A stretch of DNA of 63,249 nt from Eubacteriaceae bacterium. GTDB lineage: Bacteria; Bacillota; Clostridia; Eubacteriales; Eubacteriaceae. A program made the position numbers and the translations under genes. A model generated the notes under the pieces. That model worked only from the letters and a program-made list of their open reading frames with translations. It was not told the origin of the DNA and ran no database searches. Below are positions 1 to 63,249 of the stretch, piece after piece; position 1 is the first letter of the stretch; each line of letters begins with the position of its first letter. Where the stretch lies: positions 1 through 63,249 of the forward strand of contig JASGLP010000010.1 of the NCBI GenBank assembly GCA_030156895.1. Reading direction: 5' to 3'.

Positions 1-3000
1 TCGCGCCCCACGCGGGGCGTGTGGATTGAAACTGTGATCACCGCTGGCATATCGGTATAGGTTACAGTCGCGCCCCACGCGGGGCGTGTGGATTGAAACG
101 TAAATTTTCTGCCATGTTATCCTCCCTAATAAGTCGCGCCCCACGCGGGGCGTGTGGATTGAAACGGGAACGTAAGCGGTGTATTTAAGGGTTTTTTCGT
201 CGCGCCCCACGCGGGGCGTGTGGATTGAAACTCACTGATGATAAGGGCAAAGGATTCGCCAAAAAGTCGCGCCCCACGCGGGGCGTGTGGATTGAAACTA
301 ATGTTCCAACAGCCGAACTAATTGCCAGTGTAGTCGCGCCCCACGCGGGGCGTGTGGATTGAAACTGAGATCGTCAAAGTACAAAATTGTTTCGTATTGT
401 CGCGCCCCACGCGGGGCGTGTGGATTGAAACGATATACTTGATTGGATTGTCCACGTTCATGTCGTCGCGCCCCACGCGGGGCGTGTGGATTGAAACCCC
501 AATGGCTCCAAGTGTAACTCCTGATCCAACCGTCGCGCCCCACGCGGGGCGTGTGGATTGAAACCAATTCTCAGTCCGCCGCCCTCTGATCCGCACAATG
601 TCGCGCCCCACGCGGGGCGTGTGGATTGAAACATACGGCTAAAAACGAGAATCCAAGTAGCCCAACGGTCGCGCCCCACGCGGGGCGTGTGGATTGAAAC
701 TGTCAAGTGTAATCACATGCGGCGTTGTAAATAGTCGCGCCCCACGCGGGGCGTGTGGATTGAAACTAAAATGTCACCTCACGCCCGTTTTAGGGGCTAA
801 AGTCGCGCCCCACGCGGGGCGTGTGGATTGAAACTCATAAGTTATTGTCGTTGCAATATCAATACTGTCGCGCCCCACGCGGGGCGTGTGGATTGAAACT
901 TCAGGTGCTTGTGTTAGTTCGCAATATATCCCAGTCGCGCCCCACGCGGGGCGTGTGGATTGAAACTGGAATCATGAAAGATGGTGCGTGGATAGACCCG
1001 GTCGCGCCCCACGCGGGGCGTGTGGATTGAAACTTATCTATCGAAAAATGTTAAATAAAGTATTGACGTCGCGCCCCACGCGGGGCGTGTGGATTGAAAC
1101 TAAAATGTGAACTTTTCCACCTTCACGAATAACGTCGCGCCCCACGCGGGGCGTGTGGATTGAAACTTAAAGATGTCCGAGAGTTCAAAGTTGGATCGGC
1201 GTCGCGCCCCACGCGGGGCGTGTGGATTGAAACAAACATGAAATTCTGTCATGGAATTTTGGGATGGTCGCGCCCCACGCGGGGCGTGTGGATTGAAACT
1301 AATGTTCCAACAGCCGAACTAATTGCCAGTGTACGTCGCGCCCCACGCGGGGCGTGTGGATTGAAACATACCGATGACGCAGTTGGAAAAACAAAAGGCA
1401 GGTCGCGCCCCACGCGGGGCGTGTGGATTGAAACTGTGGATGCCTCTGTTTTTAAGCGACGCGCAAGTGTCGCGCCCCACGCGGGGCGTGTGGATTGAAA
1501 CTGTCGAGCCCTGAACTTTTGACATATAGCCGCCAAGTCGCGCCCCACGCGGGGCGTGTGGATTGAAACATCAAAGGCCCTGCGACTAATAAACGGCGCC
1601 GCATGTCGCGCCCCACGCGGGGCGTGTGGATTGAAACTTCTTTTTTTGTTTTTTTAAACTCATGATTGACGTCGCGCCCCACGCGGGGCGTGTGGATTGA
1701 AACAACAATTCGACGTCATAAAGATTATATTCTCTATCGTCGCGCCCCACGCGGGGCGTGTGGATTGAAACAAAATCCGTTTTAACCATCCATTTTTAAA
1801 ATCTCGTCGCGCCCCACGCGGGGCGTGTGGATTGAAACATACTAATAGATAGGAGCAATCGGCTGTATATGAGTCGCGCCCCACGCGGGGCGTGTGGATT
1901 GAAACTTATTGAGAATAATTTTCTTGACGAACAGAAAAGGTCGCGCCCCACGCGGGGCGTGTGGATTGAAACAGGATCTCCTGTCGGCAATCCATCATTG
2001 TACGAGTCGCGCCCCACGCGGGGCGTGTGGATTGAAACTTTTAACAAGTCGGTAATCATTCCGTGGTTTTGTGTCGCGCCCCACGCGGGGCGTGTGGATT
2101 GAAACATATCGCCTATATAAAGCTTTTTTTGTTTGTAGGTCGCGCCCCACGCGGGGCGTGTGGATTGAAACATGAAATGTATATTTTATACGGTTAAGAA
2201 ATCAGCGTCGCGCCCCACGCGGGGCGTGTGGATTGAAACTACATGTCTTAAGGTGCTGTCAGATTGTAAATTAGTCGCGCCCCACGCGGGGCGTGTGGAT
2301 TGAAACTTAAGGTATCGAAGCCCCTTCGCATATTCTACAGTCGCGCCCCACGCGGGGCGTGTGGATTGAAACTTTTCATTTTTATTCATCCTTTCATTTT
2401 TATTTGTCGCGCCCCACGCGGGGCGTGTGGATTGAAACGACAAGCTGCAAAGAACGTGACGGAAGAAAAGAAAGTCGCGCCCCACGCGGGGCGTGTGGAT
2501 TGAAACATGACATAAAAACAACTCTGGCGCCAATAATTGGGTCGCGCCCCACGCGGGGCGTGTGGATTGAAACCTTTTACGGTCATTTTATCTTTTTGGG
2601 GGAGTAAGTCGCGCCCCACGCGGGGCGTGTGGATTGAAACGATAATCAATGCTGACTGTTCCCGATCCCGAGAAGTCGCGCCCCACGCGGGGCGTGTGGA
2701 TTGAAACGAAAATGATGTATCGAGTTATGGTTTGGCAAAAGTCGCGCCCCACGCGGGGCGTGTGGATTGAAACGTGTTTATAGTTCAGCAATTCAATGTA
2801 ATCCCAGTCGCGCCCCACGCGGGGCGTGTGGATTGAAACGACGAAAAACAGGCTGAAGAACAAAAGCAACTTGAGTCGCGCCCCACGCGGGGCGTGTGGA
2901 TTGAAACTAAAAAGGTCATGATTGAAAATGATGAGAATATTGTCGCGCCCCACGCGGGGCGTGTGGATTGAAACTAATTGATAAACTGATTAATAAATTT

Positions 3001-4706
3001 GACGTACGTCGCGCCCCACGCGGGGCGTGTGGATTGAAACCAGCAATGCCGCCAGTCTCCCATATCAGAATGAGTCGCGCCCCACGCGGGGCGTGTGGAT
3101 TGAAACCATTTTTATCTATAACAGATACGGGTTTACCATAAGGTCGCGCCCCACGCGGGGCGTGTGGATTGAAACGATTATAACATCAAAATAAATTTGG
3201 ATATGGGTGTCGCGCCCCACGCGGGGCGTGTGGATTGAAACTAAAGGAAGGTGTGAAAAATGAAAGTAAAAAGAGTCGCGCCCCACGCGGGGCGTGTGGA
3301 TTGAAACCATGTTTTCGCCTAAATCAACTGTCATTTTTAAAGTCGCGCCCCACGCGGGGCGTGTGGATTGAAACACTAATCAATTCATACAATATACACT
3401 ATATACAGTCGCGCCCCACGCGGGGCGTGTGGATTGAAACCATATATTGCAACCCCTTCGTCATCATATCCAAGTCGCGCCCCACGCGGGGCGTGTGGAT
3501 TGAAACTCTAGTTTTGTTTCGGTTGTATTCCACCATCTTGTCGCGCCCCACGCGGGGCGTGTGGATTGAAACTTATCAGACGTTGTTTAAAATCCAATTT
3601 TTTCCAGTCGCGCCCCACGCGGGGCGTGTGGATTGAAACTAGTTCTGGAGGCGACTATATCCAAACTGAAGCCGTCGCGCCCCACGCGGGGCGTGTGGAT
3701 TGAAACTCATTTTTTGTATTAATTCTGAAAACCGCCGTTGTCGCGCCCCACGCGGGGCGTGTGGATTGAAACGGTTTAGTAAAAATAATATGGAATTCTG
3801 GAATACGTCGCGCCCCACGCGGGGCGTGTGGATTGAAACCTATTGATGTTTCAGTTTATCGATATTTAAAGGTCGCGCCCCACGCGGGGCGTGTGGATTG
3901 AAACGATAAATTTGATTATAATAAGCGTTAAACAACATGTCGCGCCCCACGCGGGGCGTGTGGATTGAAACTATGGATTGTTGGTTATTTTTTTCAAGTC
4001 TTTAGTCGCGCCCCACGCGGGGCGTGTGGATTGAAACTTTAAAACATATGGTAGAATGACAAAAAATGGCATGTCGCGCCCCACGCGGGGCGTGTGGATT
4101 GAAACCGTGAGTTAATTAGATTTGAAAAGAATTTTAAGTCGCGCCCCACGCGGGGCGTGTGGATTGAAACTTAAATGAAAATGATGAATACCTGCGGCTT
4201 CATAGTCGCGCCCCACGCGGGGCGTGTGGATTGAAACCAATACCCTGGCTTATCCAGGTATTGACGATACGGTCGCGCCCCACGCGGGGCGTGTGGATTG
4301 AAACATAAAATTGATTTTGAGAAAAAAAGAATTGTCGGAAGTCGCGCCCCACGCGGGGCGTGTGGATTGAAACTTTAAACGAAAAAAAGAACTTGTCATC
4401 AACGGGTCGCGCCCCACGCGGGGCGTGTGGATTGAAACCCATCCACCAGGTCAGAACCTTCTTCTGCTTCTTGTCGCGCCCCACGCGGGGCGTGTGGATT
4501 GAAACAATGAAGACCAGGTAAAAGGTGTTTTCGCCCTTAGTCGCGCCCCACGCGGGGCGTGTGGATTGAAACAAGAAATGCAGACATTGTAAAGTCGGAA
4601 GGAAATAGTCGCGCCCCACGCGGGGCGTGTGGATTGAAACAATGGGAATAGATTTACCGCCGGTTTTAATAAAGTCGCGCCCCACGCGGGGCGTATGGTT
4701 TGAAAC
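1..4706 (+). CRISPR. Type I-C-like CRISPR array, 71 repeats
   Basis: I counted 71 copies of a 33-bp repeat that begins GTCGCGCCCC and ends GTGTGGATTGAAAC, separated by 70 spacers of about 32-36 bp. The repeat contains a CGCCCC/GGGGCG stem and matches the I-C repeat class. The first repeat lacks its first base because the window starts inside it. All internal repeats I read are identical. The last one (4674-4706) has two changes (GTATGGTTTGAAAC), the usual sign of the leader-distal end. The leader, the newest spacers and the cas genes should therefore lie left of position 1. No cas gene is present in the window. The many apparent proteins across this stretch (HTPRVGRD- or PHAPRGAR-type repeats) are translations of the repeat and are not genes. 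Confidence 0.98.
1300..1334 (+). repeat. Duplicate CRISPR spacer, second copy
   Basis: This spacer begins TAATGTTCCAACAGCC and is the same as the spacer at 299-332, fifteen repeat units closer to the leader. The copy here is 35 nt and the other is 34 nt: this one has one extra C at its 3' end. The neighbouring spacers are not shared, so this is a single-spacer repeat and not a duplicated block. Confidence 0.9.
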
Positions 4707-4968
4707 CCGGATACAACGACCAGAACAAAGGAGTTCGCGAGGATCAGGGGAGATTATTGATAATCTACCCAATGTATTCAAATCAATTCCACAGCTCAAC
4801 CGTCTTCCTGCTCAGATTCTCAAATTCATTTTATAATCTGGATATTTCTAATCCTGAATTGACGCAACTGTTTAAAAATTCTATAATAAAGAAAATAACC
4901 TCGCGCATATAGTGTGCGGTTAATAGAGTATTATTTGCCGAAAGGAGTATTGATTTAAGTAAATGGTT
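4707..4968. other. Array-distal AT-rich DNA without a clear gene
   Basis: About 260 bp follow the last CRISPR repeat. Short open frames cross it, but none has a ribosome binding site or a recognisable domain. I see no second array, transposase or tRNA here. Confidence 0.5.
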
Positions 4969-5150
4969 TTTTGATGAGCCAGGATAAATAACAATGTAAT
5001 TTTTTCAATTATCTCGGAGTTACTTCCGATTTATTTGCAGCGTCGCGATGATCTGATTGAGTGCTTGGAAAATAATCAATGGTGCTTTACAGATAGGTCA
5101 ATATATTGGTATGGCTCCGAATTTTGACAATCACATTGTTTTAATTAGTA
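4969..5150 (+). pseudogene. Possible Hpt-domain remnant, frameshifted
   Basis: One frame reads SELLPIYLQRRDDLIECLE and then NNQW, which resembles helices of a stand-alone histidine phosphotransfer (Hpt) domain. The next frame continues with QIGQYIGMAPNFDNH, which would fit the following Hpt segment. The match therefore jumps frame near 5080 and has no good start codon. The phospho-accepting His motif is not intact. This is a weak reading by eye; the stretch may simply be noncoding. Confidence 0.28.
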
Positions 5151-5163
5151 AATGGAGAAAAAC

Positions 5164-6318
5164 GTGGATAAACTAAGTAATTTAAGTCTTGATGAATTTT
5201 TAGAAAAACTATCGGTCTGCAAATTTCCGGGGCCGGCTGCTGGTTCAGCGGTGGGAACAATTCAGGCAATTACCGCGGCACTTATGAATATGGCCTGTTG
5301 CTGTACCTTGAAAAAAGATCCGGATAATGATATTTGCAAAGCTTCCATCGCGATCGCCAAGCGACTGCAGGCAGATGCTTTATGTCAGGGGCAAGCGGAT
5401 ATCCAGGCTTATATGGCGGTCGTCAGAGCGGGGAAAAGTAATAATCCTGAGGATTATCAGCAGGCCATGAAAGGGGCGATTAGGCCCTTTGTGAAACTGC
5501 TGGAAAACTGTTATGAGCTTTTAATTGAAACGCAGAAGATTTTACAGGATAGTTATTCTTTGGTCTTGGGGGATCTGGTGATTTGCGCCAGTCTGGCTGA
5601 GGCGGTGGCAGCGGCGGCAAAAGCAGGGATTGAAATTAATCTTATGTCGATCGCGGATCAAGACTTCAAGCAGAAGAATCTTAAGGATACAAGAGACCGT
5701 TATCAGGCATGCCTGGATCTGAAGCAGGCTATTATGACCCAGGCTTTTGCGGCGGACGAGCCAATAATAAAAGCACCACCGGATAGCCAGAGGCTACTGG
5801 CCTTCTGGTTTGATCCTGAGAATAAACCCTTTTGGTTTCAAAAAAATGCATCGTTTGATCAAAAGATCGCCAATAATTTCTTTGCGCTTTGGCAGTCGGC
5901 CTGTAAGGGTGAACTAGCAGCGTGGCGGCAAACCATCAAAGGCCGGCTGGCGGAAATAATTATTTTGGATCAATTCTCCAGGAATTTAAACCGTAATGGA
6001 GAAAGGGCATTTTCGCAAGATTTAATGGCCCTGGTGCTGGCTCAGGAGGCAGTTGGGCAGCCGGACTACAAGACGCTTTCCCAAGTTGAAAAGCAATTTA
6101 TCCTGATGCCTTTTATGCATTCGGAATCGGTGGCCATTCACGACGAAGCTTTATCTTATTTTGAGGCGCTGGGAGATCCTTTAACGCTGGAGTTTGAAAT
6201 AAGGCATCGGCATATTATTGAACAGTTTGGCCGTTATCCCCATCGCAACCAAGTTCTAAACAGAGCGTCCACGCCAGAAGAAATTGAATTTCTTAAACAG
6301 CCGGGCTCAAGCTTTTAA
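5164..6318 (+). CDS. Cyclodeaminase/cyclohydrolase-like domain fused to DUF924
   Basis: The N-terminal half (about residues 1-180) looks like the FTCD_C/FchA fold, which in acetogens includes methenyl-tetrahydrofolate cyclohydrolase of the methyl branch of the Wood-Ljungdahl pathway. The C-terminal half (about 205-380) has DUF924 hallmarks: LLAFWFDPENKPFWF, an ILDQFSRN-like segment, LMPFMHSES, and HRHIIEQFGRYPHRN. The two domains are in one uninterrupted frame. The glycine-rich PAPGGGS segment usual in FchA is altered to FPGPAAGS, so folate binding may differ. I chose the GTG at 5164 because GGAG sits 6 nt upstream. An in-frame ATG at 5152 has no binding site of its own and overlaps that GGAG. 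The gene stands alone, before the CO-dehydrogenase operon. Function is unknown; a one-carbon role is an inference. Confidence 0.8.
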   Translation: MDKLSNLSLDEFLEKLSVCKFPGPAAGSAVGTIQAITAALMNMACCCTLKKDPDNDICKASIAIAKRLQADALCQGQADIQAYMAVVRAGKSNNPEDYQQAMKGAIRPFVKLLENCYELLIETQKILQDSYSLVLGDLVICASLAEAVAAAAKAGIEINLMSIADQDFKQKNLKDTRDRYQACLDLKQAIMTQAFAADEPIIKAPPDSQRLLAFWFDPENKPFWFQKNASFDQKIANNFFALWQSACKGELAAWRQTIKGRLAEIIILDQFSRNLNRNGERAFSQDLMALVLAQEAVGQPDYKTLSQVEKQFILMPFMHSESVAIHDEALSYFEALGDPLTLEFEIRHRHIIEQFGRYPHRNQVLNRASTPEEIEFLKQPGSSF

Positions 6319-6332
6319 AAATATAAAAACGT

Positions 6333-6376
6333 CAATCCTGCTTGAAATTAATTTAAATTAATTTCAAGCAGGATTG
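6333..6376. repeat. Perfect 44-bp palindrome
   Basis: Two exactly complementary 22-bp arms begin CAATCCTGCTTGAAATTAA and meet without a spacer. It lies 15 bp after the fusion gene's stop. There is no T-run after it on the + strand. On the - strand it is followed within 4 nt by a T-run (complement of 6319-6330). It may act as an atypical terminator or a cruciform/operator. Confidence 0.75.
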
Positions 6377-6484
6377 CTTGCATTAAAAGTAGATTAATGG
6401 GCAAAAACGCGATGATAGAGGGATTAAATACAAAATTGCTCAATTAATTCACAGTTAAGATTGAAAACTAATCAATAACCATTC

Positions 6485-6512
6485 TTGACAACTGGCTATA
6501 CAGGTATATAAT
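6485..6512 (+). promoter_or_regulatory. Sigma-A-type promoter of the cooS operon
   Basis: TTGACA (6485-6490) and TATAAT (6507-6512), both perfect consensus boxes, are separated by 16 bp. They lie about 39 bp upstream of the cooS start, which is preceded by GGAGG. Confidence 0.75.
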
Positions 6513-6550
6513 AGAATCAATAAGAGGATTACAAAACTGGAGGCGTAATT

Positions 6551-8434
6551 ATGAATTCTAATTTTAGCTGTAAAACCTGTCAAAGTGCTGATCAGAGTCT
6601 GGAGAACTTTATTTCAGGATTGAGTGTCGAAACCTCACATCACCGGGTAGAAGGGCAAAGTGTGAAATGTGGTTTTGGACTGCAGGGAATCTGCTGCCGA
6701 CTATGTTCCAACGGCCCTTGCCGAATCACACCTAACGGCCAAAAAGGGATCTGTGGCGCAACGGCCGATACCATAGTGGCGCGCAACTTCTTAAGAGCGG
6801 TGGCAGCCGGTTCAGGATGTTATATTCATGTCATTGAAAATACCGCCCTGATGCTTAAAAAGACGGCTCAAACTAAGGGGCTTTTAAAAGGGAAAAATAC
6901 GCTTAAAAAATTGGCGGATATTTTTGGCATCCAAGAGACCGACCAGTATCTCTGTGCCGAAAAAGTTGCGGATGCGGTTCTGTCTGATCTTTACAAACCG
7001 GATTACGTTAAAATGGAACTGGTTGAAAAATTAGCTTATGCGCCACGTTACAAACGTTGGATGGAACTGGATATCCTGCCTGGCGGCGCAAAGTCCGAGG
7101 TTTTTGCCGGTGTGGTAAAGACATCTACCAATTTAAATTCTGACCCCGTCAATATGTACCTGAATTGCTTAAAACTGGGGATTTCCACGGGACTTTACGG
7201 CTTAACCCTGACCAATCTTTTAAATGATGTCTTGTTGGGAGAACCGGCTATTCGTTTAGCACCGGTGGGACTGCGTGTCATCAATCCGGATTATATCAAT
7301 ATCATGATCACCGGACATCAGCATTCTATCTTTACCTATCTGCAGGAACGCTTAACCGATAAGGATGTGATTGAAAAGGCTCAAAAAGCCGGCGCAAAAG
7401 GATTTAAGCTGGTTGGATGTACCTGTGTTGGTCAGGATTTGCAGTTACGTGGCCAGCATTATCAGGAAGTATTCGATGGCCATGCGGGTAATAATTTTAC
7501 CTCAGAAGCTATTTTGGCGACCGGCGGGATTGATGCGGTCTTATCCGAGTTTAACTGTACCCTGCCAGGCATTGAACCAATCTGTGACGAGCTTTTAATC
7601 AAGCAGATCTGTCTGGATGATGTGGCCAAAAAAGCCAATGCCGAATTAAAGCCTTTTGTTTTTGAAAAACGGGAAGAGCAGGTGGAAGAAATTCTGGATG
7701 CCATTACCGAATCTTATATAAATCGTCGAAGCAAAGTTGAAATCAATCTGCAGCCGGAGCATGGCAATAATGATACCCTGACAGGTGTCAGTGAAACTTC
7801 CTTAAAAGACTTCTTAGGCGGCAGCTGGAAACCGCTGATTGACCTGATTGTCAGTGGCGATATTAAAGGAATTGCCGGTGTGGTTGGTTGTTCAAGCCTG
7901 ACTGCTGGCGGTCACGATGTTTTGACCGTCGATCTGGTTAAAGAACTGATTTCAAAAGATATTTTAGTTTTATCGGCTGGATGTTCTTCCGGCGGGCTGG
8001 AAAATGTTGGTTTAATGTCCCCTTCCGCAGCTTCATTGGCGGGTCCGAAACTACGAGCCATATGTGAAAAACTGAAGATTCCACCGGTCTTAAACTTTGG
8101 CCCTTGTTTAGCAATTGGCCGCCTGGAGCTGGTGGCGACAGAATTGGCCGAAAGCTTGGGTATTGATATTCCGCAACTGCCGCTGGTTTTATCAGCGCCA
8201 CAGTGGTTGGAAGAACAGGCCTTGGCTGATGGTGCCTTTGGTTTAGCCTTGGGTCTACCTCTGCATCTGGGACTGCCGCCATTTGTAACCGGAAGTTCGC
8301 TGGCGGTGGAAGTATTTACTGAAAACATGAAAGAATTAACGGGCGGCCAGCTGATTATTGATGATAATGCCAAACAGGCGGCTGATACCCTGGAAGGGAT
8401 TATTTTGGCCAAACGTCAGGGTTTAAACATTTAG
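6551..8434 (+). CDS. cooS: Anaerobic Ni-Fe carbon monoxide dehydrogenase catalytic subunit, divergent
   Basis: At 627 residues this is the usual length for a monofunctional CooS, which oxidises CO to CO2 in the cytoplasm. Cys40 and Cys48 fit the inter-subunit D cluster; Cys49, Cys52, Cys57 and Cys68 fit the B cluster. The active-site His93 is in CYIHVIEN. Candidate C-cluster ligands are His256, Cys292, Cys336, Cys447, Cys478 and Cys519. Motif contexts are unusual, for example GHQH for GHNP, GCTCVG for GICCTG, and GPCLAIGR for GSCVDNSR. The catalytic Lys of the SAPE..S.KA motif (Lys563 in C. hydrogenoformans CODH-II) aligns with Gln556 in SAPQWLEEQALADG. It may be a low-activity or functionally shifted CODH. 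It is the first gene of a tight operon with an electron-transfer protein and a flavoprotein. Confidence 0.93.
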   Translation: MNSNFSCKTCQSADQSLENFISGLSVETSHHRVEGQSVKCGFGLQGICCRLCSNGPCRITPNGQKGICGATADTIVARNFLRAVAAGSGCYIHVIENTALMLKKTAQTKGLLKGKNTLKKLADIFGIQETDQYLCAEKVADAVLSDLYKPDYVKMELVEKLAYAPRYKRWMELDILPGGAKSEVFAGVVKTSTNLNSDPVNMYLNCLKLGISTGLYGLTLTNLLNDVLLGEPAIRLAPVGLRVINPDYINIMITGHQHSIFTYLQERLTDKDVIEKAQKAGAKGFKLVGCTCVGQDLQLRGQHYQEVFDGHAGNNFTSEAILATGGIDAVLSEFNCTLPGIEPICDELLIKQICLDDVAKKANAELKPFVFEKREEQVEEILDAITESYINRRSKVEINLQPEHGNNDTLTGVSETSLKDFLGGSWKPLIDLIVSGDIKGIAGVVGCSSLTAGGHDVLTVDLVKELISKDILVLSAGCSSGGLENVGLMSPSAASLAGPKLRAICEKLKIPPVLNFGPCLAIGRLELVATELAESLGIDIPQLPLVLSAPQWLEEQALADGAFGLALGLPLHLGLPPFVTGSSLAVEVFTENMKELTGGQLIIDDNAKQAADTLEGIILAKRQGLNI

Positions 8435-8443
8435 GAGGGCAGG

Positions 8444-8884
8444 ATGAAACGGATTATGATTGATCGCGAAAAATGCGATGGCTGTCTCAACTGCACAATT
8501 GCTTGTATCAGCGCCCATCAGGAAGGCAGCAACTTTTACACCGCTGATCTGACCGGCAAAACGGCTGATTCCCGGAATAAGATCTATTTTAAAGAGAAGG
8601 AGGGATATTTTCCCATCTTTTGCCGTCATTGTGACGAGCCGGAATGTGTTATGTCCTGTATGAGTGGCGCCTTATCAAAAGATTCTATCAGCGGATTGGT
8701 GAATTATGATGCCGACAAATGTGGCTCCTGTCTGATGTGCGTCATGAATTGCCCCTATGGCGTCATGAAGCCGGATCAGACCAACACAAAAATGATCAAA
8801 TGTGATTTTTGTCAGGATCTTACGGAGGGACCTTCATGTGTAAAAGCCTGTCCAAAAGAAGCCATCACAGTTCAGGAGGTGTAG
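8444..8884 (+). CDS. cooF: CooF-like polyferredoxin, electron carrier for CODH
   Basis: This 146-residue protein has four Cys-rich blocks, of which CDGCLNCTIAC, CRHCDEPECVMSC and CGSCLMCVMNC are the clearest. This is the HycB/CooF type of protein carrying four 4Fe-4S clusters. In this family it takes electrons from the D cluster of CooS and passes them to a partner enzyme. Its GGAGG binding site overlaps the cooS stop codon and the gap to cooS is 9 bp, so the two are co-translated. No signal peptide is visible; it acts in the cytoplasm. The partner here is most likely the flavoprotein encoded next, not a hydrogenase, because no hydrogenase gene is present. Confidence 0.92.
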   Translation: MKRIMIDREKCDGCLNCTIACISAHQEGSNFYTADLTGKTADSRNKIYFKEKEGYFPIFCRHCDEPECVMSCMSGALSKDSISGLVNYDADKCGSCLMCVMNCPYGVMKPDQTNTKMIKCDFCQDLTEGPSCVKACPKEAITVQEV

Positions 8885-8885
8885 A

Positions 8886-10106
8886 ATGAAGATTCTAGTA
8901 ATTGGTGCCAGTGCGGCAGGAATTTCGGCTATTAAAAGCATGCGTGAAATGGATCAGGATGCTCAAATCACCATGATTTCAAAGGAGAAAAACATTCATT
9001 CCCGTTGCATGCTCCACCACTGCTTAAGTGGTCACCGCAGCCAGGAATCCATCGATTTTGCCGGTAGTAATTTTTGTGCAGATCAAAGTGTCAACTGGCT
9101 AAAGGGTGTGGCAGTTGCTGGCATTGATCCGCAGAAAAAAATGGTGATGTTAGAAGATGGCCAGAAGCTGACATTCGATAAACTGCTGATTGCCACTGGT
9201 GCGGCCTATTTTATCCCGCCGGTTCCAGGTTTGCGGGAGGCCAAAAATGTTTTTGGCTTCCGGGATCTTGCGGATGTTAAAAAGATTGATGCCCTTTTAA
9301 AAGCTGACAGCCGGGTCGTGATTATCGGCTCTGGACTAGTGGGAATGGATGTGGCCAGTGCCCTCAATGAGCGGGGCATCAAAAACACTGTTGTGGAAAT
9401 GATGCCCAATATTTTACCCATGCAGTTGGACCAACCCTCAGCCAGGGTCTATCAAACTTTGTTTGAGAAAAACGGCAGTGACTTTTTATTGTCGGAAAAA
9501 GTGGTTGAATTAAAACTGGATGAAAATAAAATCGGGACAAGCCTGATGTTAGAAAGCGGAAAAAGCCTCGAGGCTGATTTAGTGATTGTTGCCGCTGGAG
9601 TGAGACCGCAAACTGACTTTTTGGAAGGTTCTGGAATAGTATGTGATCGGGGGATTGTGGTCGATGACAAAATGCAGACCAGCCAGCCGGATATCTATGC
9701 GGCGGGGGATGTCACCGGCCTTTCCGGGATCTGGCCCAATGCCATGAAGCAGGGCAGAGTGGCGGCCCAAAACATATTGGGGCAAGCGGTTAGCTATGAG
9801 GATCGCTATGCCATTAAAAACACGATTAATTTCTATGGCTGTCCAACCCTTTCCCTGGGTAAAATCAGCCCGGATGAAGATACGAAAGTCTGCCTTCAGG
9901 AAGATCGTAACACGTATCAGAAAATTCTGATTAAAAATCAGATGATTGAAGGTTTGATTCTCCAGGGAAATCTTGACCACGTTGGTTTCTGGCAGGAACT
10001 GATAAAAAATAAAGTGGTTGTTGACGAGGATACAGTTTTTGACATCAAGTACTCGGACTTTTATGCTGTTAACGAAAAGAACGGAAGCTTTGAAGTGGCT
10101 ATTTAG
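8886..10106 (+). CDS. FAD/NAD(P)-dependent oxidoreductase of the CODH operon
   Basis: This 406-residue protein has an N-terminal FAD dinucleotide fold (ILVIGASAAGISA), a second nucleotide fold for NAD(P)H near residues 143-175 (VVIIGSGLVGMDVASAL), and a late FAD motif (DIYAAGDVTG, about 272-281). This is the NADH oxidase/rubredoxin reductase superfamily. CooS-CooF-flavoprotein triples are known in anaerobes and are thought to pass CO-derived electrons to NAD(P)+. The start lies one base after the cooF stop, with GGAGG in the end of cooF. An N-terminal pair of cysteines (SRCMLHHC) is present near residues 41-46. The operon ends at the strong terminator downstream. Confidence 0.88.
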   Translation: MKILVIGASAAGISAIKSMREMDQDAQITMISKEKNIHSRCMLHHCLSGHRSQESIDFAGSNFCADQSVNWLKGVAVAGIDPQKKMVMLEDGQKLTFDKLLIATGAAYFIPPVPGLREAKNVFGFRDLADVKKIDALLKADSRVVIIGSGLVGMDVASALNERGIKNTVVEMMPNILPMQLDQPSARVYQTLFEKNGSDFLLSEKVVELKLDENKIGTSLMLESGKSLEADLVIVAAGVRPQTDFLEGSGIVCDRGIVVDDKMQTSQPDIYAAGDVTGLSGIWPNAMKQGRVAAQNILGQAVSYEDRYAIKNTINFYGCPTLSLGKISPDEDTKVCLQEDRNTYQKILIKNQMIEGLILQGNLDHVGFWQELIKNKVVVDEDTVFDIKYSDFYAVNEKNGSFEVAI

Positions 10107-10141
10107 CTAGAATAAAGATAAGTATCGACAAATTATCAGGG

Positions 10142-10181
10142 CTCGGCTTGTTAAATACTATTAACAAGCCGAGTTATTTTT
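10142..10181 (+). terminator. Terminator of the cooS operon
   Basis: A perfect 13-bp stem (CTCGGCTTGTTAA at 10142-10154 with its complement at 10161-10173) has a 6-nt loop and is followed by TTATTTTT. Confidence 0.9.
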
Positions 10182-10287
10182 GATGAATTTGGGAAATCGA
10201 TGATTATTACAGGGCCCATTGGGAAAATATAATAAAGTAATTGTTATAGGGAAGAATAATAGGATAGACCAACAAAGAGGTAAGTGA

Positions 10288-12318
10288 ATGGATAAAGATA
10301 GAGAGAATAAAATCGATTCCCGGCTAGAAAATTTGAATCTGGATCTCTTAGTGGCAAAACGCAGCCGTTTAAAACCATGGCGGGAGGCTTTAACGATGGC
10401 TGCTATTTATTTGTTGATCGGTGGCTTATGGATTCTTTTATCGGATAAAATTGTGACATTCATTTTCATTGATCCCGAGCAGTTGAAAATTGTCCAACTC
10501 TATAAAGGCTGGTTTTATGTACTGGCAACGGCCCTTATCTTCTTTTGTATCTTTAAAAAAACGCTGGATCTGTATGCCCGCTCAGTTGACTACTGTATCG
10601 ACAGTTATGATGCTCTTTCCCAGGCCAATGATGAGCTGCTTATCATTAATGAAGACTTACGCATTGAGAAAGAACTGTCCAACCAGTTTTTTATGGAGGC
10701 TGCCTCGATCATCATTATTTTTGATAAGGACGAAAAAATCACCCACTATAACCCCTTTGCCGAAAAAGTTTTTGGTTTTAGGCGGGATGAGGCGGTAGGT
10801 GAAATGGCTTATAATTTATTGCGTTCCAACCAGCCCATAAAACGGATGCGGGAAATGTTTGATGATATTATCAATGGCGAAAACCTGAATGACAATGAAC
10901 TGCAAATGCTTTGTAAAGATGGTTCCTATAAAACGATTCTATGGAATAATAATTACCTGCATGATAAGGATGGCAATGTAGCTGGTCTGGTTTCGATTGG
11001 AACGGATATTACTGAACGGCGTCAGATGGAAGAAAGGCTTGAGCATATTGCCTACTATGACACCTTTCTGGAAATTCCCAACCGAACCTATTTAAATATC
11101 GCCATGCAGGAAGCGATCGAAGCAAATAAGGAGTTTGCCGTTGTCAATCTGGATTTGGATAACTTTAGACATATTAATGAGAGTATGGGTCATAGGGTAG
11201 GGGATCAATTTATTGCCACGGTTGCAGAAGTCTTAAAGGGACTGACCAGAAAACAGGATCTGATTGCACGTTTAAGTGTGGATCAGTTTGCCTTCTTGTT
11301 TTTTGGGGAAGATCAGGAAGACCTGATGATCTGGCTTGAATGTGTGATGTCAAGAATTCGTTGCCCCTGGCAGTTGAATGGTCAGCGGATTTATGTGACC
11401 TGTAGCGTAGGAATTGCCCTCTTCCCCCAGGATGGCGACAATGTGACAACCCTGATGCAGAATTCCGATATTGCCTTGTATACCCGGAAAGAACTGGGCA
11501 AAGATGGTTTCAATTTCTTTAAGCCGGAGATGTATGAACGGACTTTGAAGACCATTGAGATGGGTAACGAGTTGAAAGTGGCGGTTGCTAATGAGGAGTT
11601 TATCCTTTATTATCAACCCCAGTTTGAATTATCAAGCGGCAGGCTTTTGGGCTTTGAGGCGCTGATTCGCTGGAACCACCCCCAAAAAGGATTTATTTCG
11701 CCGGGCGAATTTATACCCTTATCCGAAAAAACCGGGCATATTGTGCCCATCAGCGAGTGGGTTTTAAAAGAGGCCATCAGACAGAGACGGTCTTGGGAAG
11801 AGAAGGGCTATCAGCCCCTCAAGGTTGCCGTCAACCTGTCGGGTTATACCTTCACCGAAGCATCGGTTTTTGAGCGGATTTGTAAGATTTTAGATGAGAT
11901 GGCGGTAAAGCCGGATGAGATTGAAATTGAAATTACTGAAACAGCCGTCATGATGGAACTGGATGCAGCCAAAGAAGCGCTGACAAAACTAAAGCAAAAG
12001 GGTTTGACTGTGGCTATGGACGATTTTGGAACGGGCTATTCATCCCTTAATTATCTACAGATTCTGCCCATCGATGTGCTTAAAATTGATCAGACCTTTA
12101 TTCAGAATATTCGTTCTCAAAAAGACGAAACGATCTACAAAACGTTGGTGGAACTGGCCCATGCCATCGGTATTACCGTAGTGGCAGAAGGGATTGAAAC
12201 AGCGCAACAAGAGGCCTTTCTGATTCAAAACCAGTGCGATATTGGCCAGGGCTATTATCTGGGGCGGCCGGTGCCAGCTTCGGAAGTCGAAGATTTTTTG
12301 TTAAAGCAAGTAAATTAA
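10288..12318 (+). CDS. Membrane PAS-GGDEF-EAL protein, probable c-di-GMP phosphodiesterase
   Basis: The N-terminus has two hydrophobic segments (about residues 35-55 and 72-92). A PAS domain follows (about 135-250, ending in TDITERRQMEE), then a GGDEF domain (about 250-410) and an EAL domain (about 425-670). The GGDEF signature reads LSVDQF, so cyclase activity is unlikely and the domain may only bind GTP. The EAL domain keeps FEALIRW, EITETAVM, MDDFGTGYSSL, LKIDQ and VVAEGIE, so cyclic-di-GMP hydrolysis is likely. It is a single-gene unit with GAGGT upstream. It ends directly against a dispersed repeat. A PilB with an MshEN-like domain and a c-di-GMP riboswitch lie 50 kb away in the same window. 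Confidence 0.92.
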   Translation: MDKDRENKIDSRLENLNLDLLVAKRSRLKPWREALTMAAIYLLIGGLWILLSDKIVTFIFIDPEQLKIVQLYKGWFYVLATALIFFCIFKKTLDLYARSVDYCIDSYDALSQANDELLIINEDLRIEKELSNQFFMEAASIIIIFDKDEKITHYNPFAEKVFGFRRDEAVGEMAYNLLRSNQPIKRMREMFDDIINGENLNDNELQMLCKDGSYKTILWNNNYLHDKDGNVAGLVSIGTDITERRQMEERLEHIAYYDTFLEIPNRTYLNIAMQEAIEANKEFAVVNLDLDNFRHINESMGHRVGDQFIATVAEVLKGLTRKQDLIARLSVDQFAFLFFGEDQEDLMIWLECVMSRIRCPWQLNGQRIYVTCSVGIALFPQDGDNVTTLMQNSDIALYTRKELGKDGFNFFKPEMYERTLKTIEMGNELKVAVANEEFILYYQPQFELSSGRLLGFEALIRWNHPQKGFISPGEFIPLSEKTGHIVPISEWVLKEAIRQRRSWEEKGYQPLKVAVNLSGYTFTEASVFERICKILDEMAVKPDEIEIEITETAVMMELDAAKEALTKLKQKGLTVAMDDFGTGYSSLNYLQILPIDVLKIDQTFIQNIRSQKDETIYKTLVELAHAIGITVVAEGIETAQQEAFLIQNQCDIGQGYYLGRPVPASEVEDFLLKQVN

Positions 12319-12326
12319 GCCGCTTT

Positions 12327-12507
12327 AGACTGAAGACAAAGTTAATTTTATCTAGCTGAGCACCGACAATTGGCTTTTCAGCTGTCTGCCTCGGGGCGAA
12401 CAGTTGCTCAGAAATGCTGTTTATTAGCACTTCCAAATTGGGCAACTGTACGCATCCGCGCGCAGACTGCGAAATCCAATTGGTCGGTGCGGGATTTGTC
12501 TACAAAA
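12327..12507 (+). repeat. Dispersed nested-hairpin element, copy A
   Basis: This is the forward-oriented copy of a family of about 180 bp. It begins AGACTGAAGAC and ends near GTCTAC. The stems are GCACCGAC(A)ATTGG pairing with CCAATTGGTCGGTGC, GTCTGC pairing with GCAGAC, and ACAGTTGC pairing with GCAACTGT, all nested. TTAAGCCGCTT occurs on the left (12315-12325, overlapping the stop of the phosphodiesterase gene) and again on the right (12519-12529) inside a full terminator hairpin. The flanking genes are convergent. Confidence 0.9.
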
Positions 12508-12535
12508 AGAAGCGGCTCTTAAGCCGCTTCTTTTC
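12508..12535 (+). terminator. Terminator hairpin at the right edge of repeat copy A
   Basis: A 10-bp stem (AGAAGCGGCT with AGCCGCTTCT) has a CTTA loop and is followed by TTTT. Its 3' half is duplicated left of the element. A second GC hairpin, GCCGGGTTTTGCCCGGC, follows at about 12537-12553. Confidence 0.8.
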
Positions 12536-12577
12536 TGCCGGGTTTTGCCCGGCTATATTTGTATTGAGGTTATGGGC

Positions 12578-12985
12578 TTATAAAATGGCCAAACCAGCTT
12601 TTGCAACGGTCATGTCTTCTTCAACGCTGCCGCCGCTGACTCCAATTCCGCCAATGATTTCGCCATCCATTATAATGGGAAAACCACCACCGAAGACAAC
12701 CATTCTGCCTTTGTCGCAGCTTGCCAGACCAAACAGGGAGCCGGCTTCTTTAGCAACATCAGCGAACTGATCCGTACTGCCTTTTAAGGCTGCAGCTGTA
12801 TAAGCTTTGTTGGTAGCGATATCAATGCTGGCCAGCAGGGAATCTTCCATTCGGTTAAAGAGTACAGGATTACCGTGTTTGTCACAGATAGCGATTACCA
12901 TCGGGACATCGATTTCAATTGCTTTTACAGCCGCCGCGTCGGCCATTTTTTTGGCCAGATCCAATAATTTTCCAGTTGTCGTCAT
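12578..12985 (-). CDS. GlcG/HbpS family protein (DUF336)
   Basis: This 135-residue protein belongs to the GlcG/HbpS/PduO-C fold. It shows the family core VPMVIAICDKHGNPVLFNRM and the glycine-rich GGGFPIIMDGEIIGGIGVSGG. Members bind heme or corrinoid, or accompany diol/glycol metabolism enzymes. It is downstream of, and on the same strand as, the iron alcohol dehydrogenase with a gap of 43 bp, so the two probably form an operon. GGAGG precedes the ATG. A role as an accessory or cofactor-binding protein for the dehydrogenase pathway is inferred from position only. Confidence 0.85.
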   Translation of the reverse strand: MTTTGKLLDLAKKMADAAAVKAIEIDVPMVIAICDKHGNPVLFNRMEDSLLASIDIATNKAYTAAALKGSTDQFADVAKEAGSLFGLASCDKGRMVVFGGGFPIIMDGEIIGGIGVSGGSVEEDMTVAKAGLAIL

Positions 12986-13028
12986 GATTTTCCTCCAAAA
13001 ATTTTTATTTATCCTCTAAAGCAGCTCC

Positions 13029-14177
13029 TTAAAAAGCAGCCGCGTAGATGGCGATCACATCGTCTTTAGATGGGCATTTTGGATTGCCGCCGGTGCAGAT
13101 ATCGGCCAGCGCCAGATCAGCCAGTTCGCTGAAATCTTCTTTTTTAACGCCGATTTCTTCCAGACCGGAAGGAATTCCCACATCTTGAGACAAGGTTTTG
13201 ATGGCTTCAATTGCTAAGCCGTTAATATCTTCCGCTTTAACCCCAGTCAGATCAACGCCCATGGCCTGAGCAACAGCTGCCAGACGATCACCAACCGCAT
13301 CGGCATTATAAGCCACAACGTGAGGCAGAAGCACAGCATTGCAAACACCATGCGGCAGATCATAGAAACCGCCCAACTGATGAGCCATCGAGTGAACAAT
13401 ACCTAAACCACCGTTTGAGAATCCCATTCCGGTGACAAACTGTCCGTAAGCCATGCCATCACGGGCATCAATGTCTTCGCCGTTTTCAACAGCAGCACGC
13501 AGACTGTCAGAAATAGCTTTAATGGCTTCCAGGTTAAAGAGGTCAGTAAAAGCAGAAGCGCCGGCAGTTGTATAGCCTTCAATGGCGTGGGTAAGGGCAT
13601 CCATACCGGTTGCCGCAGTTAATGATTTTGGCATTTTTACCATCAGGTTAGGGTCATTAACGGCCACGGTTGCCAGGCAGTTAGGGTCAACAATAACCAT
13701 TTTCAGTTTGCGTTCTTCGTCCGTGATAACGTAATTGATAGTCGCTTCACTGGCGGTTCCGGCCGTTGTGTTGATGGCAACAATAGGCAGTGATTTGTTG
13801 GCAGTTTTACCAACGCCTTCGTAGTCGCGCAGATCCCCCGGGTTGGTTGCCAGAATGCCGATGCCTTTAGCAGTATCTTGAGGTGATCCGCCGCCAATAC
13901 TGACGATAAAGTCGCACTCGTTTTCCTGCAAAGCGGCCAGACCGGCGTTAACATTGGTGACAGTTGGATTAGGTTTTACATCTGAGAAAATTGCGTAAGG
14001 AACTTGAGCCTTATCAAGAACATCGAGAACATCTTGAACAATACCGGCTTCGATGAGCACTTTGTCGGTGACAACCAGCGCTTTTTTAACGTTCATCCGT
14101 TTGATTTCTGGTGCCATTAGTTCGATTGCACCAGGTTCCATAATAACGACAGGGGGGAAATAATAAGTTCTTGCCAT
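13029..14177 (-). CDS. Iron-containing alcohol dehydrogenase (propanediol/methanol dehydrogenase type)
   Basis: This is a group III Fe-dependent alcohol dehydrogenase of 382 residues that interconverts alcohols and aldehydes with NAD(H). The nucleotide-binding GGGSPQDTAKG is near residues 92-102. The metal ligands fit Asp and His in TGMDALTHAIEGY, His in HSMAHQLGG, and His in DLPHGVCNA. I chose the ATG at 14177, preceded by GGAGG; a TTG five codons upstream overlaps that binding site. Substrate cannot be read from sequence; it resembles the 1,3-propanediol/ethanol type. The divergently spaced operators and the upstream TetR gene suggest substrate-linked control. Confidence 0.92.
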   Translation of the reverse strand: MARTYYFPPVVIMEPGAIELMAPEIKRMNVKKALVVTDKVLIEAGIVQDVLDVLDKAQVPYAIFSDVKPNPTVTNVNAGLAALQENECDFIVSIGGGSPQDTAKGIGILATNPGDLRDYEGVGKTANKSLPIVAINTTAGTASEATINYVITDEERKLKMVIVDPNCLATVAVNDPNLMVKMPKSLTAATGMDALTHAIEGYTTAGASAFTDLFNLEAIKAISDSLRAAVENGEDIDARDGMAYGQFVTGMGFSNGGLGIVHSMAHQLGGFYDLPHGVCNAVLLPHVVAYNADAVGDRLAAVAQAMGVDLTGVKAEDINGLAIEAIKTLSQDVGIPSGLEEIGVKKEDFSELADLALADICTGGNPKCPSKDDVIAIYAAAF

Positions 14178-14228
14178 TGAAATTACCTCCAAAAATTTGC
14201 AGCTGTAAACAGTTGCATAACTGTCTTT

Positions 14229-14308
14229 ATTTTATCAATCTTGCGGCAGCTTTCAAGTGACAGTATCGTAATAATGTCAAAATAGTGACATATAACTATA
14301 GGTGTCAC
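14229..14308 (-). promoter_or_regulatory. Promoter with twin TetR-type operators ahead of the alcohol dehydrogenase
   Basis: Reading leftward, a promoter TTGAAA (14256-14251) and TAAAAT (14234-14229) has a 16-bp spacer. Just upstream are two palindromes of identical design: GTGACA-N12-TGTCA at 14257-14279 and GTGACA-N12-TGTCAC at 14285-14308. Their centres are about 28 bp apart. Because both lie upstream of the -35 box, an activating role is possible. The architecture resembles, as I recall it, the operator of DhaS, a TetR-family activator. Confidence 0.7.
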
Positions 14309-14311
14309 TTT

Positions 14312-14860
14312 TTACAGCAAAAGAAGATAGGGCTTGAGCTTTTCAGGAAGCGCATCGATTAGAAGTTTGGCAAAGTCGTTGGGATCCATAACCATTCCAT
14401 CTAAAACCCATTTGTAAGTCATATCCATAGAGCCCTGACAGTACATATCCAAAAGGAAAAGATCATCATCAGCTACAGGCTTGCCGGTTTTCTTAATGAT
14501 CAGATCAGTATAAAAGTTGGTAATCAGTTTCAGATCATAATCGTAAATGGAATTGCAGTCACTGGATTTAAAAGCCGCAGTAAAAAAAGCTTTTTCATTG
14601 CGAACGAAGGTAAATTTGCGGGTCAAACCTTCTTCAAGGGTTAGGCTGACACCCATCTGTTTGATGGACTGCTGTGCCAGTTTATCAAAATACCAGTTGA
14701 CCAGATGATATTTATCCTGAAAATAACGATAAAATGTTTGCCTTGTCAGTTCACCGTTATCAACGATCTCTTTGACCGTGATTTTATCCAATGGCTTATT
14801 GACCATCAGCGCTTTAATACTTTTTGCCAGCTTTTCTTTTGTACGATCATTAATATCCAT
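14312..14860 (-). CDS. TetR-family regulator, DhaS-like
   Basis: This 182-residue regulator has an N-terminal helix-turn-helix (about residues 25-50, ITVKEIVDNGELTRQTFYRYF) and a C-terminal ligand domain of the TetR_C_8/DhaS type ending DALPEKLKPYLLLL. It lies directly upstream of the iron alcohol dehydrogenase on the same strand, with two matching palindromic operators between them. Regulation of the dehydrogenase/GlcG pair is therefore likely. The family includes the dihydroxyacetone-responsive activator DhaS of lactococci, so activation is as plausible as repression. The signal molecule is unknown. Confidence 0.85.
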   Translation of the reverse strand: MDINDRTKEKLAKSIKALMVNKPLDKITVKEIVDNGELTRQTFYRYFQDKYHLVNWYFDKLAQQSIKQMGVSLTLEEGLTRKFTFVRNEKAFFTAAFKSSDCNSIYDYDLKLITNFYTDLIIKKTGKPVADDDLFLLDMYCQGSMDMTYKWVLDGMVMDPNDFAKLLIDALPEKLKPYLLLL

Positions 14861-15057
14861 TGAAATTCCCCATGTTAATCTAAATGCAAGGATGCATAGT
14901 TCTATATTATCGGGCTAAGTAATCGATGTCAATGAAATATTTTGACGGTTCGGATAAATTATTTGCGAGCTTTGTTTAGAGATCATTTAATGCGAAAATA
15001 AGTTTCGGAAATTTTGAAACATGATATTAAATCAGTGTTAAATATTAGTCGAAACAA

Positions 15058-15112
15058 TTGACAGTAAAAAAGTTATGAGTATAATTGATAGTAAGGAGTG
15101 AGTGTTTACTCC
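15058..15112 (+). promoter_or_regulatory. Promoter and operator of the TetR-chemotaxis operon
   Basis: TTGACA (15058-15063), 16 bp, and TATAAT (15080-15085) form a near-perfect promoter. An inverted repeat GGAGT-N8-ACTCC (15095-15112) covers the likely transcription start and resembles a TetR autorepressor site. Confidence 0.7.
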
Positions 15113-15133
15113 TATCGAAAGGAATGAAAAAAA

Positions 15134-15721
15134 TTGGAAAAATCATTAGTTCATCGCAGAGAAAGTATTATTGTCTCAACCATTGAAGTTTTAAATCGGG
15201 TGGGGCTGCAAAATCTTTCAACGAAACTGATTGCCAGACAGGAAGGGGTATCGGAAGGTACGCTTTTCAGGCATTTTGAAAGTAAAACGCAAATACTGGC
15301 AGCCGTGATCGATCAGTTCGGACAGTTTGATAATGCGATTATTGAGACCTGCGCCCAAAAGAAATTGTCTCCGGTTGCTAGCCTTCGTTATTTCTTTTCG
15401 GCTTACGCTGAATATTATGAAAATTATCCGGAAATCACCGTGGTTATGCAGCTCTATGACAGTTTATTAAATGAAGCTGGCCTAGCTGATAAGATTCGGA
15501 CAATTATTCATAAAAGAGAAGACTTTATTGTCACCATGATAAAAAGCGGTCAGGCGTGCGGCGTCTTTTCAGAGACATTAAAGCCCGCCCGAATGGCAGA
15601 GCTCTTTATTGGTGGCAACAAGGAGATTTGCCTGAAATGGCGAATGGAGGATTATAACTTTTCGTTAAAGGAACGTGCGCTGAAATTGTTTGAGATCCTG
15701 ATTGCGGTGTTGGAAATGTAA
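15134..15721 (+). CDS. TetR/AcrR-family regulator, first gene of a chemotaxis operon
   Basis: This 195-residue protein has the TetR helix-turn-helix near residues 28-50 (LIARQEGVSEGTLFRHFESK). The rest is the variable ligand-binding part. The start is TTG, preceded by AAAGGA; no in-frame ATG is better placed. A GGAGT/ACTCC palindrome between promoter and start suggests autoregulation. The next gene, cheA, starts 22 bp after the stop with no terminator between. A TetR regulator leading cheA-cheW-mcp is uncommon and implies that the whole sensory module responds to a small ligand. Confidence 0.85.
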   Translation: MEKSLVHRRESIIVSTIEVLNRVGLQNLSTKLIARQEGVSEGTLFRHFESKTQILAAVIDQFGQFDNAIIETCAQKKLSPVASLRYFFSAYAEYYENYPEITVVMQLYDSLLNEAGLADKIRTIIHKREDFIVTMIKSGQACGVFSETLKPARMAELFIGGNKEICLKWRMEDYNFSLKERALKLFEILIAVLEM

Positions 15722-15743
15722 ATAATTGAAAGGGGGAGATAAT

Positions 15744-17804
15744 GTGACTGAAGACTTTAAAAATGATCCGATGCTGGAGATGTTTCTTTGTGAAACGGAT
15801 CAACAGCTGGAACAAATGGAAGAGATTGTTATGAATATGGAAGATTCTGATGACCTGACAACGGATGCCGTTCACGAAATATTTAGGATTATGCATACGC
15901 TAAAGAGTTCATCGGCGATGATGATGCTGAATAATATTTCGACCGTGGCCCACCGAACGGAAGATCTCTTTTATTTCATTCGAGAGGAAAAGCCGGAAAA
16001 AGTGGAGATCTCGCCCTTGTCGGATCTGATTTTTAGCAGTCTTGATTTTATGAAAGCAGAGCTTGAGAAGATCAAAGCCGGTGAAGAAGCTGATGGTCAG
16101 CCGGATGGCCTGATTGACCAGATTACTGCGCATCTGGAAAGGCTGAAACAGTTAAACAATGCCGAAACATTTTTGAAACCGGATAATAAAGAAGCTGAAA
16201 AACGCTTTTATATCAGCTCGGATAAAAAGGTTCAGAAGCTGGAAATCAACCACTTTACGGCCAATGTTTTTTTTGAAGAAAATTGTGGTATGGAAAACAT
16301 CCGAGCTTTTGCGATTGTCCATCAGCTGAAAGAAAAGTCGGAATCCTTTACGACCGACCCGGAAGATGTTATCAATGAAGCGGAAAGCGCTGATAAAATC
16401 CGTCAACAAGGCTTTAAGATTCGCTTGAAAACGCGACTATCAGACGATGAAATCCGGAAATTTCTGGAAGGATCAGCAGCTGTTGATCGGGTCGAGTTAG
16501 AGGCACTTGTCACCGAAAGTTCCGAAGAAAATGTTGTTAGTACTTTAACTCCGGAAGCACCCATTCGGATGCCGGAATTGCAAAAGCCTTCAACTCGAAA
16601 TCGAACAGCAGGTGGTTCAGGTGCAAGTAACGGGGGGATCTATGTTAGTGTGGAAAAATTGGATCAATTGATGAATCTGATGGGAGAAATGGTGATTTCT
16701 GAATCGATGGTTACACAAAATCCTGATCTTGAAGGATTGGTTTTGGATAACTTTAGCAAGTCAGCCAGACAATTAAGAAAGATCACCAATGAGATTCAGG
16801 ATATGGTCATGGCAATCAGAATGGTGCCATTGGGTCCCACCTTTCACAAGATGCATCGAATTGTTCGGGATATCAGCAAGAAAATGGGTAAGGAAATCAA
16901 TCTGAACATTATCGGTGAAGAAACAGAGGTTGATAAAAATATTATTGATCAGATTGGCGATCCACTGATGCATATTGTCAGAAATGCGGCCGATCATGGT
17001 ATCGAAACCTGTGAGGAACGACTGGCATGTGGTAAAGAAAAAACCGGAACCATTACCCTGGAGGCCTGCAACGCTGGCTCGGATGTTTTGATTATCATCC
17101 GTGATGATGGCAAAGGCCTTAAACGAGAAGGGATTCTGAATAAAGCCATTGAGAACGGATTGATCGATGAAATGAATCGGGAGATGAGTGACCAGGAGGT
17201 TTTTAAACTGATCTTTTTACCGGGGTTTTCAACCAAGGAAGTTGTGACTGAATTTTCTGGTCGGGGTGTCGGTATGGATGTAGTGGCGACGAATATCGAA
17301 GCAATTGGCGGTTCGATTCTGATGGAAAGTCAGGAAGGGAAAGGTTCAATTTTTACACTGAAAATCCCCTTAACGCTGGCGATCATCGAAGGAATGAATG
17401 TGCGGGTTGGCAATTCCCGTTATACGTTGCCTATTACCAGGATTAAGGAATCCTTTATCCCGCAAAAGGAGGAGGTTTTTGCGAACCCTAATCATCAGGA
17501 AATGATTATGATCCGTGGGGAATGTTATCCGATTTTAAGACTACATGAGTATTATCTGGTTAAAAATGCTAAAAGCAATATTGAGGATGGCATTTTAATG
17601 ATGGTGGAAGGCGAAAATAAAACAGTTTGCCTTCTGGTGGATGAACTTCTGGGCGAACAGCAAGTGGTGGTTAAAACCCTGCCTAAATATATCAGACGGA
17701 TGAAAAAAATACCTGGACTGGCTGGCTGCACCCTGTTGGGAAATGGCGGAATAAGCCTGATTTTAGATATTGACGGCTTTATTTCACAGAGCCGATTAAA
17801 ATGA
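15744..17804 (+). CDS. cheA: Chemotaxis histidine kinase CheA
   Basis: The protein is about 686 residues from the GTG at 15744, which has GGGGGAG 6 nt upstream; an upstream TTG would consume that site. An Hpt domain comes first with the phospho-accepting His in IMHTLKSSSAMM (about residue 50). A central variable region (about 150-270) is P2-like. The dimerisation region starts near YVSVEKLDQLMNLMGEM. The kinase core has HIVRNAADHGIE (N box), IRDDGKG (G1), LPGFSTK, and SGRGVGMDVV (G2). A C-terminal CheW-like domain runs from about residue 540. It phosphorylates a CheY-like regulator in the receptor array; no cheY is in the window. Confidence 0.95.
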   Translation: MTEDFKNDPMLEMFLCETDQQLEQMEEIVMNMEDSDDLTTDAVHEIFRIMHTLKSSSAMMMLNNISTVAHRTEDLFYFIREEKPEKVEISPLSDLIFSSLDFMKAELEKIKAGEEADGQPDGLIDQITAHLERLKQLNNAETFLKPDNKEAEKRFYISSDKKVQKLEINHFTANVFFEENCGMENIRAFAIVHQLKEKSESFTTDPEDVINEAESADKIRQQGFKIRLKTRLSDDEIRKFLEGSAAVDRVELEALVTESSEENVVSTLTPEAPIRMPELQKPSTRNRTAGGSGASNGGIYVSVEKLDQLMNLMGEMVISESMVTQNPDLEGLVLDNFSKSARQLRKITNEIQDMVMAIRMVPLGPTFHKMHRIVRDISKKMGKEINLNIIGEETEVDKNIIDQIGDPLMHIVRNAADHGIETCEERLACGKEKTGTITLEACNAGSDVLIIIRDDGKGLKREGILNKAIENGLIDEMNREMSDQEVFKLIFLPGFSTKEVVTEFSGRGVGMDVVATNIEAIGGSILMESQEGKGSIFTLKIPLTLAIIEGMNVRVGNSRYTLPITRIKESFIPQKEEVFANPNHQEMIMIRGECYPILRLHEYYLVKNAKSNIEDGILMMVEGENKTVCLLVDELLGEQQVVVKTLPKYIRRMKKIPGLAGCTLLGNGGISLILDIDGFISQSRLK

Positions 17805-17816
17805 TAAGGAGGGCTT

Positions 17817-18314
17817 ATGGATCAGATAAATAGTGATTTGGAATATGAAGACGACATTGAAGACGATCTTGAGGAATGGGTTGAACAGAAATTTTTGACC
17901 TTTCCCCTGGAAAATGAGATTTATGCCCTTACAGTGGATGTGGTGACGGAAATTATTGGGATTCAGGAAATTACTGAAGTCCCAGAACTGCCTGAATATG
18001 TTAAAGGGATTATCAACCTGCGCGGTCAGATTGTGCCAGTCATCGATCTGCGTCTCAAGTTTGAAAAAATGTCTAAAGCCTATGATGAGAAAACCTGTAT
18101 CATCGTAATTGAAGAAGCTGATATATCTCTGGGGCTAATTGTTGACGCGGTGGCGGAAGTTGTGGATATTCCCGACACGCTGATGGTCGATTATCCCCAT
18201 GTAGAAGATGCCAATCAGTTTATTACGGGAATTGGCAATGTGGGAAATCAGATAAAATTAATGATTGACTATAAAAAACTGATTGATGATTCATTTGAAC
18301 AAAACTTTGAATAA
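17817..18314 (+). CDS. cheW: CheW coupling protein
   Basis: This 165-residue single CheW domain shows LTFPLENEIYALTVDVVTEI, the conserved ELPEYVKGIINLRGQIVPVIDLR, and a late VDAVAEVVDIP segment. It links receptors to CheA. It carries an acidic N-terminal extension of about 25 residues (YEDDIEDDLEEW). Start: ATG with AAGGAGG, 12 bp after cheA. The next gene is a receptor, so the set encodes one self-contained sensory complex. Confidence 0.95.
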   Translation: MDQINSDLEYEDDIEDDLEEWVEQKFLTFPLENEIYALTVDVVTEIIGIQEITEVPELPEYVKGIINLRGQIVPVIDLRLKFEKMSKAYDEKTCIIVIEEADISLGLIVDAVAEVVDIPDTLMVDYPHVEDANQFITGIGNVGNQIKLMIDYKKLIDDSFEQNFE

Positions 18315-18328
18315 TTTGAGGAGCAATT

Positions 18329-19966
18329 ATGAACCGATTAAAAAATCTTAAAATCAAAGATAAGCTTGTGACTTGTTTTGTAATCCTGGCGATTGTAACG
18401 GCGATTGTGGGTTTGTTTGGAATTTTTAGTATGTACACGATTCAGAAGAATTCTGAGGGAATGTATCATGATCATCTGGTGCCGGCAGCTAAATTATCTG
18501 ATATTCAGGTAGAGTTGCAAAACATTCGCGCCAACCAGATTCTGGCTCTTTATGAACGGAATTCAGGGACGGTTTCAACTCGAATAGCGGCCATTGACGA
18601 AGCGGTGGCCAAAGATGAGCAGTTGCTCTCAGAATATGAGGCAACCATTGACGAAGAGGATAATCAGGCCTTATTTGATGATCTGACTGAGAAACTCAGT
18701 GCCTATCGTCAAGTGCGTGATGAAAATCTAGACTTAATCATGGCTGGTAATTATGATCAGGCTCTGGCGCTTCTTTCCCAAGTAACGGCTGCCCGTGAAG
18801 CGACGGATGATAGTTTACAGGCGCTAATTGATTATAACGATGAATATGCTGAGGCTCTGCTTGCAGATAATAGCACTTATTTCAGGAATATGACAATTTT
18901 AATGATCGTGATCAGTATCATTGGTATTGCCCTGGCAGTGGGACTGGGTCTGAAACTGGCTAATTCCATCGCCAATCCTCTGAAATCGATGGTTAGTGCT
19001 GCTAAACAGATTGCTGAAGGGGATCTGGATGTGACGGTTAAGGTTGAAGCCAATGATGAGGTTGGAGACCTGGGTAAAGCTTTCGAAAAAATGAGTCAAA
19101 ATCTTAATGAGGTGCTGGGTAATATCGATTCAGCGGCGGTTCAGGTAACAGTTGGTGCAAAACAGGTAGCTGACTCCAGCATGGCGCTGTCGCAGGGCGC
19201 TACAGAACAGGCCAGCTCGGTGGAAGAGCTGTCGTCAGCGATTGAACAGATTGCGGCTCAGACCAAAGCCAATGCCCAAAATGCGGATACTGCCAATCAG
19301 CTGGCCGAACAGACTCGATCAAACGCAGTTGAAGGTAATAACAAAATGCAACTGATGTTGAAATCAATGGAAGAAATCAATGTTTCTTCAGCTAATATTT
19401 CAAAAATCATTAAGGTGATTGACGAAATTGCTTTCCAGACCAATATCCTGGCGCTTAATGCGGCAGTTGAGGCGGCTCGCGCACGCCAGCATGGCAAGGG
19501 TTTTGCAGTGGTGGCCGAAGAAGTAAGAAATCTGGCTGCCCGATCAGCGGATGCAGCAAAAGAAACGACGGCCTTAATCGAAGGTTCCATTAAAAAAGTT
19601 GAACATGGTACGCAAATTGCTACGAAAACAGCGGATGATTTAAACCGAATTGTTGAGGATATAACCCAGGTAACGGATATTGTGGGTGAGATTGCCTCGG
19701 CCTCCAATGAACAGTCCATTGGGATCACCCAGATCAACACCGGAATCAGCCAGGTCTCTGATGTGGTGCAGATGAATTCGGCCACTTCGGAAGAAAGTGC
19801 GGCCGCCAGCGAAGAACTGTCTGGTCAGGCCGATCTGATGCGGGAACAGGTCAGTCAGTTTAAACTAAAGGGCGGAAGAGGTGGAAGCCTGCGAAGCAGC
19901 AGCCGCAGCCATGAGGATAAGGGGACTGATATTTATTTAAATGACCTTGATTTTGGCAAGTATTAG
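18329..19966 (+). CDS. Methyl-accepting chemotaxis protein with 4HB sensor
   Basis: This 545-residue receptor has a transmembrane helix near residues 13-33, a four-helix-bundle periplasmic-type sensor, a second transmembrane helix near 190-210, a HAMP domain, and a cytoplasmic signalling hairpin. The tip reads [35 protein letters not shown]. The normally invariant Gly in AARAG is Arg here. The other receptor in this window (43138-46014) keeps the Gly. The ligand is unknown. It is co-transcribed with cheA and cheW, 14 bp after cheW, and is probably their dedicated receptor. Confidence 0.95.
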
Positions 19967-20016
19967 AAATTTGGTGCCCTCAATTGAACGGTGTCGTCTG
20001 ATTGGAAAGAAAGTGG

Positions 20017-21566
20017 ATGACGATGAATAGTCAATGGGATGATGAAGCACTCAGTCAGGTTTTTAATGCAGTATCTGTCGGAATTATGATTTTGAATGAG
20101 GAAGGTCGAATTACTGCGGTTAATCAGGCTTTACTGGCCTATTTTCAGATAAAGGAAGATCAGCTGGAAAAAAAGAAGGACTTCTATTTTCGGATGTTTG
20201 ATGATTTTTCGGCTCTGATCTGGCGAACCGATGCTTTGGGAAAGGTCATCTATGTCAATAAAGAATGGACAAATTTTATCGGTGTTTCCAGAGCGGAATG
20301 TTTGGGCGCCCAGTATCTTGACTGGATCCATCCAAAAGACCGGGACAGCTATATGGCCATTAGAAAAAAAGCTTACGAAATGCTGTCGCCCTTTAGTGTC
20401 GAGTATCGAATCCTCCATCGGAGTGGCCGGTATTGTTGGATCAAAGGGATCTACAGCCCCTCTAGTGAAATGGATGGAGAGCAGGGTTATACGGTGCTGG
20501 GAATCAACATCACGGAACGTAAGGAACTAGAAAAGGTGAAATCTGGGTCATTGTCACAGCGACAGCCACTGATTTAATCAGTTTTACAGTGGAAGACTCA
20601 GGCCTGGGGATTGCATCTTCTGATCTCTCAAAGATTTTTGAGAGTTTTAGTCAGCTGGATGGTTCTTTCACCCGTCGCTACGGCGGAACGGGACTGGGTT
20701 TGGCTATTTCCAAACAGCTAGTGGAACTGATGGGCGGGACCATTACCGTTAACAGTGTCAAAAATTTAGGCAGCCGTTTCCAGTTTTTAATCCCCTTAAA
20801 AAAGAGCCAGCCCATCAATGAACCCCAGCCGCCGCAAAAGATGACATGTGCCAGCACGGAGTATCATATTCTGATTGTTGAGGATGATATTGTAAATCAA
20901 CGGGTGCTGGCTAAAATGTTAAAGGAATGCGGTTATGGGGTTACCATTGCCGGTAATGGCTTTGATGCCGTTGAAAAGGTTCGAAACAGACAATTTGATG
21001 CTGTTTTGATGGATGTACAGATGCCGGAGATGGATGGCCTGGAAGCTACGAGGCGTATCCGTTTTATCAATCAGCGGATTCCGGTTATTGCCGTTACAGC
21101 CCACGCCCTTCAGGGGGATCGGGAGCGATTTTTGGAAAGCGGCATGGATGATTATGCGTCCAAACCGGTAAAGATTGAAAAGCTGATTGATGCGATTGAA
21201 AGCAATATAAGCAGCAAGCGACAAGACGGCAGACTGGAAAACCTTGAGATTCAGATGATTGAAGACGGACAGGTTGTGATTGCTGAAAAAGTTGAACAGT
21301 TTAGCCGGCGACTGAATATAGAGGGGTTGCAGCTGCTGACAAAGGCAATAGCGGCGCTAAGCCAGGCAGTTGAGGAAGGAAAACTATTTTTATTTGAAAA
21401 AAAAGCTGCTTATATCAAAAAACTGGCCAATGAAATGGACTTAGAAGCCATAAAGGCTGCGGCCTTTAAGGTTGAACTGGAAGCCCGACGCGGCAACTAT
21501 GAAAATGCAGCCCAGAAAGTTTTGGCACTCCAGGTAATTTTCGAAGCCCTTGATAAAAATATTTAA
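20017..21566 (+). pseudogene. Hybrid sensor kinase gene with internal deletion and frame change
   Basis: The 5' part encodes a PAS-containing region (about 170 residues, ending NITERKELEK) and then runs into 14 unrelated residues and a stop at 20577. The 3' part, in another frame, resumes at KGEIWVIVTATATDL and continues through the kinase boxes VEDSGLGI and YGGTGLGLAISK, a receiver domain (LIVEDDIVN, phospho-acceptor in VLMDVQMPEMDG) and a degenerate Hpt-like tail. The DHp phosphorylation domain and the N box are missing. The junction is near 20535. The 3' frame has only a GTG without a binding site (20589). The gene probably arose from an intact hybrid kinase by a deletion of a few hundred bases. 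Confidence 0.85.
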
Positions 21567-21671
21567 ATCCCTAAAAACTAAAGTGAATGAATTGACATTT
21601 AAAGCGGGGTATGAAAAACTGTTAGTATAAATTAATGGGCGCAGCTACGATTAGCTTGAAAAAGGAGAGAT

Positions 21672-21749
21672 ATAAAAATTCTAATTGTTGAAGATGACAT
21701 GATCAGTGACAAGGGTTTGAAGAAGTGCGGGCAGGATATAAGATTTTAA
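21672..21749 (+). pseudogene. Remnant of a response regulator gene
   Basis: After AAAGGAGAG the sequence reads ATA then KILIVEDDMISDKGL and stops at TAA 21747. KILIVEDDM is the start of a receiver domain, with an ATA where ATG would be. Only the first 25 codons remain before a terminator. It follows the broken hybrid kinase. Confidence 0.65.
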
Positions 21750-21759
21750 GAGGAGAAAA

Positions 21760-21804
21760 CCAGGCCATCGTTTTAGAAAAAGATAAAACGATGGCCTGGT
21801 TTTT
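21760..21804 (+). terminator. Terminator of the chemotaxis/two-component region
   Basis: A 16-bp stem (CCAGGCCATCGTTTTA with its complement at 21784-21799) has an 8-nt loop and is followed by TTTTTATTT. Confidence 0.9.
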
Positions 21805-21841
21805 ATTTGGCTTTTAGAATGTTTTTATCTTGCAAATAGCA

Positions 21842-22879
21842 TTAAATGGTCAGGTCAACATGCTGGATGGTGCCGGCACCGCCATTTTCTTTCAAAAAGA
21901 TACCGCTTTGCTGAATTTGCCCCTGGGACTGATTGCTGGTGTTTTTCAGCGAGTAAGAGGTGCTGACATTGCCTAAGTAAATGGCCCCAACACCCTTTTG
22001 GCCCAAGGCGAAAAGCTGGTCATTGCCATTTTCATCCTTAGTCCAGATACGCAGCTTGTCATAGATGGCATCATTTTCATCGATCCACTGATTACCATCT
22101 GAATCGTAGGCGGCCAGATCGGCAAAGCCGTCGCCGCTTTGGGGTCCGAACAGTTCCTTGCCATCATTGATGAGGCCATCGCTATTTAAATCCAGAGCCA
22201 GAAAACCACTGCCTGGGCCGACAAAGGAAATCTGGTCAGGGCTTCCGTCTGCATCCAGATCAAAACTGTATTTTTGACTGGTCAGGCTGACACTGGGGGC
22301 ATCAAAATTGATGGTTAAAGGGTCAACCTGCTGGGGATCATTGCCGGCCTGAAGGGTCAGACTTTCAGCGGAAGCAAAGCTGCGGCTCAAATTCAGGGAC
22401 AGATCAAGGCTGATGGTTCGCCCGTCAGCGGTGGTAACCGTCCCCTGGGCGTTGAAGGAAGTCGTTTCCTGCTCGGCATAAAGATTTTGCCGTTCATAAC
22501 GAAAACCAGATCCCTGATTGAGGAGAGCACGCTGATTATTGAGACCGCTGACCTGATTTTTGAGGGTGACTTGCTGGTCGCAATCGATTTTTTTGGGAAC
22601 CAGGAATTTAATTTTTTTGCCGGTTAGGGCCTGGAGCAATTTTTGCAGCAACTGCATTTCCATCAGATCTTTATCCGAAAGGGTGAAAGGATCGTCTTCT
22701 TCGGTTTTTTCAAGACTTGAGCTGGATTGAATTGCCTGACTTTGCGGTGAGACGGTCAGGCTGTCCTGATTGCTTTGAGTGTTGCTATTGTCCCAGACGC
22801 GAAGGGATTCACGCTGGACAATGCTTTCCCGATAGCTATGCTGGCTCGACAAAGTCAGCGACGAACTCTCTATTTTCAT
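21842..22879 (-). CDS. Uncharacterised protein with EF-hand-like calcium motifs
   Basis: This 345-residue protein has no signal peptide or membrane segment. The N-terminal half is Ser/Gln/Leu-rich. The C-terminal half contains acidic, EF-hand-like loops: DLDADGSPDQI, LALDLNSDGLINDGKELF and AAYDSDGNQWIDENDAIYD. It ends in a conserved-looking FLKENGGAGTIQHVDLTI. This arrangement recurs in uncharacterised bacterial proteins, so calcium binding is likely, but no function is known to me. GGAGG precedes the ATG. Its left end faces the chemotaxis terminator. Its right neighbour, the GGDEF gene on the same strand, ends 72 bp upstream. Confidence 0.8.
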   Translation of the reverse strand: MKIESSSLTLSSQHSYRESIVQRESLRVWDNSNTQSNQDSLTVSPQSQAIQSSSSLEKTEEDDPFTLSDKDLMEMQLLQKLLQALTGKKIKFLVPKKIDCDQQVTLKNQVSGLNNQRALLNQGSGFRYERQNLYAEQETTSFNAQGTVTTADGRTISLDLSLNLSRSFASAESLTLQAGNDPQQVDPLTINFDAPSVSLTSQKYSFDLDADGSPDQISFVGPGSGFLALDLNSDGLINDGKELFGPQSGDGFADLAAYDSDGNQWIDENDAIYDKLRIWTKDENGNDQLFALGQKGVGAIYLGNVSTSYSLKNTSNQSQGQIQQSGIFLKENGGAGTIQHVDLTI

Positions 22880-22951
22880 TTGATTACCTCCATTAAGAAT
22901 CGTTCTCTTTAATGGATTATCGGCTGAATGCGCAAAACATTTAGTAACTTT

Positions 22952-23992
22952 CTAAAAATCGGCATCTTCATCACCTGCGCAGGGACTGAAAAAGGTGATA
23001 TGATTATCTGTATCAGCAGATTGTTTGTAAAGATCAGAATCGGCCAAAGCCAGTATCTGCGGCACAGAAGCGCCATCGAAGGGATAAAGAGCAACTCCGA
23101 AGCTGGGGCGAATGCCAATGACTTGACCTTCATAATCGATGGGCTGGATGATGATGCGGTTCAGCTGTTCAAGATAGCTTTTTACTTCCTGGCAGGGAAT
23201 GTTGCGTTTAATCATCAATACAAACTTATCGCTGCCCAGACGTGCCAGCAGATCGTCCGGATCGTCCGCTGCCTGTAAACGAGTGGCTAAACTTTTCAGG
23301 CAAAAATCTCCGCCGGTGATGCCAATCATATCATTAACCCGATAAAACTGATTGAGGTCGATAAAAACAGTGTAAAATCGGGTGGAATATTCCTGGGAAA
23401 AGGATATCAGTAATGCCATGCGATCGCTTAAATAGGTGCGGTTTGGCAGGTCGGTCAGCAGATCAAAGAAAGCCAGGCGGCTTAGGCTGTTTTCATTTTC
23501 CCGGATGATCTGTTGATAGGATTTCAGTACATCATTTTGCTGCCTGAGATCCTTGTGCGCGTGATCTAGCTCGGTGTTTAACAGCTGAAGCGCCTCATTT
23601 TGTTGGCTGAGGCTACGGACTTTTTTGACTAAGCTGTTCAAAAGAAAACGTAGTATGGTAATTAAAAGAATGGCAAAAAAGGGAATAAATATGCCAGGTA
23701 AACTGATGGTAAGGTTGTTGCCCCAAAAAAAGATGAAGAAAACAAGGCTAAGGATCAGGTTTAAAATAATGGCTAAATAATAGCCGGAATCGGGTAAGTG
23801 AATTGTTAAAAGAATCGAGGTGAGTACCAGAAACTGAGCAAATATACCGACGACACTTGAGGACTTAAAAAAAATTAGAAGGGTGGTCAGAACAATAAAA
23901 GCACTGGCAAAAGCAAGCAAAATCGGAAGAGCTTCTTTTAGGGTTGGTTTTTTTATCAGGTAGGTCTTTAAGCGCTGCACAAGTTTATTCAT
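22952..23992 (-). CDS. Membrane GGDEF-domain protein, degenerate active site
   Basis: The protein has 346 residues. The first 140 are hydrophobic, with about five or six membrane segments. A coiled-coil linker follows (VRSLSQQNEALQLLNTELDHAHK), then a C-terminal GGDEF domain starting LAFFDLLTDLPNRTYL. The signature is RLGSDKF in place of RxGGDEF, so diguanylate cyclase activity is doubtful. I chose the ATG at 23992 (GGGGAG 6 nt upstream); a TTG one codon earlier is less likely. It may be a c-di-GMP or GTP sensor. Confidence 0.88.
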   Translation of the reverse strand: MNKLVQRLKTYLIKKPTLKEALPILLAFASAFIVLTTLLIFFKSSSVVGIFAQFLVLTSILLTIHLPDSGYYLAIILNLILSLVFFIFFWGNNLTISLPGIFIPFFAILLITILRFLLNSLVKKVRSLSQQNEALQLLNTELDHAHKDLRQQNDVLKSYQQIIRENENSLSRLAFFDLLTDLPNRTYLSDRMALLISFSQEYSTRFYTVFIDLNQFYRVNDMIGITGGDFCLKSLATRLQAADDPDDLLARLGSDKFVLMIKRNIPCQEVKSYLEQLNRIIIQPIDYEGQVIGIRPSFGVALYPFDGASVPQILALADSDLYKQSADTDNHITFFSPCAGDEDADF

Positions 23993-24100
23993 CAATGGCT
24001 CCCCTTGAAAGATTCTTGCTTTATAATCATATAAGCTTACTTAATAATAATTATAGCAAGATAAAAATTTTGAAGCAAGAAAAATCGCCTAGTATGCCCG

Positions 24101-24130
24101 AAAAAACAAAAAAGCCTCCATTGAGGCTTT
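24101..24130 (-). terminator. Leftward terminator
   Basis: Stem AAAGCCTC/GAGGCTTT with a CATT loop, followed on the - strand by a long T-rich run (24101-24110). No annotated gene ends between this and the amt terminator to the right, so it may end a short untranslated transcript. Confidence 0.7.
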
Positions 24131-24295
24131 AGAAAAGAGAGAGAGGATTGGATTTATATAAAACTGGAATGAACCAGTGGTGAGCTCTTCATTGACAATA
24201 GTATAGCAGGGGCGTGTGGCAGCTATTTGTCGCCTTTGTGATAAGTATGTGAATAAGCTTTTCTTAAGCATTAAAAAGGAGTTATTCTACATACT
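24131..24295. other. Gap between two leftward terminators
   Basis: No gene is visible. On the - strand a TATACT box lies near 24205 and the terminator at 24101-24130 follows about 75-105 nt later, which would fit a small RNA. No good -35 box was found. Confidence 0.2.
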
Positions 24296-24322
24296 AAAAG
24301 CGCTGAAAGATTCAGCGCTTTT
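24296..24322. terminator. Bidirectional terminator after amt
   Basis: A perfect 12-bp stem (AAAAGCGCTGAA) has a 3-nt loop. It starts with A-run and ends with T-run, so it can work in both directions. It lies 49 bp after the amt stop. Confidence 0.88.
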
Positions 24323-24370
24323 AAAGTTAACCATATTGGCATATTATATAGGGGGATAAATATGCTTTTT

Positions 24371-25630
24371 TTAGTTCATTCGGCTTACAAAATCTGAGTA
24401 AGCTTCAATGCCGTGTTCGTGTACATCAAGACCTTCAATTTCAACGTTTTTGTCAACGCGCAGGCCGATTGTTTTCTTGAGGATGAAGAAGAGTACAAAA
24501 GCACAGGCCAGGGTCCAGACTGCTACTGACAGAACACCGATAAACTGAACACCCAGTAAAGATACACCGCCGCCGTAGAGCAGGCCTGTAACCGCATCTT
24601 CGGTTCCTGGTGCGTAGTTTGCAAATAAACCAACTAATAAGGTTCCAACAACACCGTTCATACAGTGGACACCAACGGCTCCAACGGGATCATCAATTTT
24701 TAAAGTCTGATCGATGAAAGGAATACCGAAGGTAATCACAACGCCGGCGATAATACCAATTGCGATCGCACCCCAGATGGTAACAACCAGACAACCTGCA
24801 GTAATGGCAACCAGTCCACCGAGAACACCATTTAAGGTCATTGAAATATCAGGTTTTCCGAAACGTATCCAGGTTAAGAACATTGTGGTTAATCCACCAG
24901 CTGCGGCAGCCAGATTAGTCGTCATAGCGATATGGCCGATATCAGTGGTCATACCCAGGGTTGAACCACAGTTGAATCCGAACCAGGCAAACCAGAGAAT
25001 AAATACTCCTAAAGCACCAAGGGTTAATGAGTGACCAGGGATGGCATTGGCTTTGCCGTCTTTGTTGTATTTGCCGATACGCGGACCAACCATAGCTGCC
25101 CCAACCAGAGCGGTCCAGCCGCCAACAGAGTGAACGACAGTGGAACCGGCGAAATCAACAAATCCCATTTCACTAAGGAAGCCGCCGCCCCATGCCCAGT
25201 GTCCAACAACCGGATAAATAACCAGACTGACAAAGGCTGAGATAAAGCAGTAAGTTGTGAATTTAGTACGTCCGGCAACAGCACCAGATACGATCGTTGC
25301 GGCTGTGGCACAGAAAACGGTCTGGAAGAAAATGAATAACTCTGGTGTGACAGTATCAAAAGCACCAGCGCCTTCCAGTTTTTCCGGAGCGAAGAATCCG
25401 GCGGTTCCAATTAAACCACCCATATCAGGACCAAACATAATGCTAAAGCCAATAGCATAAAATAAAATTGAACCAAGCATAAAGTCAACGAAGTTTTTCA
25501 TAATGATGTTTCCGGCATTCTTGGCACGGGTAAAACCGGTTTCTACCATTGCAAAACCCGCCTGCATAAAGAATACAAGGACTGAAGCTAAAAACACCCA
25601 GGTAATATCTAAAAATAATTGAGTTTCCAT
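24371..25630 (-). CDS. amt: Ammonium transporter
   Basis: This 419-residue Amt/MEP/Rh family channel has about 11 membrane helices. Family signatures include FFMQAGFAMVETGFTRAKN near the N-terminus, the pore-region DFAGSTVVHSVGG, and GVHCMNGVVGTLLVG. It moves ammonium into the cell when nitrogen is scarce. It is followed upstream on the same strand by glnK (gap 117 bp) and then the type III glutamine synthetase, the classic uptake-sensing-assimilation set. AGAGG precedes the ATG. Confidence 0.96.
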   Translation of the reverse strand: METQLFLDITWVFLASVLVFFMQAGFAMVETGFTRAKNAGNIIMKNFVDFMLGSILFYAIGFSIMFGPDMGGLIGTAGFFAPEKLEGAGAFDTVTPELFIFFQTVFCATAATIVSGAVAGRTKFTTYCFISAFVSLVIYPVVGHWAWGGGFLSEMGFVDFAGSTVVHSVGGWTALVGAAMVGPRIGKYNKDGKANAIPGHSLTLGALGVFILWFAWFGFNCGSTLGMTTDIGHIAMTTNLAAAAGGLTTMFLTWIRFGKPDISMTLNGVLGGLVAITAGCLVVTIWGAIAIGIIAGVVITFGIPFIDQTLKIDDPVGAVGVHCMNGVVGTLLVGLFANYAPGTEDAVTGLLYGGGVSLLGVQFIGVLSVAVWTLACAFVLFFILKKTIGLRVDKNVEIEGLDVHEHGIEAYSDFVSRMN

Positions 25631-25747
25631 TTTAACACCTCTCTAATAATAACAAATAAATTAAGGAAAATAAAAAGAGATAGATTAAGCCGTTTTACTG
25701 GTTTAAACTATCTCCCTTGATAGATACGAATATTGTGAGTTATAAAA

Positions 25748-26095
25748 TTAAATTGCATCATGACCACGATCGCCTGTTCGAATTCGAACCACATCAGCCA
25801 CATCGTAAACAAAAATCTTACCGCCGCCGATTTCGTCTTCTGAACCGACACATAGACGTTCTGTGATAATTTTAATAATAAGTTCTGCTGTTTCAGCGTC
25901 GGTAATGGTTTCTACCTTAATCTTTGGCAGGAAGTTAACGGTATAAGCGGTTCCGCGATAGGATTTCTGGAAACCTTTCTGATTACCATAACCCATCACA
26001 TTGGTGATCATCAGCCCCTGTACATCACAGGTGTTGAGGATTTCTTTTAACTCTTCCAGCTTTTCCGGTTTAATAACAATTTCAAGCTTTTTCAT
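25748..26095 (-). CDS. glnK: PII nitrogen regulatory protein
   Basis: This 115-residue PII protein has the T-loop YRGTAYTVNFLPK, keeping the tyrosine used for uridylylation in other bacteria. It ends with the C-terminal signature RTGDRGHDAI. PII trimers bind ATP/ADP and 2-oxoglutarate and block the Amt pore. Its place between glnN and amt supports a GlnK role. AAGGAGG precedes the ATG. A hairpin (AGGGGTA/TACCCCT at 26129-26146) lies between it and glnN and may set relative expression. Confidence 0.95.
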   Translation of the reverse strand: MKKLEIVIKPEKLEELKEILNTCDVQGLMITNVMGYGNQKGFQKSYRGTAYTVNFLPKIKVETITDAETAELIIKIITERLCVGSEDEIGGGKIFVYDVADVVRIRTGDRGHDAI

Positions 26096-26159
26096 AGGAC
26101 CCTCCTTAGGTTTATATTTAAAAGGGGGAGGGGTATTGCTACCCCTGCACCTTTATTGA

Positions 26160-28265
26160 TTATACATAGAATAAAATATCTTTGTAGCTTGGGAATGGCC
26201 AGTATTTTTCAGCAACGATCATTTCCAGAGCATCAGCCGGTTCACGAACAGCATTCATGGCAGGAATAACGGTGTTGCAGAAGTAGTAAGCTTCAGCCTG
26301 AGGACCGTCACAGCCCTCAACGCCTTCCAGAGCTGTTTCCAGAGCGCTGATTGCCTGATACATTTGTGCCAGCAGTGCTGATGATTTTTTCAGCAGAGCT
26401 GTTTCGACAGTGACATCAATGGCATCGCTGCAGTTCTTTTTAACCAGCAGGGATTCGCCAACTTCTTTAGAATAAGTGATGGCAGCCGGGATGATTTCCT
26501 GTTTAGCCAGATCCAATGTCGTTAAGGCTTCAATGTTGATGGTCATGCAATATTCTTCAAGTAGGATTTCATAACGGGAAGCCATTTCTGTTTTCGTGAA
26601 AATACCATGTTTGCCGAACAGTTCCACATTCTTTTCCAGCAGGAATGTTTCCAGAGCGGCTGGGGTGGTTTTCAGGTTAGGCAGTCCACGACGAGCAGCT
26701 TCTTCAACCCATTCATCAGAGTAGTTATTGCCATTGAAAACAATGTTTTTGCTGCGCTCAACAGATTCTTTAAGAAGAGCATCGATAGCAGCATCCAGAT
26801 CAGAGGCTTTTTCCAAAGTATCAGCAAAATCCTCCAGGACATCAGCAACTATTGTATTGAGGGTGATGTTTGGACCAGAAATTGACTGATTGGACCCTAA
26901 CATACGGAATTCAAATTTATTGCCGGTGAAAGCAAATGGTGATGTACGGTTACGGTCAGTTGCATCAACAATAAAGCTTGGTAAGCTTTTTACGCCCAGT
27001 TCCATAACCAGATCTTTAGCATTAGTGATTTTTTCGCCGGTTGCGATTGATTTGAGGATGGCTGTTAATTGTTCACCAAGGAAAACAGATACGATCGCCG
27101 GCGGTGCTTCATTAGCGCCCAATCGGTGGTCGTTACCAGCGCTGGCGACGGAAATTCGCATCAGTTCACTGTATTTGTAAACAGCTTCAATGGTAGCACA
27201 CAGGAATAAAAGGAACTGTTTGTTATCGGCAGGGTTATCAGTTGGGTCTAAGAGATTTTCGCCGGTATTTGTGGCCATTGACCAGTTGTTGTGTTTACCC
27301 GAACCGTTAACGCCTTCAAATGGTTTTTCATGTAAAAGACAAGCCAGATTATGGCGGTAGGCCACTCGCTGCATCATTTCCATGATCAGCTGGTTGTGGT
27401 CAGTTGCCATATTGGTGCTGGTGAAAATTGGAGCCATTTCATGCTGGCTTGGCGCAACTTCATTATGTCTTGTTTTAGAAGAAATACCCAGTTTCCACAA
27501 TTCTTTGTCCAGTTCATCCATATACTTGGCGACGCGTCCACGAATTTTTCCGAAATAGTGATCATCTTTTTCCTGTCCTTTTGGCGGTTTAGCACCGAAT
27601 AATGAACGACCAGTCAGGATGATGTCTTTACGTTTTTTGTACATTTCCCGTTCAACCAGAAAATATTCCTGTTCAGCACCGATGGTAGTGGTAACTTTTT
27701 TGACATCATCTTTGCCAAACAGTTTTAGAATTCGGACAGCCTGATCGCTCAAAGCTTCCATAGAACGAAGCAGTGGCGTTTTCTTATCTAATACTTCACC
27801 AGAGTATGAACAGAATACGGTTGGAATATAAAGCGTTGTTCCTTTAACAAAGGCATAAGAAGTGGGATCCCAGGCAGTATAACCGCGGGCTTCAAAAGTT
27901 GCTCTTAATCCACCTGAGGGGAAAGAAGAAGCATCCGGTTCACCTTTGATCAGTTCTTTTCCGGAAAATTCCATAATGATTTTTCCGTCAGCGGTTGGGC
28001 TGATGAATGAATCATGTTTTTCAGCAGTAATGCCGGTCATTGGCTGGAACCAGTGGGTGAAATGAGTAGCACCCTGTTCGATTGCCCAGTCCATCATTGC
28101 AGTAGCAACAACATCAGCAATGTTTTCTTCCAGTGGTAAATCTTCATTAATGGTTTTTAAAACCGATTTGTAGATTTGTTTTGGTAAGCGCTGACGCATA
28201 ACACTTGAATTAAATACTTTAGATCCGAACAGATCAGAAACACTTTCTTTTGCAGAATTTGGCAC
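26160..28265 (-). CDS. glnN: Type III glutamine synthetase
   Basis: At 701 residues this has the length of the GSIII (GlnN) class, much longer than GSI. Typical segments are [20 protein letters not shown] near residue 80-100, [12 protein letters not shown] (about 195), [15 protein letters not shown] (metal/glutamate site), [17 protein letters not shown], and [15 protein letters not shown]. It makes glutamine from glutamate, ammonia and ATP. The start is GTG with AGGAGG 9 nt upstream. A leader with its own promoter and terminator precedes it (28425-28539), so expression is probably controlled by attenuation. It heads the glnN-glnK-amt cluster. Confidence 0.95.
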
Positions 28266-28424
28266 GAGCGTGTCCTCCTAAAAAAAATTTGTATAATTTA
28301 TAATATGCCAGTCTTCCTTGAAAAACATATTATAATGAAAGCAGGCATAAAGGTGAACAATCTGCTTCTCTTAATCAGTTTAATTGAATTTACAATAAAA
28401 GCAAGAGAAAAAGATGAAAAGATA

Positions 28425-28539
28425 ATAAAAAAAGTGCTCTGGAAAGTTATTCCAAAGCACCATTGCTAACATCAATTTGTGGCGTTCACCGCTCTATTTA
28501 AGATAGTCTTATTATAAAGCATGAAAACTTTCTTGTAAA
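28425..28539 (-). promoter_or_regulatory. glnN promoter and attenuator-like leader
   Basis: On the - strand TTTACA (28539-28534), 17 bp, and TATAAT (28516-28511) form a strong promoter. About 45 nt after the start comes an 11-bp stem (GTGCTTTGGAA with TTCCAGAGCAC) followed by a T-run (28433-28424). That is an intrinsic terminator about 160 nt ahead of glnN. Upstream of it are short stems (ATTG..CAAT, AGC-AATGGT-GCT) that could compete with it. This suggests antitermination control. The class of leader is not recognised. Confidence 0.65.
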
Positions 28540-28603
28540 GAGATTTTTTCAAAAAATTACATTGAAAATGATTACAAAAAAATTAAGAATTAACGAATAC
28601 TAT

Positions 28604-28632
28604 TTTACAAAACCCAACAGATTGGATATAAT
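28604..28632 (+). promoter_or_regulatory. Promoter of the small gene at 28685
   Basis: TTTACA (28604-28609), 17-bp spacer, TATAAT (28627-28632). It is divergent from the glnN promoter and shares the same box sequences. Confidence 0.7.
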
Positions 28633-28684
28633 CGGGGTATTGATCAGAAAAACAGAGAATTAGAGATCATGGGAGGTCATATAT

Positions 28685-28903
28685 ATGGAAGAAAAGTTTG
28701 TAATTGATGAAGAAAAGCATATTGAAATACTGGATGCCTTTTTAGGTGATGCGGATTTAATGGCGGCGGTTAACGAGTGTAAAACCTTTGAAGAAGGCTA
28801 TGAACTGGTGGCACAGAAGATACCGGGGCTGACGCTGGAAGAATTTACCCAGTCAATGGATCTTTTGCGACAGGTTGTGATGGCCCAGATGGCCAAACAG
28901 TAG
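28685..28903 (+). CDS. Small acidic protein in the nitrogen cluster, Nif11-like pattern
   Basis: This 72-residue protein is acidic. Its core FLGDADLMAAVNECKTFEEGYELVAQKIPGLTLEEF resembles the Nif11-like small-protein pattern (a hydrophobic helix, a TxEE turn, then a G-x-T-x-EEF helix), but the match is by eye. It has its own promoter and GGGAGG ahead of the ATG. It sits between the divergent glnN and glnA genes, so a nitrogen-linked role is an inference. It could be a stand-alone small regulator or a peptide precursor; no maturation enzyme is nearby. Confidence 0.7.
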   Translation: MEEKFVIDEEKHIEILDAFLGDADLMAAVNECKTFEEGYELVAQKIPGLTLEEFTQSMDLLRQVVMAQMAKQ

Positions 28904-29205
28904 GATGAAAACCATATCATTAAAAAAGAATTGAAACTGCAATCAAAGTATGGTTTAATTAAAAAACATGAAAAATATAAAGCAGAAATTGAACAAAGGC
29001 GTTCAAAAATTTTTGAAGAGATTTTTCAGTTTTTTTGTTATGCAATTTTTTAGATAAAATAGGTTAATAGCAGTCTTTGACGAAAAGTTTCAGCAGAAAT
29101 GACTTAAAGTTACTGGATTGTCTAAGAAACTTGGAGTATGATTAGCTAATAATGGTTAAATACGGTTTTAGAATAAAGATATAAATAGGATAAAGGAGGC
29201 AAATC
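28904..29205 (+). promoter_or_regulatory. glnA leader with a hexaloop hairpin
   Basis: A 6-bp stem TTGAAC/GTTCAA (28989-29006) carries the loop AAAGGC, with A at position 1 and G at 4, the pattern recognised by ANTAR proteins. Right after it come a palindrome (TTCAAAAATTTTTGAA, 29002-29017), a hairpin-capable stretch and a run of seven T (29030-29036). A clear second hexaloop hairpin was not found. The ANTAR gene lies immediately after glnA, which supports autogenous antitermination. Confidence 0.4.
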
Positions 29206-30519
29206 ATGGATCTGGAAAAAGATGTACTGGATGCGTTTGAGTATATTCAGGAAAATGATGTAAAGTTTATTAGATTACAGTTTTGTGATCTGTTGGGACA
29301 AAATCGCAATGTGGCAATTACTGCTAAACAAATGGAACGGGTTTTGGCAGGAGGAATGCCTTTTGATGCATCGCTGATTCCGGGCCTGACGGCAGCGGGC
29401 GATGCCGATCTGGTGCTGGTGCCGGATATGACCACCATCCAACTTCTACCCTGGCGTCCGCAACGGGGAAAAGTGGCGCGGATTATCTGCGACATCAAAT
29501 ACCCGGACGGAAAGATTTATGCCTCTGACAGCCGTCAGATTTTAAAAAAATCGCTCAAAAAAGCTGATCAGCTAGGCATTGATTTTTTTGTCAGCACCGG
29601 ATGTGAGTTTTATTTGTTCAAGCAGGACGAAGAAGGCAATCCCACCACAGAACCCACTGATCAGGCCAGTTATTTTGATCTGGCGCCTTATGACCGGGGT
29701 GAAAATACCCGACGGGAAATTATTCTGACCCTGGAAGATATGGGCTTTGAAATTGAGAGCTCTCGTCATGAAAAGGGTCCAGGTCAGCATGAGGTTGATT
29801 TTGAGTATGATTCGGCCTTGTGTTCAGCAGATAAGCTGACAACCTTCCGAACAGTGGTAAAGACTGTTTCCCAACGTAATGGTATGCATGCTTCTTTTTT
29901 ACCAAAACCCCTTGTTGATGAACCCGGCAGCGGCATGCATGTGCATGTCTTTCTGGAAAAAGATGGCGAGAATATCTTTGAGATCAAAGACGGTAAGCTG
30001 AGTCAAGAGGCCCAGTCCTTTATCGCTGGGGTTCTAGCCCATATAAAGGGGATTACTGCTGTGGCCAATCCTTTGGTCAACAGTTATAAGCGTCTGATTG
30101 GCGGTCAGGAAGCACCGAGGTTTATCAGTTACGGTTGTGGTAATCAGTTACCGCTAATAAAAATACCAGCAGAATTTAGCGGACACAGTCGTTTGGAACT
30201 GCGTAGTCCGGATCCAACCTGTAATCCCTATCTTATTTTTGCCCTTGTTCTGGAAGCGGGTTTAGATGGGATGGAAAAGAATCTGCCCCTTGATGAAAAA
30301 CTTTTAATTAAAAGTGATACGGATCTTTCCGCCGGCTTTGAGGAGCTGCCTATGAACTTGAATGATGCCCTGCGCGAGATGGAAAAGGATCCACTGATTC
30401 AAGACGTTTTGGGTAGTGAACTGACGAAAAAATATATCATACTTAAAAAAGCTGAATGGAATGAATACACAAAAACCGTTCATCCCTGGGAAATCGATCA
30501 TTACTTGTCAGTATATTAA
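29206..30519 (+). CDS. glnA: Type I glutamine synthetase
   Basis: This 437-residue GSI-alpha-length enzyme converts glutamate, ammonia and ATP to glutamine. Visible signatures include FIRLQFCDLLGQNRN near the N-terminus, CEFYLF (metal site), GQHEVDFEYDSAL, MHASFLPKP, GSGMHVHVF, NSYKRL and the late SGHSRLELRSPDPTCNPY. AAAGGAGG precedes the ATG. It is one of two glutamine synthetases in 4 kb, next to the type III enzyme and ANTAR gene. The short length and lack of the usual adenylylation region suggest no GlnE-type control. Confidence 0.93.
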   Translation: MDLEKDVLDAFEYIQENDVKFIRLQFCDLLGQNRNVAITAKQMERVLAGGMPFDASLIPGLTAAGDADLVLVPDMTTIQLLPWRPQRGKVARIICDIKYPDGKIYASDSRQILKKSLKKADQLGIDFFVSTGCEFYLFKQDEEGNPTTEPTDQASYFDLAPYDRGENTRREIILTLEDMGFEIESSRHEKGPGQHEVDFEYDSALCSADKLTTFRTVVKTVSQRNGMHASFLPKPLVDEPGSGMHVHVFLEKDGENIFEIKDGKLSQEAQSFIAGVLAHIKGITAVANPLVNSYKRLIGGQEAPRFISYGCGNQLPLIKIPAEFSGHSRLELRSPDPTCNPYLIFALVLEAGLDGMEKNLPLDEKLLIKSDTDLSAGFEELPMNLNDALREMEKDPLIQDVLGSELTKKYIILKKAEWNEYTKTVHPWEIDHYLSVY

Positions 30520-30557
30520 TTGCCTTCAGGATATTTTAAAGGCGGGAGGTGAAGGGG

Positions 30558-31133
30558 TTGAGTAGCGTTTTACTGGTGTGTAAACAAAAGGAAGTTATTC
30601 GGGGTTTGACGGAGATCTTAAGGCCGCTAAATTTCGAGCTGATCGATTCAGCAATTTCAGCCAGTGAAGGTAGGCGTAAGCTTCAGGAAATTGAATATGA
30701 TCTGGTTATTGTGAATACCCCTTTAGGTGACGAGTTTGGCGTTGATTTTGCCATGGATATCATGGATAATTTTGGTGTTGGCGTGATTCTTATTGTCAAG
30801 GGTGAGCTGGTGGAGCATGTTGAAGAAAAACTTACCGATACCATGGCTTTCGTGGTGCAAAAACCGGTAAATCGACAGCTGCTAACCCAGAATATCCGTT
30901 TTGTCCGGCAATCCCGGGCAAAAATGATGAAGCTCCAGAATCAGAATGACCAGCTGAAAGCCAAAATTGATGATTTAGGCGTGGTTTATCGCGGCAAGCT
31001 TTGTTTAATGGAAAACCTCAATATGAAAGAGGAGCAGGCCCATCGCTATATCCAAAAAAAAGCCATGGATATGCGAATCTCGCCGCGAAAAGTAGCTGAA
31101 CAGATTATTAAAAATTATGAGCGAAAACGGTAA
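30558..31133 (+). CDS. ANTAR-domain RNA-binding antiterminator, NitR-like
   Basis: The protein has about 191 residues. Its N-terminal half is receiver-like (VLLVCKQKEVIRGLTEILRPL) but lacks a clear phospho-acceptor Asp at the usual place. A coiled-coil segment follows (about 120-140). The C-terminal ANTAR domain reads GKLCLMENLNMKEEQAHRYIQKKAMDMRISPRKVAEQII. ANTAR proteins bind paired hexaloop hairpins and block terminators. The glnA-ANTAR order matches the glnA-nitR arrangement known from clostridia. I favour the TTG at 30558 over the GTG at 30549, because GGGAGGTG would then serve as the binding site. Targets may be the leaders of glnA and glnN. Confidence 0.85.
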   Translation: MSSVLLVCKQKEVIRGLTEILRPLNFELIDSAISASEGRRKLQEIEYDLVIVNTPLGDEFGVDFAMDIMDNFGVGVILIVKGELVEHVEEKLTDTMAFVVQKPVNRQLLTQNIRFVRQSRAKMMKLQNQNDQLKAKIDDLGVVYRGKLCLMENLNMKEEQAHRYIQKKAMDMRISPRKVAEQIIKNYERKR

Positions 31134-31147
31134 AGCCCGATCATATA

Positions 31148-31190
31148 AACCGCAACAAGGATAATTAATATCTTTGTTGCGGTTTTTTAT
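31148..31190 (+). terminator. Terminator after the ANTAR gene
   Basis: An 11-bp stem (AACCGCAACAA, 31148-31158, with its complement at 31174-31184) is followed by TTTT. Confidence 0.88.
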
Positions 31191-31196
31191 ATAACA

Positions 31197-31295
31197 TCTG
31201 TAACAAAGTTACAGAAGATTTTCTAAAAAATGATATACTTCTTTTGCTGATTAATTTTTGCTAGTCTTGACAATGGAAAGTTAGGAAGATAAAAC
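31197..31295 (+). promoter_or_regulatory. Palindromic operator candidate and promoter of the permease pair
   Basis: TCTGTAAC-AAA-GTTACAGA (31197-31215) is a perfect 8-3-8 palindrome. Further on, TTGACA (31267-31272), 17 bp, and TAAAAC (31290-31295) form a likely promoter. The cognate regulator is not identified. Confidence 0.6.
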
Positions 31296-31325
31296 TTATT
31301 CAATAACTGATGAACGGGAGGAAAA

Positions 31326-31814
31326 GTGAGCATGGATCTTTCAACAATAATTATTTATGGTATTGCATTAGCGCTTTTGATTGTATCGCTGGTTAAAGAC
31401 CGCGGAAAAACAAAAAAGGCGATTAAGAAGGGATGGATGGCCTTTATTAAAATTCTGCCGGTTCTGATTCCCTTGTTTTTAATTGTGGGTATCGTCCTGA
31501 GCTTAGTAACTCCAGCCATGATCAAGCAGGTAATGGGCGAGGAATCGGGAATTATCGGGGTGCTGATTGGCATGGTCATCGGCTCGGTAGCTTTTATGCC
31601 GCCCTTTGTAACCTTTCCCTTAGGGGCGGAGCTGCTTTCAAACGGTGCGGGATATCCTCAGGTAGCCGCCTTTATGACAACCCTCATGGCAGTGGGACTG
31701 GTCTACTGGTCAGCGGAAACAAAATTTTTTGGTTCGAAAGCGGTGATTTTAAGAAACAGCATGGCTTTTATTGCTTCGGGAATTGTGGCTTTTGTTGTAT
31801 GGATGGTAATGTGA
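31326..31814 (+). CDS. Permease half 1 (DUF318/ArsP_1-like)
   Basis: This 162-residue membrane protein has about four helices. Signature-like segments are VLIPLFLIVGIVLSLV and FMPPFVTFPLGAELLSNGAGYPQVAAFMTT. It looks like one half of a PF03773-type permease, the family that includes ArsP organoarsenical exporters and proteins of unknown substrate. The start could be GTG 31326 or ATG 31332, both downstream of GGGAGG. Its stop overlaps the start of the second half in TGATG, so the halves are translated together. Substrate unknown. Confidence 0.8.
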   Translation: MSMDLSTIIIYGIALALLIVSLVKDRGKTKKAIKKGWMAFIKILPVLIPLFLIVGIVLSLVTPAMIKQVMGEESGIIGVLIGMVIGSVAFMPPFVTFPLGAELLSNGAGYPQVAAFMTTLMAVGLVYWSAETKFFGSKAVILRNSMAFIASGIVAFVVWMVM

Positions 31815-32407
31815 TGAAAAACGAAAAAGAAATCTTATTGACTTTATTGAAAAGCAAGGTCTTCTATGTTGCCCTGGCCATGCTGGCGGGATTATTTATC
31901 CTTGATGCTCTGGGCCTTAAGATTGGTGTGGCGGCTGTAAGTGGGGAGACGTCACTGGGTGTATCGGCGCTTTCTTCAGCTGGCTTCCAGTTTGTATCCA
32001 TGCTTAAAATCGTTCCCCCCATCTTTTTAATGATCGGGCTTTTGGATATTTGGGTTCCCAAGGAAACCATGATTCGCTTTATGGGAGAAAAATCTGGCCT
32101 GGTTGGAATTTTTATCGCTTTCTTTATTGGGGCTATGTCGGCAGGCCCGCTGGTTGCGGCTTTTCCAGTTGCTCAGATCATGCTAAAAAAAGGTGCCCGT
32201 TACTCAAATGTTTTGTTTTTTTTGAGCATCTGGGCCAGTGCCAAATTACCGATTCTATTTTTCCAGGCGACAGCACTGGGGGTTACTTATACGGTGATTA
32301 CCAATCTTACCCTGATTTCAGTTTATCTGGTGGGAACACTCTTAATCGAGAAAGCCCTATCGCCACAAGACAAGGCATTGATTTATGGGCTGGCTGAACA
32401 GGCCTAG
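31814..32407 (+). CDS. Permease half 2 (DUF318/ArsP_1-like)
   Basis: This protein of about 197 residues has five or six hydrophobic helices. It shows PPIFLMIGLLDIWVPKETMIRFMGEKSGLVGI and FIGAMSAGPLVAAFPVAQIMLKKGARYSNVLFFLSIW, again the permease family. I chose the ATG at 31814 that overlaps the preceding stop; an ATG at 31799 is also in frame. The two genes together equal one full-length permease split in two. A terminator follows at 32519. Confidence 0.8.
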   Translation: MKNEKEILLTLLKSKVFYVALAMLAGLFILDALGLKIGVAAVSGETSLGVSALSSAGFQFVSMLKIVPPIFLMIGLLDIWVPKETMIRFMGEKSGLVGIFIAFFIGAMSAGPLVAAFPVAQIMLKKGARYSNVLFFLSIWASAKLPILFFQATALGVTYTVITNLTLISVYLVGTLLIEKALSPQDKALIYGLAEQA

Positions 32408-32518
32408 ATGAGAAGCAGTCGACGTAACAGCAGCAGGAGGTATCGGTAAGAGCAGAAAATGGCCTTTTATCAAATTAATTCAAAAAAGTAGGGAAGAATA
32501 GGCCCATTGGTTGATTGA

Positions 32519-32555
32519 AGCGCCTGACTGGAGAGATCTCGGTCGGGCGCTTTTA
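32519..32555 (+). terminator. Terminator after the permease pair
   Basis: A 10-bp stem with one mismatch (AGCGCCTGAC with GTCGGGCGCT) is followed by TTTT. The preceding 110 bp (32408-32518) hold nothing recognisable. Confidence 0.85.
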
Positions 32556-32673
32556 CAGTTTTTGATGCAAAAAGAATCCTTTTATTAGCTGAAAATGTTT
32601 GGTTGTTTTTTGCGCCGGAATGGTGTAAAGTTAAAAACATATAACAAAATGATCATTAGAAGGAGGAAAAGGG

Positions 32674-33495
32674 ATGATAGAGTGGCTTAAACAGTTTGGT
32701 CCGGTGGAACAGGCTCTGATTGGAACCTTGTTTACCTGGGCGATGACAGCAACAGGAGCCGCAATGGTGTTCTTTTTTAAAAAAATCAATCAGAATGTCT
32801 TAAATGGCATGCTGGGCTTTGCCGCCGGGGTGATGATTGCCGCCAGTTTTTGGTCCTTGTTGGCACCGGGGATAGAAATGGCCGAGGAATTAGGTCAAAC
32901 AGCCTGGTTAACAGCTGCAATTGGCTTTTTAGGTGGCGGATTATTTTTGTATATAGTCGATAAACTAATGCCCCACTTGCATCTAGGCTTGGATATTTCC
33001 CAGGCAGAAGGAATAAAAACCAGCTGGCAACGGTCAGTTTTACTGGTCTTGGCGATTACCCTGCATAACATCCCGGAAGGGATGGCGGTGGGGGTAGCTT
33101 TTGGGGCTGCGGCAGCCGGTGGAACTGCATCCAGTATTGCTGGTGCTGTGGCTTTAGCTCTGGGAATCGGCTTGCAGAATTTGCCGGAGGGCGCAGCAGT
33201 ATCGATTCCCCTAAGAAGAGAGGGCTTCAGCCGCCAAAAAGCCTTTTTGTATGGACAGTCATCGGGCCTTGTGGAACCACTTGCCGGAGTGATTGGTGCT
33301 TTTGCGGTTGTTTCAATGCGACCGATTTTGCCTTACGCCCTGGCTTTTGCAGCGGGGGCGATGATTTATGTCGTAGTGGAAGAACTGATCCCCGAGGCGC
33401 AACGCGAGGTTGGCGGCTCGAAAACGGATGTCGCCACCATTGGCTGTCTGCTTGGCTTTGCGGTCATGATGATTCTGGATGTGGCCTTGGGCTGA
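32674..33495 (+). CDS. ZIP-family metal transporter
   Basis: This 273-residue protein has about eight membrane helices. The metal-site helices are [19 protein letters not shown] (helix IV) and [18 protein letters not shown] (helix V). This pattern fits the ZupT/GufA type of divalent metal importer (zinc, iron or manganese). Residue spacing is typical, and it lacks a His-rich cytoplasmic loop apart from MPHLHLGLD near residue 105. AGGAGG precedes the ATG. It is convergent with the LysR gene downstream, with only 10 bp between. Confidence 0.9.
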
Positions 33496-33505
33496 AAAAT
33501 GATAC

Positions 33506-34423
33506 TCAAACAATCAGCCCCAATTGATAGCGATTTTTGAGATCTGCTTGAGGATCTTTTTTTACCAGATTCATAAAAGCAATCATTGCAGGGGTAAGTT
33601 GCTTGTTTTTATGATAGACCAGATTAAAGGTGCGGTTAAAGACTGGTTCGGCTGGCGCAAAAGCCAGTAGTTGACCAGTCTTTAGTTCGTTTTCAATGAG
33701 TCGAATCGAAAGGGTCGACAGGCAGGGCTGGCTTAAAAGAATGGTTTTGATAATTTCCGGTGAGGTGACCTCCCAGCCGATATTGACTTTCAGGCCTCGT
33801 CTTTTCATATAGTCCAAGAAGAGGTCACGGGTCCCGCTGCCTGTTTCGCGCATGACAAAGGACTGACTTTCCAGCTGTTTGGCGGTAAGTTCTTTTAATC
33901 TTGAAAAAGGATGATTAACGTCACAGGCGACAACCAGAAAGTCGTCAATTACAGGCTCAACAATTAAATCAGGGTGATGGATGGAACCTTCAATGAGTCC
34001 GAGATCCAGCTCTGCACGCAATAATCGCACTTCGATTGAACGCGTATTATTCACATAGCAAAAGCTTTGCGTTGCCGGGTTTTGTTTAAGATAGGCAGAC
34101 ATCAGCGATGCCATCAGACAGGAACCGACGGTAATCGTAGCACCCAGCTTGAGACTTGGCTGTTGGCAAAGGTGATCCATACTGTTTTCCAGGGCGTCAA
34201 ATTGATTGATCACCATTCGAGCCTGGGTGCAGAGGGTTTTTCCGGCATCGGTAATGAGGAGCTTTCGCCCCATGCGTTCAAAAAGTCTGACCCCATAGTG
34301 ATTTTCGAGTTCACGAATAACCTGACTGACTGATGGCTGGGTTATATACAGTAGTTTAGAAGCCTTTGACATGGAGCCGCTTTCTTCCACCGCAATGAGA
34401 ATTTTTAAATGTCGCAGATCCAT
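33506..34423 (-). CDS. LysR-family transcriptional regulator
   Basis: This 305-residue regulator starts with the LysR helix-turn-helix (MDLRHLKILIAVEESGSMSKASKLLYITQPSVSQVIRELE). The effector domain runs from about residue 90. It resembles CysL/CysB-like members by architecture only. It is divergent from the siroheme-reductase-like gene with a 115-bp gap that contains a TATAG-N7-CTATA site, so it probably controls that gene, perhaps in response to sulfur compounds. This link is an inference. Confidence 0.92.
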   Translation of the reverse strand: MDLRHLKILIAVEESGSMSKASKLLYITQPSVSQVIRELENHYGVRLFERMGRKLLITDAGKTLCTQARMVINQFDALENSMDHLCQQPSLKLGATITVGSCLMASLMSAYLKQNPATQSFCYVNNTRSIEVRLLRAELDLGLIEGSIHHPDLIVEPVIDDFLVVACDVNHPFSRLKELTAKQLESQSFVMRETGSGTRDLFLDYMKRRGLKVNIGWEVTSPEIIKTILLSQPCLSTLSIRLIENELKTGQLLAFAPAEPVFNRTFNLVYHKNKQLTPAMIAFMNLVKKDPQADLKNRYQLGLIV

Positions 34424-34436
34424 AAATCCTCCTTAG

Positions 34437-34453
34437 TATAGGTAAAAACTATA
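34437..34453. promoter_or_regulatory. LysR-box candidate between divergent genes
   Basis: TATAG-N7-CTATA is a 17-bp interrupted palindrome containing the T-N11-A core typical of LysR sites. It lies 14 bp from the LysR start. A TATAAT near 34500 could serve the rightward gene. Confidence 0.5.
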
Positions 34454-34538
34454 GAACATATAAAATATTACCATTTTACTTATAAAACAACAAGGCGTAT
34501 AATCAGGATAAGGAAAATATAATATGCGAGGGAGAAAA

Positions 34539-35423
34539 ATGTCAGAAACAATCAGCAAGGAAGATGTAAAACGGGTGAAAGGGTTGGGTTTTTTAAGAAA
34601 CAAAGGAACTGACCAATTTTCTGGTCGCGTGATCACCGAAAACGGCGTGGTGGATACTGCACAAATGGCCTGTATCATGGAAGCTGCCAATAAGTTCGGC
34701 AACGGGAAGCTGGCTTTTACGACTCGGTTGACAGTTGAATGCCCAGGGATTCCCTATGAAAAGATCGAAGATTTCCGGGATCATTTAAAAAGCGGCGGGC
34801 TGGAAACTGGTGGAACCGGGCCAAAGGTGCGACCGGTAACTTCCTGTAAAGGCACGATCTGTCAGTATGGCCTGATTGATACCTTTGGATTAGCCACTAA
34901 AATTCATGAGCGTTTTTACAAAGGTTACCGGGATTTAACCTTGCCGCATAAGTTTAAGATTGCCGTTGGCGGTTGTCCTAATAATTGCATGAAACCGGAT
35001 CTTAATGATGTGGGAATTATTGGACAGTTGGTGCCGGAGGTTGACCAGGCCGCTTGTAAAAACTGTAAAAGCTGCGGCGTGATCAAGGCCTGTCCAGTCA
35101 ATGCTGCCAATATGAATGGTGAGCAGATTGCAATTGATCGTGAGGTCTGTCTAAACTGTGGACTCTGCCTTGGTCAATGTCCTTTTGATGCGGTTCAGGC
35201 TGGTGCCAATGGCTACAAGCTGGTGATTGGCGGGCGCTGGGGCAAACAGGTGGCGATTGGACAGGCACTGAATCAGATTTTCACCAGCGAAGAAGCGCTT
35301 CTTTCAATGATCGAAAAAATTATTTTATTTTACAGCCAAGAGGGAGAAAAAGGCGAGCGGTTTTCACAAACGATTAAACGACTTGGTTTTTCTGAGGTGG
35401 AAAAAGTGCTCATCAGAAACTGA
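34539..35423 (+). CDS. Small siroheme sulfite/nitrite-reductase-like protein with ferredoxin domain
   Basis: The protein has about 294 residues. The siroheme-4Fe4S ligands fit TSCKGTICQYG (C-x5-C) and GGCPNNCMKPD (C-x3-C). A two-cluster ferredoxin insert follows: CKNCKSCGVIKACPVNAA and CLNCGLCLGQCPFDA. It matches small dissimilatory-sulfite-reductase-like proteins (AsrC-like, Dsr-LP) of anaerobes. Some reduce sulfite; for most the substrate is unknown. I chose the ATG at 34539 after GAGGGAG; an upstream ATG at 34524 lacks a site. No AsrA/AsrB partner is adjacent. Control by the divergent LysR protein is likely. Confidence 0.87.
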   Translation: MSETISKEDVKRVKGLGFLRNKGTDQFSGRVITENGVVDTAQMACIMEAANKFGNGKLAFTTRLTVECPGIPYEKIEDFRDHLKSGGLETGGTGPKVRPVTSCKGTICQYGLIDTFGLATKIHERFYKGYRDLTLPHKFKIAVGGCPNNCMKPDLNDVGIIGQLVPEVDQAACKNCKSCGVIKACPVNAANMNGEQIAIDREVCLNCGLCLGQCPFDAVQAGANGYKLVIGGRWGKQVAIGQALNQIFTSEEALLSMIEKIILFYSQEGEKGERFSQTIKRLGFSEVEKVLIRN

Positions 35424-35767
35424 TTAGTGTAACAGCGGTTGCAGACAGCATTAGTGAAAGATCAATATGCTTTTTCTAGAATACATCTAAATCATAACAG
35501 TGTAAGCTTGTTTCAGAAATACCTGAATCGATGGCTAGCACTGTTTTTTATGTTTTGGTGATCTGGCGATTGCTGAAGATTTCATGACAGAGAAGGATCT
35601 TTCAGAGCTTGACAGATCTGTCGATTAGGCATACACTCAAGATAAAGAGAGCAGTAAAATATCGGCAGTACTTAAAAAGTCGGTGTTCATGGACGAAATT
35701 GACTTTATTTTTAACAGAAGGCTGCCAGAATCGCAATTGCTGATGTTTATAATTCTGGAGGGCAAAA
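35424..35767. other. Intergenic region with a terminator-like structure
   Basis: A stem pairing AACAGTG (near 35497) with CACTGTT (near 35540), containing an inner TTTCAG/CTGAA stem, is followed by a T-run and can end the reductase-like transcript. From there to 35750 I see no gene or repeat. GGAGGG just before 35768 is the binding site of the next gene. Confidence 0.45.
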
Positions 35768-36778
35768 ATGGGATTTCTGATTGTTCGAAACGATATTACA
35801 AAAATGAAAGTGGATGCCATTGTCAATGCGGCTAACACGTCACTCTTGGGCGGTGGTGGAGTGGACGGTGCCATTCATCGGGCGGCGGGATCTGAGCTTC
35901 TGGCAGAATGCCGGGGGTTAAATGGCTGCCAAACAGGGCAGGCTAAAATAACAAAAGGTTATCGTCTGCCGGCAAAATATGTGATTCACACTGTTGGTCC
36001 AATCTGGGCGGGGGGCAGTCAGAATGAAGAAGGACTTTTAAGAGCCTGTTACCGAAACGTCCTTGGTCTGGCGGCGGAAAAAGGAATAAAAAGTATTGCC
36101 TTTCCCTTGATTTCGGCGGGAGCCTATGGCTATCCCCGGGACCAGGCCCTGAATGTTGCAACTTCAGAAATTTCAGAATTTTTACTGGATCATGAGATGG
36201 CAATCACCCTGGTGGTTTTTGATAAAGCTTCTTTTCAGCTGTCGGAAAAGCGCTATACTGCGATTGCCGAGTATATCGATGAACGTTATGTTGATAAAAA
36301 CCTGATCACCCGGAGCGGTGGTATCGAAAGCCTTAAGGAAGTGCAGGAAGATGTCGGCGAATTTTTAAGATCTGCCATGCCGGTGGCCGAAAGACGGGAG
36401 AAAAGTTCACGAAGTCTCGAAGATCTGGTCAACCAGGTTGAGGAATCATTTTCGGAAAGTCTTCTCCGGCTGATTGATGAAAAAGGCATGACCGATTCAG
36501 AAACTTACAAAAAGGCTAATGTTGATCGCAAGCTATTTTCCAAGATCAGAAATGATAAATTCTATCATCCCGGTAAGCAGACGGTAATCGCATTTGCCAT
36601 TGCCCTGCATTTAAACCTGGATGAAACCAGTGATTTGTTAGGTCGGGCCGGCTTTGCCCTGACCCACAGCAGTCAGGCTGATATCATTATTGAGTATTTC
36701 ATTGAAGAAGGCAACTACAGTATTTTTGAGATTAACGAAGCCCTGTTCGCCTTTGATCAAAAGCTCTTGGGTTTGTAG
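35768..36778 (+). CDS. Macro-domain protein with C-terminal helical/HTH-like domain
   Basis: Residues 1-170 form a macro domain: [26 protein letters not shown] is the ADP-ribose-binding motif, and [13 protein letters not shown] is the second loop. These domains bind or hydrolyse ADP-ribose or its protein esters. Residues about 225-336 form a separate helical domain ([50 protein letters not shown]), which resembles an XRE-type helix-turn-helix. The fusion suggests a DNA- or partner-binding sensor of ADP-ribose. A vWA gene follows 103 bp downstream on the same strand. Confidence 0.88.
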
Positions 36779-36881
36779 TAGCAGTTTGCCAGATTAATTC
36801 TCAAAATGTCGCCTGGCAAGCGACCTATTAAGGGGCGCAAGCTGATATCCTTTAATCAATAAAAAGATTGGAGGAAGAACA

Positions 36882-37526
36882 ATGAATAAGCATTTAACGG
36901 AACTAGTCTTTATCCTGGATCGCAGTGGCTCCATGAGCGGACTGGAATCTGATACGATTGGTGGTTATAACGGACTGCTTGAAAAGCAGAAAAAAGAGAC
37001 TGGGGAAGCAGTGATAACAACGGTCCTCTTTGATGATCGGTATGAGCTTTTACATGATCGAATTCCCATTACGGGCGTTGAAAAAATTTCGCACAAGGAA
37101 TATTTCGTCAGAGGAACCACTGCTTTACTGGATGCCATCGGTAAAACCATCAGCAAGATTGATAATGTTCATGAGCATACCAAAAAATCAGAACGCGCTG
37201 GTCAGGTGATGTTTGTCATTACCACAGACGGGCTGGAAAATGCCAGCCGGGAATATTCGGCTGACCAGGTTCGCAAACTCATCGAAAGAAAGAAAAAGGC
37301 AGGCTGGGAATTTATTTTTTTGGGAGCCAATATTGATGCGGTTGAAACGGCTAGAAGCTTTGGCATTAGTGAAGATCGAGCGGTGAATTACCATGCCGAT
37401 GCCGAGGGAACTTTATTAAATTATGCAGTGGTTAATGAAACAGTTTCCCAGATGCGAGCCGGCAGTTCGATTTCTAAGGACTGGAAAAGTAAAATCGAAG
37501 AGGATTTTAAAAAGCGGAAAAACTAA
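36882..37526 (+). CDS. vWA-domain protein
   Basis: This 214-residue protein is essentially one von Willebrand A domain. The metal-ion-dependent adhesion motif is FILDRSGSMSG at residues 9-19, with the Thr in RGTTALLDAI and the Asp in ITTDGLENAS. There is no signal peptide or membrane anchor, so it acts in the cytoplasm. It resembles TerY-type vWA proteins. GGAGG precedes the ATG. Its position after the macro-domain gene suggests a two-gene module, perhaps in stress or ADP-ribose signalling. The function is not known to me. Confidence 0.88.
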   Translation: MNKHLTELVFILDRSGSMSGLESDTIGGYNGLLEKQKKETGEAVITTVLFDDRYELLHDRIPITGVEKISHKEYFVRGTTALLDAIGKTISKIDNVHEHTKKSERAGQVMFVITTDGLENASREYSADQVRKLIERKKKAGWEFIFLGANIDAVETARSFGISEDRAVNYHADAEGTLLNYAVVNETVSQMRAGSSISKDWKSKIEEDFKKRKN

Positions 37527-37761
37527 AAAAAGATGATTTCTTCTTTTTAAGGCACAAAATAATACCTTGAACTCATTTCTACTAAAAGCGTATAATAGGA
37601 GTATGCAATTAAAGGTCAAATATCATTCTTTGTAAACGGTTGTTTGTTAATACCGATTGAGTTGGTCAAGCTGCTTGTTGGTGTTTTACAAAATAAAAAA
37701 AGGGTATAAACCCTATGGATTAATTATTTGAATTTCAAAAAACAAACAGGAGGATGTTAAA

Positions 37762-37929
37762 ATGGTAGAAGATGGAAAAAAGGGTATCTACGAAGAAGCG
37801 GAAGAACTGAGCGAAAAAGACAAGAAAATTGATAGTCATACAGATGCAATGTATGAAGAAGCAGAAGAGCTGAGTGAAAAATCAAAAGAAGAACAACACG
37901 GCTTTATGGCTGACGAAGACAAAAAATAG
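37762..37929 (+). CDS. Small acidic protein with internal repeat
   Basis: This 55-residue protein contains YEEAEELSEK twice, near residues 10-19 and 36-45, separated by 16 residues. It is rich in Glu and Lys and predicted helical. AGGAGG precedes the ATG by a good distance. It starts after a gap following the vWA gene and ends before a strong terminator. It is too short for standard ORF finding. No family is recognised; the repeat suggests a coiled coil or a binding peptide. Confidence 0.75.
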   Translation: MVEDGKKGIYEEAEELSEKDKKIDSHTDAMYEEAEELSEKSKEEQHGFMADEDKK

Positions 37930-37949
37930 TCTCCACATACGACTAAAAG

Positions 37950-37988
37950 AACTGTTGCAGCAACGACTGTTATTGCAACAGTTTTTTG
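37950..37988 (+). terminator. Terminator after the small acidic protein
   Basis: A 10-bp stem (AACTGTTGCA, with its complement at 37974-37983) is followed by TTTT. Confidence 0.88.
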
Positions 37989-38028
37989 TATGTCTGCAGA
38001 TAAATCATAATCAATTAGGGAGAATGCG

Positions 38029-38715
38029 ATGAAAACTGTTTTGATTCACGGACAGAACCACAAGGGCTCAACCTATCAGATTGCCAGACAGCTGGCTGAA
38101 AAGATTGGCGGCGAAAACCAGGAATTTTTTTTGCCCAAAGACTTTGATCAATTTTGTATTGGTTGCTGTAACTGTTTTGCGAAAGACGAATCACTCTGTC
38201 CCCACTATGAAAAACTTAAACCCATCACGGCGGCAATGGATGCGGCTGATCTTTTAATTTTTAGCAGCCCGGTATATGTCATGCATGCCAGTGGGCCGAT
38301 GAAATCCTTTCTTGATCATTACGGTTACCGTTTTATGGTTCATCGGCCAGAAGAAAAAATGTTTAAAAAACAGGCAGTCTGCGTGGCAACGGCAGCTGGG
38401 GCAGGAATGAAATCGACCATGAAAGATATGAACAGCAGCCTTTTTTTCTGGGGTATTCCCAAACGTTATCGCTTGGGATTTGCAGTACGGGCAGTTGATT
38501 GGCAGGCGGTTGATGGGAAAATAAAAAGCCAAATCGATGAAAAAACGACGCGCCTGGCGCAAAAGATAAAGACATCAAAGGGCAATGTAAAACCAGGCAT
38601 AAAAACAAGATCAATGTTTCATTTCGTGCGACGGATGCAGCAAAATGGCTTTAATGAAGCAGATCGTCTTTACTGGGAGAAAAAAGGCTGGACAGAGAAA
38701 AAGCGTCCCTGGTAG
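38029..38715 (+). CDS. Flavodoxin-fold NAD(P)H/FMN oxidoreductase
   Basis: This 228-residue protein has the flavodoxin-like NAD(P)H:FMN reductase fold. The FMN phosphate loop is GQNHKGSTYQIA (residues 8-19). A Cys-rich CIGCCNCF (about 44-51) resembles iron-sulfur flavoproteins, and SSPVYVMHASGPMKSFLDHYG is the second FMN loop. It probably transfers electrons between NAD(P)H or ferredoxin and an unknown acceptor. It stands alone, with GGGAG before the ATG, and ends at a dispersed repeat. Confidence 0.85.
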   Translation: MKTVLIHGQNHKGSTYQIARQLAEKIGGENQEFFLPKDFDQFCIGCCNCFAKDESLCPHYEKLKPITAAMDAADLLIFSSPVYVMHASGPMKSFLDHYGYRFMVHRPEEKMFKKQAVCVATAAGAGMKSTMKDMNSSLFFWGIPKRYRLGFAVRAVDWQAVDGKIKSQIDEKTTRLAQKIKTSKGNVKPGIKTRSMFHFVRRMQQNGFNEADRLYWEKKGWTEKKRPW

Positions 38716-38721
38716 TAGAAA

Positions 38722-38944
38722 AGCGGTAAACTGTTACCGCTCCAGTGCGTAGACAAACCCCGCACCGACCAATTGGATTTCGTAGGCTGCTGCGGATTCG
38801 TACAGTTGCCCAATTAGAATAATCCAATTTAAGGTATTTTTAGCAACTGTTCGCCCCGATGCAGCCAACTGAAAAGCCAATTGTCGGTGCTCAGATGTTA
38901 ATATTAACTTTGTCTTCAGTATGAAGCGGTAAGCAAGTACCGCT
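38722..38944 (-). repeat. Dispersed nested-hairpin element, copy B, with flanking hairpins
   Basis: The element itself spans about 38742-38922, in reverse orientation. It is bounded by two similar hairpins: AGCGGTAA-ACTG-TTACCGCT (38722-38741) and AGCGGTA-AGCAAG-TACCGCT (38925-38944), the second followed by a T-run. The middle stem is GGCTGC/GCAGCC, a paired change relative to the other copies. The flanking genes are convergent and end within about 20 bp of the hairpins. Confidence 0.9.
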
Positions 38945-38960
38945 TTTTTCTAAAACTTTT

Positions 38961-41129
38961 TTATTGACTGACTGTCAATGCCGCCGGAATCGCCTCATCG
39001 ATTGTCAGTGAAGCCGGATTTTCATCCATTCCGTAGAAATAGGTATCTTTGGGCCAGACTTCAATTTGGATGGCTTCCAGGCGATAGCCATAACCGGAGG
39101 TTCCGGCCATTTCCCCGTTGACGGCCCAACCCATCCAGCCAAAATTCTGACAGTGAACCCGGTAGTAGACATCATAGAGGTTTTTATCAGCGCCATAGAG
39201 CTGAATCTGAATAGCCTCCAAGCGGTAGCCCAGTCCTGAAGTGCCGCTGACTTCGCCATCAAAGCGGGAGTCTTGCCAGCCAATATTCTGAACATGGGTA
39301 CGGTAGGCGATGCCCATATCGGCATTGCTGTCACCCAGCTGAATCTGAATGGCTTCCAGCCGGTAGCCCAGACCGGAGGTGCCGCTGACTTCGCCATTGT
39401 AGCAGGTGCCCTGCCAGCCGATGTTCTGGACATGGGTGCGGTAGTAAACATCAACGTCATCGGATGTACTGCCCGGATCCTGAACCCGGATGGTATAGGT
39501 GGCGGTTTTGCCGCCGACGGTGATGGTCAGGGTTTTTGTTCCGGCAGTTGATGAATCAAAACCGGAAATATTGGCGGTAGTGATGGATTCTGTTTTAGTC
39601 GATCCGTCGCTGTAAGTACCCGTTACGACCAGACCGGAAATATCCAGTGACTCACCCAGCTGGTAGGTCAGCTTATTGGCGGGTGAGGTGATGGCAATAC
39701 TTTGTAGAGTCACACTCTGAGAGCCGGTAAAGGCTTTAATACAGACATTGGCGTTATCGGAAATGGCCACGTCCTGCCAGTAGGAGCCGCCATCATTGCT
39801 GATATAGCTTTGGCCGGGAGAAGCAGTGGCGGCACTGGAATAATTATATTCCTGGGCTTCAATTGGCACTGGGTACCAGGCCTGGGGCGTGATATATTCA
39901 ATGACCACCGAAAACTTTTCCTGGGCGGTCAAGCTGACCGGGGTGTTTAAATCAACTGTATAGTAGCCCTGGTTATCGAAGGTAACGGTTTGGCTGGAAC
40001 GCAAGGTTCCGCTTCTGGGCTGGCCGGAGGAGGGATTCGTATAGATATAAATTTCAGCCGTGGTGTATGGGCTAAGGGAATAGGTGCTGATGGCGGTCAG
40101 GGTTTCAGAAGCCGTTGCGGTAAAGACGTTGGCCCCCCAAGAACTGTGATCGGCATTGTTAAAGCCGATCGCCAGGGTGTTGCCCAGGGGATCGTACTGA
40201 TAGATTCGATTATAGTTGCTGGTTGATTCGGCGCTGTGAAAAGATGTAACATTATTAGCGGCATAGGTATCGTAATAGGACAGATAGAAATATCCGCCAT
40301 CACCCCAGTCACTGCCCCAGCTGTTCTTGATGATCCAGGCACCGTCTCCAGCGGGGGTGGTGGCAAAATTATAGCGGCTATAATTGTCATCCCATCCGAC
40401 AATGGCCACGTCATGGTCGGTAGCAGCACTGCCATAGTAATACAAGGCGGCATTGGAATCGCTGTAATACTCGGAGTAATCCATGGCGGCCGCGCAGATG
40501 GTGGTGGACAAGGCTCCGCCATTCATCAGGGCGTCCTTGATATCGTTAGCGCTTTTTGACAGATATTCAGCCGACTGGACATGATAAACAGAGGATAGTC
40601 CAGTGTGCTTGCCGGAGTTATAGGGGTCACTGGCTTCATCAACGGGGCCGCTCCAGCGTGCCAGATAGGCCAGGGCGATGGTACTGTTGCCGCCGTCATT
40701 GGGAGACCAGTCAAAGCCGTGGTTCCACATCATATTGTTTTCAGATAAATCGCTGGTGGTGGAGGCTTTTAGATAGGATTCCAGCGAGGCAATACTGGCA
40801 AAAGCCCAGCAACTGCCCCAATCCCCCTGATTGCGCACATCGGTGATCCGGCCAGTGCTTCTCAGGTCATAGCTGGCCGGAAAGGTGGCTGAAGTATCGA
40901 TGGTTTCATCGCTTTCAGATTCGACTCTGGCCATTGGCTCCGGAATATGCCCGGTCGCATGACCATCAACAGTAGTTGTTTGGATGCTTCCATCCTCCTG
41001 ATAGGCCACAAATTCCGGGTTTAATGGGCCGGTTTCGGAGATCGGATTTTCAGTGGCCAGGATTGCTTGCGGAAAAAGCAAGGCAATTAAGCAGAATATA
41101 GACAAAAGTTGAGCAAATTTTCTTTTCAT
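38961..41129 (-). CDS. Secreted papain-family protease with Ig-like and ChW repeats
   Basis: This 722-residue exported protein has a signal peptide (residues 1-26, ending AILATE). The C1A peptidase domain has the active Cys in GSCWAFAS, the His in DHDVAIVGWDD and the Asn in IIKNSWGSDWG (about 105-300). A lectin-like beta domain follows (about 310-470), then a bacterial Ig-like domain (about 475-555, LDISGLVVTGTYSDGST). The C-terminal part has three tandem ChW repeats (each with YRxHxQNxGW and GYRLEAIQI), a clostridial cell-surface module. It probably digests external protein while attached to the wall. AAGGATCATCC-type spacing precedes the ATG; GAGAGGATG is the likely site. Confidence 0.95.
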   Translation of the reverse strand: MKRKFAQLLSIFCLIALLFPQAILATENPISETGPLNPEFVAYQEDGSIQTTTVDGHATGHIPEPMARVESESDETIDTSATFPASYDLRSTGRITDVRNQGDWGSCWAFASIASLESYLKASTTSDLSENNMMWNHGFDWSPNDGGNSTIALAYLARWSGPVDEASDPYNSGKHTGLSSVYHVQSAEYLSKSANDIKDALMNGGALSTTICAAAMDYSEYYSDSNAALYYYGSAATDHDVAIVGWDDNYSRYNFATTPAGDGAWIIKNSWGSDWGDGGYFYLSYYDTYAANNVTSFHSAESTSNYNRIYQYDPLGNTLAIGFNNADHSSWGANVFTATASETLTAISTYSLSPYTTAEIYIYTNPSSGQPRSGTLRSSQTVTFDNQGYYTVDLNTPVSLTAQEKFSVVIEYITPQAWYPVPIEAQEYNYSSAATASPGQSYISNDGGSYWQDVAISDNANVCIKAFTGSQSVTLQSIAITSPANKLTYQLGESLDISGLVVTGTYSDGSTKTESITTANISGFDSSTAGTKTLTITVGGKTATYTIRVQDPGSTSDDVDVYYRTHVQNIGWQGTCYNGEVSGTSGLGYRLEAIQIQLGDSNADMGIAYRTHVQNIGWQDSRFDGEVSGTSGLGYRLEAIQIQLYGADKNLYDVYYRVHCQNFGWMGWAVNGEMAGTSGYGYRLEAIQIEVWPKDTYFYGMDENPASLTIDEAIPAALTVSQ

Positions 41130-41383
41130 TAAGGATCATCCTCTCTTTATGATTCGTTTAAAAATCGGCTGGAAAAAACAGACTTCGTGTAAAGTAGATA
41201 TACCAAATTAACTGCATTTTATTCGATCTGGTTGAAATTATTTGTATATTTTTTAGAAAAATTCAGAAACAATTGATTACTTAAAACAAGGCATAAATTT
41301 GAAAAAATAATGATCAGCGAGTGATTTTTTAGATGGGGTGGGTAGACAGTTAACATGAAAAATCTAAAAATTAGGAGGCTATC

Positions 41384-41590
41384 ATGAAAATTAGTGCAAG
41401 AAATCAGTTTGAAGGTAAGATTGTTGGGGTTGAAAAGGGAACAGTGAACGGGATTGTAAAAATAGATATTGGCGGCGGTAACATCATCTCGGCAACAATT
41501 TCTTTGGCATCTATTGAAGAATTGGGTCTGGAAGTCGGCGGCCAGGCGACTGCAGTTGTGAAAGCAACCTCCGTAATGGTCATGGTTTAA
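41384..41590 (+). CDS. mopI: Molbindin, molybdate/tungstate-binding protein
   Basis: This 68-residue protein is a single Mop domain: ISARNQFEGKIVGVEKGTVNGIVKIDIGGG, then ISLASIEELGLEVGGQATAVVKATSVMV. Molbindins form hexamers that store molybdate or tungstate for enzymes such as formate dehydrogenase. GGAGG precedes the ATG. It is monocistronic with a terminator directly after. No molybdenum enzyme is in this window. Confidence 0.95.
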   Translation: MKISARNQFEGKIVGVEKGTVNGIVKIDIGGGNIISATISLASIEELGLEVGGQATAVVKATSVMVMV

Positions 41591-41610
41591 ATTTGTAGAA
41601 AGTAAAGAAG

Positions 41611-41646
41611 ACCCCGATCAGTCGGTAAAGACTAATCGGGGTTTTT
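41611..41646 (+). terminator. Terminator after the molbindin gene
   Basis: An 8-bp stem ACCCCGAT/ATCGGGGT is followed by TTTT. Confidence 0.88.
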
Positions 41647-41769
41647 ACCGAAAAGTAAATTTGAATTTATCAGGCTAGCGATTTTCTAAAATATAATACC
41701 TATTAGAAAGCTGCCATTTATCAGGAAAAATGGATAGAAGGCCAAAAACATTTGGCTAAACTTGCCAGA

Positions 41770-42255
41770 TCAGAAAATTTCCGCCGCTTTTTCCGCCATT
41801 CTTTGCCCGTAGGTCTGGAAAGTATCATTGTAGCTTTCCAGGGCATCAGATACTGCTACCGGCCCCAGATGAATGACGGGTTTTCCCTTGGCGCCACCGC
41901 CGGAATAGGTTAGCATGCCCATGACCATCATATGATCCAGCATCAGACGAATACCCAGCTCGCCGCCGCCATGCACGTAATCGACAGTGGCAAAAGCACC
42001 GCCCAGTTTGCCGGGAAGGTTTAATTTTCGCGATGATTTTTCCAGGAATGCTTTAATATCAGTGCAAACATTGGCCATATAGATTGGTGAGCCAAGGATG
42101 ATACACTTGCTTTCCTGAGCCCATTCTTCGTCAATGGCATCAATCGAAAAAGCTTTGGCCTTGACGCCTTCAACCTTTTCCATCCCTTTTACAATTTCCT
42201 CGGCCATTTGTTTGGTATGCCCGGTTTTTGAATAATACAAAACGCTTGCTTTCAC
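41770..42255 (-). CDS. Flavodoxin/NAD(P)H-dependent FMN reductase family protein
   Basis: This 161-residue protein has the WrbA-like flavodoxin fold. The FMN phosphate loop is YYSKTGHTKQMAEEI (residues 7-21), and GSPIYMANVCTDIKAFLE and YVHGGGELGIRLMLDHMMVMGM form the other cofactor loops. It is a cytoplasmic electron carrier or quinone/FMN reductase. GGAGG precedes the ATG. It is divergent from the SRAP gene with a 96-bp gap. Confidence 0.87.
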   Translation of the reverse strand: MKASVLYYSKTGHTKQMAEEIVKGMEKVEGVKAKAFSIDAIDEEWAQESKCIILGSPIYMANVCTDIKAFLEKSSRKLNLPGKLGGAFATVDYVHGGGELGIRLMLDHMMVMGMLTYSGGGAKGKPVIHLGPVAVSDALESYNDTFQTYGQRMAEKAAEIF

Positions 42256-42351
42256 TTTTTACCTCCTTGAATTGTAAGAAATAGCTTACTCTTATTATAG
42301 AAGAAGGGATAGGAGAGTTCAAGAGAAAAGCCCTTCATGAAAGGAAATAAT

Positions 42352-42948
42352 ATGTGTGGTCGTTATATTTTATATACAGACAAGGACAATCAGGCCGTCA
42401 AAGCCATTGTCGAAGAGGTCAGCCATCAGTTTAACCTGGAGCTAAAAAAGGGTGATATCTATCCCAGTAATCTGGCGCCGGTCTTTGTGTCCGAGGGCGA
42501 TCAATCAAAAAAACAGCTGCGTCTGATGAAATGGGGTTATCCGGCACACTTCGGAAAGCAGAAACTTTTAATCAATGCCCGCTCGGAAACGGTGCTGGAA
42601 AAGAAAACTTTTCGCCAGGATTTTCTGGAAAGACGGTGTCTGATCCCGGCGGTAGGGTTTTACGAGTGGAACGAAAAGAAAGAAAAATTTTTATTTAGCG
42701 GATCTGATCAGCTTATTTATCTGGGTGGCTTTTATAATCTCCATCACGAGGCTGATTTCATCATCTTGACCAAAGCGCCGGTTGAGTCTGTAGCGGCTGT
42801 GCATGACCGGATGCCAGTAATCATAAAAAAGAGCCAGGCATTAACCTGGCTGAGTGATACGGATGTAGCGCTTGGGCTGATGACAGAAGATCCCGTATTT
42901 TTAAACTGCCGGAAAATGTCCGGACAAGAGCAGCTGACCTTTATATAA
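42352..42948 (+). CDS. SOS response-associated peptidase (SRAP/YedK) family protein
   Basis: This protein of about 198 residues begins MCGRY. Cys2 is the catalytic residue that, after Met removal, forms a thiazolidine crosslink with abasic sites in single-stranded DNA. For that reason I place the start at 42352 (AAGGAA upstream) and not at the ATG five codons earlier. Other family residues are Asn/Arg in INARSET, Glu in PAVGFYEWN, and His in VHDRMPVII. It protects DNA during replication stress. Its stop lies inside a palindrome bordering repeat copy C. Confidence 0.93.
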   Translation: MCGRYILYTDKDNQAVKAIVEEVSHQFNLELKKGDIYPSNLAPVFVSEGDQSKKQLRLMKWGYPAHFGKQKLLINARSETVLEKKTFRQDFLERRCLIPAVGFYEWNEKKEKFLFSGSDQLIYLGGFYNLHHEADFIILTKAPVESVAAVHDRMPVIIKKSQALTWLSDTDVALGLMTEDPVFLNCRKMSGQEQLTFI

Positions 42949-43130
42949 AGGCCAGAGCAGGTTGAAGATAAAGTATATTTAAGCACCTGAGCACCGACAA
43001 TTGGCTTTTCAGTTGTCCGCCTCGGGGCGGACAGTTGCTGGAAACCGCCTATAATTAGCGATTTCAAATCGGGCAACTGTACGAATCCGCGCGCGGACTA
43101 CGAAATCCAATTGGTCGGTGCAAAGGCCAG
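42938..43130 (+). repeat. Dispersed nested-hairpin element, copy C (right end shortened)
   Basis: The element spans about 42956-43121, in forward orientation. On the left is the 14-bp palindrome CCTTTATATAAAGG (42938-42951) that contains the SRAP stop codon. AAAGGCCAG occurs on both sides (42947-42955 and 43122-43130). The right end lacks the usual GGGTTTGTCTACA tail. The stems GTCCGC/GCGGAC and ACAGTTGC/GCAACTGT are intact. Confidence 0.88.
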
Positions 43131-43137
43131 CGATTTT

Positions 43138-46014
43138 TTAGTATTTATCAGAAGCATCATCAAGAACAATTTTTGGTTCATCCGGAAGCTCAAATGTATT
43201 GTCTTCGCTAATTTTAACAGGGCTCTTCTCGTTAGAATTATTAGCAATCTGCGAATGATTTTTGAGTTTAAAAGCTTGAACCATTTCCTTAAGCATGGCT
43301 GCCTGACTGGAAAGTTCCTGGCTGGATGCTGCGCTTTCTTCAGCGGTGGCCGAGTTGGTCTGTACCACTTGGGAAACCTGGTCAAGACCCTGGGTAACCT
43401 GGCTGATTTCGGTGGCTTGATCATTGGAGGCTTGGGCAATGCCGGCGACCAGTGCGGTGATGTTTTCAATTTCTTTTAGAATTTCCACTAGGCTTTCGGC
43501 AGTTTCGTCAGCGATTTTTGAGCCAGTATCGACCTTCTCGATTGAACCTTCGATCATCTCTGTTGTTTCCCGAGCGGCTTCGGCACTTCTGGCTGCCAGT
43601 GTCCGCACTTCTTCCGCAACTACAGCAAAGCCCTTACCGTGCTGGCCGGCTCGAGCGGCTTCAACGGCAGCATTTAAAGCCAGAATATTGGTCTGGAAGG
43701 CAATGTCATCGATAACCCGGATGATTTTTGAAATTTCCTGAGAGGAACGGTTGATATCATTCATGGCGCCAACCATGAGCTGCATTTGATCGTTGCCAGC
43801 GACAGCATGGTTTTTAACGGTTAAAGTCAGCTCATTGGCGGTATTGGCATTGACGGCATTCTGCTTGGTTTCATTGGCAACTTCACTGACTGAAGCATTT
43901 AGCTGCTCAATGGCGCTGGCCTGTTCGGTCGTTCCCTGAGATAAGGCCTGACCACCATCAGAAATCTGTCGCGAACCGATTTCCACCTGATCAGCGGCAA
44001 TGTTTATTTCCGAAAGCGTCTGACTCAGGCCACTGGTGATTTCATTGAGGGCGTGCTTAATCGCCAGAAAATCGCCCTGGTAATCAGAGGTGATCTCCGG
44101 CGTAAGATCTCCAGCCCCCACTGCCGTTAGGGTATGCGTAATTTCTTCAACGTAACGTTTTAAAGTTTGGACGGTTTGATTCATATCATTTTTGATCTGG
44201 GTAAAATCCCCCTGATAATGGCCGGTCATACCGGTATTCAGATTTCCTTGTGCTAACTCACCCAGGGTAGTGGAAGCTTCTTTCAAGGGGAGGATCACGC
44301 CGTCAAGGGTCTGGTTAAAACCATCAACGATACTGGCGTAGGCGCCTTGATGACAGCTAGCATCAGCTCGGATGCTCAATTGTCCCTGGGCGGCGGCCTG
44401 AGCCAGCATGTCGGCATCGGACACCAGGCTTTTGATTGAGCCAAGGCATCTTTCCAGTGCCTGGCCAAGGATCGTAAAGGTTTCACGGACAGCTTGAGTA
44501 TCTTCGTCGGCAGGAGCCAGTTTAATCTGAATATCAGTATCGCCATTGGCAAGGCTGGTCAGGGCGTCAGACAGATTCTGTGTTTCGAGGGCCTGGTAAT
44601 CAGCGATCTTTTGCATTCGTCGTTCAGCCTGCCTAATCGCCGTGAGATCGGTGATAATTTCTAAAGCACCGATCGCATTGCCGGACTGATCGAGAATAGG
44701 CACGCCAGTATAGGAAATATCAAGATCCATGCCAGCTTGTGGATGGGCATCGGCTTCCCGATTACAGGCTTTAAGATTTTTCATGGCCGAAAAACAAGCA
44801 CAGTCCTCGGTCTGACAGTCAGAAGTTTTAAAAAGCTTATAACAATGATTACCCCGGGCTGATCCTTTTTCGATTCCTGCGATTTGTGTTCCCAGGTCAT
44901 TCAGATAGAGGATGTTAAAATCATTGTCAATAATCATGACCGGGCTGGGCATAACGTCGATAAAGCCCACCAGCGCATCCAGCGTCTGATTGACACCGGT
45001 GACAATCTCTTTGAAACCGCCGCAAAACTGTTCAGCGTGGCCACGGGTGCGCAGTTGCCCCTGGATGGCAGCTGATGAAAGGGTGGCAGCTTCATCAATC
45101 AGGGTGCGAATAGTGGTGATGGTACGCATTAAAGCCGGGGTGATTTCGTCTCGATCATCTTTGGCGGTAAGGCAGGCAGAAACATCCCCGTTTGAAATTT
45201 GATCAATTGTGGCAATCACCACCTTCTGTAATTCGTCGGCAAATTCATCCATAGCATGGGTCATTTGTCCGATTTCGTCTGATGATTTGAGATGGACGCG
45301 CTCACCCAAGTGTCCCTGCCGCATTTCCTTGATCATGTGGGAGGCTTTGTGGAGGGGGCGACAAATCAGGACTGACAGCAGGTAACCGAAGAAAACGGCG
45401 ACAGCCATGGCTAACAGTATTATAATGAGCATTTTCTGGGTCGCATCAGCGGCGGTCTGGGCATTGCTCATTGCGGTTTGCTCGCCAGCGGTCAGGCTTA
45501 ATGCAACAAGCTCTTCAAGGACATTTTGTTCGGTTCGTGAAGCGATACCTGCAGAACCAGTTTCAGCAATCAAAGCCAGCGCTTCGTCGTCCTGATTATT
45601 TTGTGCCAAACTAATCACGGCGTCCATTTCGCGGACTGTTTCATTGTGTGCAGTTACAAAAGTTTCGAATGAACTGCGCACATTATCAGATACAATTGCA
45701 GTTTCTAAATTGGCAATTAATGCATCGATTTCTGCATAACGGGTCTTAATCCGTTCAGTATAATCATTGATTGCTTCCTGATCGCTGGCAGCAATCATAT
45801 CCCGGATATTAACTCGGGTTCGCTGGAAGGCGGTGGAAACAGAGCCAATGTCGGCAATTGGGACAGTAACACGCTGATAAAGCGCATCACTGTTTTGGCT
45901 TAAAGCCTTGAGATTGCTAATGCCAATATAGCCAACCAATCCGACCAGGGTAGCAACAATGACAAAGCTGCTAATCAGCTTTGTCCGAATTTTGAGCTTG
46001 TTTAACCAGTTCAT
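43138..46014 (-). CDS. Large methyl-accepting chemotaxis protein with Cys-rich PAS domain
   Basis: The protein has about 958 residues from the ATG at 46014 (AAGGAG upstream). Order: transmembrane helix (about 12-32), four-helix-bundle sensor, second transmembrane helix (about 192-212), HAMP, helical linker, PAS domain (about 345-470), further HAMP-like repeats, and the signalling hairpin with [20 protein letters not shown]. The PAS domain carries a cysteine cluster, [18 protein letters not shown] followed by another Cys 9 residues on, which could hold a metal or iron-sulfur centre. It may sense redox state or a ligand. No che genes adjoin it; it probably joins the array of the CheA at 15.7 kb or another one. 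Confidence 0.93.
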
Positions 46015-46210
46015 AGAATTCTCCTTATGAATAATATTTTTTCTATAGGGATACGATTGAGTTTGTTTACCCAAAATCAAAATAAGTTAACATCTTGATT
46101 AAAATTTGATAGATTCGGTAAAAATTTTCCACTTTTGTTTAGAATGCTTCGGCATGCAGGATGGGCTGGATTTGATGATATAATAACTAGAAAAACAAAT
46201 GAGGTGAATG

Positions 46211-46636
46211 ATGATAAATAAAGCCATAGCAATTGCCAATAAAGCCCATACCGGTCAGCTTGATAAAGGCGGAGAAGCTTATATTCTGCATCCTTTACGC
46301 GTGATGATGGCGCTTGATTAGGAAGAGGAAAGAATTTGTGGTCTGCTTCACGATGTGGTGGAGGATTCGACAATTACGTTTGATGATTTGCGGGCGGAAG
46401 GTTTTTCGGAATCGGTGCTGGCAGCCCTGGACTGTCTGACTAAAAAAGCGGGAGAAGATTATGAGACTTTCATTGACCGCGTTTTGACCGATGAGTTGGC
46501 CTGTCGGGTCAAGCTGGCTGATCTGGCTGACAACATGGACAGTTCAAGATTGACTGAGTTGACCGACAAGGATCGTCAGCGGCTGAAAAAATATCAGGCG
46601 GCTACAGACAAAATAAAAAACCGCTTAAAAGGCTAA
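46211..46636 (+). pseudogene. HD-domain (SpoT/MESH1-like) phosphohydrolase gene with in-frame TAG
   Basis: The reading frame starts MINKAIAIANKAHTGQLDKGG, typical of the HD hydrolase domain of SpoT/RelA-like proteins, and continues AYILHPLRVMMALD. It meets TAG at 46319-46321 and resumes without frame change as EEERICGLLHDVVEDSTIT, the HD motif itself. It ends at 46636 for a total of 141 sense codons. A single C-to-T (CAG, Gln) or similar change would explain the stop. GAGGTG precedes the start. The enzyme would cleave (p)ppGpp or a related nucleotide. Unless read through, it is inactive. Confidence 0.85.
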
Positions 46637-46850
46637 GCGGTCCAGTTTGTAGACAAACCCCGCACCGACCAATTGGATTTCGTAGTCTGCGCGCGGATTC
46701 GTACAGTTGCCCAATTTGAAAGTGCTTATTATTGACGTTTTCTAGCAACTGTTCGCCCCGAGGCAGACAATTGAAAAGCCAATTGTCGGTGCTCAGGTAT
46801 GCAATATTAACTTAGTCTTCAGTCTGAACCGCTTAAAAGGTTAAGCGGTC
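46620..46850 (-). repeat. Dispersed nested-hairpin element, copy D, with flanking hairpins
   Basis: The element spans about 46642-46827, in reverse orientation. The flanks are ACCGCTTAAAAGG-Y-TAAGCGGT hairpins at 46620-46641 (Y=C, containing the stop of the HD gene) and 46828-46849 (Y=T): 22 bp with one difference. Terminal inverted repeats read CAGTTTGTAGAC at the left and CAGACTGAAGAC inward from the right. Middle stem GTCTGC/GCAGAC. Confidence 0.92.
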
Positions 46851-47109
46851 AGCTTGGCCCCACGATTGATTCACGCTTGTGAATCAGGCCGCTTTCTTTA
46901 GGGTAATGGGGGTCATTGCTGGTAAAGCTGCGTAGGGTTAGGGGATTTTCATCAAGCAGTTTTTTGATGGCTTCCTGATTAAGCGGTTTTTTGAGGCGAA
47001 TCACAGTATCCATTTTTGACCAGCCGCTTTCGATTTTATCAATCGTGTTGCCGCCTGCTAATTCCTCTTCCAGCAAGTGGCTTAGGATAGAACTTTTTAA
47101 TTTATTCAT
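46849..47109 (-). CDS. Uncharacterised small protein coupled to a lipoprotein
   Basis: The protein has 86 residues, with no signal peptide or membrane helix. Visible sequence: MNKLKSSILSHLLEEELAGG, then KMDTVIRLKKPLNQEAIKKLLDENPLTLRSF. I do not recognise a family. Its start codon overlaps the stop of the upstream lipoprotein gene (ATGAATAA), so it is translationally coupled. Its stop is next to the right-hand hairpin of repeat copy D. Confidence 0.65.
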   Translation of the reverse strand: MNKLKSSILSHLLEEELAGGNTIDKIESGWSKMDTVIRLKKPLNQEAIKKLLDENPLTLRSFTSNDPHYPKESGLIHKRESIVGPS

Positions 47110-47608
47110 GGAGATCCTCCGTGCTGATCAGTTTTAAACTGGTCGCATAGTCGGGAACTACGAACTGGGCGCCACCACCATCTCCGGTAAACTGACCGGA
47201 TACTTCCGAGTTAACCAGACAAAGGCCGGTTGCCACCCACATGTCTTCCTGGACCTCGTAGGTGCCAAGCTGCGTCCGGTAGCCGTACTCGGGATGGGGC
47301 AGCATCTGCAGCAGATTGTAAAGCTTGATATACGAACCGCCGGCCTCTTCAACCGTCGCCTGGCTGGTATAAAAGGCGGACTGTCCGGGCAACATTCCGT
47401 AAATCTGGTCACCCTTTTTCAGCTCGGTGACATCAAAGTCATCTGCTTCATAGGTATCGCCTTCGGTCTGCAGAGTAACTGCCTGATCGATAATAGCTTG
47501 CTCCTCGCTGGTGGTCGGACTGTTTTTGTTGGTATCCGTTGTGGTGCAGGCGCAGAGGCATAAACTCAGGACGATCATGGCAGCAAGAACAAAGCGTTTT
47601 CTTTTCAT
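47102..47608 (-). CDS. Predicted lipoprotein of unknown function
   Basis: The protein has about 168 residues from the ATG at 47608, which has AAGGAG upstream. The signal peptide MKRKRFVLAAMIVLSLCLCAC ends in a lipobox with Cys near residue 21. The mature part is Thr/Asp/Glu-rich with motifs DQAVTLQTEGDTYEADDFDVTELKKGDQIYGM. It is probably anchored to the outside of the cell membrane. An upstream in-frame start would disrupt the signal peptide and is rejected. It forms an operon with the 86-residue protein. Confidence 0.8.
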   Translation of the reverse strand: MKRKRFVLAAMIVLSLCLCACTTTDTNKNSPTTSEEQAIIDQAVTLQTEGDTYEADDFDVTELKKGDQIYGMLPGQSAFYTSQATVEEAGGSYIKLYNLLQMLPHPEYGYRTQLGTYEVQEDMWVATGLCLVNSEVSGQFTGDGGGAQFVVPDYATSLKLISTEDLHE

Positions 47609-47746
47609 AAGCACTCCTTTATGGTTGAACATTAGACTTATCAGCATCAAGCGTTTACACCTGTGCTTTGGCCTTTTTGCTTGATTATAACACATAAAAG
47701 CTTAGGCGGATTTTTTTTATAAAAATATACTTTGTCTTTGGTCTGG

Positions 47747-47961
47747 GATGATTAATCATCTTATCAGACTGAAGACAAAGTATATACAAGAACCTGAGCA
47801 CCGACAATTGGCTTTTCAGTTGTCCGCCTCGGGGCGAACAGTTGCTGGAAATCGTTAATCATTAGCGATTTCAAATTGAGCAACTGTACGAATCCGCGTG
47901 TGGACTACGAAATCCAATTGTCGGAGCGGGGGTTGTTTACGCACTGAGATGATTAATCATC
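47747..47961 (+). repeat. Dispersed nested-hairpin element, copy E, with flanking palindromes
   Basis: The element spans about 47765-47947, in forward orientation. The exact 14-bp palindrome GATGATTAATCATC lies on both sides (47747-47760 and 47948-47961), and the similarity extends into CTTATCAG/CCTTTTCAG. Unlike the other copies, the neighbouring genes are tandem: the element lies upstream of the lipoprotein gene and just after the flavodoxin stop. The right-hand outer stem has one pair broken (CGGAGC). Confidence 0.9.
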
Positions 47962-47965
47962 CTTT

Positions 47966-48469
47966 TCAGATTGCGAGCTGGTTGATAGCGATAGCCATTT
48001 TTTTAACACTTTCTGGCAGCGGGCGAACCGGTGGTTGATCTTCTTTTGCTGATTTCATCATCATCTTAGCAATCAGACGATGAGAAAATTTCATTTTATC
48101 CATTCGTAATTCGCCGCCAAAGTTTTGGATACAGCCGGCATGATTTAAAAGTGCTTCCGGAAAAGCGTTTTTATAAAAAGACTCAATGGCTTCAAGGTCT
48201 TTATCGGCGGTTGCGCAGGAAATAAATAAACCGAGATTTTTTTCTTGCAGCTCTTTTTCATGGCTGCTGCAAAAAGCCTTGATTTTTTTCTGAATCTGCC
48301 CCATATAAATGGAACCGCCAATCAGTACAGTGTCGTAGGCAGAAAGATCCAGGGGCACTTGCTTGTCGATATTAAGTATGGCGATTTCGCCAGATAAGAG
48401 TTTTCCAAGTTTTTGAACGCAATCTTCGGTGTAACCGCAGTTGCTGGCATATAAAATAAGTGTTTTCAT
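47966..48469 (-). CDS. Flavodoxin-domain protein (HemG-like)
   Basis: This 167-residue flavodoxin_5-type protein has the phosphate-binding loop LYASNCGYTEDCVQKL (residues 5-20), TVLIGGSIYMGQIQKKIKAF and FISCATADKDLE. The family includes protoporphyrinogen oxidase HemG and stand-alone flavodoxins. The conserved Thr of the loop is replaced in part (SNCGYT). It is an electron carrier; its partner is unknown. AAGGAAA precedes the ATG. Confidence 0.83.
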   Translation of the reverse strand: MKTLILYASNCGYTEDCVQKLGKLLSGEIAILNIDKQVPLDLSAYDTVLIGGSIYMGQIQKKIKAFCSSHEKELQEKNLGLFISCATADKDLEAIESFYKNAFPEALLNHAGCIQNFGGELRMDKMKFSHRLIAKMMMKSAKEDQPPVRPLPESVKKMAIAINQLAI

Positions 48470-48637
48470 CAGGGTTTCCTTTCAAAATTTGATAGCGTGA
48501 ACGTGGCCAATATGGACTGATGATCGGGCCTTTGCCAGGTGTTGTTGACCAGACCTAAGCAGTCGGCCTGGATGCTTTAAAAATCTGGCGCATAATTATC
48601 AGTCAGAAGAACTAATGAATTGTGGTGATCTTTTAAA

Positions 48638-49024
48638 TCACTGGCTAAGGGCGTTTTCCATGGCTTTTAAATAGGCTTTACTGGTGACGGTAGCACCGCT
48701 GACGACATCAACATCGGTGTTTTGCTTGGCCATCACCGCATTAATTAGTTCCTGAGTCACCTCGGGCTTCTCAAATTTAACGGTTTGCGTCACTTCAATA
48801 TCGGTGATCTGATGATTGCTGACGGTTAATGTAAGAGCATTGCTGAAACGGCCGGACTCATACTGACCGTTATAGCTACCATCAGCAAGTTGCGTAAGAT
48901 CAACAGGATTAATCGAAAGCTTAGCGCCTTCTTCCAGTCCTCTTGTAATATAAAAGATGCCAGCACCACCGGCCAGAATAATGAGGCCAAACACAATTAG
49001 AATAATCAGCAGAATTTTTTTCAT
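48638..49024 (-). CDS. Membrane-anchored FMN-binding domain protein
   Basis: This 128-residue protein has one N-terminal membrane helix (residues 4-28) and an extracytoplasmic FMN_bind domain. Near the end, VDVVSGATVTSKAYLKAMENAL carries the SGAT motif at which FMN can be attached covalently to Thr by ApbE-type flavin transferases. It probably takes part in electron transfer at the outer face of the membrane. AAGGAAAT precedes the ATG. No ApbE gene is in the window. Confidence 0.85.
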   Translation of the reverse strand: MKKILLIILIVFGLIILAGGAGIFYITRGLEEGAKLSINPVDLTQLADGSYNGQYESGRFSNALTLTVSNHQITDIEVTQTVKFEKPEVTQELINAVMAKQNTDVDVVSGATVTSKAYLKAMENALSQ

Positions 49025-49177
49025 TGTAATTTCCTTTTCTAAAAAGGATTGTCAAGTAAAAGTTGTGAAAAGCCTCAAAGTATTTGAGCGATGATTAAAT
49101 ATCGAATCAATCAGCCTAAAGCATTGATTTTTCCTTGCAAAAACAATAAAATAAAAAGAAAAGGTTAGGTGGATAGA

Positions 49178-49327
49178 ATGAAAATAAGCAAGGAAGATAA
49201 AATAAGAATTCTGTTTGATGCCATTGATGGGGTAATAGCCGTTCCCTATCATCTTGAAGATCAGATGAAGGAAGTGCTGCGAAATGCCCTGCGAACCATC
49301 GAAAGAGAAGAAGAAAACAGGGCATAA
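49178..49327 (+). CDS. Small hypothetical protein
   Basis: This 49-residue protein is predicted helical: MKISKEDKIRILFDAIDGVI followed by AVPYHLEDQMKEVLRNALRTIE. AGGTGGA precedes the ATG. Its stop is immediately followed by the left flanking hairpin of repeat copy F, which would act as its terminator. I recognise no family. The regular codon pattern and good binding site support a real gene. Confidence 0.65.
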   Translation: MKISKEDKIRILFDAIDGVIAVPYHLEDQMKEVLRNALRTIEREEENRA

Positions 49328-49329
49328 AA

Positions 49330-49560
49330 AACACCGGTAAAACCGGCGGTTGCAGTGTGTAGACAAACCCCGCACCGACCAATTGGATTTCGCTGTCCGC
49401 GCGCGGATTCGTACAGTTGCCTAATTTGAAAGCTGTAATTATTTGCTTTTTACCAGCAACTGTTCGCCCCGAGGCGGACAGTTGAAAAGCCAATTGTCGG
49501 TGCTCAGGTGTTAAATTGACTATGTCTTCAGTTTGAAACCACCGGTAAAACCGGTGGTTG
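49330..49560 (-). repeat. Dispersed nested-hairpin element, copy F, with flanking hairpins
   Basis: The element spans about 49353-49535, in reverse orientation. The flanks are AACACCGGTAAAACCGGCGGTTG (3 nt short of a full match) written in two parts: CACCGGT-AAA-ACCGGCG at 49332-49348 and CCACCGGT-AAA-ACCGGTGG at 49539-49557. Middle stem CTGTCCGC/GCGGACAG. The flanking genes are convergent. Confidence 0.9.
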
Positions 49561-49564
49561 ACGA

Positions 49565-50620
49565 TCAGGAGTGGGTGTCAAAATAGCTGGCGATTCGGAC
49601 ACCTGCATTTTCCTGCAGGTTAAAGTAATAAAAGGGGATATCGTAGGTATGAAAGACGCCTTTGCCAAAGGCTTTGCTGCCAGGGGCGTAGCTTTCCACA
49701 TCAACGGTGCTGCAGATTAAGGCACCTTTTTCAGTATCGACGGTGGCATCGGCAAAGTTCATGACTTTCTGGATGCTGCCGTCTTCGTTTTTAACGACTG
49801 AACCATCGGCGTTAAGCGCAATGGAACCAAGATTATCGGAAGCCGGTGCGGTGGTTTCATCCAGTGTCCAGCTGATCGGGTTGATCACGTGGGCAGTGGG
49901 CAGGACTACGAAATCAGTGCCTTCAATGGTTGGTGCCTGGGTATTCCAAGAAATAATGACACCGGTATCATCAGCCCCGGTGGCGAATTTAAGATCAGGG
50001 TTGGCGGCCAGATAGTCATCGGTAACAGAATAGCCAATCACGTAGGCTGCCACCATCTGGTCATAAACGTCAGGATGCTCAGTCATATATTCGGATAAGA
50101 GATAAATCATTACATTGGAGCCCTGGGAATGGCTGGCCAGAATAAAGGGCCTGCCGTTGTTATAGTTGTTGATATAGTAATCAAAAGCGGCAATGGCATC
50201 CCTTAAAGGATAGCCCTTGACGATATCCTGCTGCTCATCATAAGGCATCTCCACGGTTGAAGCGTAATCGTACTGGCGATAGTATGGGGCATAGAGGTTG
50301 GCAAGGGGCTCAAAAGCAGTGGCCTGTCGCGCGAAGGCCAGGTTGGCATTTTCGACTAAGACCGGATCATCGATGGTGGAGATAATCGATTCAGAGGCAT
50401 CTGTCTTGGCCCAGGACGTGGGATAGAGATAGAAGACATCGACCTCTTTATCAGGGGAATCAGGCAGAGACAGCCAGTGGCTGGCATCAGAATAATCGGT
50501 GGGGACAACTGCATCGCTTTCATCAGTCACATCGGCTTCCTGATTGTTGGAGCAGCCAGCCATGGATAAAAGCAGAAGAAATGAAATGACTAGGGCGTTT
50601 AATCAAAAAAATGTCTTCAT
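49565..50620 (-). pseudogene. DUF3089 alpha/beta-hydrolase lipoprotein gene with stop in its signal peptide
   Basis: The body (50563 leftward, 332 codons) is a DUF3089-type alpha/beta hydrolase: DVFYLYPTSW, YDYASTVEMPYDEQQDIVKGYPLRDAIAAFDYYI, and the nucleophile in LASHSQGSNVM. Upstream in the same frame lies a full lipoprotein signal: ATG at 50620 with AGAGGAC, MKTFF, then TGA (50605-50603), then LNALVISFLLLLS and MAGC. So one nonsense codon at position 6 separates the start from the rest. Translation from the internal ATG at 50563 would give a protein without export signal and without a binding site. Either the gene is inactive, or the stop is bypassed. Confidence 0.82.
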
Positions 50621-50743
50621 GGTAAGTCCTCTTTTCTAAATGGATTGATTTAGCTTGTTATATACCCAGAACTGCCGGGAAAAACTCATCAAGAAATGAT
50701 TTGTTGTGCGGTAAGAGCTTGTAAATATAAGATGCTTCAATTT

Positions 50744-50820
50744 ACTTCAAAGTAACTTGAAGTTTGTTTGAAGTGACTTTGAAGTTGACTTTGAAGTTAC
50801 AATGAAGTAAGATTGAAGTA
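50744..50820. promoter_or_regulatory. Phased TTGAAGT repeats ahead of the AlbA_2 gene
   Basis: Six TGAAGT units start at 50758, 50769, 50780, 50792, 50803 and 50814, with steps of 11, 11, 12, 11 and 11 bp. An inverted unit ACTTCAA at 50744 pairs with the first. The array ends 23 bp before the start codon and GGAGGG. The even helical phasing suggests cooperative protein binding on one face of DNA. Confidence 0.85.
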
Positions 50821-50842
50821 AATAAAAGAGAGGAGGGATTTC

Positions 50843-52285
50843 ATGTATTTGGAAGAAATTATTGATGATATTCTGATAGAAAACGACAAATTAGAATGTA
50901 AAAGCGTTTTGAACCGGGATGACGTTGTAGGTTGGCTTAAAAGTATTGCAGGCTTTGCAAATGCATCAGGAGGGGATTTTTATATTGGTGTAGAAGATAA
51001 ATCGAACAAGTTGATTGGATTCGACAGGAAAGCAGCAGATATTGAGCGGAACTATTTTAATAATCAGGTCAATGAACATTTGACTCCGAGGCCGCAAATG
51101 AAGATTGCCTTTATTCGGTATGAGATAAAGAATCAGGAACGGTTTATTATTAGAGTTAGTATACCAGAGTCTTCGGTGAAACCAGTAATCTTAAAATACA
51201 AAAATATACCTTCCATTTTCATGAGACGAGATGGCTTTACCAATGGTGCAACTTATGAAGAGATTATTGAAATGAGTGTGAAGAGTAAGAATACCCAGTA
51301 TGACATGCTACTTTCAGATGTAAAGTATAATCCTGAGAAGATCTCTGTGTTGCGAGCCTTTTATTCAGAACGTAATGATGGAAAAGAACTCAAAGAAAAA
51401 GCATTGCAGTCAATGGGATTCTATAATGAAGATGGTTATTTGCGAAATGGTGCGGTTCTGTTTTTAGATGATTACAGCGGGAAAAAGACGGAGATTCAGT
51501 GCTCCGTGTTTTCTGGCTTTAACAAGGGAAGTGAACGGATTGTAACGATCAATCGATTTAATGGAAATATTACAGCCTCGATTAATTACATGATGGATTT
51601 TGTCAATCAGAGAATGAATCATTCTATCATTAAATTAAATGATGTCAGAAAGAATATTGATGCATATCCTCAGCGAGCTTTGTTTGAAGGGGTAATCAAC
51701 GCAGTCGCACATCGAAATTACTATTTGGATGGGACTCAAATCCAAGTGGACATGTTTAAGGATCGATTGGAGATATCTTCGCCGGGAGGTTTTTACAGAG
51801 GAGAAAAATTAGGAAAAACATACGATTTATCTGGCATAATATCTAAAAGAAGAAATGATTTGATTGCCAGTGTGCTGGTGTTTTGCAATGTAATGGAGGC
51901 GGCTGGAACTGGATTTGATAAGATTGTAGAAGAATATGAAGGAGCAGACGCGTTTCACAGACCATATATATATTCTTCTTCAGATCATTTCACTTTGGTG
52001 TTTCCTGACTTGACATATGCAGATGGTGTGGTGGATAGCAGTTTACCGGTGCTTTTATTTGCTCCAGTCCCGAATGGTACGGAGTATGATGGAAAAATCA
52101 TGTCATTTTGCTATTATCAGGCGCGCAAGGTTTCGGAGATTGCTGAGTATTTGGGTGTTAGTGACTCGACCTATTTTAGAAAGCAGGTGTTGGGCAATCT
52201 TGAAATGAATGGCTATTTGGAGAAGAGTAAGCTTTCACGGGCTATGTTTTATAAGACAAATCCCCAAATGGTAAGACTTGCTTAA
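50843..52285 (+). CDS. AlbA_2 (Schlafen-like) domain regulator with C-terminal winged helix
   Basis: This 480-residue protein has an N-terminal AlbA_2/AAA_4 domain (LECKSVLNRDDVVGWLKSIAGFANASGGDFYIGVED, residues 17-52), a central HATPase-like or RecG-related region (RALFEGVINAVAHRNYYLDG about 280-300, ISSPGGF), and a C-terminal winged helix (about 420-480, VSEIAEYLGVSDSTYFRKQVL). Such proteins are common in bacteria, often as regulators or in defence islands, with few defined functions. The phased TTGAAGT repeats upstream suggest autoregulation. The gene is richer in A+T than its neighbours, which hints at horizontal transfer. GGAGG precedes the ATG. Confidence 0.85.
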   Translation: MYLEEIIDDILIENDKLECKSVLNRDDVVGWLKSIAGFANASGGDFYIGVEDKSNKLIGFDRKAADIERNYFNNQVNEHLTPRPQMKIAFIRYEIKNQERFIIRVSIPESSVKPVILKYKNIPSIFMRRDGFTNGATYEEIIEMSVKSKNTQYDMLLSDVKYNPEKISVLRAFYSERNDGKELKEKALQSMGFYNEDGYLRNGAVLFLDDYSGKKTEIQCSVFSGFNKGSERIVTINRFNGNITASINYMMDFVNQRMNHSIIKLNDVRKNIDAYPQRALFEGVINAVAHRNYYLDGTQIQVDMFKDRLEISSPGGFYRGEKLGKTYDLSGIISKRRNDLIASVLVFCNVMEAAGTGFDKIVEEYEGADAFHRPYIYSSSDHFTLVFPDLTYADGVVDSSLPVLLFAPVPNGTEYDGKIMSFCYYQARKVSEIAEYLGVSDSTYFRKQVLGNLEMNGYLEKSKLSRAMFYKTNPQMVRLA

Positions 52286-52345
52286 GGCATTTAAACAATT
52301 TGTATATGGAGTCTTTACAATTTTAGAACCGAAAGGTGTGCAAAA

Positions 52346-53281
52346 ATGATAACTGAAAATTTTTCATTTATTTCAGAGGATGATACAGCGGTTTATGTTT
52401 ACAAGTGGCGGCCTGATAAGGGTCTAGCGCCGAAAGGGGTGGTGCAGATTGCCCATGGCATGGCCGAAACGGCAGCCCGGTATGAACGCCTGGCTGGGGT
52501 TTTGACAGACAGGGGTTATATTGTTTATGCCAACGATCACCGTGGACATGGAAAAACCGCTGGGGATCTTGCAAATGTCGGTATTCTGGCCAGAGATAAT
52601 GGCTTTGAGCGGATGGTCGCCGATATGCACCGCCTCAGCCTAGGGGCGATTGAAGAAAATCCTGACCAGCCTTTATTTTTAATGGGTCACAGCATGGGCT
52701 CCTTTGCCACTCAGCGATATCTGATGTTACATGGACAAAAGCTTAAAGGTGCGATCCTGTCTGGATCCAATGGTCGGGATCGGCTGCTGCATCAGCTGGG
52801 CTTGCTGGTGGCAGTCTCTGAAGTACGAAAAAATGGCCGGGAGGCCAAAAGTCCCCGTATGGATAAGCTTTCCTTTGGTAACTATAACAAGCGCTTTAAG
52901 CCTAACCGCACAAGTTTTGACTGGCTCAGCCGAGACCCTGCCGAAGTGGATAAATACCTGGCTGATCCCTATTGTGGAGATATCTTTTCTGCGGGCTTCT
53001 ATCATGATTTCTTAAAAGGTCTGATCACGATTGGTAAAGATGAAAATGTGGCACGGGTGCCTAAAGATCTGCCCATCTATCTCTTTTCAGGGGATCAGGA
53101 TCCAGTGGGGGCGCAAGGCAAAGGCGTCATAAAACTAAAAGAAGCTTACCACAAGCAGGGTCTAACTGACCTGACATTAAAACTTTATCCCGGTGGCCGT
53201 CACGAAATGCTTAATGAATTAAACCGTGACCAGGTGATGCAAGATTTGTTGGATTGGATAGAAAAGGTCAATCGGCTTTAA
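52346..53281 (+). CDS. Alpha/beta hydrolase, monoglyceride-lipase/lysophospholipase-like
   Basis: This 311-residue serine hydrolase has the oxyanion-side VVQIAHGMAETAARY and YANDHRGHGKT, the nucleophile elbow LMGHSMGSFATQRY (about 113-126), an acid in YLFSGDQDPVGAQG and the catalytic His in YPGGRHEML. It has the hydrolase_4 family length. It cleaves an ester, probably of a lipid. No signal peptide is visible, so it acts in the cytoplasm. GAAAGGTG precedes the ATG. A 60-bp gap separates it from the AlbA_2 gene, without a clear terminator. Confidence 0.9.
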   Translation: MITENFSFISEDDTAVYVYKWRPDKGLAPKGVVQIAHGMAETAARYERLAGVLTDRGYIVYANDHRGHGKTAGDLANVGILARDNGFERMVADMHRLSLGAIEENPDQPLFLMGHSMGSFATQRYLMLHGQKLKGAILSGSNGRDRLLHQLGLLVAVSEVRKNGREAKSPRMDKLSFGNYNKRFKPNRTSFDWLSRDPAEVDKYLADPYCGDIFSAGFYHDFLKGLITIGKDENVARVPKDLPIYLFSGDQDPVGAQGKGVIKLKEAYHKQGLTDLTLKLYPGGRHEMLNELNRDQVMQDLLDWIEKVNRL

Positions 53282-53809
53282 AAATACATAAGTAAGAATA
53301 AATATTTAAATTGATCATCCTTATCTCAAGGCTGAAACAAGCTTTTGAATTTGGCTTGGGCTGATTGAGATTGAAATGATGAAAAACATTCTTTAGCAAG
53401 TAAAGGCTTTTAAAAGCGCCATTATTGGAATGGGGAATGAGATTGTTAAGACGATTGAAGGATGGCAAAGCTAGCCGGCACGGTCTGATACTTAACAATT
53501 TCTTGAACTTTCTAAGAAAGAATATTTTTGCACGAAAAGAGTTGTGCATAATGATAAAGGCATGGTAGAATAGAGTCATCAGTTTCAAATGATAAAAGTG
53601 AATGGACAATGAAGCTTAAGTCAAGGTTAAAATGGATGGTTGGCTAAAATCTGTAAACAATATCACCGCCTAATTATAAAAAATCTTACCCACTGAGGGA
53701 AGCTTTATGTTATAATACCTTGGGCAAAAATGAGATCATAAATGAATGATATAGATTGTGTGTGAGTGGCGATTTTTCGCCTGTGGTTTTAAGGAAGGAA
53801 TGATAATAA
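53282..53809. other. Long intergenic region before purA
   Basis: No convincing gene was found; open frames here lack binding sites. A TATAAT near 53712-53717 could be part of the purA promoter, with no good -35 box. A small hairpin GGCGA-TTTT-TCGCC lies near 53769-53783. It does not match a riboswitch class I know. AAGGAAGG precedes the purA ATG. Confidence 0.5.
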
Positions 53810-55078
53810 ATGTCGATTTCTGTATTAGTTGGCGCTCAGTGGGGCGATGAAGGCAAAGGCAAAATGGTGGATTACCTTGCTGGCAAATCGGATCTGATTG
53901 TCCGATTTCAGGGCGGAGATAATGCTGGCCATACGGTCATCAATGATTTTGGGGTGTTTAAGCTGCACTTAATTCCCTGTGGAATCTTTGAAAAGAATTG
54001 CATTAGCCTGATCGGCACCGGAGTCGTGGTCAATCCGGATGTGTTAATGGAAGAAATGGCTCAGATTGAAGCTGCAAATGTCAGTCTGGAGGGCTTAAAA
54101 ATTTCCGGTAAAGCGCATGTCCTGATGCCATATCATCAGAAACTTGATGAGTTGATGGAAAAAGCGGGCGGGATTGGTACCACCAAGCGAGGAATCGGTC
54201 AGGCCTATGCCTACAAGGCGATGCGAAAAAGTCTCCGTTTTGAAGATCTCTTAGATCTCGATCGTACCAAAAGCAAGCTGACTGAAATTGTTCCCGTGGT
54301 TAATGATCAGATGAGCTCTTACGGCATTGAACCTTATACAGTTGAGGCATTATTTGAAAAATGCAAGCTTTGGAAAGAAAAATTTGCGGCCAGTATCATC
54401 GAGCCCATGTCTTTTCTACATCAGATGATTGACTCCGGCAAAAGCATTCTGTTTGAAGGACAGCTGGGAGCCATGAAAGATATTGATCATGGTATTTTCC
54501 CTTATGTGACCTCATCTAATCCGATTGCTTCTTATGCAGCTGTCAGTGGTGGTTTTCCGGCAAAGAAAATTGACAAAGTCATCGGTGTTGCCAAAGCTTT
54601 CTCCAGCGCAGTAGGGGCTGGCCCCTTCCCAACTGAGGAAATCGGCGGTGCCATTGATCTGCTGCGCGGAACCGGCGAAAATCCGGATGATGAATTTGGG
54701 GCCCGAACCGGTCGTTCAAGACGATTAGGTTGGCTTGATATTCCTGTGCTTAAGTATACCCATGCCATTAACGGTTATGACGAACTGGCACTTTGTAAAA
54801 TAGATAAGCTGGATAATCTGCCGGAAATTAAAATCTGTGTGGATTACAAGCTGGATGGTCGGATTGTTACCCATTTCCCGGATACGGAAGATCTGGAAAA
54901 GGTTGAACCGGTTTATATTACGCTTCCTGGTTGGATGTGCGATACTACAAAAATCAAAAATATCGCTGATCTGCCCGAGAATGCCAAGAATTACATCCGA
55001 AAAATCGAAGAATTAGTAGGAACGACCATTGCCTATGTTGGTGTTGGCCCAAACCGCGAGGATTTAGCGATTCGATAA
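53810..55078 (+). CDS. purA: Adenylosuccinate synthetase
   Basis: At 422 residues this is the usual length. Signatures are VLVGAQWGDEGKGKMVDYLAG (GTP-binding loop and IMP site), RFQGGDNAGHTVI, and GTTKRGIGQAYAYKAMR. It joins IMP and aspartate using GTP in the first step towards AMP. Some mid-protein segments (KKIDKVIGVAKAFSSAVGAGPFPTE) are slightly divergent from the common sequence but keep the key residues. It is a single-gene unit with a terminator just after. Confidence 0.96.
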   Translation: MSISVLVGAQWGDEGKGKMVDYLAGKSDLIVRFQGGDNAGHTVINDFGVFKLHLIPCGIFEKNCISLIGTGVVVNPDVLMEEMAQIEAANVSLEGLKISGKAHVLMPYHQKLDELMEKAGGIGTTKRGIGQAYAYKAMRKSLRFEDLLDLDRTKSKLTEIVPVVNDQMSSYGIEPYTVEALFEKCKLWKEKFAASIIEPMSFLHQMIDSGKSILFEGQLGAMKDIDHGIFPYVTSSNPIASYAAVSGGFPAKKIDKVIGVAKAFSSAVGAGPFPTEEIGGAIDLLRGTGENPDDEFGARTGRSRRLGWLDIPVLKYTHAINGYDELALCKIDKLDNLPEIKICVDYKLDGRIVTHFPDTEDLEKVEPVYITLPGWMCDTTKIKNIADLPENAKNYIRKIEELVGTTIAYVGVGPNREDLAIR

Positions 55079-55095
55079 ATGAGCTGATACAAGAT

Positions 55096-55124
55096 ACCTG
55101 GTTGCGTGCAATCAGGTTTTTTTT
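55096..55124 (+). terminator. Terminator after purA
   Basis: Stem ACCTG(G)TTGC with GCAA(T)CAGGT and a two-base loop is followed by eight T. Confidence 0.85.
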
Positions 55125-55263
55125 GGGGAAAGCTAGTAGCAATGGGGTATGGTAAAAACATAGAGAATAGACAGTTAAAGATAAGCATAAGGGGTAAGTT
55201 AACTAAATAATTATCGGTCATCAGAGGGGGTAGACCCTCGATGAGGAATAAAGGAGGTTTGAA

Positions 55264-56373
55264 ATGTCATATTACAAAAGAGATAAACGAGCATGGCTGG
55301 TCTTATCCGACGGCTCGGTTTTTGAAGGATACAATTTTGGCTGTGAAGGTACTACCATCGGTGAAATCGTCTTTACAACGGGGATGACGGGCTATCAGGA
55401 AGTGCTGACAGATCCGTCCTATTACGGCCAGATTGTCATGCAGACTTATCCGCTGATTGGTAATTATGGGATCAATACGGATGATATGGAATCTAAACGC
55501 AGTTGGGTTAATGGTTATATCACCAAAGAATGGTGTGAGGAACCATCAAATTTCCGCTACAGCAAGAATATCAACGAGTTTATGATTGACCAGGATAAAG
55601 TTGGCATCTGGGATGTGGATACCCGAGCCATCACGCGAATAATCAGAGAACATGGAACCATGAACGGCGCCATTACCACCGAACCGGTTGATGATGCCTT
55701 GTTTGAAAAAATTCGTACTTTTAAAGTGGAACAGCCGGTACAGAAAGTAACTAGCCAGCATATGGGATGGTTTTATTCTCAGGAAAACCGAGCCAATCAT
55801 GTGGCGCTGATTGATTACGGCTATAAACATAATATTCGCCGTATGCTCTTAAAATTGGGCTGCAATGTAACAGTTATGCCGGCTAACACGACCATTGAAG
55901 AGATCAGAAATTTAAATCCTGATGGCATCATGTTGTCCAACGGACCGGGAGATCCGGCCGAAAATGTCCAGATTATTGAAAACCTCAAGGACTTTATTGC
56001 TTATGGCAAACCGATTTTTGGCATCTGCCTGGGACATCAGCTGATGGCGCTGGCCATGGGCGGAAAAACCATGAAGCTTAAGTACGGACACCGGGGCATG
56101 AATCAGCCGGTCAAGGACTTAACCAAGGATCGGGTATACATAACCAGTCAGAATCACGGCTATGCTGTTATTCCTGAATCGATTCCCGAGTCGGTTGGGG
56201 TCATGACCCATATCAATTTGAACGACCAGACCTGTGAAGGCTTTGAATACAAGAATTGTCATGCTTTTACCGTGCAGTTTCACCCGGAAGCCAGTGCTGG
56301 TCCCAACGACACCGGTTATCTGTTTGAAAAATTCACCGATTTAATGGAAAGGGGGCAACAGGGATGCCTTTAA
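55264..56373 (+). CDS. carA: Carbamoyl-phosphate synthase small subunit
   Basis: This 369-residue glutaminase subunit has the N-terminal carA-specific domain (LVLSDGSVFEGYNFG, GEIVFTTGMTGYQEVLTDPSY) and a C-terminal class I glutamine amidotransferase domain: nucleophile Cys in FGICLGHQL, with His and Glu in FHPEASAGP. It hydrolyses glutamine and channels ammonia to CarB. AAAGGAGG precedes the ATG. The 3' end overlaps carB by 10 bp. A hairpin-capable GAGGGGGTAGACCCTC lies about 30 bp upstream of the binding site; I could not assign it to a pyrimidine-control element. Confidence 0.96.
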   Translation: MSYYKRDKRAWLVLSDGSVFEGYNFGCEGTTIGEIVFTTGMTGYQEVLTDPSYYGQIVMQTYPLIGNYGINTDDMESKRSWVNGYITKEWCEEPSNFRYSKNINEFMIDQDKVGIWDVDTRAITRIIREHGTMNGAITTEPVDDALFEKIRTFKVEQPVQKVTSQHMGWFYSQENRANHVALIDYGYKHNIRRMLLKLGCNVTVMPANTTIEEIRNLNPDGIMLSNGPGDPAENVQIIENLKDFIAYGKPIFGICLGHQLMALAMGGKTMKLKYGHRGMNQPVKDLTKDRVYITSQNHGYAVIPESIPESVGVMTHINLNDQTCEGFEYKNCHAFTVQFHPEASAGPNDTGYLFEKFTDLMERGQQGCL

Positions 56374-59300
56374 GAACAGACATAAAACGCGTACTGGTAA
56401 TTGGGTCCGGCCCGATTATCATCGGCCAGGCAGCGGAATTTGATTATGCCGGCACCCAGGCCTGCAAGACCCTCAAAAAAGCGGGGCTTGATGTTATCCT
56501 GATTAACTCCAATCCGGCTACCATTATGACCGATAAATCCATGGCCGATAAAATTTATATCGAGCCTTTAACCTTAGAAGTTGTTCGAAAAATTATCGAG
56601 ATTGAAAAACCGGACAGCATTCTTTCGACTCTGGGTGGCCAGACGGGTTTGACTTTGTCCATGCAGCTGGCTAAAGAAGGTTTTTTAGAAAAGCACAATG
56701 TCAAACTTTTGGGAGCTGACCTGGAAACCATCGAAAAAGCTGAAGACCGTCAGGCCTTTAAGGATATGATGAAAGAAATCGGCGAACCGATTATTCCATC
56801 TGAAGTGGTAACAACCATTGATGGGGCTCTGGCTTTTGCCGATAAAATGGGCTATCCGGTTATTGTTCGCCCAGCCTTTACTTTAGGCGGTACCGGTGGC
56901 GGAATCGCCCATGATTGTAATGAACTGCGGGAAATTGCCACTAACGGGATTCGTCTCTCGCCGATCAACCAGATCCTGGTCGAAAAAGGGATTGCCGGCT
57001 GGAAGGAAATCGAGTTTGAAGTCATGCGGGATGCCAAAGGCAATGTTATTACTGTCTGTAGTATGGAAAACTTCGACCCGGTTGGGATTCATACCGGAGA
57101 CTCCATTGTTGTGGCACCTTGCCAGACCTTAAGCGATAAAGAATACCAGATGCTTCGTACCTCGGCGCTAAAAATTATTTCCGCGCTGGGGGTTGAAGGC
57201 GGCTGCAACTGTCAGTTTGCCTTGAATCCGGGTAACTTTAACTATGCAGTTATTGAGGTTAACCCAAGGGTTTCCCGTTCATCGGCCCTTGCTTCTAAAG
57301 CAACGGGTTATCCCATTGCTAAGGTAGCCAGCCAGATTGCCGTGGGTTATTCGCTGGACGAAATCGTCAATGAAGTGACCGGCACCACTACGGCCTGTTT
57401 TGAGCCGGCCATTGACTACATTGTTGTAAAATTCCCGCGCTGGCCCTTTGATAAATTTGTGTACGCCAAGAGAACATTGGGTACCCAGATGAAGGCCACC
57501 GGGGAAATCATGTCCATTGGTTCCAGTTTTGAACATGGCATGATGAAAGCAATTCGTTCAATTGAGCTGGGCTTTGAAACCCTGTCGGTTCAGAAACTGA
57601 TGGACGAAAGTGATGAGCGAATCATGGAAATGCTTCATAATACCGATGATGAGCGAGCTTTTGTGGTTTATGAAGCCATCAAACGTGGGGTTTCCATGGA
57701 ACATATCACGGAGATAACAAAAATCGATATGTGGTTTTTGGATAAACTCCGTCATCTGGCCGTGATGGAAAAAGATTTGGCTGAAAAAGGCTTGACACCG
57801 GAACGAGTACGAGTTGCCAGAGAACTGGGCTTCTTGGATAAAACTATTGAAGAATTATCAGGACAGAAAATTGAAGAAGCAGAAAAACAGTACGCCTCCT
57901 TTAAGATGGTAGACACCTGTGCTGGAGAGTTTGCGGCTCAGACACCTTACTTCTATTCCACCCGAGATAAAGAAAATGAAGCGGCCCTTTTTATCGAAGA
58001 ACACCCAACTGGCAAGGAACGAATTCTGGTTTTAGGTTCCGGACCGATTCGAATTGGTCAGGGGATCGAGTTTGATTATTGCTCAGTGCATTGTGCCTGG
58101 GCCCTGCGTGAACTAAACTATGAAGCGATCTTTATCAATAATAACCCGGAAACAGTATCCACCGACTTTGACACCTCCGATCGTCTTTACTTTGAACCAC
58201 TGACTAAAGAAGATGTGTGGTCTGTGGTGGAAACCGAAAAACCGATTGGTGCCATCGTTCAGTTTGGCGGTCAGACAGCCATAAAGCTGACCCGTTATCT
58301 GGAAGAAATGGGGGTCCCAGTTCTGGGAACTTCTCCTAAAAACATCGATGCAGCCGAAGACCGTGAAGTCTTTGATCAGTTGCTGGAAGCCTGCGACATT
58401 CCTCGTCCCCAGGGTGAGACAGTTTTCACCACCGAAGAAGCGGTGGAGGTAGCCGAGCGTCTTGGTTTCCCAGTTCTTTTACGTCCTTCATACGTGCTGG
58501 GTGGTCAGAACATGATCATCGCCTATGAAACGGAGGATGTGGTTGAATACATGACCATCATCACCAGTAATGAGCTGGAAAATCCTGTTTTAATCGATAA
58601 ATACCTGATGGGCAAGGAAGTGGAAGTGGATGCCATCTCGGATGGTGAAAACTACCTGATCCCAGGTATAATGGAACATATCGAACGGGCTGGGGTTCAT
58701 TCGGGCGATTCAATTTCTGTTTATCCACCCCAGACGTTAAGCGATAAAATCAAAGAAACGATTATTGATTATACTGGCCGTCTGGTTAAAGCGCTGGAAG
58801 TCGTGGGAATGGTTAATATTCAGTATGTCATCTATCATGATGAGGTTTATGTGATCGAGGTTAATCCCCGATCATCACGAACGGTTCCATATATTTCCAA
58901 GGTTACCAATGTACCCATGGTTAATCTGGCAACCAAAATGATGCTGGGACATAAACTGATCGACTTAGGTTACACGCCAGGCTTGCAGCCGGAAAGTGAT
59001 TATGTTGCGGTTAAGGTGCCGGTTTTCTCCTTTGCCAAACTCCAGGATGTGGATACCCAACTGGGACCGGAAATGAAATCCACCGGGGAAGTGCTGGGGG
59101 TTGCCAAAACTTTCTCCGATGCCCTCTATAAGGGTTTGGTGGCATCCGGGAATAAGATGGAACGGTCTGGCGGGGTCCTCTTAACTGTTAAGGATCGGGA
59201 TAAAGACGGAATTATCGAAATTGGCCGTCAGTTTCATGAACTGGGCTTTGAGGTTTACGCAACAGTAGGCACGGCGCTGGTCTTAAATGAAGCCGGCATC

Positions 59301-59561
59301 CCGGCTAAGGTTGTTCGCCGTCTGGCTGAAAGCAAGCCTAATATTGGCGATCTGCTGGAAAGCGGTAAGGTCAATTACGTCATTTCAACCTCAACAAAAG
59401 GCCGAATGCCGCAGAATGATTCGGTCCGGATGCGCCGAAAGTCGGTTGAATCTTCAATCAGTCTGCTGACGTCACTGGATACCGCTCAGGCACTTTTAGA
59501 GTGTCTTAAGTCGCATCGAACCATTGAAGATATTGATATGGTCGATATCAAAGAAATTTAA
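56364..59561 (+). CDS. carB: Carbamoyl-phosphate synthase large subunit
   Basis: This 1065-residue protein is full length. Two homologous ATP-grasp halves each start with a nucleotide motif (VLVIGSGPIIIGQAAEFDYAG and ILVLGSGPIRIGQGIEFDY). The C-terminal allosteric MGS-like domain starts near residue 935. It makes carbamoyl phosphate from bicarbonate, ammonia and two ATP for pyrimidine and arginine synthesis. It overlaps carA by 10 bp, ensuring coupled translation. Confidence 0.97.
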   Translation: MPLRTDIKRVLVIGSGPIIIGQAAEFDYAGTQACKTLKKAGLDVILINSNPATIMTDKSMADKIYIEPLTLEVVRKIIEIEKPDSILSTLGGQTGLTLSMQLAKEGFLEKHNVKLLGADLETIEKAEDRQAFKDMMKEIGEPIIPSEVVTTIDGALAFADKMGYPVIVRPAFTLGGTGGGIAHDCNELREIATNGIRLSPINQILVEKGIAGWKEIEFEVMRDAKGNVITVCSMENFDPVGIHTGDSIVVAPCQTLSDKEYQMLRTSALKIISALGVEGGCNCQFALNPGNFNYAVIEVNPRVSRSSALASKATGYPIAKVASQIAVGYSLDEIVNEVTGTTTACFEPAIDYIVVKFPRWPFDKFVYAKRTLGTQMKATGEIMSIGSSFEHGMMKAIRSIELGFETLSVQKLMDESDERIMEMLHNTDDERAFVVYEAIKRGVSMEHITEITKIDMWFLDKLRHLAVMEKDLAEKGLTPERVRVARELGFLDKTIEELSGQKIEEAEKQYASFKMVDTCAGEFAAQTPYFYSTRDKENEAALFIEEHPTGKERILVLGSGPIRIGQGIEFDYCSVHCAWALRELNYEAIFINNNPETVSTDFDTSDRLYFEPLTKEDVWSVVETEKPIGAIVQFGGQTAIKLTRYLEEMGVPVLGTSPKNIDAAEDREVFDQLLEACDIPRPQGETVFTTEEAVEVAERLGFPVLLRPSYVLGGQNMIIAYETEDVVEYMTIITSNELENPVLIDKYLMGKEVEVDAISDGENYLIPGIMEHIERAGVHSGDSISVYPPQTLSDKIKETIIDYTGRLVKALEVVGMVNIQYVIYHDEVYVIEVNPRSSRTVPYISKVTNVPMVNLATKMMLGHKLIDLGYTPGLQPESDYVAVKVPVFSFAKLQDVDTQLGPEMKSTGEVLGVAKTFSDALYKGLVASGNKMERSGGVLLTVKDRDKDGIIEIGRQFHELGFEVYATVGTALVLNEAGIPAKVVRRLAESKPNIGDLLESGKVNYVISTSTKGRMPQNDSVRMRRKSVESSISLLTSLDTAQALLECLKSHRTIEDIDMVDIKEI

Positions 59562-59576
59562 TCAATTAAATCAATT

Positions 59577-59621
59577 GGCTTTGTCTGGAGATAATTTTTC
59601 AATCTTCGGGCAAAGCCTTTT
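59577..59621 (+). terminator. Terminator after carB
   Basis: Stem GGCTTTG (59577-59583) with CAAAGCC (59611-59617) is followed by TTTT. The large loop contains further short pairings. Confidence 0.7.
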
Positions 59622-59982
59622 AATTTTCAGATTGGAAAAATAAGCCGCTTAACTCGATTTACCCACTTTGAAGTTGTCACTGTTGTTGCCCAATAAGCCC
59701 GGATTGACTTTATAGGTCTTCATTTTTAATGCGCCTGTTGATTCGGCTTCTTCTTTTTGTTAGAATAAAATAAATTGATTTCAGTTATAGGCTAATTGCT
59801 GCTGATTAAAATGGAAAAGTGATTGAGCATGATGGATAAAAATGTTTTTATCCATCATACATACTATATGCGATTTATAAGTGCAGGCCTATTTGCAATA
59901 TAGTATACAATGGATAAATTAAGGTCGTGATGCTTTGATTAATAAGGCTGGAAAATAAAAATGCGCAGAAAAGAGGAAGCAC
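59622..59982. other. Intergenic region between carB and pilB
   Basis: On the - strand, 59650-59721 reads MKTYKVNPGLLGNNSDNFKV and four more residues before TAA. It could be a small gene or a fragment, but has no strong binding site. The rest is AT-rich. No operator or repeat of the families seen elsewhere was found. Confidence 0.35.
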
Positions 59983-61662
59983 TTGGAAACAAAAAGACTC
60001 CGAATTGGAGATATTTTAAAAAATGCCGGAATAATATCGGAAGACAACCTTCAGGAAGCGCTGGCTCACCAGAGTGTTGATAAAAGCAAACGGCTGGGAG
60101 AAATTCTGATTCAATACGGTTATGTGACCGAAGAACAGCTGCTGGGGGCCTTGTCAGCAAGACTGGGTGTGCCAATCATCTCAATTCAGGATCAGGCGGT
60201 TGATATGGAGGCGTCTGCTAAAATCCCTCAAAGCATTGCCAATAAGTATCGGATGCTGCCCATCGCCCAGGATAAGGGGCGGCTGATCGTTGCGGTTAAC
60301 GATCCCTTGGATTTCTATGCCATTGAAGATATTAAGCTGATCACCAATATGCCCATTGAGGTGGTCATTGCCCAGAAGCAGGAGATTATTGACGGTATCT
60401 CAAAAATTTATTCGGAAATAGAAGCAAAAAAAGCGGCTGAAGAAGCTAATTCTTCGGCTAGCGGCGAGAGTATTTCTTTTGCCGAAGAAATAAACACCAG
60501 CGAGGGTGATAATCCGGTTGTCAACCTTGTCAATACGGTGCTGTTAAAAGGCTACAGCAGCGGTGCCAGCGATATTCATATTGAGCCCTTCGAGAATGCC
60601 ACCAAGGTAAGACTGCGAATTGACGGCCTGATTGTGGAGTATTTAAGCCTGTCCCAAACCCTCCACCAATCGATTGTGGCCCGAATTAAAATTTTGTCAA
60701 ATCTTGATATTGCCGAGCGGCGGGTACCCCAGGATGGACACTTCCGGGTTCGGATCGACGGTCTGGAATTAAATGTGCGAACCTCTGCGATTCCCACGGT
60801 TTATGGAGAAAAAATCGTGATGCGATTCTTAAGCATGAATACCGAACTGGATCATGCCGGCCAGTTTGGCATGACTGATCAGGATTATAATAAGATGCTG
60901 GCCATTTTAAAAAGTCCCCATGGGATTGTTTATATTACCGGCCCTACCGGATCAGGGAAAACCACCACCCTCTATATGATTCTTGAGATGATGGGGCGAA
61001 AAGCAGTTAATATCGCCACTATTGAAGATCCGGTGGAACGTAATTTAGCTCATATCAACCAGACCCAGGTTAATCCCCAGGCTGGACTAACCTTTGAGAT
61101 GGGTCTGCGCTCAATTCTAAGACAGGACCCGGATATTATCATGGTCGGTGAAACCCGAGACAGCGAAACAGCCTCCATTGCGGTGCGGTCAGCCATCACT
61201 GGGCATCTGGTCTTATCGACCCTCCATACCAATGATGCTGTCTCAGCTATTGTCAGGCTGGAAGATATGGGGGTGGAACCCTATATGGTGGCTAACTCCT
61301 TGACTGGCGTGGTGGCTCAGCGGCTGGTTAAAAAAATCTGCCCTAACTGCAAGGAAGCCTATACGCCCTCGGATATTGAAATCTCCCTCCTGGGTCAGCC
61401 GGTTGAAAAACTTTATCGCGGCCGGGGCTGCCATCAATGCAATGAAACCGGCTATCGGGGTCGAACGGCCATTCACGAAATCCTGGCCATTGATAAAACC
61501 ATTAGAGGAATGATCTCAAGAAGAGATCCCATTGAAGATATCTACGCTTACGTGGAACAGGGAAAACGACTGACCACACTGCGGGAAAGTATCGCCAGAC
61601 TGACAGCCAGTGGTGTGACCTCAATGGAAGAATTCCTGAAATTATCTTATTATGTGGAATAA
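59983..61662 (+). CDS. pilB: Type IV pilus assembly ATPase PilB/GspE with MshEN-like N-terminus
   Basis: The protein has 559 residues. Residues 5-70 contain two MshEN-like units (LRIGDILKNAGIISEDNLQEAL and RLGEILIQYGYVTEEQLLGAL), a module that binds cyclic-di-GMP in several PilB/MshE proteins. The secretion ATPase follows: Walker A GPTGSGKTTTLYMIL (about 324-338), Asp-box and Walker B region RQDPDIIMVGETRD, the His box LSTLHTNDA, and a zinc tetra-Cys (CPNCKEAY and CHQCNETG). It powers pilus extension in the cytoplasm. Start TTG with AGAGGA upstream. The next gene, pilT, is 30 bp away. Confidence 0.94.
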   Translation: METKRLRIGDILKNAGIISEDNLQEALAHQSVDKSKRLGEILIQYGYVTEEQLLGALSARLGVPIISIQDQAVDMEASAKIPQSIANKYRMLPIAQDKGRLIVAVNDPLDFYAIEDIKLITNMPIEVVIAQKQEIIDGISKIYSEIEAKKAAEEANSSASGESISFAEEINTSEGDNPVVNLVNTVLLKGYSSGASDIHIEPFENATKVRLRIDGLIVEYLSLSQTLHQSIVARIKILSNLDIAERRVPQDGHFRVRIDGLELNVRTSAIPTVYGEKIVMRFLSMNTELDHAGQFGMTDQDYNKMLAILKSPHGIVYITGPTGSGKTTTLYMILEMMGRKAVNIATIEDPVERNLAHINQTQVNPQAGLTFEMGLRSILRQDPDIIMVGETRDSETASIAVRSAITGHLVLSTLHTNDAVSAIVRLEDMGVEPYMVANSLTGVVAQRLVKKICPNCKEAYTPSDIEISLLGQPVEKLYRGRGCHQCNETGYRGRTAIHEILAIDKTIRGMISRRDPIEDIYAYVEQGKRLTTLRESIARLTASGVTSMEEFLKLSYYVE

Positions 61663-61692
61663 AAGGATGATTGAAAAAAATAAGGAGAGACT

Positions 61693-62748
61693 ATGAATAT
61701 AGAAGAACTGATTCATTATGGCCGAAAGAATCGTTGCAGCGATTTGCACCTATCGAGTGGTTTGCCCCCGGTCTATCGACGGGATGGCAAGCTTTACCGC
61801 TCAGAGTTTGATGGTGATCCCCAGATAAATAATCAGCTGATCCTGAGCCTTTTAAACAGCAGACAGAAGGATAAGTTGGATCTAGATCAGGATCTGGATT
61901 TTTGTTATGTGACAGCGGATGGCTTAAGACAGCGTGTCAACGTCTACCGGGAACAGGGAACACTGGCAGCGGCCATCCGTTTTTTAAATGATGCCATCCC
62001 CAGTTTTGAAGACCTGAATCTACCGCCGATTATTAAAAAACTGGCCAACGAACCAAGAGGTCTGATTCTGGTGACTGGCCCCACCGGGTCTGGTAAATCC
62101 ACCACCCTGGCTGCCATGATCGATTTTATCAATAGCAATAAGGCCCTGCATATCTTAACCATAGAAGATCCGGTGGAGTATAAGCATAATCATAAACGCA
62201 GCATCATTCATCAGCGTGAGGTGGGGGAAGATGTGGATTCCTTTGCCGGCGCCCTGCGCTCTGCTCTGCGAGAAGACCCGGATGTGATTCTAGTTGGAGA
62301 AATGCGTGACTACGAGACCATTGCCGCAGCTGTAACAGCTGCCGAAACGGGGCATCTGGTTTTATCGACCCTGCATACCATCGGTGCCGCCAACACCATT
62401 GATCGTATTATCGATGTCTTTCCACCCCATGGCCAACAGCAGATCAGAACCCAGTTGGCTTCCACCTTAAAAGGTGTAATTACCCAGCAGCTTGTGCCTT
62501 TGACTAACAGTGATGGTCGGATGGCGGCACTGGAAGTAATGACCGGAACGGATGCGGTTCTAAATCTGATTCGGGAAAGTAAAACCCACCAGCTGACATC
62601 GGTCATGCAGACCAGCGGCCGGGATGGGATGAACACCCTCAATGCCCACTTGGCACAACTGGTTAAAAGCCAGAAGATTGATTATGAAACAGGTCTGTCC
62701 TGGTCTACAAATGCCGAAGACTTTAATCAGTATTTTGGTCGGGTTTAA
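61693..62748 (+). CDS. pilT: Type IV pilus retraction ATPase
   Basis: At 351 residues this has PilT length. Walker A is GPTGSGKSTTLAAMIDFIN (about 131-149), Walker B region REDPDVILVGEMRDYETI, His box LSTLHTIGAANTIDRIIDVFP. The C-terminal retraction motif region IRESKTHQLTSVMQTSGRDGM is present (AIRNLIRE-like: VLNLIRESK). It drives pilus disassembly and twitching. AAGGAGAG precedes the ATG. It forms an operon with pilB; other pilus genes are expected beyond the right edge. Confidence 0.95.
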   Translation: MNIEELIHYGRKNRCSDLHLSSGLPPVYRRDGKLYRSEFDGDPQINNQLILSLLNSRQKDKLDLDQDLDFCYVTADGLRQRVNVYREQGTLAAAIRFLNDAIPSFEDLNLPPIIKKLANEPRGLILVTGPTGSGKSTTLAAMIDFINSNKALHILTIEDPVEYKHNHKRSIIHQREVGEDVDSFAGALRSALREDPDVILVGEMRDYETIAAAVTAAETGHLVLSTLHTIGAANTIDRIIDVFPPHGQQQIRTQLASTLKGVITQQLVPLTNSDGRMAALEVMTGTDAVLNLIRESKTHQLTSVMQTSGRDGMNTLNAHLAQLVKSQKIDYETGLSWSTNAEDFNQYFGRV

Positions 62749-62800
62749 GCTTGAAGGATTCTGAAAAAAGGGAAAGTCCTTAATTTAATTGGGATTTAAC

Positions 62801-62829
62801 TTGACTTTCAGAAACAAAAAAAGTATTAT
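62801..62829 (+). promoter_or_regulatory. Promoter of the riboswitch-controlled transcript
   Basis: TTGACT (62801-62806), 17-bp spacer, TATTAT (62824-62829). The riboswitch aptamer begins about 10 bp later. Confidence 0.7.
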
Positions 62830-62835
62830 ATATTC

Positions 62836-62940
62836 AAGTTGCAAAGGGCAAACCAGATGAAAGTCTGGGACGCAAAGCTATGGGTCTACGTTAAGAATTA
62901 ATAGGACAGCCAGCCGCCACACTTGGAGGTTGGCTTTTTT
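62836..62940 (+). promoter_or_regulatory. Cyclic-di-GMP-I (GEMM) riboswitch with terminator
   Basis: The aptamer contains GGGCAAACC (62846-62854), a CCAGA/TCTGG stem with a GAAA-type loop, and GGGACGCAAAGC (62867-62879), the conserved core of class I cyclic-di-GMP riboswitches. The second arm runs through ATGGGTCTA..TAGGACAGCC. The expression platform is a terminator: AGCCAGCCGCC (62908-62918) with GGAGGTTGGCT (62925-62935), then six T. Ligand binding would use AGCC of the aptamer base stem, so it could control terminator formation. The regulated gene lies beyond the right edge. Confidence 0.88.
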
Positions 62941-62944
62941 GCGC

Positions 62945-63087
62945 GAAAAATGAAGCCGTGCGAAATTTTGATAAGTAAATAGCAATTCAGGCTCGCCTGA
63001 GGATTGCTATTTACTTATCAAAATTTCATAGGGCGAAGCCCGCGACGAGTGCAGCGAAGCGTAACGAGTTGCACGGCTTTATTTTTC
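62945..63087. repeat. Giant nested hairpin
   Basis: The outer arms of 17 bp (62945-62961, starting GAAAAATGAAGCCGTGC, and 63071-63087) pair with one mismatch. Inside, perfect 25-bp arms (62962-62986 and 63003-63027, starting GAAATTTTGATAAG) enclose a TCAGGC/GCCTGA stem. The remainder (63028-63070) is GC-rich. This is not a simple terminator, though TTTTT follows the outer arm. Confidence 0.8.
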
Positions 63088-63120
63088 ATCTCTGTATATT
63101 CAAAGCGATGTAGAGAAATA

Positions 63121-63173
63121 GCCCGCGACGAGGTGGAGCGAAAGCGGAACCGAGTTGCACGGCTTTATTTTTC
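63121..63173. repeat. Second partial copy of the GC-rich repeat arm
   Basis: GCCCGCGACGAG at 63121 begins a 53-bp near-copy of 63038-63087 (start GCCCGCGACGAG, end GCACGGCTTTATTTTTC). It differs by a few substitutions and short insertions. The last 76 bp of the window (63174-63249) hold no recognisable gene. Confidence 0.75.
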
Positions 63174-63249
63174 GACTCTGTAAGTTTAATGGAGAATTTG
63201 GAGAGATTGGAAGCGTGTTTTTGCTTACAAGGTCAGTTCAAGTTCACAG

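Follow-up and report, generated by a model that had tools for sequence, protein, structure and literature searches.

Target repeats of IS1182-family insertion sequences are very variable in length in the ISfinder tables. IS1182-related elements are reported to act with or without target duplication or deletion (PMC12056078). IS1272 and TnSha1, members of the family in staphylococci, insert into terminators and other hairpins (PMC4923244, PMC5678879), and duplication of the stem-loop was drawn as a possible pathway (pathway b) in PMC5678879. A MITE of the IS1182 type has also been described: MITEPye1 of Paracoccus yeei, a gene-less, foldable, intergenic element of 159 bp with 18-bp IS1182-like ends, for which its authors proposed mobilisation in trans by IS1182 (PMC11578231).

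Here we analysed a window (the whole stretch of 63,249 nucleotides) from the draft assembly of a Eubacteriaceae bacterium (G000, 85% complete). Given the duplicated flanks, the IS1182 relatives that have matching ends and likewise duplicate hairpins, and the empty sites, it is very probable that the repeated element in this window is a terminator-nesting MITE, cross-mobilised in trans by IS1182 transposases. An earlier note on the sequence had described six copies, three per strand, and they were found where it placed them (Table 1). Of the motifs it had listed, GAGCACCGACAATTGGC was exact in all six copies; AGACTGAAGAC and GGGTTTGTCTAC were each exact in only three and elsewhere present as variants or missing (copy 3). 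The inverted terminal ends it reported were recovered, with the consensus CAGACTGAAGACAAAG and, reversed, CAGTGTGTAGACAAAC, and so was the nested hairpin: copy 4 folded at -63.5 kcal/mol against a shuffle mean of -42.4 (z -5.4; z -4.1 on the other strand). The five window copies with both ends were 181-184 bp long, with terminal inverted repeats and no transposase gene, as in a MITE. An ORF stop precedes the start of each window copy by 7-30 bp. The window also contains a CRISPR array.

Table 1. Copies of the element in the window and the repeats that flank them
Feature	Position	Strand	Details
MITE copy 1	12326..12509	+	184 bp; a PAS-GGDEF-EAL gene (10288-12318) ends just before it
Low-side repeat of copy 1	12315..12325		TTAAGCCGCTT
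High-side hairpin of copy 1	12510..12529		AAGCGGCTCTTAAGCCGCTT
MITE copy 2	38743..38923	-	181 bp; convergent genes around: FMN reductase, papain-like protease
Low-side hairpin of copy 2	38722..38742		
High-side hairpin of copy 2	38924..38945		
MITE copy 3	42958..43121	+	lacks the right end; convergent genes around: SRAP, chemotaxis receptor
MITE copy 4	46643..46826	-	184 bp; preceding ORF 46355-46636 without Pfam match
Low-side hairpin of copy 4	46619..46642		24 bp; repeat score 43
High-side hairpin of copy 4	46827..46850		24 bp
MITE copy 5	47765..47946	+	182 bp; downstream of flavodoxin gene (47966-48469, -)
Low-side palindrome of copy 5	47747..47760		GATGATTAATCATC
High-side palindrome of copy 5	47948..47961		GATGATTAATCATC
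MITE copy 6	49353..49535	-	183 bp; downstream of DUF3089 gene (49565-50563, -)
Low-side hairpin of copy 6	49328..49352		25 bp
High-side hairpin of copy 6	49536..49560		25 bp

Two features had been missed by the earlier note. One was the size of the family, which extends genome-wide to a hundred or more places. The left arm had 136 matches in the assembly, at least 100 of them with 0-1 mismatch, compared with one match for the reversed control; the 17-mer of the left end, with 2 mismatches allowed, had 73 and its reverse none. Among 111 extracted pattern matches, 42 were without two recognisable ends and at least 11 lacked the left-arm motif; the latter could represent reverse arms, remnants or chance matches. 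A blastn search of phage and plasmid collections with copy 4 gave no match.

The other was a duplicated host repeat that brackets all five window copies with both ends. The two flanks of a copy carry one host-specific repeat, mostly a terminator-like palindrome. Across the genome, 4,422 mismatched flank pairs served as the comparison: 56 of the 67 copies with both ends recognised scored above their 99th percentile, and the remaining 11 showed no significant flank duplication. In the relative G009, 16 of 20 copies passed the same percentile of mismatched pairs. The median target-site duplication was 20.5 bp, in keeping with a MITE. The stem-loop was duplicated here, and not deleted without duplication as in an IS1272-type insertion. 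Around the 56 copies, terminator polarity was T-right in 14, A-left in 15, both in 25 and neither in two, so that orientation was balanced.

The earlier note had suggested searching for a transposase-bearing relative between the same ends. Such a relative was found in related genomes as an IS1182-family insertion sequence that has these ends and duplicates the hairpin in the same manner. The type-T2 transposase of G012 was assigned to IS1182 by NCBIfam NF033551 (362.6 bits, cut-off 270), in a scan confined to this one transposase, and the complete T2 relative in G012 measures 1488 bp. The MITE left-end 17-mer, with one mismatch, occurred eight times in G017 and seven times in G013, where it opens a longer multi-copy element. 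Fragments adjoining these ends in G013 matched IS1182 transposase residues 2-38 and 380-440 at 49-51% identity. The right end of this T1 element in G013, GGGTTTGTCTTCGCTCTG, differed from the MITE right end by at most 5 mismatches in 51 of the 67 own copies, which had been pre-chosen by their ends. T1 has been seen solely as contig-end fragments and one relic, and of eight left ends retrieved, one (L141) diverges from the others within 60 bases. The exact bases common to IS and MITE amount to only about 10-16 per end. The ends follow the species: at the 20 loci of G009, the T2 left end was present in 17 and the T1 end in none.

Hairpin duplication was likewise seen around the insertion sequences. 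Three of four left contig ends retrieved from G013 have a palindrome in common with one of six right ends, and the IS hairpin is duplicated in both G012 and G007. Among four plasmid IS1182 elements of Bacillales, two duplicate the hairpin exactly (30 bp in Sutcliffiella, 24 bp in Peribacillus), one has unlike left and right hairpins and one is cut off by the start of the record. The own draft genome (85% complete) had no match to an IS1182 transposase of this type, and a PF13751 profile search of it also gave none. A DUF772 protein of the own genome (L120) was considered as a helper and rejected: its 3.2 kb locus has no such ends (up to 4 mismatches).

Comparison of orthologous loci for empty sites, also proposed earlier, covered copies 2 and 3 of the six window loci in the nearest relative, G014. 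Both loci were without the element there, as expected of a MITE. A single hairpin stood at the orthologous place of copy 2; at that of copy 3 the element was absent. At one of the two empty sites there was no clear hairpin. The transposase-bearing relative with the same ends, the two empty loci and the lack of an Rfam family supported the earlier suggestion of a non-autonomous mobile element.

The observed ends in common with IS1182 elements, the duplicated hairpins around MITE and IS, the copy number and the two empty sites led us to the following model. An IS1182 transposase would recognise the ends CAGACTGAAGACAAAG... and ...GGGTTTGTCTACACACTG and carry the element to a palindrome that can be extruded as a hairpin; in practice most of these palindromes resemble terminators. 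On each strand, a 3' end of the element would be joined to the 5' foot of the stem-loop. The stem-loop would then be copied in full by repair, so that a hairpin lies to either side of the element, its T- or A-tract often being kept on the outer side. As insertions would lie just past stop codons, they would be nearly harmless to the host, which would allow a high copy number. The chemistry, the mobilisation in trans and the host neutrality are the parts that we infer.

The flanking palindromes might instead be a long variable outer stem of the element itself, in which case there would be no target duplication. Both flanks do tend to be palindromic and are therefore also complementary to each other. 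However, they differ across loci yet match at each locus, the orthologue of copy 2 in G014 holds one hairpin by itself, and the same kind of flank surrounds autonomous IS1182 elements whose interiors are unrelated. We regard this explanation as highly improbable. A Cas1-like enzyme, a casposase or a REP/RAYT (HUH) enzyme might also have placed the elements, considering that such enzymes use palindromes too, that duplication of a CRISPR repeat resembles duplication of a whole palindrome, and that a CRISPR array lies in the window. This seems extremely improbable, because IS1182 elements that were found together with their transposase gene have matching ends, and another enzyme is unnecessary.

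The alternative that the earlier note had left beside mobility was a structured RNA. On this reading, the element would primarily be a hairpin at mRNA 3' ends with a host function (e.g. mRNA stability or protein binding), and mobility would explain only its spread. The inner hairpin core was found in all 19 genomes of the genus and carries unlike ends in different species. In the core alignment, 98.7% of cells were paired and 80 cells had both sides changed; neither value was reached in 500 shuffles, and slid controls gave 25-38% paired. (Alignment A2 is without the misoriented row L052; L035 is absent from A1 and A2.) When named genomes were scanned for the inner motif beyond the main type, 41 stretches came up, with one credible relative, in Eubacterium aggregans (L313, containing the L250 segment of G026), where the motif lies under a different outer stem. 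The other 40 (20 from Streptomyces) were taken as chance as a group, from taxonomy and single occurrence. Against a structured RNA, 21 of 500 shuffles attained the observed number of pairs with changes on both sides, and 476 of 500 that of further pair types. Nor did the tip show clear covariation when the 62 tips of 34 nt, among 73 taken from 87 cores, were compared. The whole window had no Rfam match at the gathering score; copy 4 with its flank (E up to 5) gave one match, the trpB motif, at 27.2 bits, below the cut-off of 59. The element lies in both orientations relative to the terminators it occupies, which counts against a strand-specific 3'-UTR role. Template switching can also match the arms of a palindrome, so the core covariation is no proof of RNA. 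A primary RNA function seems unlikely to us.

The reading as a mobile element alone nevertheless leaves the conserved core unexplained. Tentatively, the inner hairpin might be an old functional module and not filler, its asymmetric motif GC[A/C]TC..GGCGAACAG ... CTGTNCGA being under selection as a structured RNA or protein site. Such a module would have survived changes of tip, outer stem and transposon ends across the genus and into Eubacterium aggregans, and would have acquired IS1182 ends on more than one occasion. If so, terminator MITEs would equip the 3' ends of a hundred genes with one and the same module. As the interior of a bacterial MITE is conserved across species, the functionality of MITE cores becomes a testable question. 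The terminator-nesting MITE also supplies numerous natural instances of a single IS1182 outcome, in which the entire target stem-loop is duplicated. It suggests a safe-haven strategy for a parasite that reads terminator structure, not sequence, and has a hairpin to either side after insertion.

The earlier note knew no named family for the element. We also found no name for it, and the literature searched (most subscription journals lay outside it) held no account of the element or of MITEs duplicating whole terminator hairpins. However, the probable mobiliser belongs to the named family IS1182, and MITEPye1 is an IS1182-type MITE. The closest systems are the hairpin-duplicating IS1182 elements of Sutcliffiella (NZ_CP082921.1), Peribacillus (NZ_CP133765.1), G012, G007 and G013. 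They resemble the MITE in their ends (CAGNNYGTAGACAAA or CAGACTGTCAAA/CAGACTGAAGAC), in the palindromic target and in duplication of the whole stem-loop, but they are 1.49-1.75 kb where complete and carry a transposase, whereas the MITE lacks a transposase gene and its conserved core is unrelated to them. Duplication of the hairpin is not shared by all of IS1182: in the available text, IS1272 and TnSha1 are reported to remove or replace the stem-loop and to leave no target duplication (PMC4923244), and MITEPye1 has 4-bp direct repeats and 1-3 copies per chromosome (PMC11578231), in contrast to the palindrome of about 20 bp duplicated here at a hundred or more places. A hairpin target is not among the features reported for MITEPye1 in that text (PMC11578231). 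ERIC, Correia, BOX/RUP/SPRITE and other bacterial MITEs, as reviewed in PMC10969869, are similarly short, palindromic and mostly intergenic, with tens to hundreds of copies; in comparison with them, both a likely mobilising family and a target structure can be named for the present MITE.

The six copies, three per strand, described in the earlier note were found again when the window was re-searched, and their limits were refined. The five copies with both ends were 181-184 bp long, copy 3 had lost its right end, and each copy lay 7-30 bp beyond an ORF stop. Pfam matches were absent for two flanking ORFs (see table) in a scan of nine of the ten. Contig C74, which makes up the window, belongs to a draft assembly (3.0 Mb, 101 contigs, 85% complete). 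In this assembly the left-arm pattern GCACCGACAATTGGCTTTT had 136 matches with at most three mismatches, and the reversed control had one; some weak matches may come from a copy's opposite arm. Among the 100 matches listed, 90 had no mismatch and 10 had one. In L090, L092 and L100, an internal deletion joined the right end directly to the left arm at a point near GCCTCGGGG or GCCTCAGGG. A second palindromic module (GCGAAGGCAACGAGCCAA...TTGGCGACTGCCCGCGAGCC) occupied one same place within the right arm in five loci (L062, L064, L073, L076, L154); with its cousins in L088 and L139, it was read as a nested small element.

Coordinates of the features
Feature	Location	Details
CRISPR array	window 1-4710	at contig start; TCGCGCCCCACGCGGGGCGTGTGGATTGAAAC repeated ~71 times, mostly every 65-68 bp
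Flanking ORF	window 46355-46636	no Pfam match
Flanking ORF	window 47102-47695	no Pfam match
Inverted left-end-like sequence	window 47729-47745	CAGACCAAAGACAAAGT; adjoins low-side palindrome of copy 5
c-di-GMP-I-GGC riboswitch	window 62838-62922	RF03167, 62.9 bits, cut-off 59
L148	G004:C115, 4855-4902	48-bp palindrome; two T1 ends back to back, short loop, one hairpin beside

We extracted 111 pattern matches with their flanks, 100 of which had the left-arm inner motif. Both ends were recognisable by a loose match in 69, or 67 after two elements counted on both strands were subtracted. When 4,422 mismatched pairs of left and right flanks served as the background, the left flank was repeated at the right flank above the 99th percentile in 56 of the 67 copies and above the 99.9th in 49. 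The 56 include the five two-ended copies of the window. The repeats had a median of 20.5 bp and varied in sequence from locus to locus; of 58 rows (two double counts included), 49 had the repeat directly adjoining the left of the element and 45 the right. By reading, they were mostly terminator-type palindromes with a T-tract or A-tract on the outer side (T on the right only, 14 of the 56; A on the left only, 15; both, 25; neither, 2). Self-complementarity exceeded the 99th percentile of shuffled flanks in only 18 of 69 right and 20 of 69 left flanks; thus, the label of palindrome depends on reading as much as on score. At L079 and similar loci, the two hairpins beside one element differed at several positions and each was still palindromic, as if both had been kept as hairpins after insertion. 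The left-end-like sequence beside copy 5 looks as if it were a remnant of another element sharing that hairpin.

Empty sites in a relative, which the earlier note proposed to look for, were found at both loci tested (copies 2 and 3), both in the nearest relative, G014. At the copy 2 site, the flanking genes were kept (78% and 84% identity) around a single hairpin, and the element was absent. At the copy 3 site (70% and 75%), the short intergene had neither the element nor a clear hairpin.

The note had also suggested a transposase-carrying relative with the same ends, and IS1182 elements were found in G012, G007 and G013, three other genomes of the genus. The left-end search, run across the genus, gave 73 matches in the window's own genome and, as CAGACTGAAGACAAAGG, eight in G017 and seven in G013. 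Several of the latter two sets lay at contig ends, as expected of a repeat longer than reads. Among the left ends L140-L147, seven of eight continued alike into a frame read as MLTKREQ..., and L141 diverged. Fragments beside the G013 left ends aligned with residues 2-38 (49% identity) and 380-440 (50-51%) of the IS1182 transposase. The right end of this IS, whose ends are of type T1, was GGGTTTGTCTTCGCTCTG, with palindromes after it. In G013, three of four left ends had a palindrome in common with one of six right ends (e.g. AGGAACCCCACAGGGGTTCCT), and contig ends with the same palindrome probably belong to one insertion. G012 and G007 each had a complete 1488-bp copy of the IS with the other type of ends, T2 (CAGACTGTCAAAAAAG ... 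TTCTTTGACAGTCTG), flanked by duplicated palindromes. NCBIfam assigned the G012 transposase to IS1182 (362.6 bits, cut-off 270). The G007 copy had an internal stop, and the G014 copy was split in two. Four plasmid IS1182 elements were examined. Those of Sutcliffiella and Peribacillus had ends CAGNNYGTAGACAAA and exact hairpin duplications (30 bp and 24 bp); the left and right hairpins differed in Exiguobacterium, and the Thermocaproicibacter element extended into the record start. No transposase of IS1182 type was found in the 85% complete assembly of the window's genome. L148 was read as a minimal relative.

The element is most likely a MITE moved by IS1182 transposases. The duplicated flanks, the IS1182 partner and the empty sites fit the note's non-autonomous mobile element. 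In PMC5678879, it is proposed that, if transposon ends join an extruded stem-loop at its 5′ foot, all of the stem-loop is duplicated, and the element loci look like this outcome. The transposon ends would join at that foot, the whole stem-loop would be duplicated, and the MITE would be mobilised in trans.

The likeness of IS to MITE was confined to the ends, and mobility leaves the retention of the core, the conserved inner hairpin, unexplained. A covariance model matched the core in all 19 genomes of the genus, with 9 to 138 matches per genome (at most 150 candidates were scored, and one palindrome may count on both strands). By blastn alone, the core was found in 16 of the 19; 42 genomes from elsewhere gave no match. 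With stricter filters, a class-wide sample gave matches in 4 of 291 genomes, three of the genus and G026, a segment of which is present in Eubacterium aggregans. Covariation was surveyed in 47 chosen sequences, 30 from the window's genome (87 extracted) and 17 from relatives (18 extracted). In the core stem, 98.7% of cells were paired and 80 cells had changed on both sides, values that none of 500 shuffles attained; 21 of the shuffles attained "pairs changed on both sides" and 476 "further pair types". The hairpin tip showed no covariation. The window copies scored 137-151 bits on the element strand versus 48-56 on the opposite strand; therefore, the asymmetry of the core is also conserved. 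The balanced orientation to terminators speaks against a strand-specific role in host mRNA. Given that balance, a role in transposition or the binding of a factor to DNA remains a serious option.

Ends and core separate across species. Among the 20 G009 loci that scored best of 92 matches, 17 combined the core type GTACCGACAATTGTT... with a T2 left end. The same core type stood with T1-like ends at three loci of G016, L323-L325, which were selected for matching the T1 pattern or a blastn hit. In four G008 elements, selected by the T1 pattern, the left ends were T1-like, the outer stem differed and the tip was very short; a G006 element had yet another outer stem. Eubacterium aggregans, of the same family as the window's genus, had in common the innermost motif alone, within a longer repeat; its place in that family agrees with the note's mention of Acetobacterium. 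Among six IS sequences or fragments, one half of the core motif had a single one-mismatch match in three, and the other half was found in none.

The element is no object of an unknown kind; it represents a new family of MITEs within the IS1182 group, and its structural target is clear. It also shows a stem-loop duplication outcome, little described in the accessible literature, and an unexplained conserved core. According to PMC4923244 and PMC5678879, IS1272 and TnSha1 of the IS1182 family delete the hairpin on insertion, whereas it is duplicated beside the window element; in IS1182 relatives, target duplication may or may not occur (PMC12056078). An IS1182-type MITE, MITEPye1, has already been reported (PMC11578231); its repeats are 4 bp long and its copy number is low, in contrast to the median of 20.5 bp and the 136 left-arm matches found here.
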